From Chondrosia reniformis (taxonomy: Eukaryota; Porifera; Demospongiae; Chondrillida; Chondrillidae), in contig OX359197.1 in the NCBI GenBank assembly GCA_947172415.1, positions 4,837,673 to 4,901,672 of the forward strand: DNA of 64,000 bases, read 5' to 3'. Below, one piece after another: positions 1 through 64,000 of this stretch. The notes beneath the pieces were generated by a model that ran no database searches, was not told the DNA's origin, and saw nothing but the letters and a program-made list of their open reading frames with translations. Positions within the stretch are counted from its first letter, which is position 1; each line of letters opens with the position of its first letter. Both the position numbers and the translations under genes were made by a program.

Positions 1-1248
1 TCTGTGCACCATTCTGCGGTTGTTGAACACCAACAGACTCCCTTCTTTTAAAATGAATTCTTGCTTCTTGGGTGTAGTCATTAGTAGCTTTAGGAAATTG
101 TGGCGAGCTCTGTAATAAGGTTCAATCAATTCCTTTGCTGTACACAGTGGTAATTCAGTGCCAGGATCCCATATTACAGCTGTTACCTCATTTCCTGCTC
201 CCACTGTTATGAGTGGTCGTTCCCTTTGAAATTGCACCCTGGGTCGATTCAAAAAATGAAGGTTGTCAAATTGTACGCCAAGCCTGATTGGCACCTTGGT
301 TAGGATATCAAAGTCCTCGGGATTCTTATTACGAAAGTCTTCAGCTAAGCTCATAATGTCAATGAGACTACTTTCACCACCGGTTACACAACTGCTTCTT
401 TTGAAGCAGTGAATTAGCTGGAACCCTGGACTACTTTCATAGTATGGTACATCTTGGTGATATTCTAGTTCTAGTGTGGAGTAGGACTGATCGCCCGCTT
501 CGGTAAGAGTATCTTTTGCCATTATGGATGAGACTCCATTACCATATAGATTGCCTCTAAGCTCAAAAATCAGATTACCCAAAGTCATGACAGCGTCATC
601 CACTGACGGTACTTGTTTGACAACCGCGAAACCGTCCTCTACTGTTTTCAGCATCCAATCTAATCTGACTTCCTCACTGATGGTAATGGTCTCAAAAGAG
701 AATTCTGAATGCCTTCCCAGTAGAGCCTTGGGTCTTGCTTCTCTGGCTAGTTTCTGGACCTTTTCTTCTCCGTAAGCGTTTTCTACCAGCCAGCTGAGAG
801 GATACACGCCTTGATGATCTGACTCCTCCTCCCAGGAAACGATTAGATTTTTTCCACTTACTGCAACCTCTTTGAAGGTATAAGATTTCAATAGGTTTTC
901 AGGTGGCATTAGAGGACGTCCAGAATTAGGATTTTTGCATTTGGGACACGCACAGTGATGCCTAAGCCAAACAGCGTGGTAACTGGATAGAAAGGGTGCA
1001 TGGTCTCCTGCTACCGATAATTCGATGATTTTCTTGTCTGACGAAATATCAACACTAGCTGGTTCTGTTTGTGAGATAGTGCTGTAAGTTCGATTTAGAG
1101 GTCGGCCGTTAATATTGAGTAGCGATTTAATTGGTCCCTTACGGCAACAGTCGATTACCAGTGGTTGCATATTCCATTGCCGATAAACAGCAACACGAGG
1201 GTAGGAATGAAACTTTTTAAGAATATTCGCCCCTTTTCTCATAAACAT
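1..1248 (-). CDS. Gamma-butyrobetaine / trimethyllysine dioxygenase-like Fe(II)/2-oxoglutarate oxygenase (3' end outside window)
   Basis: An uninterrupted 416-codon frame starts at ATG 1248 and runs off the left edge without a stop. An in-frame stop lies just upstream of this ATG. Residues about 71-85 read WLRHHCACPKC, matching the N-terminal zinc-binding Cys cluster of BBOX1/TMLHE; a DHQGVYPLSWL segment follows. The catalytic HxD appears as EYHQDVPYYES, followed by GFQLIHCFK and TGGESSLID. NNRRMVHR near the left edge carries the distal iron-ligand His. Family role: hydroxylation of trimethyllysine or gamma-butyrobetaine in carnitine synthesis. The basic N-terminus (MFMRKGANILKKF) could be a mitochondrial presequence, which would favour the TMLHE branch, but I cannot separate the two subfamilies. 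Family length (about 390-420) implies only a few residues to tens of residues are missing. It is intronless, unlike its neighbours. Confidence 0.85.
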   Translation of the reverse strand, partial: MFMRKGANILKKFHSYPRVAVYRQWNMQPLVIDCCRKGPIKSLLNINGRPLNRTYSTISQTEPASVDISSDKKIIELSVAGDHAPFLSSYHAVWLRHHCACPKCKNPNSGRPLMPPENLLKSYTFKEVAVSGKNLIVSWEEESDHQGVYPLSWLVENAYGEEKVQKLAREARPKALLGRHSEFSFETITISEEVRLDWMLKTVEDGFAVVKQVPSVDDAVMTLGNLIFELRGNLYGNGVSSIMAKDTLTEAGDQSYSTLELEYHQDVPYYESSPGFQLIHCFKRSSCVTGGESSLIDIMSLAEDFRNKNPEDFDILTKVPIRLGVQFDNLHFLNRPRVQFQRERPLITVGAGNEVTAVIWDPGTELPLCTAKELIEPYYRARHNFLKLLMTTPKKQEFILKEGSLLVFNNRRMVHR

Positions 1249-1314
1249 TTCTAATATGTCGATGAACACTTTATACTGGCTAAACTTTGTCGCGATCGAA
1301 TATATATATATGGC

Positions 1315-1844
1315 GGCCGAAAAGGACGTCACTTCCGCTTCGCCAGTAGCGGAATCGCTTCAGTCTCGCGATGCCGGTACCTGTAGCGAACGTAAGACTC
1401 CTCGCGTCCCATGTTTAACTAATTAATTAGATTTAATTGAAGAGCTAGTTGGTGTAGTCTATGTACTTGATGTCCTGACCGTTCAAGCAAACGAAATAAC
1501 CGACGGCTTTGGAAGACCGCATTGCATACTAAAAGCCTACTAGAATTACAAAAGCGTATGAAGTGATTAGCTCATTAGCTGACTGAGCATACCTTTCTCT
1601 AAATATGGAAGGTGATGACCACTAATTGACCGCAACAGAAAATCGGCCGAGAATCCTCCAGACCCTTACTGAAGCGGTGATTGCGCAATTAAAGGGTCTG
1701 ATTTCATCAGACTAATGTTTAACTAATTTAGGCAGTATTTAGATTTAATTGAAGAGCTAGTTGGTGTTGTCCTAAAAAAATTATTAACATTTTGTGATTT
1801 GAAGCGGTTCCGCTACCGACGAAGCGGGAGTGTCCTTTTCGGCC
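1315..1844. mobile_element. MITE-like element with about 45-bp terminal inverted repeats
   Basis: The left end starts GGCCGAAAAGGAC and the right end is its reverse complement, GTCCTTTTCGGCC. The similarity extends about 45 bp inward (left 1315-1360, right 1800-1844) with a few mismatches. Inside are two direct copies of a stretch containing AATTGAAGAGCTAGTTGGTG (about 1409-1460 and 1714-1773). No coding frame is visible. The left end lies about 65 bp upstream of the dioxygenase start codon. Confidence 0.7.
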
Positions 1845-1937
1845 ACTACCCGCTTTCCAACCTAACCCCCTTTCGAAATTAGCCGCCCACTAAAGCTGGT
1901 CGACCCGTTACAGAACTTATATATAAGAAAACATTAA

Positions 1938-2315
1938 AAAACAAGTAGTTCGAGTTTAAAAAACTCGTGGGGCGCCAGGCGCCCCTAAGTAAACTCGAAC
2001 TACTTGGCTGGTTCTCATAGATTTCCGGTCGACTCTTGTTGGCCGTCAATTTTTCAAGGCCATATCTTGTAGAAAACATTTTTGCGCAAGCTTTACGTTA
2101 CATAGTAGTAGTATAGGTGGTTTCTAAATCCTTTTCGTTAGTTCAACGTTCGATGCAAAGGAAGAGAAAGGTAATTTTAAGCTAGAAAACGAAAGCCAAC
2201 CAAACGTCCGCCATTTTTTGACAGATATTATATACAAGATTACGAACAGGAAGCCATACGTTGACATAATTTCTGAAAACAATATAGGGGCGCCTATGGC
2301 GCCCTAAAAAGAAAT
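1938..2315 (+). repeat. GGCGCC-hairpin repeat family, most complete copy
   Basis: A strong hairpin opens the copy: AGTAGTTCGAGTTTA pairs with TAAACTCGAACTACT around an inner GGGGCGCC/GGCGCCCC palindrome (1943-2012). A conserved body follows (TTTTCAAGGCCATATC, CAAGCTTTACGTTA, CTAGAAAACGAAAGCC). A second GGGGCGCC-type hairpin closes it at 2287-2306. Related copies lie at 4402-4490 (-, right end only), 6488-6795 (-), 9780-10050 (+) and 10283-10380 (+, right end only). No coding capacity is seen, so it is a non-autonomous element. Confidence 0.7.
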
Positions 2316-2765
2316 TAGAAGTAGGGATGACAGTGCTTCCAACAGTCACTAGTAAATCTGGAAGAAGGAAGAAATAAAAGGAAGAAGAAAATGAGGAAAA
2401 CCGGAAGTAGACCTGCAACCAACTTCGAGCCTTTTTTTGCTCTTTAAAACAACTTTCCCTCAATTGACATCATATATACAAAAAGAAACATTAGATGTTT
2501 AAAAGAACTAAAGACGCATTCACTGCCGATTTATAAGGTGTTAATCCGTAATACATTGAATACGTTTTTTAAGGCCATCCCTACTTACCGTACTACCGTA
2601 CTCTCTGATATTCATTCCTTAATTAATAGTGTCATTCAAACAAATTCTATATTATGTGTATGAAGAAATGAATTGTCAAAATATGGATTAAAAGCATGCA
2701 GTCTCTAATCAAAAAGGCATAAGGTCAGACCTGAAATTATTTCTTAATATAAACTACTTATAATA

Positions 2766-2856
2766 TGTGGACATCAAAATTTCTACAACTCTTTGGAAAT
2801 GCTTCATACGTTAATTCCTGTGAATACTGACACCAAGTTTAAGCTTCATCAAACAT
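2766..2856 (+). repeat. Solitary diverged relative of the 169-bp satellite monomer
   Basis: Blocks CATCAAAATTTC, TTGGAAATGCT, CTGTGAATACTGACAC and TTAAGCTTCAT occur in the same order and spacing as CATCAAAATTTC, TTGGACATGCT, CTGTGAATGCTGACAC and TTTAGCTTCAT in the satellite at 25-50 kb. By eye about 70% is identical over some 85 bp. It is a single copy. Confidence 0.55.
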
Positions 2857-2912
2857 CAAATAGTACATACTATATTATATTATGTTTATTCATTCATCTA
2901 TTGGTAACAGCT

Positions 2913-3180
2913 TGCATGAACTGAAATCCTACACTGCCAGGTTTCAAAAGGTATGAAACCCATGAAATTAATCTATTAGAGTACCCTTTGAAACGTGGCT
3001 GTTCCAAGAAGTTTCAAATTTGATTCTATGCTTAAACTTCTTGGAACAGCCAGGTTTGTTTCAAAGGATGTGCTAATAGATTAATTTTATGGGTTTCAAT
3101 TTTCTAACAGCCCTTCCAAGTTACATACTTTCATACTTTTTGAAACCTGGCAGTTCAAATAGGTTTCATGAATCTGCATG
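2913..3180. mobile_element. Foldback element (268 bp)
   Basis: The outer ends pair (GCATGAACTGAAATCC with the region ending TTTCATGAATCTGCATG). The inner arms pair strongly: GGCTGTTCCAAGAAGTTT against AAACTTCTTGGAACAGCC, and AATTAATCTATTAG against CTAATAGATTAATT. The loop is at about 3019-3032. There is no ORF of note. Confidence 0.7.
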
Positions 3181-3748
3181 ATATTTGATCCTGTGTAGCT
3201 GTTGTATATAATATTTAAATGTATGATTGCTGCATGAAGTAGGGAGTATATAGGGATCGATGGTGCACAGCCATATATATGTGACAAAATTAATATTAGC
3301 AGGATTATATAGTTACAGAACAGTGAATAAAACTCATGTGCACTATTTTATTTTTAAGCCTGATTGGTCAATGTCAAAACATGTTTCACTGTTCTACAAT
3401 GTTTGCAAAGTGGTTAAACAGATATAGACCCAATTCCCAATAAAAGAGCCAGTCCCCTTTTTAAGGGGTTTCGGTTAACAATCACAACTGATTTGATGTA
3501 CCTTGAGAGTAAGCACTTAATTATAAGACCACGATTCATTGGACAACCAGTGACACTGTGTACATGGAAGTATAGAATACCACCATTTTGAAATTAAGTT
3601 AGAAATGTACCACATAATAAATGCAGCACTTAGCAAATTAATTTACTACAGCATATAGACAAGTATTTCTTCAACATGCAACTGATCTCCATGCATATTA
3701 ATACTTAAAAAGGATGCAATACAAACATAAAAATATTAAAATTAGAAC

Positions 3749-6700
3749 CTAGAAGAAATTTACAATACAAATCAGACCAGGTGCATCGGGTGAAGCAGTT
3801 ATGATTCTTTGACAATCTACCCACATCATATGGATTAGCACTGGTTGTCTGTATATGAAATAGTGTTCACCTCGCTAGGAAGATACAAAGAACAAGTTCA
3901 TGATGAGAGGGTAGTGAGGGAACAGAATGCAAGTAGGGACCAACATGTAGGCTGTACTGCAATGTAACTGGGCATGGATCTTTACAATAATACAGTGCAA
4001 TGCAATATACGTATAAACATGCATATATACGTACATACTATTGAGCAACAGCAACATAAATTATTGATAATAGGACGTTTCAACCCGTAGGTCTTCATCA
4101 GTAAACACTTGCTCAATAATACCTCTGGATTAAATCATGATCGCAACAAACAACCCTTATCACTTCATACGTACGTACGTATGTGAAGAATAAAAAAATA
4201 GTGGCACTACGTACGTATGTGCGTATGTCTAAAATTGGTGTTTTTGCTTTTTGGCTATGTCCAGAATTAGCACACTTCAAGCTCATGCAGAACATAGGCA
4301 GAAGGCAAATATTCTACCACTACAGTCTCTAAACTGATTCGAGCTTATAGCTAGTCTTTTTGTTATACGTATATCAAATGTTTAACTTAATTATGTCAAT
4401 ATTTTTGGGGCGCCACAGGCGCCCCTATATTGTTTTCAGAAATTATGTTAATGTATGGCTTCCTGTTCGTAGTCTATACAGTGCAAGTTACAATATACTA
4501 AGGTAATCTAATATAATATATATAATATAAATAAATAATATAATATAATTAATTAATTCATATGGCTCCAAGAAAGAACCTAAAAACAAAATGGGCATAT
4601 CATCATAAAGTTTAGGGTATAAAACTCATTTTAAATTAAGGGATTTTTAATTTAGGCCTCCGTTTGTTAGAAAACAGAGGACAAAGTCTGCATATAAAAG
4701 GCCATAGGACTATAGAAAACATATGGGAAATTTATATTGAAACAATGTGTTATATAAATAAAAATTATCAATTTGTCATATAACTGTGAAATCAACATAT
4801 ATCATGGTACATGTGTATAAGAAATGTCTGGCGAAGTTTTGCTTAATTAAATGAGCAAAATAATCAAGATATAATGAAGAATTCAAAGTTACGATTGCGC
4901 AAGCTGGTGATGTATTGTGATGTTCTTCTATTGCGTCACCAACACCTTCGTATGTCGCTCGGTACACACATTTTGAGAATCTTGTGACGTTGCGAAAACG
5001 TCACCGCCTCGTTGCTAAAGAAGATCATCCTTTCGAGAACGGCTATGACAAGTCGACGCTCTCCTACGAGAAGGAGCTACCGAATAAGAGAGTTGTAGCG
5101 AAGGTTAGATAAAGTGTATTTGTATACGTTCATGCTAAGTTTAAGCCAAAAGTGTTGCTATATATATTGATGTAAAGAAAGAAAAGAAATTCGTTTAGAC
5201 GACCATAGTAAAACTGTGGTACTTTAAGCTCCGTCATCTCTTCTTATGTTTTCTATTACTTATCCATGTGTGTACGTGTGCAGGAGTGTAATTGGATACG
5301 TAGGGGTGGATTTGGATAAATATGCGTGCGTGCAAGCTCATGAGTTGAGTTGAGATGAGTTGAGATAATGAGTTTCACTATAATGAGATTCCACTCTATA
5401 TACAGTGCAAGTAAATTCATGTACACATTCATATATATATATATATATATATTAATTGTCCATGTGTAGGAATAAGGAGTGCTATATTAAGCATGTTTAA
5501 ATACAATCAAGTACTACACAGTGCAAGTTACAAAAATTTACATGGATGCAAGTGACTCCCAAGATAATCACACTGAGGTATATAATATAATACGGATGCA
5601 AATGACTCCCAAAATAATCACAATCAGGTATATTAAACGCTACAAGACTTTAGCCACACTGAAATTCTCAACTGCTGCATACAGAGTAGTAGTCTCTACA
5701 GATCATATAAGGTTAAACGCATGGCCTTCCAATTACCTTTTCACACCTTAGTATAGACTGAAGATGATGCATCTGCATGCCATTATCAGCAAAAATTCCA
5801 GTCTCAGGCAGGGGGTCTCAGCCAATAATCACCGCAGATTTGACTTGCCTTGAGTGTGAGCTAGGAGTACCGTTGGTTGCTTGCATGCATTCACATAAAC
5901 AACAGGGTGAGAGACAATTTGGTAACTTGCACACAAGGGACATAAAGGCTGGGGCCTTTAATTTATTTCATGAACAATGTCCCTTGTGTGCAAGTTACCA
6001 AATTGTCTCTCACCCTGTTGTTTATGTGAATGCATGCAAGCAACCAACGGTACTCCTAGCTCACACTCAAGGCAAGTCAAATCTGCGGTGATTATTGGCT
6101 GAGACCCCCTGCCTGAGACTGGAATTTTTGCTGATAATGGCATGCAGATGCATCATCTTCAGTCTATACTAAGGTGTGAAAAGGTAATTGGAAGGCCATG
6201 CGTTTAACCTTATATGATCTGTAGAGACTACTACTCTGTATGCAGCAGTTGAGAATTTCAGTGCGGCTAAAGTCTTGTAGCGTTTAATATACCTGATTGT
6301 GATTATTTTGGGAGTCATTTGCATCCGTATTATATTATATACCTCAGTGTGATTATCTTGGGAGTCACTTGCATCCATGTAAATTTTTGTAACTTGCACT
6401 GTGTAGTACTTGATTGTATTTAAACATGCTTAATATAGCACTCCTTATTCCTACACATGGACAATTATATATATATATATATCTCTGTCAAAAAATGGGG
6501 GACGTTCGGCTAGCTTTTGTTTTCTAGCTTAAAATTAGCTTTCTCTTCCTTAGCATAGAACATTGAACGAACGAAATGGACTTAAAAACCACCCTTACTA
6601 ATACTATGTAACGTAAAGCTTGCGCAAAACGTTTTCTACGAGATATGGCCTTGAAAAATTGACGGCCAACAAGAGTCGATTGGAAATCGGTTAACCGTAT

Positions 6701-9700
6701 ATCTATGAGAACCAGCCAAGTAGTTCGAGTTTACTTAGGGGCGCCTGGCGCCCCACGAGTTTTTTAAACTCGAACTCCTTGTTTGTTTTTTTTTGTAAAC
6801 TTTTGGGTTCCCTATAAGTAGCCATATGAAGTAGAACTGGTGGAATTTCAGTAAAATAATGATACTTGATATCTGAGTGCTAGTGTCAATGTACCTTAAG
6901 ATCCCACACTATTAACTTCCTTAAGTCTCCACCTGACACTAAAGTATTTTCATTGAGATGAAGACACCTCACAACACCAGAATGGCCTTCCAGATTGTGC
7001 AGGCATTTCCCTGTGATGAGAGACAAAGATTCTAGAACTCTTACATGTGCATTACACACATGGATAGAAATGTAAGGGATAAATATGTATGGCATATTAA
7101 TATCAGCTTCTTCATGTCTGAAATGTGTATATACATTCATGCAGCACTTATCTGCAAAACCTATAAACTTGTGTAGTTTTGAGATAAGTATGCATATTAA
7201 TCAATCACCCAAGACCTGAATGTAACGTATTCTTAGGTCATATATATTTCAAAACAGAGGTGAAGCTACGTTTGTATGTCAAAATATTATGCCCACTAAC
7301 AGAAATATATACAAGATACCTATCTTTGGGATGGTACATCCTTCGACTTTTGAGCGTTTAAAAACGCAGTTGGTTTTTTTCGATTCTTGGTCAAACGTTT
7401 CGATCCTGGGGGTCTTCTTCAGTGACTGATGGTTGAGTGGAAGAATTGCCTCTATTTATAGAGGATTTTTCCCGCCATTTCCACTTCCTGTCATGTGACC
7501 CTCAGCAGGATGAGAAAAACAGGAAGTATGGATATTAAATCGTCTCCAGGCTTGATGTAACACAATGCCTTGATCTAAATTCATTCTCACCTGACTCTTC
7601 TGGATCCTGATGGCTTCTTTGACCCTTCTCCTTTGCCAGTGGGTTTCCCTGTCTGTAATCTTGGCCTTGTCCCAAGCAATTGAGTGGCCAGTCTTGAGGG
7701 AGTGAACAGCTATACCGTTGTTCACATCCCCCATCCTGACTGCTCGCTTGTGTTCTGCCAATCTCACTTTCAGGGTCCTTCCAGTTTCACCAATGTAGAC
7801 TGCAGAACACTCAGAGTTTTCCCCCATAGTGGTGACAATACCCCTGCCAGACTTCTCACTTTGTGCGGAATTCTCATGACTTTGTCAAGAAGATCAGGGG
7901 AATGGATGTGAACACCGAAGATAAGTTGATCAGTTTCGATGTAAAGAGCCTATTTACCAAAGTACCCATTGATCTATCTCTACAGATCATCAGGAGACGA
8001 CTTGCGCAGGACCCTAACTTGGAGCAACGGACACCCTTGGATGTATCCACCATTGCGGATCTTACAGAACTCTGTCTCAGGACAATGTACTTCCTGTACA
8101 GTGATGAGTTCTTTGAGCAGAAGAAAGGGGCAGCCATGGGATCTCCTCTCTCCCCGGTGGTAGCGAACATCTTCATGGAGGAATTCGAAATAGAAGCTCT
8201 TCGTGCTGCTGTGATAAGGCCTAAGTTGTGGTTGAGATATGTGGATGACACATTTGTCATCTGGAATTATGGTGACGAGCAGCTGGAGGACTTCTTGAGT
8301 TTCCTCAATGGAAGACATCGCAACATCGAATTTACCATGGAGAAGGAGACCAATGGTTCCTTACCCTTCCTGGATGTGCAAGTAAAGAAGTGCATGGGAA
8401 GTTTGGACACATTTGTGTATAGGAAACCAACACACACAGACAGGTACCTTCACTTTACCTCTCATCACCACCCTAGGGTAAAAACTGGTATCGCACTGTG
8501 TCTCAAAGACAGAGCCGAAAAGATTTGTGGACCAAACTCCAGTAGCTTGGAAAAAGAAAAGGAGCACCTGAAGGAGTACTTCAAGCTAATGGATACCCTA
8601 AACGGGAGGCTCACAGACTGCTCAACAGGAGAAGGCAGACTAAGGGGAGTGAGGATGAGTGTAAACACAAACTCTTTATTCCATATATAAAGGGTCTCAA
8701 TGAGATGATCGATAAAAGCTGTAGAAAAATGGGTATCCAGACCATTTTCTCCAAGCAGAGATCACTGATAACCGTTTTATCCAACCCAAAACAGCCACAA
8801 CCACCTATGGATATCAAGGGTGTAGTTTACCTAATTCCTTGCTCTGAGTGTTCTGCAGTCTACATTGGTGAAACTGGAGGACCCTGAAAGTGAGATTGGC
8901 AGAACACAAGCAAGCAGTCAGGATGGGGGATGTGAACAACGGTATAGCTGTTCACTCCCTCAAGACTGGCCACTCAATTGCTTGGGACAAGGCCAAGATT
9001 ACAGACAGGGAAACCCACTGGCAAAGGAGAAATTACAGACAGGGAAACCCACTGGCAAAGGAGAAATTACAGACAGGGAAACCCACTGGCAAAGGAGAAG
9101 GGTCAAAGAAGCCATCAGGATCCAGAAGAGTCAGGTGAGAATGAATTTAGATCAAGGCATTGTGTTACATCAAGCCTGGAGACGATTTAATATCCATACT
9201 TCCTGTTTTTCTCATCCTGCTGAGGGTCACATGACAGGAAGTGGAAATGGCGGGAAAAATCCTCTATAAATAGAGGCAATTCTTCTACTCAACCATCAGT
9301 CACTGAGGAAGACCCCCAGGATCGAAACATTTGACCAAGAATCGAAAAAAAAACAACTGCGTTTTTAAACGCTCAAAAGTCGAAGGATGTACCATCCCAA
9401 AGATAAGTTCGACGCAGTTATAAGGAATCCTTATTCTATTATATACAAGATATGTATGTAAAATATAAAGACGACAGCATGAATACATTTGTCTGCATGC
9501 TTTATTTACCATCATGATTCCAAATTCTAATAGTGCTGTCTGCCGAGCCACTGACAATGATGTCATCATTCACTTGTAAACAGTACTATATAAAATGTCA
9601 TCATTCACTTGTAAATAGTACTATATAAAATTGAACTCGTGTAACTAAACAGTGCACACTCTCGGGAACTTGCGAAAATGTAGAAACCTGCCTAGTAATA

Positions 9701-12700
9701 ATAAATATTCCATATCAGTTATAAATTAACCCATGTGTATATTTCCCAATTACGTATAATTAGTAAATAATGGATTTAAATAAAAAAGTATTTCGAGTTT
9801 AAAAAACTCATGGGGCACCTGGCGCCCCCAAACTCAAACTACTTGCTGGTTCTTAGATATGTACGTACAGTTATTCCAATTCTTGTCATCGCTTGAATGC
9901 CGTCCAACAGAAAACCTTTTTGTGCAAGCTTTACGTTAGTAAAGGTGGTTTCTAAATCCTTTTCGTTGGTTCAATGTTTGATGCAATAAAAGCTAATTTT
10001 AAGCTAGAAAATGAAAGCCGGCTGAGCTTCTGCCATTTTGTTGACAGATATACCAGATATGTGTGGAAATGCTTGCGAGACAAAATCTTTGCCAATTGCC
10101 AGTTGAACTAAAATTTCACATTATTATTATCACGAATGGGGTGCTTGGTTACGTATATAGCCAGTATATTAAGATACGTATGCAGAGATTGGAAATGTTC
10201 ACAAAATAAATGTTCATGAATGTGACGTCATTCGCAAAATTCGTGAAAATTTCCATGCATACAGTAAATAAAAATACGTACAAGGAGCGTCCACCATTTT
10301 GTTGACAGATATAAATATACAAGGTAACAAACAGGAAGCCATAATTTAATATACGTAGGGGCACCTTTGTCGCAATCTTCCTAGAACAGGGGTGAACAGT
10401 TTACAATCTCGGTGATGTAAGTTGTTATTATAAAGTCCACAGATTAAACACAGATACCACTAGTGAACACCAGTTCTAAAACTACACTCACAATATACAT
10501 CTTTTTGCTTACCACTTCTTCTCTATGTCCCTCTAACGATAGAATTTCCCCCCCTGAGGTCATGTCCCAGCCCTTCACTACACCATCTCCACCTCCACTG
10601 AACAGCTTTTCTCCGAAGAATAGGCAACAGAATACAGCTGCAACAAATGATACATTCAAAAAGCAATCACATTAATTGAATATTGCATAACCACCAGCAT
10701 AACCAGAGTTAACTTTCCTTTATAAACTTTTCTAATTTTCCTTCTTAAAATTTACTTTTAATACGTATGTGTATCACCATGTTCCTAGCTCCTGAACTAG
10801 CACCAGGTACATTAGTATCTACACAAATCAGGGTTCCCAGGAAGGCTAAAGGTATGTCCGTACCTACCATGTACTACTGACAAATTTTAACTGCTGACTC
10901 TTAGGATTAAGGAAGACTATAAATATATATGTATGTATACTTCATATAAGTTCTATGTGAGCAGGTTATCAGCACATTACAAGTTATATATCTACACTGC
11001 TCAAAGAAGGATGACTATCCAGCCATCATGTAAATCCTCCCCCACAGACCATTTAACTTGTAATATATGTATGTACGAATGTATGTATGTAAATATTTAG
11101 ATCTACGTATGTATGTACGTAAATTTAAAAAGGTTTGTTTCACCTTCTGTATGGCCTTGAAGTGTATATTTGCACAAACCAACATGAATGTTCCAGACTC
11201 TCAGTGTGTGATCCCATGACCCTGTGGCTGCTAGGCAACCTTTCAAGGCAATGCACTGTAGTAAAACACAACTAGGAAGGTAAACAAAAAGAATAAAATG
11301 TAATGTTTGGAGACATGCAGTATACGTATGTACCTTGGCCTCTTCAACATGTCCTATTAAAGTGTGCATTAGTAATCCTTTTCTGACATCCCATACACGA
11401 ACTGAACTATACATACATATGTAGAATGATGTAACATTATCTTTTCTTAATCATGCCATCCTTACAATCAAGTAACTGTCACCACATAACTTTAATATCA
11501 TAGCAATAATATATTGTGTCCCTGTATTACCGTATAGCGGGAAAATTTCATGGAAGAAAATGTTGCAATTTCGTGCAAAATCAAACATTTTGTGGTTTTA
11601 ACTTCATGATTAGAAGCATTTTGCAATTTCTATACTGCATATTGCTTACCTCGTGCAGCGAAAATTTCGCAAACTTGGTCAAATCGCAAAAATCGCAAAC
11701 ACTAAACCTCGCAAAATTTTCCTGCTATACGGTATTCCCTCTTTTAAGATACGTACATATAATTGAAATTTCTGATACCTTAGTTATTGTGAAATCATTA
11801 TACTGTATGCATATTTATACAATAAACAGTAACATACTTACAGGTCAAGTGCAGCTGTCACAAGTGTCCTCCCATCAAACTCCAACACCTCAATTGAGCT
11901 TACATGACCACTAAGTGACCTACATGTATGTACGTACATACGCAGTACAAAGACTGAAAAATCTTATACGCATACGTACGTAGCTACTTGATGATAAAGG
12001 ATCTTAAGGTACGTACGTAGACATTGAGACAGGCATAGTAAACATTGAAAATACTATATACGTATGCAAGTACATACTGTATGTATGTAAGTACGGTACC
12101 AGTCAATATCAGTACATACACAAAATGATATTACCTTAGAAATAATCCAGTGTTAGCCTCATATACATGTATCATAGTGTCAGCAGAAGCAGCAATTAAT
12201 ATATTTTCCTACAAAATGCAAGCTGAATTGCTTATGTACAGTTGAATTATGTATGTATTTGGAAAACTGTACATACAAGCTTACCTTCAGAGCTATGGCT
12301 GTAATTGCATCTGATGCATTTTCCAATGTGTAGTATCCACATCCACTCTGTGCGTGCCACACTCTTACTGTGTTGTCACTGGAACCAGAGGCCACCAAAT
12401 TACCTAACAAAGATAGGACTGCTTGATAATAACGTGCCCATAAAATGGATTAAAAGTCACATCATCATTGCTGGGTATAGACATTGTTTTCTGGATTAGG
12501 GTGAGGGGCAGGTCAATTTTTAATTGAGATGAGAAGCATTTTACATAAGTATCATATTTGGATGTTTACATGCTGCAGTATTGGTATATTATTACTATTA
12601 TTAATATCATTATTATTATTATTAAAGTGCCCATGCATGTACATACGTACATTAAGGTGTAGATAAATGCCAACCAGTTCTGGTTAAGGGGCACAGGGCT

Positions 12701-14299
12701 ATACCTGGACACGTATAAACCATCACTACTTAAGGCTACCAGGCCATTCGCCCAGGTACATAGCCTGACTGCCTGGACGCATTAAGCCCTCACCACTTAA
12801 GGCTACCAGGGTATATGTACGTAGGTTAGTGCTGAGCATATTACATAACATATGTTATAATAATATGGCTGTCTGTTATATATAAGTATTGCTGAAACTT
12901 GTAAGATACCTACGTAGGTAACTTACAAGTTACAACAATACTTATAACAGATATACATATGTATTTACTATGTACGTACGTATAATCAGATTTACAAAGT
13001 ACATATAAAACTTTAGGCTCTTACCATCACATGCCATTGCTGTCACTGGCTTCTTGTGTCCCCTCAACAGAGGAACTACAGTATACACGCCTTTGGTCCA
13101 ATTGTAGTGTAACCTCTTGCCTTTCAAATATGCCTTCTTCCAATGGCATGTATTTGGAAGAAAGCTGAGAGGAGGAAACTTTACTGAGTCCTTTACTGAA
13201 GGAGAAGATGGCCGCTGTTGTGTGGGCTCATCTGAAGGGTCGGGAAGGTCTTCGTATTTTACCATATTTTTCTGTAAACACAATCTGTGCCTGAAATCAG
13301 AACAAGTGTACATACGTAAGTAACAAGAAGACAAAGATTCCCAGGGTCACTGATGAAGTGTAGAATTCCCAGAAACAGTTGTCTGGCCCAGTGGATAAGA
13401 AGGAAAAATCTTGTATCCCCATTCAAAGTTCTCACCATGTTTGATTCCCTATAGGCCTTATACTCTAAAGTAGATGTAGCATGTAAGAAAAATGGTGTAT
13501 TTGATTTTTCATGGGTAACAACTTTGTCACATATAAACAAACATTATATACGTACATATTATCTGCATAATCTTATAGTTATGAATACATGAGTACTATA
13601 GATTAACTGTATAATGGTTAACCAGAATTTGTAATATTTTGTATACAACAAATACACATACGTACGTACATTAACACATATACTACACAAGCCAACATAG
13701 GTACAACGCTGCACAGATTATTATTATTATTATAGTAGTTCTGTAATTGCCATAAACAGTAGCATTGTCCGATACCTAAGTACTTCTAAAACATGCATGC
13801 CAATCCACCTTATCATGTTGCACTGACCATAGTGAATCTTTGTTGCTCAGAACATTCCACCTTCTACTGCATTGTGCTGCACTGCAAAGTGATTTGGCAT
13901 CCAAATGCTGCAGGATTTTCTCTACTAGTTCATCAGGAAGATTGCCAATTATGTCAAAAGACAAGAAATCTTTTAGCTTACTGTAAATTTTTCGCAGCTG
14001 GGATACCTACAAGGTTAACAAAAGGCACAAAATACATTAACATTTTTCATTGATGAGTTATGCCTCTCTCAATGAATGGTGAGGTTGACTGATTTGTTCA
14101 ATTTTGTTCATTGAAGTGAGTATATGTAGGTACGTAGTACTATTGTTTTGTTTAAGGATCCCTCTTTCCACCAAACCAACTATCTTACCTCCGTTTTCTC
14201 TAATAGAGCCCACAGAACGTCATATTGCTGTTGTGGAGCAAGATCGGGAAACTTGCTGAAGAATCCTGGAAAATCTCTTAGAACTGTTGCCGTTTGCAT
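3749..14299 (-). CDS. F-box / WD40-repeat protein (SCF ubiquitin ligase substrate receptor), 12 exons
   Basis: Exons (coding order): 14189-14299, 13828-14006, 13025-13290, 12285-12403, 12135-12208, 11842-11919, 11334-11406, 11144-11255, 10513-10637, 9510-9585, 6895-7010, 3749-3874. All introns are GT-AG and phases are continuous, giving 484 residues. The F-box is at about 58-100 (NLPDELVEKILQHLDAKSL, then CSRRWNVLSNKDSLWHRL). A linker leads to seven WD blades from about residue 175 (GHKKPVTAMACDG, ASGSSDNTVRVW, TGSWDHTLRVW, SGGGDGVVKGWD, SGSADSTIRIWN, SGGDLRKLIVWD). The tail reads LIHMMWVD and RIITASPDAPG, typical of F-box/WD proteins. Family role: binds Skp1 through the F-box and presents substrates on the propeller. 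Introns 10 and 11 are swollen by transposons; the last exon lies 3 kb beyond exon 11. I cannot name the orthologue or its substrate. Confidence 0.93.
4078..4120 (-). repeat. Penelope-type terminus fragment with hammerhead-like core
   Basis: On the minus strand the stretch reads CTGATGAAGACC, a TACG loop, then GGTTGAAACG. It is the same motif as in the termini of the Penelope-like element at 7319-9439. The surrounding sequence is not otherwise recognisable. Confidence 0.4.
4402..4490 (-). repeat. GGCGCC-hairpin repeat, right-end fragment
   Basis: GGGGCGCC and GGCGCCCC flank a short loop. The following ATTGTTTTCAGAAATTATG and GGCTTCCTGTTCGTA are the reverse complement of the right end of the copy at 1938-2315. 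It lies in intron 11 of the F-box/WD gene. Confidence 0.65.
4985..5115 (+). pseudogene. Small retroelement-derived fragment
   Basis: A GC-rich island in intron 11 of the F-box/WD gene contains AAGATCATCCTTTCG and CTATGACAA. Both also occur, inverted, at the end of the retroelement relic near 24.88-24.91 kb. Short open stretches exist but are not convincing as host exons. Function is not assignable. Confidence 0.35.
5453..6466. mobile_element. Large near-perfect palindrome (two about 490-bp arms, 33-bp spacer)
   Basis: The left arm, about 5453-5943, is repeated as its reverse complement at about 5977-6466. The spacer is 5944-5976. Both arms encode the same short frames on opposite strands, and I saw only one clear mismatch (near 5661 versus 6260). 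Both ends abut AT microsatellite. There is no transposase. It lies in intron 11 of the F-box/WD gene. It is probably a foldback transposon or a recent inverted duplication. Confidence 0.85.
6488..6795 (-). repeat. GGCGCC-hairpin repeat copy
   Basis: This is the reverse-complement copy of the family at 1938-2315. It has the GTCAAAAAATGG end, the CTAGCTTAAAATTAGC body and the AGTAGTTCGAGTTTA / GGGGCGCC hairpin at about 6717-6783. It directly abuts the large palindrome and ends about 100 bp short of exon 11 of the F-box/WD gene. Confidence 0.7.
7456..7827 (-). pseudogene. GIY-YIG endonuclease C-terminal part (inverted terminal copy of the Penelope-like element)
   Basis: On the minus strand this reads VYIGETGRTLKVRLAEHKRA, then DVNNGIAVHSLKTGHSI and further to a stop. 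It begins within the GIY-YIG motif because the copy is truncated at about 7818; the first residues of the open frame come from the joined sequence. It holds only one copy of the 34-bp unit that is triplicated in the forward copy, and lacks the 1-nt deletion found there. It therefore preserves a more intact version of this region. Confidence 0.8.
7863..8690 (+). pseudogene. Penelope-like reverse transcriptase domain, 5'-truncated
   Basis: The open frame carries RT motif A (SFDVKSLFTKVPI), motif B (KKGAAMGSPLSPVVANIFM) and motif C (LRYVDDTFVIW), then a thumb-like region (FLDVQVKKCMGS, VYRKPTHTDRYLHF). No ATG start is present because the N-terminal several hundred residues are missing at the inverted junction. 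A frameshift near 8675-8690 ends it just before the linker to the endonuclease. Conserved catalytic Asp residues are intact but the copy is dead as it stands. Confidence 0.88.
8705..9269 (+). pseudogene. GIY-YIG endonuclease region of the Penelope-like element, frameshifted
   Basis: GVVYLIPCSECSAVYIGETG is the GIY-YIG core. A 1-nt loss near 8877 (GGAGGACCC against GGAAGGACCC in the inverted copy) shifts the frame. A 34-bp unit (ATTACAGACAGGGAAACCCA...) then occurs three times in tandem at 8999-9100; two extra copies add 68 nt and shift it again. The C-terminal part after the repeats is open to 9269. Confidence 0.82.
8999..9100 (+). repeat. 34-bp tandem repeat, three copies
   Basis: Three near-identical 34-bp units begin ATTACAGACAGGG and end GGCAAAGGAGAA, within the GIY-YIG region of the Penelope-like element. 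The inverted terminal copy (minus strand, about 7627-7663) has one unit. Confidence 0.9.
9560..9629. repeat. 35-bp tandem duplication covering the 3' splice site of F-box/WD exon 10
   Basis: ATGTCATCATTCACTTGTAA plus the following AGTACTATATAAA occurs twice with period 35 (9560-9594 and 9595-9629). On the minus strand each copy contains a TATAG acceptor and the first codons of exon 10. Use of the outer copy would add 35 nt and shift the frame. Confidence 0.8.
9780..10050 (+). repeat. GGCGCC-hairpin repeat copy
   Basis: A diverged forward copy in intron 9 of the F-box/WD gene: TTCGAGTTTAAAAAACTC, GGCGCC hairpin, CAAGCTTTACGTTAG, and TTTTAAGCTAGAAAATG, ending near TTTGTTGACAGATAT. Confidence 0.65.
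10283..10380 (+). repeat. GGCGCC-hairpin repeat, right-end fragment
   Basis: CCACCATTTTGTTGACAGAT, AACAGGAAGCCATA and a decayed GGGGCACC hairpin match the right end of the copy at 1938-2315. Confidence 0.55.
11529..11733. mobile_element. 205-bp MITE, ends ACCGTATAGC(G)GGAAAATTT
   Basis: The left end ACCGTATAGCGGGAAAATTT pairs with the right end AAATTTTCCTGCTATACGGT. The element is flanked by ATT on both sides (11526-11528, 11734-11736), a likely 3-bp target duplication. It lies in intron 6 of the F-box/WD gene. A related single end occurs near 52737. Confidence 0.75.
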
Positions 14300-14527
14300 A
14301 CAGACGTCTACGCGGAGTTGTAATAGTTCTAACTTATAGGTTTAGAATATGAATATTCTTAAATTGTCTCAGTCGTTAAAGGAAATCTCTACATCCACGG
14401 CACTACCCCGAACGGATCCGCGACTCCGAAATACAACACCTTTAAACCGCCATTTTGCAAGCGATTGCGTAATCTGTATGTACTTGTATAATAGATAATA
14501 GAAAATGTAGAAATTATATAAATTGAA

Positions 14528-17500
14528 CTAGTAAACACTTCGATCAGAGTTTTCAATGGAGTTTTTCAAAAAGTATATTTCCTTATAAATAGACTTCAAT
14601 ACATGAATCCTGTTCATGTCCAGCAGCATTCCAACATAAATGACCATCATTCCTATACCAGTGCCCATGGCAAGGAACAGAGCAAATGGCAGAATGGAGA
14701 AACTAGAGAAGGAAGAAAAATGTTAGTAAAGGCTATACTGCTAATATATAAATGTGAGCAGTAGTTGCTTAGTTACTGTCATTACCAGTCACTTACGTAG
14801 GTAGACCTGAAATTAATGAAATTCATCACCAAAATTTTAAATAATCCATTTTGCACATACAGGTGTACTAATATAGCTTACAAATATTATAGACATTAAT
14901 AGATACACATACTATAAACATTAATAGATACACATACTATAAACATTAATAGATACACATACTATAAACATTAATAGATACACATACTATAAACATTAAT
15001 AGATACACATACTATAAACATTAATAGATACACACAGTATCATAGTCATACTATAAACAGTAACAATACATACACACTGCAAATGGTTCAAGTTCAATTA
15101 CCAAAAACTCACTCAATGAAAAGTGTTGAGAGAAGCAAAGCTACAAACATCATCCAAATAGTGTAGGCCCTGGCAGAAGTCTTTATCAAAGGGGGACATC
15201 CTATGGTGGCTTGCAGTTTTGTAATGTCATCGCAAAGGGTTGAAAGGTGTTTGTAGTACAACCTATTTCTTTCAGAATTCACGTCTTCACCTAAGAACAA
15301 GTTGTGGTATACGAAAGAAGATAAATGCAACATACAGTACCAAATTAAAACTTATGTGGTTAGAATTTTGTGATAAACAACCAACAATTAATCACTGTAA
15401 AGCATCATCATGAGAAAGTAAAATAAATGAACCATTAAAGAGCTGATTTATGACATTCAGACACTAAGCTACAAATTCCACGGCAATACATTAATCATGT
15501 TTCCATCTTATATAAGTTTCACAAACAATTTTTTATTCAAATTAGAGGTAATTCTAGTTAGAACAAGCTACATATCTATCAATAACACAGCCTGCTCCCA
15601 TATATGGGAGGGCACCCTTAACAAATCATTCATTGGCTTGTTTCTTGATAATCAGACGTTTCGACCCTGGAGGTCTTCTCAATCACCGAAGAAGACCCCC
15701 AGGGTCGAAACATCAGATTCTCAAGAAAGAAACTGCATCTCTAGACTCTCAAAAGACTAGAGATTAACCATCTCAAAAATACTGTACACTTTTTAGCACA
15801 CCTTTATCTTTAAATACCTTTCTTACCTAAAAATAATTTTCTAACAGATGTCTCTGTGGCAGCTTCACTGCTTCTAGGACTCAATTCAAAGGTTGCCTCG
15901 AGTCCTTCATGATCTGACCAGTTGAAGTCCTGTCCAGGGATTTTCCCACTGAGCGCAAAACTCTTCTTACACAGGATCAGTTTGGACTTTGCACTTCCAT
16001 TGTCTGTATAAAAGATGTAGTCAATACGCTTCTGTCTTCTGCCTTTCACTGTGAAGACATTATCTGGTAAATTGCAAGTGATCCTTCTATCATTCTGAAA
16101 TGTATCCTTAAACTGGTACACATCAGTCAACAAGGAGTACGGCACTTCACTGTCCTCTGCATTCAAATCTCCACATAAAATTATTGGTTCACTGCTAGAG
16201 GTTTCAGAGATGAATTGAAATGCCTCAAAGAGTTGGACTGAGTGATGGACACTGCATACTTCAGTCTACAAGTAAGTTAACATTAATAAGTACAACCAAC
16301 TGGCTATATGATACAATACAAAGTACAGTGGTCATGAACATATATACAGAGAAATTTGTTAATTTGAATCTAATGCCACATTCAAAAATACTCATTTTTA
16401 TTGCTTTGTAATTGGTAAAATCTGTCCAAAATAGCTCTGAATGAGCAAGCTTTCAGTAATACACACATAATTACACATTTTGTCAGATTAAAATAAGAAT
16501 TCTGAATAAACATAACCTGGTATAGTCGCTGCTTAAACTGTTAATGCTAAAAATAAACATAAAATATATCCACTATCATAAAAAATCTATTGTGAATTAT
16601 ATATAGGTAAACATTTAATAGTAGGTACATATGCTTCCATTATACAATCAATTAGCTCACAATATACTGGTTATCAGTTTTATCCTTTGTACACAACAAT
16701 ATCGACACAGGTATACATTAACACCTACATTATATATTACACAATACAACACTTGCAAAAATAAAGCTGTATAGAATGTGGTATACATAGGATTTGGTAT
16801 TGCCACATATACATCATACATAATAATTTATCTGTTGTTCTCATTCCTATTTCACACAATTAACATCTACTTTTAGTTCACTGCAGTAAACCCTACGTAC
16901 GTACATGAGTGTTGTATATGGTCACACAGCCAGTGGGAAGCTGCAGTCTGAGACTCATAATCCCCTTTCCAGCAAAGAGCTCTCCCTGACCGGGATAGCC
17001 TCTGTTAAAACTCTCAAACACTCCAGTGCGCGTTTTGAAAGGGAGGGATCTGGCAGACACTATGGGATATCTTGAGTATATACACAATCCACTACCCACC
17101 ACACCACTACCAGGAGGAGGAAGAGCATGCAGGCCAAAGGGAAATGAGAAGAGAAAAAAAGGGGAAAAAGGGAAAAAGAGGGACAAGAGAGAAAAGGGAA
17201 AAAGGACAATAGGGAAAAGAGAAAAAGAGGAAAAAATAGTAAATATATATGCAATTAGACACTTACACAATACCTTTCCTATTTCTCTATAAAGCTTTAC
17301 CTGTAAAAGTATATGTGAAACGGTAGCTCTGACTCGACGACTGAAGCTACGAACTCGTAGTCACCTTTATACCAAACCTATACCATGCAAATTATATTAA
17401 TAATAAAACTAAAATGAACACAGAAAATATATAAACTCGTAGGTTCCTTCACCTCTTGAAATGCTACGATGTCATACTTTTGTCTCTTAATCTCTTTGGC

Positions 17501-17669
17501 GATGCTCTCAAATCTTTCTGCTATTTTCTTAGATACATAATGAACACCCCTATAAGTAAAATATGGACTTTAATATCAGTCTTTCATCTCAGAGCGGTAC
17601 TTGTTAAAAAACAGCTATAACCTACCAACAATTCAAAGTTAAAATTCTAAATCTTGTAACGTCGGCCAT
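14528..17669 (-). CDS. SMPD2: Neutral sphingomyelinase (SMPD2-type), 7 exons
   Basis: Exons (coding order): 17626-17669, 17453-17549, 17301-17377, 16905-17106, 15827-16265, 15113-15290, 14528-14702. Phases are continuous, giving 403 residues (human SMPD2 is 423). It belongs to the Mg-dependent endonuclease/exonuclease/phosphatase fold that cleaves sphingomyelin to ceramide and phosphocholine. Visible motifs: LTLNCWGVHYV at the start, AFQE with the metal-binding Glu at 47, SGVVGSGLCIYS, YNTH at 137-140, GDLN at 172-175 and the catalytic SDHE at 257-260. Two C-terminal membrane helices follow (about 328-346 and 348-373), as in the family. The start codon is 81 bp from the divergent GST start, suggesting a shared promoter. 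Intron 3 holds a long polypyrimidine tract, intron 5 a Penelope terminus, intron 6 a 25-bp tandem repeat. Confidence 0.95.
14893..15040. repeat. 25-bp tandem repeat, about six copies
   Basis: The unit ACATTAATAGATACACATAC plus TATAA is repeated almost without change in intron 6 of SMPD2. The last copy diverges. Confidence 0.9.
15634..15785. repeat. Penelope-type inverted termini without coding region
   Basis: ACGTTTCGACCCTGGAGGTC and GACCCCCAGGGTCGAAACA form a palindrome with matching outer sequence (TTTCTTGATAATCAG against CAGATTCTCAAGAAAG), then a decayed outer end (CTCAAAAGACTAGAG, ACCATCTCAAA). Intron 5 of SMPD2. Confidence 0.6.
17145..17240. repeat. Homopurine/homopyrimidine tract
   Basis: Nearly 95 bp is A/G-only on the plus strand (AAAAAGGGGAAAAAGGGAAA...). 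For the minus-strand SMPD2 transcript it is a very long pyrimidine tract in intron 3, shortly before the exon 4 acceptor. Confidence 0.85.
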
Positions 17670-17750
17670 TTTATTTAGGTGACCTCTACAAAAATTGAGC
17701 AATCGTATACAGGTATTACGACATTCAGGGAGGCGCTTACCAGAAAGGTC
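17670..17750. promoter_or_regulatory. Bidirectional promoter interval SMPD2 / GST
   Basis: Only 81 bp separate the divergent start codons of SMPD2 (minus) and the first GST (plus). No TATA box is obvious. That it acts as a shared promoter is an inference from spacing. Confidence 0.55.
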
Positions 17751-19827
17751 ATGGCGCTGAAGGTGTTTTTCGATTCCTTTTCCCAGCCTAGTAGAGCAGT
17801 GTTGCTTCTAATGCACGCAAACAAGATAGTCTATGAAAAGTGTGTTATTAATATAGCTAAAGGTAAGGATATTCTGTAGGGCGCTGTTCGCTCATTAGCT
17901 AGGTTTCCCCAAGAACTTTAAAACTGTCTCCTTTTCATTTTTCTGAATGATATGATAATGAATTTATTTGTACAGTCATCCACGCCTATACTCCTTAAAG
18001 ATATTCTTTGCCGCATCGGATCATATAATCTACAGTCCTAATAGGTCTATTACTTGTAGACACACCCATCCTTTCTTCTATCTGCAGTCATATGCTGCAA
18101 TACAAGATCAATGGTATTAGTATTTAAGTGTAGTCCTTCCTTGTCATTTACTTATTTTCTTTAATTCAATATTTAATGGATTTTCATTAGTACTAAAATA
18201 GAGGAGTACAATGAAAAACGATAAGGGAAATGTAGAGGAAGATTTATTTGATTCAAAGGATCCTCTTTTCTGAGTAATTTTTGTATTATATCTCTAGTCA
18301 ATTGCATATAGGAAGTTCTCACTAGGTCTAGTTCCCTACAGGCCTTATGGTGTATTAGATTATTCATGTATAGAGATTTTCTATCTTTAATTACCCAGTG
18401 CCTTCAATAACATGTTTCAATAAAGTTTCTTCGGTTATATGTACATGCAGGTGAACACCTTCAGAATGAAGATTTTGCCAAAGTTAGCCCCTCCAAAACA
18501 GTACCAGCCATTGATGATAATGGCTTTGCGTTATCAGAGAGTGCTGCAATCATGACATATTTGGTGGACAAATACAGCCTACCTGATCACTGGTACCCAC
18601 GGGACCCAAAGAGGAGGGCTAGAGTGGATGAGTACATGCACTGGCACCATGGTAACCTACGTTATGTTGCCAGATTGTTTTTCCCCAAGGTAACTGTATT
18701 AGTTAGTTTTTACATTCATTTCTTGATCTAATTAGACAATTCCCATCATTAAGTTTGGGCACTCCATTGTTGATGTAATTTCAAGAAGTGAAGTTGTGCA
18801 CTATTTAATAGAGGTGCTTTGAGCTTATGTAATCACAAAATAAGTGGGAGTGGTTTGATTATATTACTCTTTATAAAGGTACCTGTGCCAAGGAAATTAT
18901 TTTAGGTATTAATTGTTGTATTTTAGATTTACATGATTACTTCAAATGTATTTAAATGGAGATTATCTCTCAGACTTTCTCAGTATCTCTAGATGCAGTT
19001 GGTAAATTGTTTTGTTTTCAGATGTTTTGATCCTGTGGTACTTCTTTTGCCACTATCTAAATGCCTGACAACAAAAGAATTGCAGTACTTTTTGGGTCAG
19101 TTTTCCAGAACAGACATTGCAATCGGTAATCGGTAAAAAGGTTATCGCTGCACATGGTGACATCATTCTAGTGGGAAAGTTGGTTCAAATGGTATTTGCA
19201 TGCAAGTGCTAACTGATTACTGATTGCAATGTCTGGTCTGGAAAATCGACCCAAAAAGTACTGTACCAACTATATCTCTTGATTTTGAGATGGTTCCTCT
19301 TTAGGTTTTGAGAGCCTAGAGATGCAGTTTGTTTTCCTGAGAGTCAGTCCTTTCTACCCCATATCTCTAGATGTTCAAAAAGTCAAAAGATTACTGATAG
19401 ATAATTTTGACACAGTTAGAAGAAAGCCTTTATTTAAGCTTTAGTAGATACGTACCAGTACAACCTATTAAAATTTGTTGATATTTTTTTGTAGTATATT
19501 ATGCCAAAGATATCTGGCAAGTCTGGAAATGAAAGTCTCATTAAATTGTGCGAGTCTCAGTCTAAGAAAGCACTGAGTACTTTAGACTCCCACTACTTGA
19601 ACAACACAAAGTTCATTTCCAGTAATGAAATATCCATTGCTGACCTCCAAGCTATTTGTGAACTGACGCAATACTGGATGATTGGCGAACCAATGGAAAC
19701 TGGTTTTCCTAATATAGCAAGGTGGATGAAGGATTGCCAAGCAGAGCTGAAGCCCCACTTTGATGATGTACACAAATATGTGTACTTTGCTAGAGACAGT
19801 AACTTCTTCAATAGCTCAAAATTGTAA
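17751..19827 (+). CDS. GSTT1: Theta-class glutathione S-transferase, copy A, 3 exons
   Basis: Exons 17751-17862, 18451-18689, 19495-19827; phases 1 and 0; 227 residues. Role: conjugates glutathione to electrophiles in the cytosol. The N-terminal thioredoxin-like domain begins MALKVFFDSFSQPSRAV, with the theta-type catalytic Ser about position 11. KTVPAIDD and LSESAAIMTYL are the glutathione-binding signatures. The segment PDHWYPRDPKRRARVDEYMH matches vertebrate GSTT1 closely. The C-terminal helical domain has ISIADLQAICELTQYW. A polyadenylation signal AATAAA lies at 20033-20038. Intron 2 holds a foldback element (19083-19263) between old Penelope termini. Exon count, sizes and phases equal those of the second GST at 51536. 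Confidence 0.93.
18976..19060. repeat. Decayed Penelope-type terminus
   Basis: TATCTCTAGATGCAGTTGG then CAGATGTTTTGATCCTGTGG resemble the diverged left end of the Penelope termini. It lies in GST intron 2, next to the foldback element. Confidence 0.4.
19083..19263. mobile_element. 181-bp foldback MITE in GST intron 2
   Basis: The left arm starts CAGTACTTTTTGGGTC and continues CCAGAACAGACATTGCAATC. The right arm is its complement, ending GACCCAAAAAGTACTG. The inverted repeats are about 50 bp. Confidence 0.8.
19284..19438. repeat. Decayed miniature copy of Penelope-type termini
   Basis: GAGATGGTTCCTCTTTAGG, AGATGCAGTTTGTTTTCC, and later AGATGTTCAAAAAGTC and TTTTGACACAGTTAGAAGAA match the outer ends and 3' tail of the family (compare 53445-53604). 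No coding region lies between them. Confidence 0.45.
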
Positions 19828-20032
19828 GGAATTAAAGATACATACTATACACTGGTAAAACTAGCCACTTGTACTCTTAGATATTTGGAAGGAGATTAGA
19901 AATGATTTGGACCTTACGTTGTTATTCATTTTCTGTATAAAATTTATTTCATTGGTAAATGATTATATTGATGTTTACTAGTTAGACCTGTCTGTAGAAG
20001 AGAGACGAGCAGATAGCCCAGAGCTCTTAATT

Positions 20033-20038
20033 AATAAA
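20033..20038 (+). terminator. Polyadenylation signal for GST copy A
   Basis: AATAAA lies 206 bp downstream of the GST stop codon. The rest of 19828-20382 shows no gene. Confidence 0.5.
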
Positions 20039-20382
20039 TGACCTAAAAGGACCTGATTTATAATTGGGGGCGAGCCTAAGCGAGCCCCACACTTACGTGA
20101 AATACAGCGATCTTATCTGTTCATATATACCTATTATATATAATTTACATTAGATGACCATGTGATCTTTCTCATTCGAGTGCAATGTCTACAATATAAC
20201 TGCATGTGTTAACTGCACGAGACTGATGCAGAACTAGATTTATAGTTTGTATGCACATACAGACAATGATGCTTTACTACGCAAGTTCTAACAAGTATAG
20301 ATAATTTAGACCGTTTTAAGCACACATGATTTAAGTTAGTAGCATATTAACACAAAAACATTCAAAATACTAAAATCGATGA

Positions 20383-20940
20383 GTGGTGATTCATTGTATG
20401 GAATAGCACTAAGTAGAACAGGGAATGTGATAGTTAGTGACATTAATAATGGCTACATCAGTATCTACACAGCAGCTGGTGAATTTTTAAGGCATGCGCA
20501 GTTTGGAGGAAAAGGTAAAGATCAAGGTCAACTTATATAATAATCTATGTGGTTTGGCAGTTAACAAGGAGGGACATATACTTGTATATAGCAGATTTTA
20601 GAGGTCATTGTGTTTCTGTGTTTACAGAAGATGGTACATTCCTGTACAGGTCACAGATGGTGATAATCATCACATTCAAGTGGTTCAGCAGAATGGTCAG
20701 TTTATTAGGCAGTTTGGTAATGACATTGTGAAGTATCCAGAAGGTATAGCAGTCACAAGTGATGGACATAAAGTGGTAGCTTCATATGGTGCTAATAAGC
20801 TCAGCATCTTCACACAAGATGGACAGTGTGTCCATGAAGTGACTGATATTGGATTGAATCGTCTTTATGGTGTAGCAGTTGATACTGATGGACACATTTA
20901 CATAGCAGATTGTAATAACAGTAGAGTAGTAGTACCTTGA
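20383..20940 (+). pseudogene. NHL-repeat protein remnant
   Basis: Successive frames give NHL-type blades: SLYGIALSRTGNVIVSDINN, then after stops near 20539 and a shift near 20585, ADFRGHCVSVFTEDGTFLY, then after a shift near 20650 VVQQNGQFIRQFGN, YPEGIAVTSDGHKVVA, LYGVAVDTDGHIYIADCNNS and a stop at 20940. These resemble the C-terminal NHL propeller of TRIM/NHL or sponge-type NHL proteins. At least three breaks and no start, RING or B-box indicate a truncated pseudogene rather than missed introns, as no good splice pairs bridge the breaks. Confidence 0.75.
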
Positions 20941-21207
20941 GAACTTTTAGAGAACATTTTTAAATTACAAATTTATAGAAATTATTAAATTATTAGTTGT
21001 ACAATGATTTATTCAGTTTCAATTTAGTATGTTTCTTTACAAATTATATTCACCAGTGTGTATTATAGAAAGATGATGCCAGCTCCTCCCCATTTCCTTA
21101 TTTGGTAACCTACCACTCACTCAAAGAGCCAGTACAATGTTTACAAACAAATGACCAAATTAATAAAAGAATTGATAATGAGTTAAATAAAATGTTTCAT
21201 AGAAATA

Positions 21208-21213
21208 TTTATT
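21208..21213 (-). terminator. Polyadenylation signal for PEX12
   Basis: AATAAA on the minus strand, 32 bp past the PEX12 stop codon. The stretch 20941-21245 contains nothing else recognisable. Confidence 0.6.
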
Positions 21214-21245
21214 GTAACATGTCAATATAGATATTTATACAGTAG

Positions 21246-22889
21246 CTATGTGTTGGAAGTGTATAATCTAACACACTGCCCTTCCAGTGTAGGCAGTCGT
21301 GTCAGGGGACAAGATTGGTGCTGTCGAACATGAGGAATGATACATGAGTAGCAATAGACATATCCTGAGGTAGTGAGGGTGGTGGGGTTGCTATGGCAAC
21401 TGTGGCACATAGGACACACATTTGCAGGAGAGAGATTCTGCACCTGTAAACACAAAAATCAGTAGTTTTAGATGGTTGCCTAGCAACCATTTAAGACAAT
21501 CCTACCTGTGTGTCCCTGGGTGGGGGAGGGTTTGGTAAGGCAGTCACAGCCTGTCGTGCGGTGCGTCCCTCCTCTGCCATCCACCAGTCAAGGAACCTCA
21601 TCACGTAGGCTGCACCCAACATGGCCACAGAGAGCCACCTAAAGGAGAGAGCTCTACTAGTAACTAGAACTAGAAAGAGCAGTTGGAGTTTCTAGTCTGT
21701 TATTTCAGCACTCTCAAAAGTACAGCTAAACACACTCCAGAAAGTGATGGGAAATATTCTATATATAGTAATTTATACGTGACCTCAGTCAATTATAACT
21801 CTCATTTTCCCAAGAATATACAAGAATATACAAGAATATACAAGAATATACAAGTGGTGTCTCAGCTGACGAGTGTCCCTTTACATGACACTCAATAACA
21901 GTACTACTAGTCCCAGCTCACCTGACACTTCCTCCTACCCTCTCCTTAGTGTGACGATTCAGACACACTCCGCTCATCCACAGCTCAAGGGAATAATATT
22001 TACTTTTGTCAATCAAATAAGAGAAATTAAACAACAACTTTACAACCTACACAGAATAGAGAGGAGGCTGAGGACTAGGTTGCCATGGAAACAACTTAAG
22101 CTGACCTCCTCTATGAAATGAAGGATAGGGTACATCTTCACAAACCACTTCCACTGATGTGGTACAGTCTCTCCACTGTCCTGCTGCTCACAAGACTGAC
22201 GATATATGTCCTCCATTTTCATCTTGACATAAGGAAGTCCTACCTACTGAGACGGACAATCATCACTACATTTGAACTGCACAAGTTGAAAGTGTTTAAT
22301 GACCTACCACAAAGAGTAGAGAGAGCAGGCGGTTCCTCAGAGGTAGGCGTGGTTGTGGGAGTGGCTTCAACCTTTCTAAATTGTAAAAGTACTCCACAAA
22401 CGATCCTCCTAATAACACAAAATCTAATAAACTGTCGAAAGAGACAGTTAACTGCACTGTACAAAGGTTGCGATGTATTACGGATTGTCGATGTAACATC
22501 TTCCAGTCAGTATTCCGTATTACAATTGGTATTAGGATATTAAAATATTCGTGTACTATTTACAACATTTCGTCGCTCAGCCAGACCTTGTTCAGTTGAC
22601 TAACATTTCAACACTGCGAAATTCCTACATTGCACGACTCGCAAGTAGCGTACGTACCCTGAGTTAAAATGAAGATTCCATCAACTGCTGCTTGAACGAT
22701 CTCACTGTACTCCATTCGATAGTGGAAAAGTAGACCGCAGCGGTGCGCCAAAGCGGAACACATTACTTTAGTGGCGAATTGAACAGCCTTTCTTAGCGCC
22801 CCATCCAGTCCATCCTTTGCTAGTAGCTCGAAGAAGGTTGGGAGGGAGAGAGAGAGCAAGCGACTGTTGAGAGGCGTCTCGTCAGCCAT
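21246..22889 (-). CDS. PEX12: Peroxisome assembly protein 12 (peroxin-12), 6 exons
   Basis: Exons (coding order): 22658-22889, 22308-22408, 22106-22243, 21922-22046, 21506-21638, 21246-21443. Phases are continuous, giving 308 residues (human 359). Role: a RING subunit of the PEX2-PEX10-PEX12 peroxisomal membrane ubiquitin ligase that recycles the import receptor PEX5. The N-terminus has PTFFELLAKDGLDGALRKAV; the middle has KYYSLELWMSGVCLNR; exon 5 gives a membrane segment ending YVMRFLDWW and the proline run LPNPPPPR. The C-terminal RING has CPMCHSCHSN, TSGYVYCYSCI and HQSCPLTRLP, with reduced zinc ligands as is usual for PEX12. Introns 2 and 3 are only about 60 bp. The start lies about 35 bp from the divergent Ubl gene. 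Confidence 0.95.
21811..21853. repeat. 10-bp tandem repeat (CAAGAATATA), four copies
   Basis: A short perfect minisatellite in intron 4 of PEX12. Confidence 0.85.
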
Positions 22890-22922
22890 TTTATTTTGGG
22901 ATTTTCCCTTCCTTCTCGGCAG

Positions 22923-23611
22923 CCGTGAAGATTCGGATCAAAAGTAAACAAGTCAAAGGAACCACTTCCTTACAAGTGGATCAGAAGGTGACTCTAATAG
23001 AACTGAAAAGAAACATTTTCCAGGCACTGGGAATCCCGGTAGAGTAAGCTAGGCGCTTATATTACGTACTTTTTAATAGCCCATCACTTTATATCTCTTA
23101 TTTGGTAGTTCCAAATACGAATTATCACTCAACAGAAGAGATGTACTGAGTGGCGAGGGAAAGTCCCTGGTCTCTCTCGGACTGGTGCACGAGGATGTGA
23201 TTTGGATGCTGGGGGACTGGACAGCAGGAAGTGAAGACAAGATGAAATGGTTCAAATTGCTTCATGTCCCCAGAGTATTGCCACACCTACCAGAGATAGG
23301 ACACGCCCACTAGTACACACCCAAAAAGGGCATTGTCACAGATCTAGAACCACTCCCACCTGTTGCACCACCCCACCCCCCTGGGATTATAGGTAAAGAT
23401 TCCATACTCCCCCTCCCTGGTAATAATATAATTTTGTCCCTTCATTTTGTTTATAAATAAATATTTGTTAAACTACTTGTTGTATTATGTAGGTGGAGAG
23501 TTTGATCTTTTTCCTGGGACACACCCACCAGGTGTTGGAGGAATGTACTCGGATCCATTCCATTACTTTTTTAGATCAAAGCCTCGACATTTAGGCTCTT
23601 TGCACTTTTGA
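22923..23611 (+). CDS. FBXO7/PI31-like ubiquitin-like-domain gene, first exon not found, model tentative
   Basis: Likely exons: 22923-23043, 23109 to about 23263, about 23314-23392, 23493-23611. The first two give a ubiquitin-like fold like the FBXO7 N-terminus (VKIRIKSK, VTLIELKRNIFQALGIPVD, YELSLNRRDVLSG, SLVSLGLVHEDVIWML). The end (GGEFDLFPGTHPPG, YSDPF) recalls the Gly/Pro/Phe tail of FBXO7 and PI31, both proteasome-linked. Oddities: the expected initiator Met is GTG (22925) and no in-frame ATG exists upstream; a good acceptor (22921-22922) suggests an upstream exon antisense to PEX12. An in-frame TAG (23311-23313) requires a roughly 40-50-bp intron or means a broken gene. No F-box was seen. 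Confidence 0.5.
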
Positions 23612-24474
23612 ACTTTTAACTGTATTAATGCAATTGAAGCAGTTGCAATTGCTTATAAATCATGCAAATTATAAAATTACTTGCTTATAATTATAATATA
23701 TATCCATTTGATATCAAAGTGCATGCAGTCCTAATAGTCTGAAACTCTATATGTTCGTGTCACAAAGTAAACCTTACTTAACCAGGTAACACTAAAAGGC
23801 AAATACAATTATTGCGAGTGTGAGACAAGTAGAAGTAAATCAATCAAAAATGTTTTGTATTCAACTTGCAATTACCTAACGGGATTATATAAACTATAAT
23901 TATAAGCTATGCAGCATTATAAGCATTCTTGTAAATTATACACCATATGCGTGGTTTATATATAGTTGTACATTTATAGGAGTTATATAACCATTTTTCT
24001 ATATAGCTAAGTTACATGGATACATATACACTCATAATGGATATGTACAAACATGGATGTGTACATACAAATATAAAGTGGAATTTCATTATAGTGAAAC
24101 TCATTATAGTGAAGCTCAAAGAGAATCAAAATAAGTTCCTTGTATCAAATATTCACTATACTCAAATTATTGTAATTTGCACTGTACAATAATAAAATTA
24201 TAATACTTTTACTGGGGCTAGCAATATACTGAGACATTTACTATATCTACTGCGCGTGCATGTACACATGGAAATGGTCGACACACATGAGCTTGCACAC
24301 ATGCATATTTATCCATTTTTTAAATATATAACAACAATAAATCATTAAAATATAATGTACATTTATGTTATGTTAAATAGGATTTCTTAAGCAGAATAAA
24401 ATCAGTTCATTACAAAAAATTATACACTATAGTCTTCCCTCGCTATAGTCGCGAGGTCTATGGGTGAAGCGGCT
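23612..24474. other. Intergenic, no gene seen
   Basis: AT-rich. The part at about 24060-24310 (TTCATTATAGTGAAACTCA, then CACACATGAGCTTGCACAC) is an inverted, diverged copy of 5265-5400, so a dispersed repeat is present. Confidence 0.5.
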
Positions 24475-24910
24475 CCACTCTCTTTAGGAATTGGTGGCTG
24501 GAGGATCATGCACCTCTAAGACACATGATAGTTGAGTGGATGAGGGCAAATCCAATTAGGCACCTTATCCAATTCATTGTCATGGCATATATAGGATTGA
24601 GATCTCTTTTCACTCAGGAGAGAAGCAAGATGCTTGTACATTGGTATTGTCTCCTTGCACATACCACCATTAGTGGGGTGAATGTGCCATGTTCAATATT
24701 GCGAATGCGCTCTTCGTAGGATCTCTTTTTGTAGCTCACACCTGCGGTAGCATTGGCTGAGTGAGGTATTGCGGTAGATTTTGGCATATGGGCATCTTCA
24801 CTCACAATGGTGCTTCTCATGGACTGACTTTCTCCAGATAGAGGTTGGAAATCTCTAAAAGCACTCTTGTGTAGGGTTGTCATAGTCGTTCACGAAAGGA
24901 TGATCTTACC
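24475..24910 (-). pseudogene. Retroelement C-terminal relic
   Basis: On the minus strand an 89-codon frame reads VSYKKRSYEERIRNIEHGTF followed by TPL. I recognise this as a motif common near the C-terminus of reverse-transcriptase-derived proteins in invertebrate genomes. Downstream in-frame stops break it. Flanking ATACCATATATCAAAAACC occurs twice in tandem (about 24909-24946). Family assignment is uncertain. Confidence 0.5.
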
Positions 24911-25152
24911 ATATATCAAAAACCAAATACCATATATCAAAAACCAAAATGACCACCGCTCGCAAATCGCTTGAATATTCACCATGGAAATTAATTATAA
25001 AGCTTCAAGTGTACTGAGCATTTTAGAGATATTACTAGGCATATGTATGACATACAGCGGCGAGCCTCAGCAAGAACTTGTAAAGTTTATACACGGGCAT
25101 ATAGATTATAGTAATAAACATTTCAAAAAATATGTATATATATATATATATA

Positions 25153-28100
25153 GACCATGACAGCCCTCAATGTATATACATTAAATTCTGGTATACAAAG
25201 TTAATGTATGGTGAGAGATAGGGCAAATTTTAAGTTTCATCAAAATTTCAAAAACCCATTGGACATGCTCTATAGATGTCTGTGAATGCTGACACAAAGA
25301 TTTAGCTTCATATCTCTCCATTTGATAGAGTGACAGCCCTCAATGTACATAAAATTCTGGTATACAAAGTTAATGTATTGTGAGAGATAGGGCAAATTTT
25401 AAGTTTCATCAAAATTTCAAAAACCCATTAAACGTGCTCTATAGATGTCTGTGAATGCTGACACAAAGATTTAGCTTCATATCTCTCCATTTGATAGAGT
25501 GACAGCCCTCAATGTACATAAAATTCTCGTATACAAAGTTAATGTATTGTGAGAGATAGGGCAAATTTTAAGTTTCATCAAAATTTCAAAAACCCATTGA
25601 ACGTGCTCTATAGATGTCTGTGAATGCTGACACAAAGATTTAGCTTCATATCTCTCCATTTGATAGAGTGACAGCCCTCAATGTACATAAAATTCTGGTA
25701 TACAAAGTTAATGTATTGTGAGAGATAGGGCAAATTTTAAGTTTCATCAAAATTTCAAAAACCCATTAAACGTGCTCTATAGATGTCTGTGAATGCTGAC
25801 ACAAAGATTTAGCTTCATATCTCTCCATTTGATAGAGTGACAGCCATCAATGTACATAAAATTCTCGTATACAAAGTTAATGTATTGTGAGAGATAGGGC
25901 AAATTTTAAGTTTCATCAAAATTTCAAAAACCCATTGAACGTGCTCTATAGATGTCTGTGAATGCTGACACAAAGATTTAGCTTCATATCTCTCCATTTG
26001 ATAGAGTGACAGCCCTCAATGTACATAAAATTCTGGTATACAAAGTTAATGTATTGTGAGAGATAGGGCAAATTTTAAGTTTCATCAAAATTTCAAAAAC
26101 CCATTGAACGTGCTCTATAGATGTCTGTGAATGCTGACACAAAGATTTAGCTTCATATCTCTCCATTTGATAGAGTGACAGCCCTCAATGTACATAAAAT
26201 TCTGGTATACAAAGTTAATGTATTGTGAGAGATAGGGCAAATTTTAAGTTTCATCAAAATTTCAAAAACCCATTGAACGTGCTCTATAGATGTCTGTGAA
26301 TGCTGACACAAAGATTTAGCTTCATATCTCTCCATTTGATAGAGTGACAGCCCTCAATGTACATAAAATTCTGGTATTCAAAGTTAATGTATGGTGAGAG
26401 ATATATAGGGCAAATTTTAAGTTTCATCAAAATTTCAAAAACCCATTGGACATGCTCTATAGATGTCTGTGAATGCTGACACAAAGATTTAGCTTCATAT
26501 CTCTCCATTTGATAGAGTGACAGCCCTCAATGTACATAAAATTCTGGTATACAAAGTTAATGTATTGTGAGAGATAGGGCAAATTTTAAGTTTCAGTAAA
26601 ATTTCAAAAACCCATTGAACGTGCTCTATAGATGTCTGTGAATGCTGACACAAAGATTTAGCTTCATATCTCTCCATTTGATAGAGTGACAGCCCTCAAT
26701 GTACATAAAATTCTCGTATACAAAGTTAATGTATTGTGAGAGATAGGGCAAATTTTAAGTTTCATCAAAATTTCAAAAACCCATTGAACGTGCTCTATAG
26801 ATGTCTGTGAATGCTGACACAAAGATTTAGCTTCATATCTCTCCATTTGATAGAGTGACAGCCCTCAATGTACATAAAATTCTGGTATACAAAGTTAATG
26901 TATTGTGAGAGATAGGGCAAATTTTAAGTTTCATCAAAATTTCAAAAACCCATTGAACGTGCTCTATAGATGTCTGTGAATGCTGACACAAAGATTTAGC
27001 TTCATATCTCTCCATTTGATAGAGTGACAGCCCTCAATGTACATAAAATTCTGGTATTCAAAGTTAATGTATGGTGAGAGATATATAGGGCAAATTTTAA
27101 GTTTCATCAAAATTTCAAAAACCCATTGGACATGCTCTATAGATGTCTGTGAATGCTGACACAAAGATTTAGCTTCATATCTCTCCATTTGATAGAGTGA
27201 CAGCCCTCAATGTACATAAAATTCTCGTATACAAAGTTAATGTATTGTGAGAGATAGGGCAAATTTTAAGTTTCATCAAAATTTCAAAAACCCATTGAAC
27301 GTGCTCTATAGATGTCTGTGAATGCTGACACAAAGATTTAGCTTCATATCTCTCCATTTGATAGAGTGACAGCCCTCAATGTACATAAAATTCTGGTATA
27401 CAAAGTTAATGTATTGTGAGAGATAGGGCAAATTTTAAGTTTCATCAAAATTTCAAAAACCCATTGAACGTGCTCTATAGATGTCTGTGAATGCTGACAC
27501 AAAGATTTAGCTTCATATCTCTCCATTTGATAGAGTGACAGCCCTCAATGTACATAAAATTCTGGTATTCAAAGTTAATGTATGGTGAGAGATATATAGG
27601 GCAAATTTTAAGTTTCATCAAAATTTCAAAAACCCATTGGACATGCTCTATAGATGTCTGTGAATGCTGACACAAAGATTTAGCTTCATATCTCTCCATT
27701 TGATAGAGTGACAGCCCTCAATGTACATAAAATTCTCGTATACAAAGTTAATGTATTGTGAGAGATAGGGCAAATTTTAAGTTTCATCAAAATTTCAAAA
27801 ACCCATTGAACGTGCTCTATAGATGTCTGTGAATGCTGACACAAAGATTTAGCTTCATATCTCTCCATTTGATAGAGTGACAGCCCTCAATGTACATAAA
27901 ATTCTGGTATACAAAGTTAATGTATTGTGAGAGATAGGGCAAATTTTAAGTTTCATCAAAATTTCAAAAACCCATTGAACGTGCTCTATAGATGTCTGTG
28001 AATGCTGACACAAAGATTTAGCTTCATATCTCTCCATTTGATAGAGTGACAGCCCTCAATGTACATAAAATTCTGGTATTCAAAGTTAATGTATGGTGAG

Positions 28101-29063
28101 AGATATATAGGGCAAATTTTAAGTTTCATCAAAATTTCAAAAACCCATTGGACATGCTCTATAGATGTCTGTGAATGCTGACACAAAGATTTAGCTTCAT
28201 ATCTCTCCATTTGATAGAGTGACAGCCCTCAATGTACATAAAATTCTCGTATACAAAGTTAATGTATTGTGAGAGATAGGGCAAATTTTAAGTTTCATCA
28301 AAATTTCAAAAACCCATTGAACGTGCTCTATAGATGTCTGTGAATGCTGACACAAAGATTTAGCTTCATATCTCTCCATTTGATAGAGTGACAGCCATCA
28401 ATGTACATAAAATTCTCGTATACAAAGTTAATGTATTGTGAGAGATAGGGCAAATTTTAAGTTTCATCAAAATTTCAAAAACCCATTGAACGTGCTCTAT
28501 AGATGTCTGTGAATGCTGACACAAAGATTTAGCTTCATATCTCTCCATTTGATAGAGTGACAGCCCTCAATGTACATAAAATTCTGGTATACAAAGTTAA
28601 TGTATTGTGAGAGATAGGGCAAATTTTAAGTTTCAGTAAAATTTCAAAAACCCATTGAACGTGCTCTATAGATGTCTGTGAATGCTGACACAAAGATTTA
28701 GCTTCATATCTCTCCATTTGATAGAGTGACAGCCCTCAATGTACATAAAATTCTGGAATACAAAGTTAATGTATTGTGAGAGATAGGGCAAATTTTAAGA
28801 TTCATCAAAATTTCAAAAACCCATTGAACGTGCTCTATAGATGTCTGTGAATGCTGACACAAAGATTTAGCTTCATATCTCTCCATTTGATAGAGTGACA
28901 GCCCTCAATGTACATAAAATTCTGGTATACAAAGATAATGTATTGTGAGAGATAGGGCAAATTTTAAGTTTCATCAAATTTTCAAAAACCCATTGAACGT
29001 GCTCTATAGATGTTTGTGAATGCTGACACAAAGATTTAGTTTCATATCTCTCCATTTGATAGA
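25153..29063. repeat. Satellite segment 1, about 23 monomers with a 511-bp trimer
   Basis: From about 26.3 to 28.4 kb three monomer variants (CTCGTATAC, CTGGTATAC, and CTGGTATTC with ATATATAGGG) recur in that order every 511 bp, a local three-monomer higher-order repeat. The first monomer is incomplete. Confidence 0.9.
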
Positions 29064-30122
29064 GTTACAGAACTACAGTTAATGTACTGTTTTGTTAGAG
29101 AAAATTGCGTAATACTATATATGGCCGACCGTTAGAAGGTTTAATATTAGAATAAAGTCAAAATTCCATACTATATCTGAAAATATAGAATACTTTCCAA
29201 TTTTTTATACATAGGGATATGCACTTTGTAGTACTTGATTGTTATTGAAGTACTATCTATCCATATATTTTATATGGATCTCGTTAAAGTGAAATTTCGC
29301 CAATCGACAGCCAACGAAACTCCAAAGAAAAAAAGTTGGACCATACCGAACGCTACCATCCACGACGCTCATAGGCCGGGATCGGTGGTAACGCTCTGCC
29401 GAGTTGAGCTTTGGGTGTCACTTGCGTGAGAAGAACCAGTTCTTCTCGATATGGCCGACTCATATGAATCCTTAAAGATATCAGATGCCAATCCCACATT
29501 ACGTGGAACCCCCCCGAAATCCGGATTATTGGTGAGCACGTCTCTATGGCACCAACCGATTAGGAGACAGCTTCAGAGTCTAAGCGCTACCAACCTCTAT
29601 GGGAACCGCAACCACCATAGAGATGTGTCCAGGTAGGCCTACTATATAAGGATTTTCGCTTCTATTTATATGAAGTTTTGTCCAAAGAAAACGGTTGTGG
29701 TTGGGACCTTTTTTAATACATTTCTCGTTATTTCCAGATCAGTGAATTGTTTCAAGCAAGTTTAAAGACATAGGCAGTATTAGTGGTTCACCTGAAAACT
29801 GGGAAAAGCGAGACAAATCCTGTAAGTGTCTTGATGGGCCGAGGAGAACGACTTTTCTGATCCCAATTATTTTCGAGAAATCGTCAATTTATTCCACTTT
29901 AATTCCAGACCAGTGAACCATTCCAAGCAATTTTACACACATACGCAGTATTTCCAATACATCTCAAAACTGTGGCAAATGGATAAAAGCCTGTATGTGT
30001 CTTGGTGGAGGGAGGAGAGCGACTTTTCATGATACAGAAAACTAGATATAGTGAGGGATCCGATATTTATCGCCTGTACGATATTAATGTCTATGATCGA
30101 TATTTCAACTAGGTCGTTTTTT
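29064..30122 (+). repeat. Satellite interblock 1 (1.06 kb)
   Basis: Joins the monomer after TGATAGAG and returns at TAGATGTCTGTGAATG, replacing about 110 bp of one monomer. Contains an AT-rich left third; two short plus frames (29235-29429; 29451-29636, MADSYESLKISDANPTLRG...); donor-like sites TTATTG/GTGAGC (about 29529) and TCCAG/GTAGGC; and two diverged direct repeats of about 130 bp spaced 171 bp (CCAGATCAGTGAATTG at 29734, CCAGACCAGTGAACC at 29905). Subtype A (CTTGATGGGCCG). Confidence 0.9.
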
Positions 30123-33100
30123 AGATGTCTGTGAATGCTGACACAACCATTTAGCTTCATATCTCTCCATTTGATAGAGTAACAGCCTTCAATGTAAATT
30201 AAATTCTGGTATACAAATATAATGTATTGTGAGAGATAGGGCAAATTTTAAGTTTCATCAAAATTTCAAAAACCCATTGGACAGGTTCTATAGATGTCTG
30301 TGAATGCAGACACAAAGATTTAGCTTCATATCTCTCCATTTGATAGAGTGACAGCCCTCAATGTACATAAAATTCTCGTATACAAAGATAATGTATTGTG
30401 AGAGATAGGGCAAATTTTAAGCTTCATCAAAATTTCAAAAACCCATTGAACGTGCTCTATAGATGTCTGTGAATGCTGACACAAAGATTTAGCTTCATAT
30501 CTCCCCATTTGATAGAGTGACAGCCCTCAATGTAAATTAAATTCTTGTAAACAAAGATAATGTATTGTGAGAGATAGGGCAAATTTTAAGTTTCAGTACA
30601 ATTTCAAAAACCCATTGGACATGCTCTATAGATGTCTGTGAATGCTGAAACAACCATTTAGCTTCATATCTCCCCATTTGATAGAGTGACAGCCCTCAAT
30701 GTAAATTAAATTCTGGTATACAAAGATAATGTATTGTGAGAGATAGGGCAAATTTTAAGTTTCAGTAAAATTTCAAAAACCCATTGAACATGCTCTATAG
30801 ATGTCTGTGAATGCTGAAACAACCATTTAGCTTCATATCTCTCCATTTGATAGAGTGACAACCCTCAATGTACATAAAATTCTGGTATACAAAGTTAATG
30901 TATGGTGAGAGATAAGGCAAATTTTAAGTTTCATCAAAATTTTAAAAACCCATTGAACGTGCTCTATAGATGTCTGTGAATGCTGACACAAAGATTTAGC
31001 TTCATATCTCCCCATTTGATAGAGTGACAGCCCTCAATGTAAATTAAATTCTTGTAAACAAAGATAATGTATTGTGAGAGATAGGGCAAATTTTAAGTTT
31101 CAGTACAATTTCAAAAACCCATTGGACATGCTCTATAGATGTCTGTGAATGCTGAAACAACCATTTAGCTTCATATCTCCCCATTTGATAGAGTGACAGC
31201 CCTCAATGTAAATTAAATTCTGGTATACAAAGATAATGTATTGTGAGAGATAGGGCAAATTTTAAGTTTCAGTAAAATTTCAAAAACCCATTGAACATGC
31301 TCTATAGATGTCTGTGAATGCTGAAACAACCATTTAGCTTCATATCTCTCCATTTGATAGAGTGACAACCCTCAATGTACATAAAATTCTGGTATACAAA
31401 GTTAATGTATTGTGAGAGATAAGGCAAATTTTAAGTTTCATCAAAATTTTAAAAACCCATTAGACGTGCTCTATAGATGTCTGTGAATGCTGACACAAAG
31501 ATTTAGCTTCATATCTCTCCATTTGATAGAGTGACAGCCCTCAATGTACATTAAATTCTGGTATATAAATATAATGTATTGTGAGAGATAGGGCAAATTT
31601 TAAGTTTCATCAAAATTTCAAAAATCCATTGGACATGCTCTTTAGATGTCTGTGAATGCTGATACAACCATTTAGCTTCATATCTCTCCATTTGATTGAG
31701 TGACAGCCCTCAATGTACATTAAATTCTGGTATACAAAGTTAATGTATTGTGAGAGATAGGGCAAATTTTAAGTTTCATCAAAATTTCAAAAACCCATTG
31801 GACAGGTTCTATAGATGTCTGTGAATGCAGACACAAAGATTTAGCTTCATATCTCTCCATTTGATAGAGTGATAGCCCTCAATGTACATAAAATTCTGGT
31901 ATACAAAGATAATGTATTGTGAGAGATAAGGCAAATTTTAAGCTTCATCAAAATTTCAAAAACCCATTGAACGTGCTCTATAGATGTCTGTGAATGCTGA
32001 CACAAAGATTTAGCTTCATATCTCCCCATTTGATAGAGTGACAGCCCTCAATGTAAATTAAATTCTTGTAAACAAAGATAATGTATTGTGAGAGATAGGG
32101 CAAATTTTAAGTTTCAGTAAAATTCCAAAAACCCATTGGACATGCTCTATAGATGTCTGTGAATGCTGAAACAACCATTTAGCTTCATATCTCCCCATTT
32201 GATAGAGTGACAGCCCTCAATGTACATAAAATTCTGGTATACAAAGTTAATGTATGGTGAGATATAAGGCAAATTTTAAGTTTCATCAAAATTTTAAAAA
32301 CCCATTGGACGTGCTCTATAGATGTCTGTGAATGCTGACACAAAGATTTAGCTTCATATCTCTCCATTTGATAGAGTGACAGCCCTCAATGTACATTAAA
32401 TTCTGGTATATAAAGATAATGTATTGTGAGAGATAGGGCAAATTTTAAGTTTCATCAAAATTTCAAAAATCCATTGGACATGCTCTATAGATGTCTGTGA
32501 ATGCTGATACAACCATTTAGCTTCATATCTCTCCATTTGATTGAGTGACAGCCCTCAATGTACATTAAATTCTGGCATACAAAGTTAATGTATTGTGAGA
32601 GATAGGGCAAATTTTAAGTTTCATCAAAATTTCAAAAACCCATTGGACATGCTTTATAGATGTCTGTGAATGCTGACACAAAGATGTAGCTACATATCTC
32701 TCTATTTGATAGAGTGACAGCCCTCAATGTACATAAAATTCTGGTATACAAAGTTAATGTATTGTGAGAGATAGGGCAAATTTTAAGTTTCATCAAAATT
32801 TCAAAAACCCATTGAACGTGCTCTATAGATGTCTGTGAATGCTGACACAAAGATTTAGCTTCATATCTCTCCATTTGATAGAGTGACAGCCCTCAATGTA
32901 CATAAAATTCTGGTATACAAAGATAATGTATTGTGAGAGATAGGGCAAATTTTAAGTTTTATCAAAATTTCAAAAACCCATTGGACGTGCTCTATAGATG
33001 TCTGTGAATGCTGACACAACCATTTAGCTTCATATCTCTCCATTTGATAGAGTGACAGCCTTCAATGTACATATAATTCTGGTATACAAAGTTAATGTAT

Positions 33101-34065
33101 TGTGAGAGATAGGGCAAATTTTAAGTTTCAGTAAAATTTCAAAAACCCATTGAACGTGCTCTATAGATGTCTGTGAATGCTGACACAAAGATTTAGCTTC
33201 ATATCTCTCCATTTGATAGAGTGACAGCCCTCAATGTACATAAAATTCTGGTATACAAAGATAATGTATTGTGAGAGATAGGGCAAATTTTAAGTTTCAT
33301 CAAATTTTCAAAAACCCATTGAACGTGCTCTATAGATGTTTGTGAATGCTGACACAAAGATTTAGCTTCATATCTCTCCATTTGATAGAGTGACAGCCCT
33401 CAATGTACATAAAATTCTGGAATACAAAGTTAATGTATTGTGAGAGATAGGGCAAAATTTAAGTTTCAGTAAAATTTCAAAAACCCATTGAACGTGCTCT
33501 ATAGATGTCTGTGAATGCTGACACAAAGATTTAGCTTCATATCTCTCCATTTGATAGAGTGACAGCCCTCAATGTACATAAAATTCTGGTATACAAAGAT
33601 AATGTATTGTGAGAGATAGGGCAAATTTTAAGTTTCATCAAATTTTCAAAAACCCATTGAACGTGCTCTATAGATGTTTGTGAATGCTGACACAAAGATT
33701 TAGCTTCATATCTCTCCATTTGATAGAGTGACAGCCCTCAATGTACATAAAATTCTGGAATACAAAGTTAATGTATTGTGAGAGATAGGGCAAATTTTAA
33801 GATTCATCAAAATTTCAAAAACCCATTGAACGTGCTCTATAGATGTCTGTGAATGCTGACACAAAGATTTAGCTTCATATCTCTCCATTTGATAGAGTGA
33901 CAGCCCTCAATGTACATAAAATTCTGGTATACAAAGATAATGTATTGTGAGAGATAGGGCAAATTTTAAGTTTCATCAAATTTTCAAAAACCCATTGAAC
34001 GTGCTCTATAGATGTTTGTGAATGCTGACACAAAGATTTAGCTTCATATCTCTCCATTTGATAGA
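30123..34065. repeat. Satellite segment 2, about 23 monomers
   Basis: Monomers here are more diverged than in segment 1. Many carry CAACCATTTAGC, AAATTAAATTCTTG or CTCCCCATTTG variants, and several lack the 60-codon frame. Confidence 0.9.
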
Positions 34066-35124
34066 GTTACAGAACTACAGTTAATGTACTGTTTTGTTAG
34101 AGAAAATTGCGTAATACTATATATGGCCGACCGTTAGAAGGTTTAATATTAGAATAAAGTCAAAATTCCATACTATATCTGAAAATATAGAATTCTTTCC
34201 AATTTTTTATACATAGGGATATGCACTTTGTAGTACTTGATTGTTATTGAAGTACTATCTATCCATATATTTTATATGGATCTCGTTAAAGTGAAATTTC
34301 GCCAATCGACAGCCAACGAAACTCCAAAGAAAAAAAGTTGGACCATACCGAACGCTACCATCCACGACGCTCATAGGCCGGGATCGGTGGTAACGCTCTG
34401 CCGAGTTGAGCTTTGGGTGTCACTTGCGTGAGAAGAACCAGTTCTTCTCGATATGGCCGACTCATATGAATCCTTAAAGATATCAGATGCCAATCCCACA
34501 TTACGTGGAACCCCCCCGAAATCCGGATTATTGGTGAGCACGTCTCTATGGCACCAACCGATTAGGAGACAGCTTCAGAGTCTAAGCGCTACCAACCTCT
34601 ATGGGAACCGCAACCACCATAGAGATGTGTCCAGGTAGGCCTACTATATAAGGATTTTCGCTTCTATTTATATGAAGTTTTGTCCAAAGAAAACGGTTGT
34701 GGTTGGGACCTTTTTTAATACATTTCTCGTTATTTCCAGATCAGTGAATTGTTTCAAGCAAGTTTAAAGACATAGGCAGTATTAGTGGTTCACCTGAAAA
34801 CTGGGAAAAGCGAGACAAATCCTGTAAGTGTCTTGATGGGCCGAGGAGAACGACTTTTCTGATCCCAATTATTTTCGAGAAATCGTCAATTTATTCCACT
34901 TTAATTCCAGACCAGTGAACCATTCCAAGCAATTTTACACACATACGCAGTATTTCCAATACATCTCAAAACTGTGGCAAATGGATAAAAGCCTGTATGT
35001 GTCTTGGTGGAGGGAGGAGAGCGACTTTTCATGATACAGAAAACTAGATATAGTGAGGGATCCGATATTTATCGCCTGTACGATATTAATGTCTATGATC
35101 GATATTTCAACTAGGTCGTTTTTT
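34066..35124 (+). repeat. Satellite interblock 2 (1.06 kb)
   Basis: Nearly identical to interblock 1, subtype A; one visible change is AGAATTCTTTCC for AGAATACTTTCC. Confidence 0.9.
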
Positions 35125-36538
35125 AGATGTCTGTGAATGCTGACACAACCATTTAGCTTCATATCTCTCCATTTGATAGAGTAACAGCCTTCAATGTAAA
35201 TTAAATTCTGGTATACAAATATAATGTATTGTGAGAGATAGGGCAAATTTTAAGTTTCATCAAAATTTCAAAAACCCATTGGACAGGTTCTATAGATGCA
35301 TATGTCTGTGAATGCAGACACAAAGATTTAGCTTCATATCTCTCCATTTGATAGAGTGACAGCCCTCAATGTACATAAAATTCTGGTATACAAAGATAAT
35401 GTATTGTGAGAGATAGGGCAAATTTTAAGCTTCATCAAAATTTCAAAAACCCATTGAACGTGCTCTATAGATGTCTGTGAATGCTGACACAAAGATTTAG
35501 CTTCATATCTCTCCATTTGATAGAGTGACAGCCCTCAATGTATATATAATTCTGGTATACAAAGTAAATGTATTGTGAGAGATAGGGCAAATTTTAAGTT
35601 TCATCAAAATTTCAAAAACCCATTGAACGTGCTCTATAGATGTCTGTGAATGCTGACACAAAGATTTAGCTCCATATCTCTCCATTTGATAGAGTGACAG
35701 CCCTCAATGTACATAAAATTCTGGAATACAAAGATAATGTATTGTGAGAGATAAGGCAAATTTTAAGTTTCATCAAAATTTCAAAAACCCATTGGACAAG
35801 CTCTATAGATGTCTGTGAATGCTGACACAAAGATTTAGCTTCATATCTCCCCATTTGATAGAGTGACAGCCCTCAATGTAAATTAAATTCTTGTAAACAA
35901 AGATAATGTATTGTGAGAGATAGGGCAAATTTTAAGTTTCAGTAAAATTTCAAAAACCCATTGGACATGCTCTATAGATGTCTGTGAATGCTGACACAAA
36001 GATTTAGCTTCATATCTCTCCATTTGATAGAGTGACAGACCTCAATGTACATAAAATTCTGGTATACAAAGATAATGTATTGTGAGAGATAGGGCAAATT
36101 TTAAGTTTTATCAAAATTACAAAAACCCATTGAACGTTCTCTATAGATGTCTGTGAATGCTGACACAAAGATTTAGCTTCATATCTCTCCATTTGATAGA
36201 GTGACAGCCCTCAATGTACATTAAATTCTGGTATACAAAGTTAATGTATGGTGAGAGATAGGGCAAATTTTAAGTTTCATCAAAATTTTAAAAACCCATT
36301 GGACGTGCTCTATAGATGTCTGTGAATGCTGACACAAAGATTTAGCTTCATATCTCTCCATTTGATAGAGTGACAGCCCTCAATGTACATTAAATTCTGG
36401 TATATAAAGATAATGTATTGTGAGAGATAGGGCAAATTTTAAGTTTCATCAAAATTTCAAAAACCCATTAAACGTGCTCTATAGATGTCTGTGAATGCTG
36501 ACACAAAGATTTAGCTTCATATCTCTCCATTTGATAGA
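35125..36538. repeat. Satellite segment 3, about 8.4 monomers
   Basis: Begins with monomers like those after interblock 1, including a unit with an inserted GCATAT near 35298. Confidence 0.9.
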
Positions 36539-37602
36539 GTTACAGAACTACAGTTAATGTACTGTTTTGTTAGAGAAAATTGCGTAATACTATATATGGC
36601 CGACCGTTAGAAGGTTTAATATTAGAATAAAGTCAAAATTCCATACTATATCTGAAAATATAGAATACTTTCCAATTTTTTATACATAGGGATATGCACT
36701 TTGTAGTACTTGATTGTTATTGAAGTACTATCTATCCATATATTTTATATGGATCTCGTTAAAGTGAAATTTCGTCAATCGACAGCCAACGAAACTCCAA
36801 AGAAAAAAAGTTGGACCATACCGAACGCTACCATCCACGACGCTCATAGGCCGGGATCGGTGGTAACGCTCTGCCGAGTTGAGCTTTGGGTGTCACTTGC
36901 GTGAGAAGAACCAGTTCTTCTCGATATGGCCGACTCATATGAATCCTTAAAGATATCAGATGCCAATCCCACATTACGTGGAACCCCCCCGAAATCCGGA
37001 TTATTGGTGAGCACGTCTCTATGGCACCAACCGATTAGGAGACAGCTTCAGAGTCTAAGCGCTACCAACCTCTATGGGAACCGCAACCACCATAGAGATG
37101 TGTCCAGGTAGGCCTACTATATAAGGATTTTCGCTTCTATTTATATGAAGTTTTGTCCAAAGAAAACGGTTGTGGTTGGGACCTTTTTTAATACATTTCT
37201 CGTTATTTCCAGATCAGTGAATTGTTTCAAGCAAGTTTAAAGACATAGGCAGTATTAGTGGTTCACCTGAAAACTGGGAAAAGCGAAACAAATCCTGTAA
37301 GTGTCTTGAAGGGCCGAGGAGAACGACTTTTCTGATCCCAATTATTTTCGAGAAATCGTCAATTTATTCCACTTTAATTCCAGACCAGTGAACCGTTCCA
37401 AGCAATTTTACACACATACGCAGTATTTCCAATACATCTCAAAACTGTGGCAAATGGATAATATAAAAGCCTGTATGTGTCTTGGTGGAGGGAGGAGAGC
37501 GACTTTTCATGATACAGAAAACTAGATATAGTGAGGGATCCGATATTTATCGCCTGTACGATATTAATGTCTATGATCGATATTTCAACTAGGTCGTTTT
37601 TT
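36539..37602 (+). repeat. Satellite interblock 3 (1.06 kb)
   Basis: Subtype B: CTTGAAGGGCCG, TTTCGTCAATCG and AGCGAAACAAATCC. Has an extra short insertion (GGATAATATAAAAGCC) shared only with interblock 4. Confidence 0.9.
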
Positions 37603-39011
37603 AGATGTCTGTGAATGCTGACACAACCATTTAGCTTCATATCTCTCCATTTGATAGAGTGACAGCCCTCAATGTACATATAATTCTGGTATACAAAAGT
37701 TAATGTATTGTGAGAGATAGGGCAAATTTTAAGTTTCATCAAAATTTCAAAAACCAATTGAACGTGCTCAATAGATGTCTGTGAATGCTGACACAAAGAT
37801 TTAGCTTCATATCTCTCCATTTGATAGAGTGACAGCCCTCAATGTACATAAAATTCTGGAATACAAAGTTAATGTATTGTGAGAGATAGGGCAAATTTTA
37901 AGATTCATCAAAATTTCAAAAACCCATTGAACGTGCTCTATAGATGTCTGTGAATGCTGACACAAAGATTTAGCTTCATATCTCTCCATTTGATAGAGTG
38001 ACAGCCCTCAATGTACATTAAATTCTGGTATACAAAGATAATGTATTGTGAGAGATAGGGCAAATTTTAAGTTTTATCAAAATTTCAAAAACCCATTGAA
38101 TGTTCTCTATAGATGTCTGTGAATGCTGACACAAAGATTTAGCTTCATATCTCTCCATTTGATAGAGTGACAGCCCTCAATGTACATTAAATTCTGGTAT
38201 ATAAAGATAATGTATTGTGAGAGATAGGGCAAATTTTAAGTTTCATCAAAATTTCAAAAATCCATTGGACATGCTCTATAGATGTCTGTGAATGCTGATA
38301 CAACCATTTAGCTTCATATCTCTCCATTTGATTGAGTGACAGCCCTCAATGTACATTAAATTCTGGTATACAAAGATAATGTATTGTGAGAGATAGAGCA
38401 AATTTTAAGTTTCATCAAAATTTCAAAAATCCATTGGACATGCTCTATAGATGTCTGTGAATGCTGATACAACCATTTAGCTTCATATCTCTCCATTTGA
38501 TTGAGTGACAGCCCTCAATGTACATTAAATTCTGGTATACAAAGTTAATGTATTGTGAGAGATAGGGCAAATTTTAAGTTTCATCAAAATTTCAAAAACC
38601 CATTGGACATGCTTTATAGATGTCTGTGAATGCTGACACAAAGATGTAGCTACATATCTCTCTATTTGATAGAGTGACAGCCCTCAATGTACATAAAATT
38701 CTGGTATACAAAGTTAATGTATTGTGAGAGATAGGGCAAATTTTAAGTTTCATCAAAATTTCAAAAACCCATTGAACGTGCTCTATAGATGTCTGTGAAT
38801 GCTGACACAAAGATTTAGCTTCATATCTCTCCATTTGATAGAGTGACAGCCCTCAATGTACATAAAATTCTGGTATACAAAGATAATGTATTGTGAGAGA
38901 TAGGGCAAATTTTAAGTTTCATCAAAATTTCAAAAACCCATTGGACGTGCTCTATAGATGTCTGTGAATGCTGACACAAAGATTTAGCTTCATATCTCTC
39001 CACTTGATAGA
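37603..39011. repeat. Satellite segment 4, about 8.3 monomers
   Basis: The monomer series, including a 148-codon run-on frame and an 80-codon variant, is repeated almost exactly in segment 5. Together with interblock 3 it forms one 2473-bp unit. Confidence 0.9.
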
Positions 39012-40075
39012 GTTACAGAACTACAGTTAATGTACTGTTTTGTTAGAGAAAATTGCGTAATACTATATATGGCCGACCGTTAGAAGGTTTAATATTAGAA
39101 TAAAGTCAAAATTCCATACTATATCTGAAAATATAGAATACTTTCCAATTTTTTATACATAGGGATATGCACTTTGTAGTACTTGATTGTTATTGAAGTA
39201 CTATCTATCCATATATTTTATATGGATCTCGTTAAAGTGAAATTTCGTCAATCGACAGCCAACGAAACTCCAAAGAAAAAAAGTTGGACCATACCGAACG
39301 CTACCATCCACGACGCTCATAGGCCGGGATCGGTGGTAACGCTCTGCCGAGTTGAGCTTTGGGTGTCACTTGCGTGAGAAGAACCAGTTCTTCTCGATAT
39401 GGCCGACTCATATGAATCCTTAAAGATATCAGATGCCAATCCCACATTACGTGGAACCCCCCCGAAATCCGGATTATTGGTGAGCACGTCTCTATGGCAC
39501 CAACCGATTAGGAGACAGCTTCAGAGTCTAAGCGCTACCAACCTCTATGGGAACCGCAACCACCATAGAGATGTGTCCAGGTAGGCCTACTATATAAGGA
39601 TTTTCGCTTCTATTTATATGAAGTTTTGTCCAAAGAAAACGGTTGTGGTTGGGACCTTTTTTAATACATTTCTCGTTATTTCCAGATCAGTGAATTGTTT
39701 CAAGCAAGTTTAAAGACATAGGCAGTATTAGTGGTTCACCTGAAAACTGGGAAAAGCGAAACAAATCCTGTAAGTGTCTTGAAGGGCCGAGGAGAACGAC
39801 TTTTCTGATCCCAATTATTTTCGAGAAATCGTCAATTTATTCCACTTTAATTCCAGACCAGTGAACCGTTCCAAGCAATTTTACACACATACGCAGTATT
39901 TCCAATACATCTCAAAACTGTGGCAAATGGATAATATAAAAGCCTGTATGTGTCTTGGTGGAGGGAGGAGAGCGACTTTTCATGATACAGAAAACTAGAT
40001 ATAGTGAGGGATCCGATATTTATCGCCTGTACGATATTAATGTCTATGATCGATATTTCAACTAGGTCGTTTTTT
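39012..40075 (+). repeat. Satellite interblock 4 (1.06 kb)
   Basis: Subtype B, including the GGATAATATAAAAGCC insertion. Starts exactly 2473 bp after interblock 3. Confidence 0.9.
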
Positions 40076-41484
40076 AGATGTCTGTGAATGCTGACACAAC
40101 CATTTAGCTTCATATCTCTCCATTTGATAGAGTGACAGCCCTCAATGTACATATAATTCTGGTATACAAAAGTTAATGTATTGTGAGAGATAGGGCAAAT
40201 TTTAAGTTTCATCAAAATTTCAAAAACCAATTGAACGTGCTCAATAGATGTCTGTGAATGCTGACACAAAGATTTAGCTTCATATCTCTCCATTTGATAG
40301 AGTGACAGCCCTCAATGTACATAAAATTCTGGAATACAAAGTTAATGTATTGTGAGAGATAGGGCAAATTTTAAGATTCATCAAAATTTCAAAAACCCAT
40401 TGAACGTGCTCTATAGATGTCTGTGAATGCTGACACAAAGATTTAGCTTCATATCTCTCCATTTGATAGAGTGACAGCCCTCAATGTACATTAAATTCTG
40501 GTATATAAAGATAATGTATTGTGAGAGATAGGGCAAATTTTAAGTTTCATCAAAATTTCAAAAACCCATTGGACATGCTCTATAGATGTCTGTGAATGCT
40601 GATACAACCATTTAGCTTCATATCTCTCCATTTGATTGAGTGACAGCCCTCAATGTACATTAAATTCTGGTATACAAAGATAATGTATTGTGAGAGATAG
40701 AGCAAATTTTAAGTTTCATCAAAATTTCAAAAATCCATTGGACATGCTCTATAGATGTCTGTGAATGCTGATACAACCATTTAGCTTCATATCTCTCCAT
40801 TTGATTGAGTGACAGCCCTCAATGTACATTAAATTCTGGTATACAAAGATAATGTATTGTGAGAGATAGAGCAAATTTTAAGTTTCATCAAAATTTCAAA
40901 AATCCATTGGACATGCTCTATAGATGTCTGTGAATGCTGATACAACCATTTAGCTTCATATCTCTCCATTTGATTGAGTGACAGCCCTCAATGTACATTA
41001 AATTCTGGTATACAAAGTTAATGTATTGTGAGAGATAGGGCAAATTTTAAGTTTCATCAAAATTTCAAAAACCCATTGGACATGCTTTATAGATGTCTGT
41101 GAATGCTGACACAAAGATGTAGCTACATATCTCTCTATTTGATAGAGTGACAGCCCTCAATGTACATAAAATTCTGGTATACAAAGTTAATGTATTGTGA
41201 GAGATAGGGCAAATTTTAAGTTTCATCAAAATTTCAAAAACCCATTGAACGTGCTCTATAGATGTCTGTGAATGCTGACACAAAGATTTAGCTTCATATC
41301 TCTCCATTTGATAGAGTGACAGCCCTCAATGTACATAAAATTCTGGTATACAAAGATAATGTATTGTGAGAGATAGGGCAAATTTTAAGTTTCATCAAAA
41401 TTTCAAAAACCCATTGGACGTGCTCTATAGATGTCTGTGAATGCTGACACAAAGATTTAGCTTCATATCTCTCCACTTGATAGA
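40076..41484. repeat. Satellite segment 5, about 8.3 monomers
   Basis: Near-duplicate of segment 4 in monomer order and private variants (for example CAAAGATGTAGCTACATATC). Confidence 0.9.
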
Positions 41485-42548
41485 GTTACAGAACTACAGT
41501 TAATGTACTGTTTTGTTAGAGAAAATTGCGTAATACTATATATGGCCGACCGTTAGAAGGTTTAATATTAGAATAAAGTCAAAATTCCATACTATATCTG
41601 AAAATATAGAATACTTTCCAATTTTTTATACATAGGGATATGCACTTTGTAGTACTTGATTGTTATTGAAGTACTATCTATCCATATATTTTATATGGAT
41701 CTCGTTAAAGTGAAATTTCGTCAATCGACAGCCAACGAAACTCCAAAGAAAAAAAGTTGGACCATACCGAACGCTACCATCCACGACGCTCATAGGCCGG
41801 GATCGGTGGTAACGCTCTGCCGAGTTGAGCTTTGGGTGTCACTTGCGTGAGAAGAACCAGTTCTTCTCGATATGGCCGACTCATATGAATCCTTAAAGAT
41901 ATCAGATGCCAATCCCACATTACGTGGAACCCCCCCGAAATCCGGATTATTGGTGAGCACGTCTCTATGGCACCAACCGATTAGGAGACAGCTTCAGAGT
42001 CTAAGCGCTACCAACCTCTATGGGAACCGCAACCACCATAGAGATGTGTCCAGGTAGGCCTACTATATAAGGATTTTCGCTTCTATTTATATGAAGTTTT
42101 GTCCAAAGAAAACGGTTGTGGTTGGGACCTTTTTTAATACATTTCTCGTTATTTCCAGATCAGTGAATTGTTTCAAGCAAGTTTAAAGACATAGGCAGTA
42201 TTAGTGGTTCACCTGAAAACTGGGAAAAGCGAAACAAATCCTGTAAGTGTCTTGAAGGGCCGAGGAGAACGAGAACGACTTTTCTGATCCCAATTATTTT
42301 CGAGAAATCGTCAATTTATTCCACTTTAATTCCAGACCAGTGAACCGTTCCAAGCAATTTTACACACATACGCAGTATTTCCAATACATCTCAAAACTGT
42401 GGCAAATGGATAAAAGCCTGTATGTGTCTTGGTGGAGGGAGGAGAGCGACTTTTCATGATACAGAAAACTAGATATAGTGAGGGATCCGATATTTATCGC
42501 CTGTACGATATTAATGTCTATGATCGATATTTCAACTAGGTCGTTTTT
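41485..42548 (+). repeat. Satellite interblock 5 (1.06 kb)
   Basis: Subtype B but without the ATATAA insertion; carries a private GAGAACGAGAACGAC duplication of 6 bp. Starts 2473 bp after interblock 4. Confidence 0.9.
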
Positions 42549-45500
42549 TAGATGTCTGTGAATGCTGACACAACCATTTAGCTTCATATCTCTCCATTTG
42601 ATTGAGTGACAGCCCTCAATGTACATAAAATTCTGGTATACAAAGTTAATGTATTGTGAGAGATAGGGCAAATTTTAAGTTTCATCAAAATTTCAAAAAC
42701 CCATTGAACGTGCTCTATAGATGTCTGTGAATGCTGACACAAAGATTTAGCTTCATATCTCTCCATTTGATAGAGTGACAGCCCTCAATGTACATAAAAT
42801 TCTGGAATACAAAGTTAATGTATTGTGAGAGATAGGGCAAATTTTAAGTTTCATCAAAATTTCAAAAACCCATTGAACGTGCTCTATAGATGTCTGTGAA
42901 TGCTGACACAAAGATTTAGCTTCATATCTCTCCATTTGATAGAGTGACAGCCCTCAATGTACATAAAATTCTGGTATACAAAGTTAATGTATTGTGAGAG
43001 ATAGGGCAAATTTTAAGTTTCATCAAAATTTCAAAAACCCATTGAACGTGCTCTATAGATGTCTGTGAATGCTTACACAAAGATTTAGCTTCATATCTCT
43101 CCATTTGATAGAGTGACAGACCTCAATGTACATAAAATTCTGGTATACAAAGATAATGTATTGTGAGAGATAGGGCAAATTTTAAGTTTTATCAAAATTA
43201 CAAAAACCCATTGAACGTTCTCTATAGATGTCTGTGAATGCTGACACAAAGATTTAGCTTCATATCTCTCCATTTGATAGAGTGACAGCCCTCAATGTAC
43301 ATAAAATTCTGGTATACAAAGATAATGTATTGTGAGAGATAGGGCAAATTTTAAGTTTTATCAAAATTTCAAAAACCCATTGAACGTGCTCTATAGATGT
43401 CTGTGAATGCTGACACAAAGATTTAGCTTCATATCTCTCCATTTGATAGAGTGACAGCCCTCAATGTACATAAAATTCTGGTATACAAAGTTAATGTATT
43501 GTGAGAGATAGGGCAAATTGTAAGTTTCATCAAAATTTCAAAAACCCATTGAACGTGCTCTATAGATGTCTGTGAATGCTGACACAAAGATTTAGCTTCA
43601 TATCTCTCCATTTGATAGAGTGACAGCCCTCAATGTACATTAAATTCTGGTATACAAAGATAATGTATTGTGAGAGATAGGGCAAATTTTAAGTTTCATC
43701 AAAATTACAAAAACCCATTGAACGTGCTCTATAGATGTCTGTGAATGCTGACACAAAGATTTAGCTTCATATCTCTCCATTTGATAGAGTGACAGCCCTC
43801 AATGTACATAAAATTCTGGTATACAAAGATAATGTATTGTGAGAGATAGGGCAAATTTTAAGTTTTATGAAAATTTCAAAAACCCATTGAATGTTCTCTA
43901 TAGATGTCTGTGAATGCTGACACAAAGATTTAGCTTCATATCTCTCCATTTGATAGAGTGACAGCCCTCAATGTACATAAAATTCTGGTATACAAAGTTA
44001 ATGTATTGTGAGAGATAGGGCAAATTTTAAGTTTCATCAAAATTTCAAAAACCCATTGAACGTGCTCTATAGATGTCTGTGAATGCTGACACAAAGATTT
44101 AGCTTCATATCTCTCCATTTGATAGAGTGACAGCCCTCAATGTACATAAAATTCTGGTATACAAAGATAATGTATTGTGAGAGATAGGGCAAATTTTAAG
44201 TTTTATCAAAATTTCAAAAACCCATTGAAAGTTCTCTATAGATGTCTGTGAATGCTGACACAAAGATTTAGCTTCATATCTCTCCATTTGATAGAGTGAC
44301 AGCCCTCAATGTACATAAAATTCTGGTATACAAAGTTAATGTATTGTGAGAGATAGGGCAAATTTTAAGTTTCATCAAAATTTCAAAAACCCATTGAACG
44401 TGCTCTATAGATGTCTGTGAATGCTGACACAAAGATTTAGCTTCATATCTCTCCATTTGATAGAGTGACAGCCCTCAATGTACATAAAATTCGGGTATAC
44501 AAAGTTAATGTATTGTGAGAGATAGGGCAAATTTTAAGATTCATCAAAATTTCAAAAACCCATTGAAAGTTCTCTATAGATGTCTGTGAATGCTGACACA
44601 AAGATTTAGCTTCATATCTCTCCATTTGATAGAGTGACAGCCCTCAATGTACATAAAATTCTGGTATACAAAGTTAATGTATTGTGAGAGATAGGGCAAA
44701 TTTTAAGTTTCATCAAAATTTCAAAAACCCATTGAACGTGCTCTATAGATGTCTGTGAATGCTGACACAAAGATTTAGCTTCATATCTCTCCATTTGATA
44801 GAGTGACAGCCCTCAATGTACATAAAATTCGGGTATACAAAGTTAATGTATTGTGAGAGATAGGGCAAATTTTAAGATTCATCAAAATTTCAAAAACCCA
44901 TTGAACGTGCTCTATAGATGTCTGTGAATGCTGACACAAAGATTTAGCTTCATATCTCTCCATTTGATAGAGTGACAGCCCTCAATGTACATAAAATTCT
45001 GGTATACAAAGTTAATGTATTGTGAGAGATAGGGCAAATTTTAAGTTTCATCAAAATTTCAAAAACCCATTGAACGTGCTCTATAGATGTCTGTGAATGC
45101 TGACACAAAGATTTAGCTTCATATCTCTCCATTTGATAGAGTGACAGACCTCAATGTACATAAAATTCTGGTATACAAAGATAATGTATTGTGAGAGATA
45201 GGGCAAATTTTAAGTTTTATCAAAATTACAAAAACCCATTGAACGTTCTCTATAGATGTCTGTGAATGCTGACACAAAGATTTAGCTTCATATCTCTCCA
45301 TTTGATAGAGTGACAGCCCTCAATGTACATAAAATTCTGGTATACAAAGTTAATGTATTGTGAGAGATAGGGCAAATTTTAAGTTTCATCAAAATTTCAA
45401 AAACCCATTGAACGTGCTCTATAGATGTCTGTGAATGCTGACACAAAGATTTAGCTTCATATCTCTCCATTTGATAGAGTGACAGCCCTCAATGTACATT

Positions 45501-45985
45501 AAATTCTGGTATACAAAGATAATGTATTGTGAGAGATAGGGCAAATTTTAAGTTTCATCAAAATTTCAAAAACCCATTGAACGTGCTCTATAGATGTCTG
45601 TGAATGCTGACACAAAGATGTAGCTTCATATCTCTCCATTTGATAGAGTGACAGCCCTCAATGTACATAAAATTCTGGTATACAAAGTTAATGTATTGTG
45701 AGAGATAGGGCAAATTTTAAGTTTCAGTAAAATTTCAAAAACCCATTGAACGTGCTCTATAGATGTCTGTGAATGCTGACACAAAGATTTAGCTTCATAT
45801 CTCTCCATTTGATAGAGTGACAGCCCTCAATGTACATAAAATTCTGGAATACAAAGTTAATGTATTGTGAGAGATAGGGCAAATTTTAAGTTTCATCAAA
45901 TTTTCAAAAACCCATTGAACGTGCTCTATAGATGTTTGTGAATGCTGACACAAAGATTTAGCTTCATATCTCTCCATTTGATAGA
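42549..45985. repeat. Satellite segment 6, about 20 monomers
   Basis: Between about 43.1 and 45.4 kb two monomer types tend to alternate (AAAGTTAATG with TTTCATCAAAATTTC versus AAAGATAATG with TTTTATCAAAATTAC), suggesting a loose 338-bp dimer. Confidence 0.85.
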
Positions 45986-47042
45986 GTTACAGAACTACAG
46001 TTAATGTACTGTTTTGTTAGAGAAAATTGCGTAATACTATATATGGCCGACCGTTAGAAGGTTTAATATTAGAATAAAGTCAAAATTCCATACTATATCT
46101 GAAAATATAGAATACTTTCCAATTTTTTATACATAGGGATATGCACTTTGTAGTACTTGATTGTTATTGAAGTACTATCTATCCATATATTTTATATGGA
46201 TCTCGTTAAAGTGAAATTTCGCCAATCGACAGCCAACGAAACTCCAAAGAAAAAAAGTTGGACCATACCGAACGCTACCATCCACGACGCTCATAGGCCG
46301 GGATCGGTGGTAACGCTCTGCCGAGTTGAGCTTTGGGTGTCACTTGCGTGAGAAGAACCAGTTCTTCTCGATATGGCCGACTCATATGAATCCTTAAAGA
46401 TATCAGATGCCAATCCCACATTACGTGGAACCCCCCCGAAATCCGGATTATTGGTGAGCACGTCTCTATGGCACCAACCGATTAGGAGACAGCTTCAGAG
46501 TCTAAGCGCTACCAACCTCTATGGGAACCGCAACCACCATAGAGATGTGTCCAGGTAGGCCTACTATATAAGGATTTTCGCTTCTATTTATATGAAGTTT
46601 TGTCCAAAGAAAACGGTTGTGGTTGGGACCTTTTTTATACATTTCTCGTTATTTCCAGATCAGTGAATTGTTTCAAGCAAGTTTAAAGACATAGGCAGTA
46701 TTAGTGGTTCACCTGAAAACTGGGAAAAGCGAGACAAATCCTGTAAGTGTCTTGATGGGCCGAGGAGAACGACTTTTCTGATCCCAATTATTTTCGAGAA
46801 ATCGTCAATTTATTCCACTTTAATTCCAGACCAGTGAACCATTCCAAGCAATTTTACACACATACGCAGTATTTCCAATACATCTCAAAACTGTGGCAAA
46901 TGGATAAAAGCCTGTATGTGTCTTGGTGGAGGGAGGAGAGCGACTTTTCATGATACAGAAAACTAGATATAGTGAGGGATCCGATATTTATCGCCTGTAC
47001 GATATTAATGTCTATGATCGATATTTCAACTAGGTCGTTTTT
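45986..47042 (+). repeat. Satellite interblock 6 (1.06 kb)
   Basis: Subtype A, with a one-base shorter T run (CCTTTTTTATAC). Confidence 0.9.
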
Positions 47043-49137
47043 TAGATGTCTGTGAATGCTGACACAACCATTTAGCTTCATATCTCTCCATTTGATAGAG
47101 TAACAGCCTTCAATGTATATTAAATTCTGGTATACAAAGATAATGTATTGTGAGAGATAGGGCAAATTTTAAGTTTCATCAAAATTTCAAAAACCCATTG
47201 GACAGGTTCTATAGATGTCTGTGAATGCAGACACAAAGATTTAGCTTCATATCTCTCCATTTGATAGAGTGACAGCCCTCAATGTACATAAAATTCTGGT
47301 ATACAAAGATAATGTATTGTGAGAGATAAGGCAAATTTTAAGCTTCATCAAAATTTCAAAAACCCATTGAACGTGCTCTATAGATGTCTGTGAATGCTGA
47401 CACAAAGATTTAGCTCCATATCTCTCCATTTGATAGAGTGACAGCCCTCAATGTACATATAATTCTGGTATACAACGTTAATGTATTGTGAGAGATAGGG
47501 CAAATTTTAAATTTAAGTTTCATCAAAATTTCAAAAACCCATTGAACGTGCTCTATAGATGTCTGTGAATGCTGACACAAAGATTTAGCTCCATATCTCT
47601 CCATTTGATAGAGTGACAGCCCTCAATGTACATAAAATTCTGGTATACAAAGATAATGTATTGTGAGAGATAGGGCAAATTTTAAGTTTCATCAAAATTT
47701 CAAAAACCCATTGGACAAGCTCTATAGATGTCTGTGAATGCTGACACAAAGATTTAGCTTCATATCTCCCCATTTGATAGAGTGACAGCCCTCAATGTAA
47801 ATTAAATTCTTGTAAACAAAGATAATGTATTGTGAGAGATAGGGCAAATTTTAAGTTTCAGTAAAATTTCAAAAACCCATTGGACATGCTCTATAGATGT
47901 CTGTGAATGCTGAAACAACCATTTAGCTTCATATCTCCCCATTTGATAGAGTGACAGCCCTCAATGTAAATTAAATTCTGGTATACAAAGATAATGTATT
48001 GCGAGAGATAGGGCAAATTTTAAGTTACAGTAAAATTTCAAAAACCCATTGGACATGCTCAATAGATGTCTGTGAATGCTGAAACAACCATTTAGCTTTA
48101 TATCTCTCCATTTGATAGAGTAACAACCCTCAATGTACATAAAATTCTGGTATACAAAGTTAATGTATGGTGAGAGATAAGGCAAATTTTAAGTTTCATC
48201 AAAATTTTAAAAACCCATTGGACGTGCTCTATAGATGTCTGTGAATGCTGACACAAAGATTTAGCTTCATATCTCTCCATTTGATAGAGTGACAGCCCTC
48301 AATGTACATTAAATTCTGGTAATATAAAGATAATGTATTGTGAGAGATAGGGCAAATTTTAAGTTTCATCAAAATTTCAAAAACCCATTGAAAGTTCTCT
48401 ATAGATGTCTGTGAATGCTGACACAAAGATTTAGCTTCATATCTCTCCATTTGATAGAGTGACAGCCCTCAATGTACATAAAATTCTGGTATTCAAAGTT
48501 AATGTATGGTGAGAGATATATAGGGCAAATTTTAAGTTTCATCAAAATTTCAAAAACCCATTGAACATGCTCTATAGATGTCTGTGAATTCTGACACAAA
48601 GATTTAGCTTCATATCTCTCCATTTGATAGAGTGACAGCCCTCAATGTACATATAACTCTGGTATACAAAGTTAATGTATTGTGAGAGATAAGGCAAATT
48701 TTAAGTTTCATAAAAATTTCAAAAACCCATTGAACGTGCTCTATAGATGTCTATGAATGCTGACACAAAGATTTAGCTTCATATCTCTCCATTTGATAGA
48801 GTGACAGCCCTCAATGTACATAAAATTCTGGTATACAAAGATAATGTATTGTGAGAGATAGAGCAAATTTTAAGTTTCATCAAAATTTCAAAAACCCATT
48901 GGACATGCTCTATAGATGTCTGTGAATGCTGACACAAAGATTTAGCTTCATATCTCCCCATTTATAGAGTGACAGCCCTCAATGTAAATTAAATTCTTGT
49001 ATACAAAGATAATGTATTGTGAGAGATAGGGCAAATTTTAAGTTTCATCAAAATTTCAAAAACCCATTGAACGTGCTCTATAGATGTCTGTGAATGCTGA
49101 CACAAAGATTTAGCTTCATATCTCTCCACTTGATAGA
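47043..49137. repeat. Satellite segment 7, about 12 monomers
   Basis: A diverged series similar to the monomers after interblocks 1 and 2; one monomer carries an extra AAATTT (near 47509) and one the ATATAGGG variant. Confidence 0.9.
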
Positions 49138-50197
49138 GTTACAGAACTACAGTTAATGTACTGTTTTGTTAGAGAAAATTGCGTAATACTATATATGGCC
49201 GACCGTTAGAAGGTTTAATATTACAATAAAGTCAAAATTCCATACTATATCTGAAAATATAGAATACTTTCCAATTTTTTTATACATAGGGATATGCACT
49301 TTGTAGTACTTGATTGTTATTGAAGTACTATCTATCCATATATTTTATATGGATCTCGTTAAAGTGAAATTTCGTCAATCGACAGCCAACGAAACTCCAA
49401 AGAAAAAAAGTTGGACCATACCGAACGCTACCATCCACGACGCTCATAGGCCGGGATCGGTGGTAACGCTCTGCCGAGTTGAGCTTTGGGTGTCACTTGC
49501 GTGAGAAGAACCAGTTCTTCTCGATATGGCCGACTCATATGAATCCTTAAAGATATCAGATGCCAATCCCACATTACGTGGAACCCCCCCGAAATCCGGA
49601 TTATTGGTGAGCACATCTCTATGGCACCAACCGATTAGGAGACAGCTTCAGAGTCTAAGCGCTACCAACCTCTATGGGAACCGCAACCACCATAGAGATG
49701 TGTCCAGGTAGGCCTACTATATAAGGATTTTCGCTTCTATTTATATGAAGTTTTGTCCAAAGAAAACGGTTGTGGTTGGGACCTTTTTTAATACATTTCT
49801 CGTTATTTCCAGATCAGTGAATTGTTTCAAGCAAGTTTAAAGACATAGGCAGTATTAGTGGTTCACCTGAAAACTGGGAAAAGCGAAACAAATCCTGTAA
49901 GTGTCTTGAAGGGCCGAGGAGAACGACTTTTCTGATCCCAATTATTTTCGAGAAATCGTCAATTTATTCCACTTTAATTCCAGACCAGTGAACCGTTCCA
50001 AGCAATTTTACACACATACGCAGTATTTCCAATACATCTCAAAACTGTGGCAAATGGATAAAAGCCTGTATGTGTCTTGGTGGAGGGAGGAGAGCGACTT
50101 TTCATGATACAGAAAACTAGATATAGTGAGGGATCCGATATTTATCGCCTGTACGATATTAATGTCTATGATCGATATTTCAACTAGGTCGTTTTTT
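49138..50197 (+). repeat. Satellite interblock 7 (1.06 kb)
   Basis: Subtype B; private changes include ATTACAATAAAG and CACATCTC for CACGTCTC. Confidence 0.9.
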
Positions 50198-50650
50198 AGA
50201 TGTCTGTGAATGCTGACACAACCATTTAGCTTCATATCTCTCCATTTGATAGAGTGCCAGCCCTCAATGTACATATAATTCTGGTATACAAAGTTAATGT
50301 ATTGTGAGAGATAGGGCAAATTTTAAGTTTCATCAAAATTTCAAAAACCCATTGAACGTGCTCTATAGATGTCTGTGAATGCTGACACAAAGATATAGCT
50401 TCATATCTCTCCATTTGATAGAGTGACAGCCCTCAATGTACATAAAATTCTGGTATACAATGATAATGTATTGTGAGAGATAGGGCAAATTTTAAGTTTC
50501 ATCAAAATTTCAAAAACCCATTGAACGTGCTCTATAGATGTCTGTGAATGCTGACACAAAGATTTAGCTTCATATCTCTCCATTTGATAGAGTGACAGCC
50601 CTCAATGTACATAAAATTCTCGTATACAAAGTAAATGTATTGTGAGAGAG
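50198..50650. repeat. Satellite segment 8, last 2.7 monomers
   Basis: The array ends inside a monomer at TATTGTGAGAGAG; single-copy sequence starts at CATCAATTTAC, 50 bp from the stop codon of the small secreted-peptide gene. Confidence 0.9.
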
Positions 50651-50701
50651 CATCAATTTACTACTTTATAGACACTTACGCATTCGTGCATGTTCTACCA
50701 A

Positions 50702-51041
50702 TTATCCATTTGAATGTGCAGGTCCTTCGTGATCTCCTCTCATTCCTAAGATAAGACTGAACATAATTGTAAAAGTATGAAGAACACGTCTTGTGCAACT
50801 GTGACACCTGTAAATAAAATAAACAAAATAGTCATTTAAAGCATATACATATATAGTAAAATAAATTCTATAGTATTATAAGTTCCATGGTATATATATA
50901 TATACTAATAAAGTGGCCCATCTCACTGGATACTTTCTATAGTCTAATCTCCTAGACTCACCTGCCAAACTGTTGTGCTGTGATGCTAGTCACTGCTATC
51001 AAAGCGACTGCCAAAAGTGTAACTAAACCAATACTTCGCAT
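50702..51041 (-). CDS. Small predicted secreted peptide (61 residues), two exons
   Basis: Exons 50962-51041 and 50702-50807, GT-AG intron, phase 2 at the junction, stop TAA at 50702. Exon 1 encodes a textbook signal peptide (MRSIGLVTLLAVALIAVTS, then ITAQQFG). Exon 2 encodes RCHSCTRRVLHTFTIMFSLI and a short hydrophilic tail. Only two Cys are in the mature part. No family recognised. It lies between the satellite edge and the second GST. The model rests on a good signal peptide and clean splice sites; without expression data it could still be chance. Confidence 0.55.
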
Positions 51042-51535
51042 AATGGCCTTTTGAAGTAGAGAATTGCTTATAACTTTGACTTACAAATTGATCGACTTCT
51101 GCAATCAGCTTCATTTCTATTTAAATAGGACTCCGTATCTCTAAAAATATTTAACTTGTTTTTTGCCATAGTGTCTAAAGAGTATATAGTTGCAATATGA
51201 TAATATTCAAAAACAGGATAGTTGAGGGTACAGATAGTTTATGTAAACTATGAGTATGAATATCATTACTTATACATTTATGGTAGCATATTGCTAGCAA
51301 CTCGTTCGTTAGAGTTGTCCCTCGTACGGAGGTTGTCCGTTTCTCAGAGTGTCCGTTATTATTATATTAGAGGTGAACTGTGTTATGACATGCTGTCACC
51401 GCCTGACAGATGAACACGAGCTCTCCAGTGCGAAGGGCGGTGTCACGAGGTGTCAGTTTGTGTAGGAGTATATATATAATATCCGCTAGTTGTACCCACC
51501 CACTGACTTGCTCTGTCGATCAGCTGCAGGATAAC
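51042..51535. other. Intergenic between secreted peptide and GST copy B
   Basis: Divergent start codons are 494 bp apart. Upstream ATGs and a short open frame exist on the plus strand, but nothing supports a further gene. Confidence 0.4.
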
Positions 51536-52596
51536 ATGCCGTTGAAAGTTTACTTGGATCGCCTCTCTCAGCCTTGTAGGGCTGTATTATTGCTTCTAAA
51601 AGCCAACGACGTACCCTTCGAGGAAGTTGTTGTAAGCTTGTTAAAAAGTAAGCTAGATAGATAATCAACCATAGATTAAATATGACTGTGATCAAACCAA
51701 GTGTAGGTCTATAGTGCTAGTTGTATAATATTTCAGGAGTGTTGTGCACTATATATATTACAGTAAATGTGAATCCATTCTAAATTACTACTTATTTATG
51801 ATATACGTACGTATAGGAGAAAATCAAAACGAAGCTTTTGCAAAAGTTAACCCCTTTAAAGTGTTGCCAACAATTGAGGAAGATGGGTATATGTTATTCG
51901 AAAGCGCAGCCATTTTGACGTATGTAGCTGAGAAGTACAACCTGCCAGATCACTGGTATCCAAAGGACCTGAAGCAGAGGGGCAAAGTAGATCAGTACTT
52001 ACACTGGCATCATAGCCACACTCGTGGGTTGGCCAAATTGTTCTTTCCAAAGGTATGTATAGGTTTAATATTTTAAAGTTTCTATTAAATTTGTGATTTT
52101 TTTTAATAAGATTGACTTTAGATCTAAAATTTTTCATTGATAATATATCATGCAAAGGTATATTGTAAAATAGTTCTTTAACTACATTAGTTCCTTTTAT
52201 AATAAAGAAGTGTGGTTTTACCATTTTAGATTCATTTACAATGATTTACTTTGTGAATTTCACACATAGTTCATCATGCCGAAATTCATGAACAAATCTC
52301 CTAGTAAGGAGGCATTGGAGACTGCTGAGTCAGATGCTAAGAAAACCATGACAGCTTTAGATACATACTACTTGAAGGAAAGTAAATTTATCTGTGGTGG
52401 TGAAATATCCATTGCTGATCTCCAGGCGATCTGTGAAGTTGCACAATTTTGGATAGCTGGTGAATCTTTTGAAAGTGAATACCCAAATATTGTAAGGTGG
52501 ATAGAAGACTGCAAAGCTGAGCTGGGTCAACATTTTGCTGATGTACATCCGGAGGAAATGTTCCAGAAAGGCAAAAACTTCTTTGATTCCATTTGA
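51536..52596 (+). CDS. GSTT1: Theta-class glutathione S-transferase, copy B, 3 exons
   Basis: Exons 51536-51647, 51817-52052, 52270-52596; phases 1 and 0 as in copy A; 224 residues. The N-terminus MPLKVYLDRLSQPCRAVLLL has the catalytic Ser about position 11. FKVLPTIEEDGYMLFESAAI gives the glutathione-binding loop. NLPDHWYPKDLKQRGKVDQY and ISIADLQAICEVAQFW match copy A and animal GSTT. Introns are 169 and 217 bp, without the transposons present in copy A. A polyadenylation signal AATAAA is at 52728-52733. It is a clear paralogue of copy A, 32 kb away across the satellite array; by eye the two share well over half of their residues. Confidence 0.94.
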
Positions 52597-52727
52597 TAGA
52601 TTTAATGCTATAGATACATCCAAGTTGCTATTATGTGGCTGTATAGCTTGTAGAATAATTTTTTGAGTTGGCAAAAAGAATAAGTGATTGTTATAAATGT
52701 GCATTTAAAAGGAATGGTAACCAATTG

Positions 52728-52733
52728 AATAAA
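52728..52733 (+). terminator. Polyadenylation signal for GST copy B
   Basis: AATAAA 132 bp after the stop codon. It is followed at 52737 by TACCGTATATCGGGAA, resembling one end of the MITE at 11529. Confidence 0.55.
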
Positions 52734-53444
52734 TACCGTATATCGGGAATTGAATGCGTGTGTCAAAAGAATGCGAATTGCGAGAGTTTACTATACACGT
52801 CCCGTACACCTAAGCTTTATCTCGCATTCTTTTAGCCACAATGTTTGCTTAAACCCGTAATTTGCAATCTTTTACTCTCGCAAGCATAGCAGTTTGGCCA
52901 AACCCTGGAATCAGTTACATTCCTTTCTAGAAGCACCACACCACATCCAAACTGTAGAACAGAGAGAGGACAGCAGTGATCATGACCTAATTGAAGACGT
53001 GCTAAAAGCTGGTAGAAGACTTGATGATTTTAAATAACTTGTTTTGGGAAGACCACCTTACCACCATAATGTAGTTAGGTACCTTTACAGGAGGCAAGCA
53101 CTGAGAATCAGAAAACCTAATGCTATTACATTTAGATAAAATATTCTCACATTTATATATGCATTTCTTTGGTCTAGCAAATATTCTTAAGTACATCATA
53201 TATATGAGCATGGTCCAATTGGCTCCATGCTTAGATTTGAAATTATACACATAAAGTGGATGAAAACATATATAAATGAAACCAGACAGTGATCAAGTGA
53301 TACTGTTTATGTAGTGACATGAGCCTTGCCACAAACCATACAAATTCCCTATCACCTCTCCTTTTATATTGTATCCCTAATAGGAAAACAGTATATCTTA
53401 GGTATGTATAATTCCTTAGTCACATGCATACTGATATAGACTGA

Positions 53445-53604
53445 TCATGATCTTTAAGATGGTACATCTTTCGACTCTTTGAGCGTCTAAAAACGCAGTT
53501 TGTCTTGGTAAATCTTCTGCGTTTTTAGACGCTCAAAGAGTCGAAAGATATACTATCTTAAAGATAGGTTCGACGCAGTTAGAAGAAATCCTTATTCTAT
53601 TACC
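53445..53604. mobile_element. 160-bp miniature Penelope-terminus insertion
   Basis: Only the termini are present: AAGATGGTACATCTTTCGAC and AGCGTCTAAAAACGCAG pair with CTGCGTTTTTAGACGCT and GTCGAAAGATATACTATC, followed by the family's 3' tail (TTCGACGCAGTTAGAAG, ATCCTTATTCTATTA). A perfect 10-bp target duplication TATAGACTGA flanks it (53435-53444, 53605-53614). The remaining intergenic stretch 52740-53809 shows no gene. Confidence 0.75.
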
Positions 53605-53809
53605 TATAGACTGAGTATGAAATGGTAGAGTAATTGCTGAATAACTTTATAGACTTATACTGGATATGTGCGTATTTAAAGTATGAAACTCCGACCGATC
53701 AAATTCCTTTACATAATGCATAGGGCTACATAATATGATGTCTAGGCGTGTATACGTGAGGGCTGCGGTGGTTCTCGTTATGTAATCTATAATAAACAGT
53801 AGCCTTACC

Positions 53810-56800
53810 ATGAAGATGGAGATATCGATTGTGCTAGTACTGGTGATTCTCGCTCTACATGATAATTTTGGGAATGCGATGTGTCCCAATAGCTCTGGTA
53901 ATTTTACTTTTACAGTAGAAGAGTGTGGAAACGATGTGATCTCTTGTATCAGGGATAAAACAGCCAACTTAACCCGGGGTGACTGTGTTAATGTGTTTCT
54001 AGAGGGAGGAAACTATAATGTAATAGGAAACCTGACTGTAGGATTGTCTCTGCGACCGTCTACATCTTCATTGGTGTCTTTAACGTGTACTGAAGCAGGC
54101 GAAGAACGGAACGACAGCTTCCTAAGCGTTGAAAATAGTAGCTACTTGGAGTTATTTCGAATTAGCTTCAGTAGCTGCAGTCGAGCTGTAGAAGCGAACA
54201 ATGTAGAGACTGTAATTATAGACAGCAGCTCCTTCAAGTGAGTTTGGGAGAGTGGCATACTTGCGTATATTTGATGCACACGCTGAGATATGTAGGGCCT
54301 AAGTATACGCACTTAAATCCAAACGTAAATGTTTAAAATACACATTGAAAGAATACAATGGTATACAATTCTCCTAACTTATTAAAGATATGCCCAAGAT
54401 ATGCCTATGTAAACAATATCTAATATGTAGAATTCTATAGAATTGTGATCTTTAAATGCAGTGTTTTATAGGCATTGACATGTCTATAAGGGCACAGCTG
54501 GAACCTACTGTTCCTTTATATAAAAGGAGAGTATACGTAGAAAGGTACTCATTTCATAGGTTAAATATATTTAAAAAATCATATGCAAATGGCAGTACAG
54601 CTAGTGATCACTATTTTATTCCTCAGAAGTAGTCTGTTGACTAAACTGGTGTTCTAGGGTAAATAGCAACAGATTGATAATATAGCCACATGTTTATTCA
54701 GAATTTGTATAATAATGTGTAATTATGGCTCCTACTGTACTACATTTCAGCTAACCTTGTCCCTTATTAACATTAAAATTAGATTTTAACTCATTTATAG
54801 AAATATGAATGGATCAGGGGCTTTGAATATTTACAACTGTCTCAATGTAACAGTTGTAGATACAATATTTACTGATTGCATTAATCAAGGACGTTTCCTA
54901 GAGCCATACAGAGGTAACAGTGGAGCACTGTCCATCGGTTTTGAAATGGAAAGTAAACAAGCCAAAAGTTATATAATTGAGAACTGTACATTTAATGCAT
55001 CATTTGCTCTGGCTAATTATACAAGACAAAGCTCTTCAACAGAACTTGCATTAAAGAATATATTTAACGGTCGTGGTGGAGGACTTGCCCTTATATTCAA
55101 TGCTACCAGCAGTATCACTGTTCAAGTAATAGGAAGCACTTTCTATGGCAACAAAGCTGCATTTGCAGGAGGTGCAATTATGGTATTTTTGGAAGAAGAC
55201 ATAGGCAATAGTGATATTTTGATAGAAGGAAATTTCTTCCTAGAAAACTGTGCAGATAGAGGTGGTGGTATAGCCTTTGCTCTATTCAGTGGAAGTTCTC
55301 TTGGTCCGAATACTCTGAATGTAACCAGCAATGTCTTTGAGAGCAATAAAGCCACACGTGCAGCAGGATTATTTGTAATTCCAGCATATAATGGGATGAA
55401 CAATGTCACAATCTCATTGGACAATAGCTCTTTTAGGAATAATGAAGGATTATCTACAGTAGTCTTTTCTTCCTTAAGAAGCTTCTTGCTGACAGGAATT
55501 AGAACTACCCAGCCATTTGGGTTAGTAACATAAGTGCATAATAATAATGGGATCAAATTACTATCTTACTGATGTTTGAAGTATACAATGAAATGAAAAT
55601 GCTTGTTTAGTATTCTATATATTAAAACTCATTTTGATATATATCCATTACTAAACTCTCAGATTTTTTCTACATACTGCTTGATTTTAGCTTCATTTTC
55701 AGTAATATTTACTGTAACAGAATTTAGTTATTGTGTCTTTTGTTGTTATAGTGGACACAGTCCGCCCACCCTAAGGCCAGTGATGGAAAACATGTGAGTT
55801 GTCTTTGTTATCAAAATGTACATATTTTGGGAACACAAATATTTCAGTTTTCAAGTTAACACTCTATTGTATGCATAATTATATTTTTAGGAGGTTTGAA
55901 AATAACACAGCCGAATCTGGAGTGGTAGTGGCCATCAACTATCCCTTGCTTTTAAAAGGAAAAAATATTTTTACCAAAAACCAAGGATCCTCTCTTAGAG
56001 TTTGTCACTTTTTATGTAATTGTTTGTCATTCAGCTCAATCCATCTTTCAATGCATCCGTCCATCCGTCCATCCGTCCATCCGTCCATCCGTCCATCCGT
56101 CCATCCGTCCATCCATCCATCCATCCATCCATCCATCCATCCATCCATCCATCCATCCATCCATCCATCCATCCATCCACCCATCCATCCATCCATCCAT
56201 CCACCCATCCATCCATTTATCCATTCACTCCTGCTACTTCATTATAATGTTTATACAAATAGTAATTGTAACCTCAAATTAATCCTTTTAATATGAATAT
56301 AGATTGTGTCCACTGTAGTCAGGTTAGAGGGCTATCTAGGCTTCTTTGACAACGTGGTGTCTGGGGGCCGGGGAAGTGCCATGTTGTTTTCCAATGGACA
56401 GATTGAACTGACCAGAGACAGTGAGATTGCTATGGAGGGTAACATTGGAAGGTAAGTCAAAAAGCTTACATGTTTGCTTGTGTATTGTATATGATAAGGC
56501 TTCTTTTAATTGTCAAATTTATATTTGAAAGGATTCATCTTCTGATTTTTGAGCATCTAAAAAGTTGAACTGATCTTCTGTTGGACACTTCCACAGAAAA
56601 TCAAACGTCAAAAAGTTCCAAAGATATGTATGTACTATGCGTAACGCCAACTATCCTCTGATGATCTGCGCTGATCCACAATTCTTGATGCCGCTAACAC
56701 AAATGAACCACCTGTTTATAATAGCTTTCTCCTACAACTACTGAAAGGCTTACATCACTCTAAAAAGCAGTCACATCATGGTTGCCATGCACTAATAAGT

Positions 56801-59800
56801 GTTATCAATTAATTATATAGCCTATGCAATACAAGTATACAGTTCATTAATATATGTATATGTCAAACATAATATAAGTATGTGTATTATGTTATGATAG
56901 ATATAACATACTACACCCTACCAAGCAAGTGACAGAAGTGCAATTATCTCCCCTTTATTATTTGTACTTATATCCCATTGCCATGGCAACAAGCTGATAG
57001 TGAGGATGTTTATCTGCCATATAAAGAATGACTTGCTGATTAATAACTAAGATATACAGCAAGTACATGAGGAAGTGAAGCAAATTTTATTTTTGTTGTT
57101 GCCAGAATTCCTTTTCAATTTTAAGCAAATTTCATGCATTTTTTTCATTTCAATATCACTGACTGAATGCCATGGAAATGGGGTATACATCGGTTTTTGC
57201 CCATCACCTCGAACTTCTGCCAAAATGTACTTACTTTAAATATACATTTGGTATTAAACAGTGCATATTACTTTATAGCTTATTCACCATTTTCTTTGTA
57301 TGGTGTTGCTGTCTGTACGTACATTAAAAGTAACTGTTTGTATTTACGTATTTAAATATTGTAACAGCTAATTTCTATTAAATCTCTTTAAAAGTATTGG
57401 AGCAGCAATTTTCTCAGAACCAGTACTTGCTCAATCTCAGTTCTTGCAAACAATTGGCAATCCAAGTTGCTTTTTTGTGTATGAAGAAGATGACAATAGA
57501 ATATTAGGAGTTCAGGATTGGAAAGTAAGTGCAAGTAGGATATACCCTAAACTTAATTGACATTGTAGACTTCATAAATTATTTAAACGTATTAGCTGTG
57601 ATTAAAATTTCTTCCTTTAAAGGCAAGTGTGATAATCTCAAGCAACAGAGCCCAAGTTGGTTCAGCGATATATGCAGACCAGATTGAACAGTGTTCATAC
57701 TATATAGACGAGTCTCCGTTTTTCGATGTCACCTGTTTTTTTGATGGAAATGTTTGTAATACATCGATATCCAGTCCATTCACTTTCAGGTATCTACGTA
57801 CCTAGGAATATATAACAATATCTTTGTATGTATTAAATATACCTGTTTAGGTCTGGTGTCCATTACACTATATATTATGTACGTATATGTAAATTAGCTA
57901 TTAAATGTATACACTGAATCCTAAACTATGCATAATATAAGAGTAACTGTTCATTTCTCAGTGACAATACTAACAGCAGGCAGTCTGAATCTACCAGGCA
58001 TCACCACCTGTCTATAGCTACACCACCTGCTAAGTTTAAAATTGCTTGTAGCAATTTGAGTTTAACCTCAAATTGTAATGAGACTCAGATCAGTAATGTA
58101 TTGAAAGTAAGCATACGTATACATATGTACATATGGTATTGAACTATTAATTAGCCTTTGAAGGATGAAAATGTAATAATGTATACATATGTGAATGTAG
58201 GTAGAAGCATTTCCTGGTGAAACAATAGCTATTGCTTTGTCAGTATTAGATGATTTGAACTTTCCCACTTATGGAGTAATCAGCTTAGAAATAGCTGATG
58301 GTGTGAGTGTTATAACATTGCTAGTATTCTTTGGTTAGAAGTACAGTGGACCCTCGCTTATCCGAACCTCAAGTATCCGGCCACTCGGATTATCCAGCCT
58401 TCAATCCCATTTCTAATTACGTCCATCGTTTAATAGTATGTATGAGTTTACAACAATGGCTAGCTGTAGCAATTTCTCCTTGAAAAGGAAGTGTAGTTGT
58501 GATACTTTGATCAAACTAGCTTATTTGAACTAACCACTCGACAAAATCAACCGAAATACTACTTGTTCCTCGCTTGAAAATCTTGATTGAGGCGACTTTT
58601 CTTTTGGTGCGTACCGTATGTACAGTACAATAATTATTGCTTCACATATCCGGTCCTTACAGTTATCTGGACATAGTCCAGTCCTGGATAAGCAAGGGTC
58701 CACTGTATTCTATATGTATGTACTGTATGTACATATATACTCATTTGATGAAAGTATTAATTGCACGGCTTAGTAAAATGTATATTAAAACTTACTTTTG
58801 TCTACCACCTTGATTCGTATTTCATTGTGCAATTTAATCCATTTTTAATTTAGGAGGCACTGCATGTACGTATATGTGCATGCATATTATACAATGTACG
58901 TACGTGTATTAATTACTATTTAAGATATATTATTTTGATTGACTGTATTTTTTTCATTTCCTTAGTCTAAAGCACGTATTAATGAAACAGTATTCAGTAT
59001 ATATCCAGATGAACCTAATTACTTTTTCTCTTATACCTTTCAATCCGATGAGGACGTACAAGATACTCTTATCATTATTGGCTCTCTGTCTTCAATTATC
59101 ACAGTAAGCCACCAAGTATGGTACAAGCTTAGTCTATGTATTGTATGTATATTATGGTTTACATGCACAAATGCACATGCATCCAGCAAGGAAACATAGG
59201 ATTAGATTAGACAAGAGCAGTTTCCCTAGACTATGTTTACGTATATATAAAGGCCTACAGAAGTTTGAATGAAGACATACGTAGTTAGATTTTTACTTCC
59301 TTCTCTACTGGACCAGACAAACTGTTTCTGGGAATCTATGACTGTGTGAAGTGAATCCTTTTTTATAGTCAACTGGTAGTCTAAGTAGTTTAGAGATTTC
59401 TTTGATTTAGAGGCCAAACAGTAGCAAGGGTTATTATAATGCATGTTTGACAAACTTTCATACTTCTTAAGCAGTTTTTGAAGGTCATGATGGATTTGTC
59501 TGCACCTGCTAAAATGTACTGCTACATGCACATTAATTATTATGTATATTTATTGTTCATTGTCTCTTAATGAATATAATTTGTATCTATATATTTTTGT
59601 TAGTTTGATGTCATGGAGTATTTCAGTATAAATATTAGCCGAAAACACTGTCCAGTTGGACAAATCTTAATTAATGGGACTTGTGAGTGTTCTTTAGACG
59701 AAGGGGTTGTTCAATGTGATAGTAAAGCTTCAAGACTTCTACTGGAGGTACATGCAAATCACACCTCTACATACAGGTACCTGTAAACTGACAGCTCTGT

Positions 59801-62800
59801 TTACTCATACTGTATATACATGATATGCATGCATTACAAGGTTTCTTTTAGGGCACTGGTGGGGATTCCCCCTTTAAAAATATTTTGCTTCCTTCCCCTT
59901 GAATAAATTAAATGAAAATATTTAATAGCAAACAAACATAATGAACTAGGTTGCCCCATCAAAATTAATTGTATTTGTCCCCTTGTGATATTTCTAAAAG
60001 AATCCCTGCTTTACCAATATATACCAGGGCTGCAAAGAGGGGTGGGCAGGGGAGGGGGGCATTTGCCCCCCTAGGATTGATTTTGCCCCCCCCCCTAGAC
60101 CTTTAGGAACCCCCTAAACTGCTCAGACACCCCCTCAAACCATTGTCCCCCAAAAGTTTCCTTTTAATTCCCCAAGTTCTGCATTCAGCCCTGTATAGTT
60201 GTGTTTATCTGTCCTTACATCTATATAATAGTATTATGTACGTATATATGTAACTTTATACATATATCACATATACTGTATTTGATAAATTTAAAAGCTA
60301 TAAAGTAAGTAGTTAATGTATCAGTATGTATTAATGTTTCAGTACCTTAGCCCATAAGTTGGGGCCAATTTTCCGCCGTGATGGTGAGACACGTTTTTGC
60401 GTGTGTAATGCAGGGGTTATAGACGACTAATAATTGCCATATCTTAACATTAATAGTGTTACCCTGTATATCATTAGATGTAGAGATTGTAGTTGTAGAA
60501 GAGTTGCTAGGTTGTTGTTTGATGACCAATCCCTTTCGAAGGTCTGGGTATTTGGTAACTTAGCAACTCCAGAATACTCAGTGCTACTGATGAGGAGTGG
60601 TATTCTCTGAAAAGGCCTTCTAGCACATTGGTATAGTTGTGAGTACATATAGTCTACTGCTCTAAGACCTTTCTTTCAGTAGTTAATGTATATATATTTA
60701 TAACTATTGAAGCCTTCCCTATAGAACATGTACGTAAGTATGCATGTAAAAGGTTGGAAGAAAGTGCAATAGATAAAGAATACTTGCCCGTTGCTTTTTT
60801 ACTGTAGATGGTTCCTTTTAATTATTTTATTCTTACTTCCTTTTCATGCTAAATGTATGTACTTGATTGCAGCCTAATCTCTGGGCGTTGGAGGTTAGAG
60901 AAAATGATGAACATGGTAGACTCTTTACCACTTTCTGTCCTCCTGGATATTGCCGTTGTAACATGAGCAGCACTTCCTTATCAAGAGCTCATGGACAGTG
61001 TAATTCAATTATCAACTTAAATGATCCCGACTCTCAATGCAATTGTAGGAGACATGGTATGCTGTTTGTACATATCTACTCATTAATAGAGCAATTCCTT
61101 TGGACGATCAAGCACACCAACAAGTCACTTGTTGGTGTGCTCAATCGTCGAAAGGAATCGCTCTATTATCTATACGGCATGCCCAACAAATTTCACGATA
61201 TCTGCTCATTGTCAGAGGTGGCTATTTCTATTTTGCTGTTATATATATACTATGCTAAATTCTACTAATATACATATATTTACATGTACATACATATACG
61301 TATATACAGTATACCATGTGCATGCAGAACTTTATCAACTTGACAAATATACTATATTATATATATAGGCTATTTATGTGGAAGTTGCAATGAGGGATAC
61401 AGTGTGTCTGCCCTGTTCCTTCACTGTCAGGACTGCAATGATGGATATGGAGCACTTATTGCTGTTCTAAGTAAGAGTCTCTTAATATCCTTTGGACCTA
61501 TACATATATATATATATATTTGTTCACTTCCTATGCACTGTCCCTACTTCTAGTATATCCATAATGCACCCAAACATAGAAGTGATGTGTATAGTTAAGT
61601 TTCAGTATGCCACTTCTGCAATGTTAGCCTTACCATATGATCACTGTCTTGTTTTCTAGATGTGCTAATCACTGTGATAGTGCCATCCCTACTTTTAACA
61701 GTTACTTCATTTTTGAATGTTTTTATTTAACTTGTATAATATACGTATATAGATTTGTTCACTTCCTAAGCACTGTATATATAATATGTATTATTAAACA
61801 TGTATTTAGGTATACTAAGGCCAACTAGGTTATATAGCTGTTGCCACTATGTTTATATGAACTGTATACTCACTCTATTCGTACATGTAGTATTGATTGA
61901 TAGCATTGTGATTGTGATTATCCAAACTTTACCAATTTATATGGAGAAGCTGAAAATGAATTCTTTCTTATATTCGGCTATATTTTTCTTTCAAGTGAGT
62001 CCTTTTTACACAAAACCTATACATAATATACAGTAATACTGAGGCTAGGTAATTAAATTAATATTTAAATTTAGATTGTATTTTGTGGTAGTTGTATGAG
62101 TGACACTCTCCATTACTTACTTATATGTACCTTTCTTTAGATTGCCCCGTATGCTGCTAGTGGCTATCCCATATTATATGGAGATTTTCACAAAATAGTA
62201 TGTTTTCTTATTGATTATTATCCATTCCATCCATCCATCCATCCATCCATCCATCCCTCCGTCCATCCGTCCATCCGTCCATCTGTCTATCCATCCATCC
62301 ATCCACCCACCCGTCCATCCATCCATCCATCCATCCATCCGTCAGTCCGTCCATCCACCCATCCGTCCATCCACCCATCCGTCCATCCACCCATCCGTCC
62401 ATCCATCCATCCGTCCGTCCGTCCATCCATCCATCCATCCATCCATATATATAGTAATGCTGAATTTTTCCTCTCCTCATTTTCTAAATAGCTTCGTTAC
62501 TTTGGTAGTCTCTTGGGCCTGTATTTCCCCTATGATGTCTGCTTGTACAATAATGCTACTGCATTAGAGGCATTTGGTATCAGATACGTACCTTTTATAC
62601 TTGCACTGATTATAACACCAACAGTCATTGGAATAATGTGGTAAGTAAAACCCACTTACTTATTTGAGAAATGCCTATAGAATTTTGAATGAGGATACAA
62701 TTTTACAAACATACTGCATAGGCTGTTAAAGACTAGACAGAAAATCACTTATGAAGGAGTGTGGATAGTGTGGATGTTGATACTCAATGACATTTTTGCT

Positions 62801-63975
62801 ACTTCATTTGGAGTCTTGAACTGTACTTCTCTCCCGGACCAGAACAACCAAGCTAGACTGGTAAGTCTGTTATTATTCAGTTTTCATTGCTAAACCACAT
62901 TTACATTCACATTGTGACTATATTTAACACTTTTAATATTTGTCATTGAAAGGTTTGGTTCTATGATGGAACTGTTGAGTGTTTCAGCGGAGCCCATGCA
63001 GCATTGGCAGTCTGGGCTATACTTGTACTCCTTCTCTGTATCCTAGCAACAGGATTCCTACTTTTAGTTATGTACCGTCCTAAAAAGGTGAGTTGTTCTT
63101 TAAGAATATATATACTGGAGCAGCAGTATATAGCCCTTTTGCACTTCCTATATACTTAAGTCTACCCTGGATAGATATTGAGACCTCATAATGTACAAAT
63201 ATTTGTATATTTATTATAATAGTAATATCCTACATACATATAGTTAAAATTTAGACGGATAATTCGAAAAATGGCTGAACCAGTAAAAAATGGATTTTTA
63301 GATGAGTATCAGTACTGGTTTGTTATTGACATAGCAAGACGTTTTCTCCTCATTGCTTGCTTGGTCTTTGAAACAGATAAAGAGGTAAATGGCAAATAAT
63401 TTTTTATTTGTTATAATGTGTATTTCAGAAGATTTGCTCTTGTTATATAACTATCCACCTATTTTAAAAATGTAGTCCAGCTATGCGTATATACGTATAG
63501 TACATGTAATTTATAAGTGTATATATTTAGTATTGTTCTGAGTTATGGCACCCTTTGGTTCCACACTGCCTGGACAAGAGTTTTTATTGTGCATGTATAT
63601 TTGTTTGTTATTATAGTTGCTACTTTTTATAGCCTAATTGTTATATAACTATCCACCTTTGCAGAATGCAGCCATGTTTGTGCTCTCAGTGTATTTCTGG
63701 ATGTATGCTTACTTCAAACCTTACAAGTTAGCAACCAGCAATATATTTGAATTGCTGCTGCTGTTCAACTTTTGGATTATGGAGACCTTAAGATCAGTTT
63801 CTTTTTTGAACGATACAATTAATGATACACACTCAAACTCTGTGGAGCCATCAGACTGTGATGGAATTAATGTGAACAGAGCTAATATATTGATCGTGCC
63901 ATTTATCATAATATACTATCTACCAGTGCTGTACCTTTTCCTGCCCATAACAGTGGCCATTGTTAGAAAATGCAG
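53810..63975 (+). CDS. Large receptor-like protein: signal peptide, Pmp-like beta-helix, Cys-rich segment, multi-pass membrane domain (20 exons seen, 3' end outside window)
   Basis: Exons: 53810-54237, 54801-55520, 55752-55793, 55891-55999, 56303-56451, 57395-57524, 57623-57789, 57962-58106, 58201-58302, 58966-59103, 59604-59747, 60873-61056, 61369-61470, 61891-61994, 62141-62197, 62492-62640, 62722-62860, 62953-63087, 63244-63384, 63665-63975. Phases are continuous; about 1198 residues so far. A signal peptide ([15 protein letters not shown]) is followed by an N-glycosylation-rich parallel beta-helix region whose repeats match the chlamydial Pmp pattern ([26 protein letters not shown]). Exons 11-13 are Cys-rich ([30 protein letters not shown]), EGF-like. 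From exon 14 at least seven hydrophobic helices follow ([67 protein letters not shown]). Probably a cell-surface protein; ligand and signalling unknown. Confidence 0.88.
56041..56225. repeat. (CCAT/CCGT)n microsatellite, intron 4 of the receptor-like gene
   Basis: About 185 bp of CCATCCGT then CCATCCAT repeats. Frames through it on both strands are artefacts. Confidence 0.95.
56525..56625. repeat. Decayed Penelope-type terminus pair
   Basis: AAAGGATTCATCTTCTGAT, TTGAGCATCTAAAAAG and TCAAACGTCAAAAAGTTCC resemble the family's outer ends. Intron 5. Confidence 0.35.
58344..58705. mobile_element. Pogo/Tigger-like MITE (362 bp)
   Basis: Ends CAGTGGACCCTCGCTTATCC and GGATAAGCAAGGGTCCACTG are inverted repeats, flanked by TA on both sides (58342-58343, 58706-58707). 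This end sequence and the TA target fit the pogo branch of Tc1/mariner. No transposase. Intron 9. Confidence 0.85.
60026..60198. repeat. C/G-run repeat with short inverted ends
   Basis: CCAGGGCTGCA at the left and TGCATTCAGCCCTGTA at the right enclose long C and G runs (TTTGCCCCCC, GCCCCCCCCCC). Intron 11. Possibly a small MITE. Confidence 0.4.
61084..61168. repeat. 85-bp near-perfect palindrome in intron 12
   Basis: TAATAGAGC, then TTGGTGTGC-type arms mirror each other (CAAGCACACCAACAAGT against ACTTGTTGGTGTGCTC). The arms are about 41 bp with few mismatches and almost no loop. Confidence 0.85.
62215..62450. repeat. (CCAT/CCGT)n microsatellite, intron 15 of the receptor-like gene
   Basis: About 235 bp of imperfect CCAT, CCGT and CCAC repeats; same motif family as at 56041. 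Confidence 0.95.
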
Positions 63976-64000
63976 GTACGTGTATGTAGGCAATGAATAT

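What the first reader, a model, noticed from the sequence alone, without database searches (positions are those of the whole stretch)
25153..50650. Two-component satellite array (169-bp monomer plus phase-locked 1.06-kb interblock)
Seven interblocks, nearly identical to each other, all replace the same part of a 169-bp monomer (leave after TGATAGAG, resume at TAGATGTC). This implies the interblock entered once and then spread with the array by unequal exchange or amplification, not by seven insertions. The 169-bp period and the 171-bp internal spacing of the interblock are both near nucleosome length, as in many centromeric satellites. I cannot say whether this is a centromere.
Basis: partly seen in the sequence, partly recalled or inferred. 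Interest (0 to 1): 0.8.

Follow-up and report, generated by a model that had tools for sequence, protein, structure and literature searches.

The report
Sponge satellite with an unchanging core
A repetitive DNA scattered over a sponge's chromosomes carries, between its ordinary repeats, a stretch of about 310 bases that stays almost letter-perfect in hundreds of copies while everything around it drifts, which points to an unrecognised working element, perhaps an RNA gene.

Summary
The array is real: 169-bp monomers at 25158-50649 with seven interblocks of 1050-1057 bp, all with the same junctions. Contig lengths identify the genome as the kidney sponge Chondrosia reniformis, chromosome 9. The composite is not a local curiosity and not a chromosome-specific centromere: it recurs genome-wide, with 24 clusters of the core motif on C1 alone. 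The main finding is inside the interblock. About 309 bp (interblock 265-573) is nearly invariant: between subfamilies the flanks differ at 21-25% of sites and the core at 0.7-1.6% (Fisher p below 4e-16 in four of four comparisons). An exact 144-bp piece occurs 461 times and a 30-base core motif 886 times. The core has no frame kept in all copies and no Rfam or Pfam match; SRP RNA, 5S rRNA and U6 genes lie elsewhere. Best reading: a dispersed, locally homogenised satellite carrying a functional element, perhaps an RNA gene with the monomers as spacer. Folding support is weak (z -1.8 to -2.6), so a DNA-level element or a selfish amplification signal remains possible. No expression data were available.

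The parts
25158..50649 (+). Composite satellite array: eight blocks of 169-bp monomers and seven interblocks
   Evidence: TRF, junction scan, BLAST annotation
29071..30121 (+). Interblock 1
34073..35123 (+). Interblock 2
36546..37601 (+). Interblock 3
39019..40074 (+). Interblock 4
41492..42548 (+). Interblock 5
45993..47042 (+). Interblock 6
49145..50196 (+). Interblock 7
29335..29643 (.). Near-invariant core of interblock 1 (interblock positions 265-573); strand of function unknown
   Evidence: conservation profiles; genome counts
34337..34645 (.). Core of interblock 2
   Evidence: hit; profile as above
36810..37118 (.). Core of interblock 3
   Evidence: hit
39283..39591 (.). Core of interblock 4
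   Evidence: hit
41756..42064 (.). Core of interblock 5
   Evidence: hit
46257..46565 (.). Core of interblock 6
   Evidence: hit
49410..49718 (.). Core of interblock 7
   Evidence: hit
29720..30033 (+). The two diverged repeats of interblock 1 (29720-29861 and 29891-30033) that give the 171-bp internal spacing
   Evidence: interblock 650-791 against 821-963, 75.7%
26680..28212 (+). Three identical copies of a 511-bp monomer trimer
36546..43965 (+). Three tandem copies of a 2473-bp unit (interblock plus monomers)

Best explanation
A dispersed composite satellite of the sponge Chondrosia reniformis. Each unit is a block of 169-bp monomers plus an interblock. Arrays sit at many sites on the chromosomes, are homogenised locally by unequal exchange or amplification, and have split into subfamilies (A, the window's kind; B; C). 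Inside the interblock a core of about 309 bp is held nearly constant while monomers and interblock flanks diverge, so the core is functional at resident copies. The most likely function is a noncoding RNA transcription unit, with the monomers as spacer between genes, as in 5S or rDNA arrays. SHOWN: array, junctions, genome-wide recurrence, subfamilies, extreme conservation with a sharp right edge, no reading frame kept in all copies. INFERRED: selection as the cause, transcription, polymerase, strand, role of the RNA.
For: Core against flank: window copy versus two C copies 3/307 and 2/307 against 67/274 and 65/273; versus two B copies 4/309 and 5/309 against 57/270 and 64/261. In 31 A copies 13 of 309 core sites vary against 184 of 632 flank sites; in 18 A copies not picked by core similarity 10 of 309 against 123 of 632. 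461 exact 144-mers and 886 core 30-mers with up to 3 mismatches, control 0. Nearly every base is conserved over about 300 bp, which fits an RNA gene better than scattered binding sites (inference). Next to the core TATAAGG is kept in 37 of 40 copies, a T run of 4 or more on the right in 40 of 40, an A7 run on the left in 39 of 40, which could serve as TATA box and Pol III stop signals (inference). On the minus strand 15 of 28 variable core sites fall in predicted unpaired positions, 31% expected (binomial p 0.01, uncorrected). A 2-nt deletion in 11 of 40 copies breaks any single reading frame.
Against: No RNA data. Fold z-scores are modest: plus strand -2.63 and -1.88, minus strand -1.84 and -2.07, and 120-base windows within the core are near zero on both strands. 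On the plus strand variable sites show no preference for loops (13 of 28, 39% expected; p 0.25). No covariation could be shown. No Rfam match. The side upstream of the minus-strand TATA is poorly conserved. One U6 upstream stretch showed no convincing shared upstream element by eye. The excess of rare variants in the core is not significant (11 of 13 singletons against 106 of 184, p 0.08).
Confidence: 0.4

Rival explanations
1. The core works as DNA: a long cis element (protein-binding platform, promoter or enhancer, boundary, replication or chromatin nucleation site) repeated over the chromosomes.
For: Local folding is no better than shuffles; the core is richer in G+C (0.49-0.55 against 0.30-0.39 in the other interblock segments) and holds short palindromes (seen in the sequence and in the inverted matches); copies lie in both orientations in equal number, 447 and 439.
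Against: The constraint is continuous over about 300 bp, unlike the patchy constraint usual for regulatory DNA (general knowledge).
Confidence: 0.25
2. Selfish satellite: the core is the signal by which units are amplified and spread (rolling circle, extrachromosomal circle, borrowed replication proteins); units with a broken core are lost from arrays by turnover. No host function.
For: C-type interblocks are 99-100% alike on many contigs (40 of 40 scored hits) and B-type 97-98% for the 39 scored full-length hits other than the query itself, so spread is recent; within-array units are recent duplicates.
Against: A copies at different sites have diverged by several percent in the flanks yet hardly in the core, so the constraint acts on resident copies, not only on the copies that spread. 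No fixed ends found.
Confidence: 0.2
3. Neutral homogenisation: exchange between arrays is focused on the core and keeps it identical without selection.
For: Two recombinant copies switch subfamily within or near the core: L036_4018 and L038_4146 have diverged left flanks (38/210, 51/214) and A-like right flanks (2/60, 2/60). The core variant at 302 does not follow the subfamilies.
Against: The right edge is sharp: in C copies 0 of 20 differences at 541-560 and 4 of 20 at 581-600, 7 of 20 at 601-620; exchange tracts would scatter their ends. The left edge is more gradual, which fits this rival better.
Confidence: 0.1
4. Centromeric satellite of chromosome 9.
For: Nucleosome-scale monomer and higher-order repeats.
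Against: Many sites per chromosome: 24 clusters of the core motif on C1; other arrays on C9 itself near 0.04, 5.37, 6.16-6.19, 6.99-7.00 and 7.14-7.15 Mb.
Confidence: 0.05

Closest known systems
Cg_HINE non-autonomous Helentrons of the Pacific oyster with satellite-like central repeats (PMC7492417, abstract and passages seen)
   Same: Satellite-like arrays, in that genome mostly of 160-180-bp monomers, dispersed over the genome together with constant non-repeat segments; related subfamilies.
   Different: There each array lies between conserved left and right flanks. Here the constant segment lies between monomer blocks, and the array edges examined (7 left, 9 right) have unrelated neighbours. 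The long invariant core has no counterpart in the passages I saw.
Dispersed satellites moved by circular DNA or ectopic exchange, such as Drosophila 1.688 (recalled; reviews seen only as search listings)
   Same: Short arrays at many sites, local homogenisation, subfamilies.
   Different: A nearly invariant 300-bp segment within an otherwise drifting repeat.
Tandem RNA gene arrays with repeat spacers, such as 5S rDNA and rDNA spacers (general knowledge; this genome's own 5S copies)
   Same: Constant unit of a few hundred bases in tandem, spacer repeats free to change.
   Different: No Rfam family matches. Many clusters on many chromosomes, whereas the 47 scored 5S copies of this genome lie on C14.

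Membership tests
Dispersed satellite DNA | Tandem monomers with local homogenisation | tested here: met
Dispersed satellite DNA | Many short arrays on several chromosomes | tested here: met
   interblock hits on C1, C4, C5, C6, C8, C9, C10, C12 and C14; 24 core clusters on C1
Centromeric satellite | One main site per chromosome | tested here: not met
   24 clusters on C1; several sites on C9
Centromeric satellite | CENP-A occupancy | not testable with these tools
   no chromatin data
Helentron / HINE | Conserved left and right flanks around each array | tested here: not met
   7 left and 9 right edges have different neighbours and various monomer phases; masked flanks of 17 sources share no common flank. 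Only part of the genome's arrays was seen.
Helentron / HINE | Terminal inverted repeats, microsatellite and 3' palindrome at the element ends; insertion without target duplication | not tested
   no element ends could be defined and no empty site was available
Transposable element in general | Target-site duplication | tested here: inconclusive
   edges printed; no empty site to compare
Known noncoding RNA family (Rfam 15) | Match to a covariance model | tested here: not met
   0 matches at E up to 1 for the interblock and up to 10 for the core
Noncoding RNA gene (new) | Conserved secondary structure with compensatory changes | tested here: inconclusive
   z -1.8 to -2.6; too few changes in the core for covariation
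Noncoding RNA gene (new) | A discrete transcript | not testable with these tools
   no RNA data
Protein-coding gene | Reading frame kept across copies | tested here: not met
   2-nt deletion at interblock 403-405 in 11 of 40 copies; 0 Pfam families for six translated stretches

The most novel reading that the evidence does not exclude
A new, lineage-specific noncoding RNA gene family (or equally long ultraconserved functional element) of about 900 copies that uses a satellite as its spacer and is spread over many chromosomes, with purifying selection acting on each array separately.
Probability: 0.3. Interest if true: 0.85.

Novelty: new variant of a known kind. Interest (0 to 1): 0.58.

Why it matters
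Satellites are usually thought to be free to drift. A satellite whose internal segment stays letter-perfect in hundreds of copies, while flanks and monomers of its subfamilies have diverged by about a fifth, separates function from turnover in one genome. If the core is transcribed, it would be an abundant RNA missing from Rfam in an early-branching animal group; if it acts as DNA, it marks an unknown element repeated along the chromosomes. The exact sequence makes both readings directly testable with RNA or chromatin data from a common Mediterranean sponge.

Tried and rejected
5S, SRP and other known RNAs: no Rfam match in the interblock or core, canonical genes elsewhere; in other loci only microRNA models below their cut-offs rang, none in a core. 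Small protein: frame broken between copies, no Pfam match. Helentron-like carrier: no shared flanks in the loci held. Copies in other collections: none for the whole interblock in phages, for a 30-mer in viral contigs, for a 24-mer in prokaryote genomes; no sponge collection was available. Fold-based strand choice: undecided. Promoter comparison with U6: one upstream stretch only; it has a TATA-like element about 30 bases before the gene, and by eye no convincing shared upstream element. Often short monomer tails after the last interblock and four of nine right edges at monomer phases 105-117 were seen but not tested.

Limits: places listed by the genome search are capped, so most counts of hits are lower bounds (pattern counts are whole). 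Loci L040-L069 were chosen by similarity to the core and lean to identical cores; the test was therefore repeated on 18 copies not so chosen. In some searches six window repeats and the truncated copy L018 were dropped (47 to 40 rows; the 31 A rows are a subset), and gaps were not counted as differences. One search dropped the six window repeats only. Subfamily distances rest on two B and two C copies. An earlier count said 1- and 3-nt indels in the core; the recount shows a 2-nt deletion.
Full report
OBSERVATION. Tandem Repeats Finder gives 169-bp arrays in eight blocks from 25158 to 50649. The seven gaps between them are interblocks of 1050-1057 bp, differing by 0-7 substitutions and a few short indels. 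All seven have the same two junctions. Two interblock stretches 171 bp apart are 75.7% alike. Within the array a 511-bp trimer occurs three times with no difference, and a 2473-bp unit (interblock plus monomers) three times at 99.5% and 97.3%. These are marks of recent unequal exchange or local amplification.

WHERE IT IS. The window is C9:4837673-4901672 of a genome of 117,379,552 bases in 15 contigs. My first guess, a sea squirt, failed its test. The contig lengths seen (C1 10.41, C4 8.95, C5 8.80, C6 8.73, C8 8.13, C9 7.70, C10 7.66, C11 7.63, C12 7.52, C14 6.75 Mb) agree to 0.01 Mb with Table 3 of the genome note of the kidney sponge Chondrosia reniformis, odChoReni1.1, 14 chromosomes and a mitochondrion (PMC12181767; passages and section 7 seen). 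The figure legends there give slightly different totals (117,390,217 and 10,413,042 bp). In its main text 'satellite' and 'centromere' occur 0 times. No held paper has both 'Chondrosia reniformis' and 'satellite DNA'; broader sponge searches showed no matching title (15 of 57 papers listed, 6 of 6). Within these searches this satellite is not in print.

GENOME-WIDE RECURRENCE. The interblock has 40 scored hits, 7 in the window and 33 elsewhere at 96-98% (lower bound). A 29-base motif right of the core occurs 162 times with up to 3 mismatches, control 0. Of 55 loci scanned (L016-L070; 7 inside the window, several overlapping) 55 contain monomer sequence; all were fetched because they, or their neighbourhood, held interblock or core sequence, so this does not show that the core never occurs alone. 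The left junction is at monomer phase 64 in 10 of 13 loci outside the window where one was annotated. The right junction varies: L029 and L034 re-enter the monomer at phase 101 after 159 and 136 further bases, and L050, L053, L058 and L060 carry a similar extension. Since the more diverged copies (L050, L058, L060) have the longer form, the window's form is probably a shortened derivative (inference). So the composite probably formed once, before the window's array, and has since spread and been homogenised site by site.

NOT A TYPICAL CENTROMERE OR ELEMENT. On C1 alone 71 exact core motifs fall in 24 clusters (joined at 20 kb) from 0.07 to 10.33 Mb, median spacing within clusters 3.2 kb (places). 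Seven left and nine right array edges have different neighbours. Left edges lie at monomer phases 59, 4, 18, 138, 77, 108 and 38, right edges at 115, 10, 105, 10, 44, 141, 112, 117 and 50; four of nine right edges fall in 105-117, which I did not follow up. Masked flanks of 17 sources share no common flanking sequence beyond interblock extensions and other repeats. Against a simple picture, two arrays (L029, L034) each lie between 1.1-kb direct repeats of their own, 91% and 90% alike and unrelated to each other; what these are is open. The nearest published case, oyster Helentrons carrying satellite-like repeats (PMC7492417, abstract and passages seen), has conserved left and right flanks around each array; that feature was tested here and not met. 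Spread through circular DNA or ectopic exchange is the likeliest route left (inference).

THE CORE. Aligning 15 interblocks (2 from the window, 13 from elsewhere) showed diversity of 0.0007-0.0032 in the middle against 0.0126-0.0349 on either side. Two further subfamilies, B (interblock 97-795 alignable, about 85%) and C (35-634 alignable, about 88%), keep interblock 281-560 at 95-100% per 40 bases in the five pieces examined. Over 265-573 the window copy differs from two C copies at 3 of 307 and 2 of 307 sites while the flanks (40-260 and 575-634) differ at 67 of 274 and 65 of 273; from two B copies at 4 of 309 and 5 of 309 against 57 of 270 and 64 of 261. Within 31 A copies 13 of 309 core sites vary against 184 of 632 flank sites. 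For 18 A copies not picked by core similarity it is 10 of 309 against 123 of 632, p 3e-13. Rare variants are not significantly enriched in the core (11 of 13 against 106 of 184 singletons, p 0.08). The right edge is sharp, the left edge fades over about 60 bases. A 30-base core motif occurs 886 times with up to 3 mismatches (447 forward, 439 reverse, control 0), an exact 144-base piece 461 times (231 and 230). Of 47 held copies, six further window repeats included, 41 have that exact piece.

WHAT THE CORE IS NOT. No Rfam match at E up to 10, none at gathering level in the window. SRP RNA lies on C6, the 47 scored 5S genes on C14, mostly about 224 bp apart, U6 on C12 with a weaker hit on C8. 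A 2-nt deletion in 11 of 40 copies breaks any common frame and six translations match no Pfam family. Pieces of the core are absent from the viral and prokaryote collections.

HOW IT MAY WORK. A constraint on nearly every base over about 300 bp, in tandem copies with a freely changing repeat spacer, resembles RNA genes such as 5S or rDNA (general knowledge). Next to the core, TATAAGG is kept in 37 of 40 copies, a T run of four or more to its right in 40 of 40 and an A7 run on the left in 39 of 40. Read on the minus strand these could be a TATA box and a Pol III stop; on the plus strand the right T run could be the stop. Variable core sites prefer predicted unpaired positions on the minus strand (15 of 28, 31% expected, p 0.01 uncorrected) but not on the plus strand (13 of 28, 39% expected, p 0.25). 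Against this, folding is only about two standard deviations better than shuffles (plus -2.63 and -1.88, minus -1.84 and -2.07), 120-base windows within the core are near zero, and the one U6 upstream stretch gave no convincing common element. I hold the RNA-gene reading at 0.4 and keep DNA-level function (0.25), selfish amplification (0.2), neutral homogenisation (0.1) and centromere (0.05) open. Two recombinant copies with the subfamily switch in or near the core (L036_4018, L038_4146) show that exchange happens there; the sharp right edge argues that exchange alone is not the cause.

VERDICT. Observation confirmed; interpretation partly supported. The array belongs to a dispersed satellite, a known kind; the invariant core inside it is the unusual part and makes it a new variant of that kind.

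Noticed in passing
7318-9408: Reverse transcriptase ORF at 7863-8690 (Pfam RVT_1, E 5e-10) between two inverted stretches of about 500 bp, 7318-7816 and 8842-9408, 86.6% alike; looks like a retroelement, perhaps Penelope-like (recalled resemblance, not tested).
   Followed up: partly
54805-55533: 242-aa ORF resembling right-handed beta-helix proteins (Pfam Beta_helix E 1.6e-4, below its cut-off).
   Followed up: partly
56039-56224 and 62220-62446: ATCC-type microsatellites.
   Followed up: no
8998-9099 and 14879-15034: Perfect 34-bp tandem repeat (3 copies) and a 25-bp repeat (6.2 copies).
   Followed up: no
L029:2-1040 and 5024-6138; L034:1066-2166 and 4869-5971: Direct repeats of about 1.1 kb on both sides of a satellite array, 91% and 90% alike, unrelated between the two loci.
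   Followed up: no
L036:4018 and L038:4146 (core starts): Interblocks with a diverged left flank and an A-type right flank: recombinants between subfamilies with the switch in or near the core.
   Followed up: partly
L018:3046 and L037:4100 (core starts): Two copies whose cores share a short insertion after interblock position 325; the L018 copy is truncated beyond about 460.
   Followed up: no
L032:4228-4356: Palindromic stretch right beside an interblock that rings several microRNA models below their cut-offs, probably a small inverted-repeat element.
   Followed up: no
G000:C14:1745529-1752807 and 1836227-1840148: Two arrays of 5S rRNA genes, mostly about 224 bp apart.
   Followed up: no
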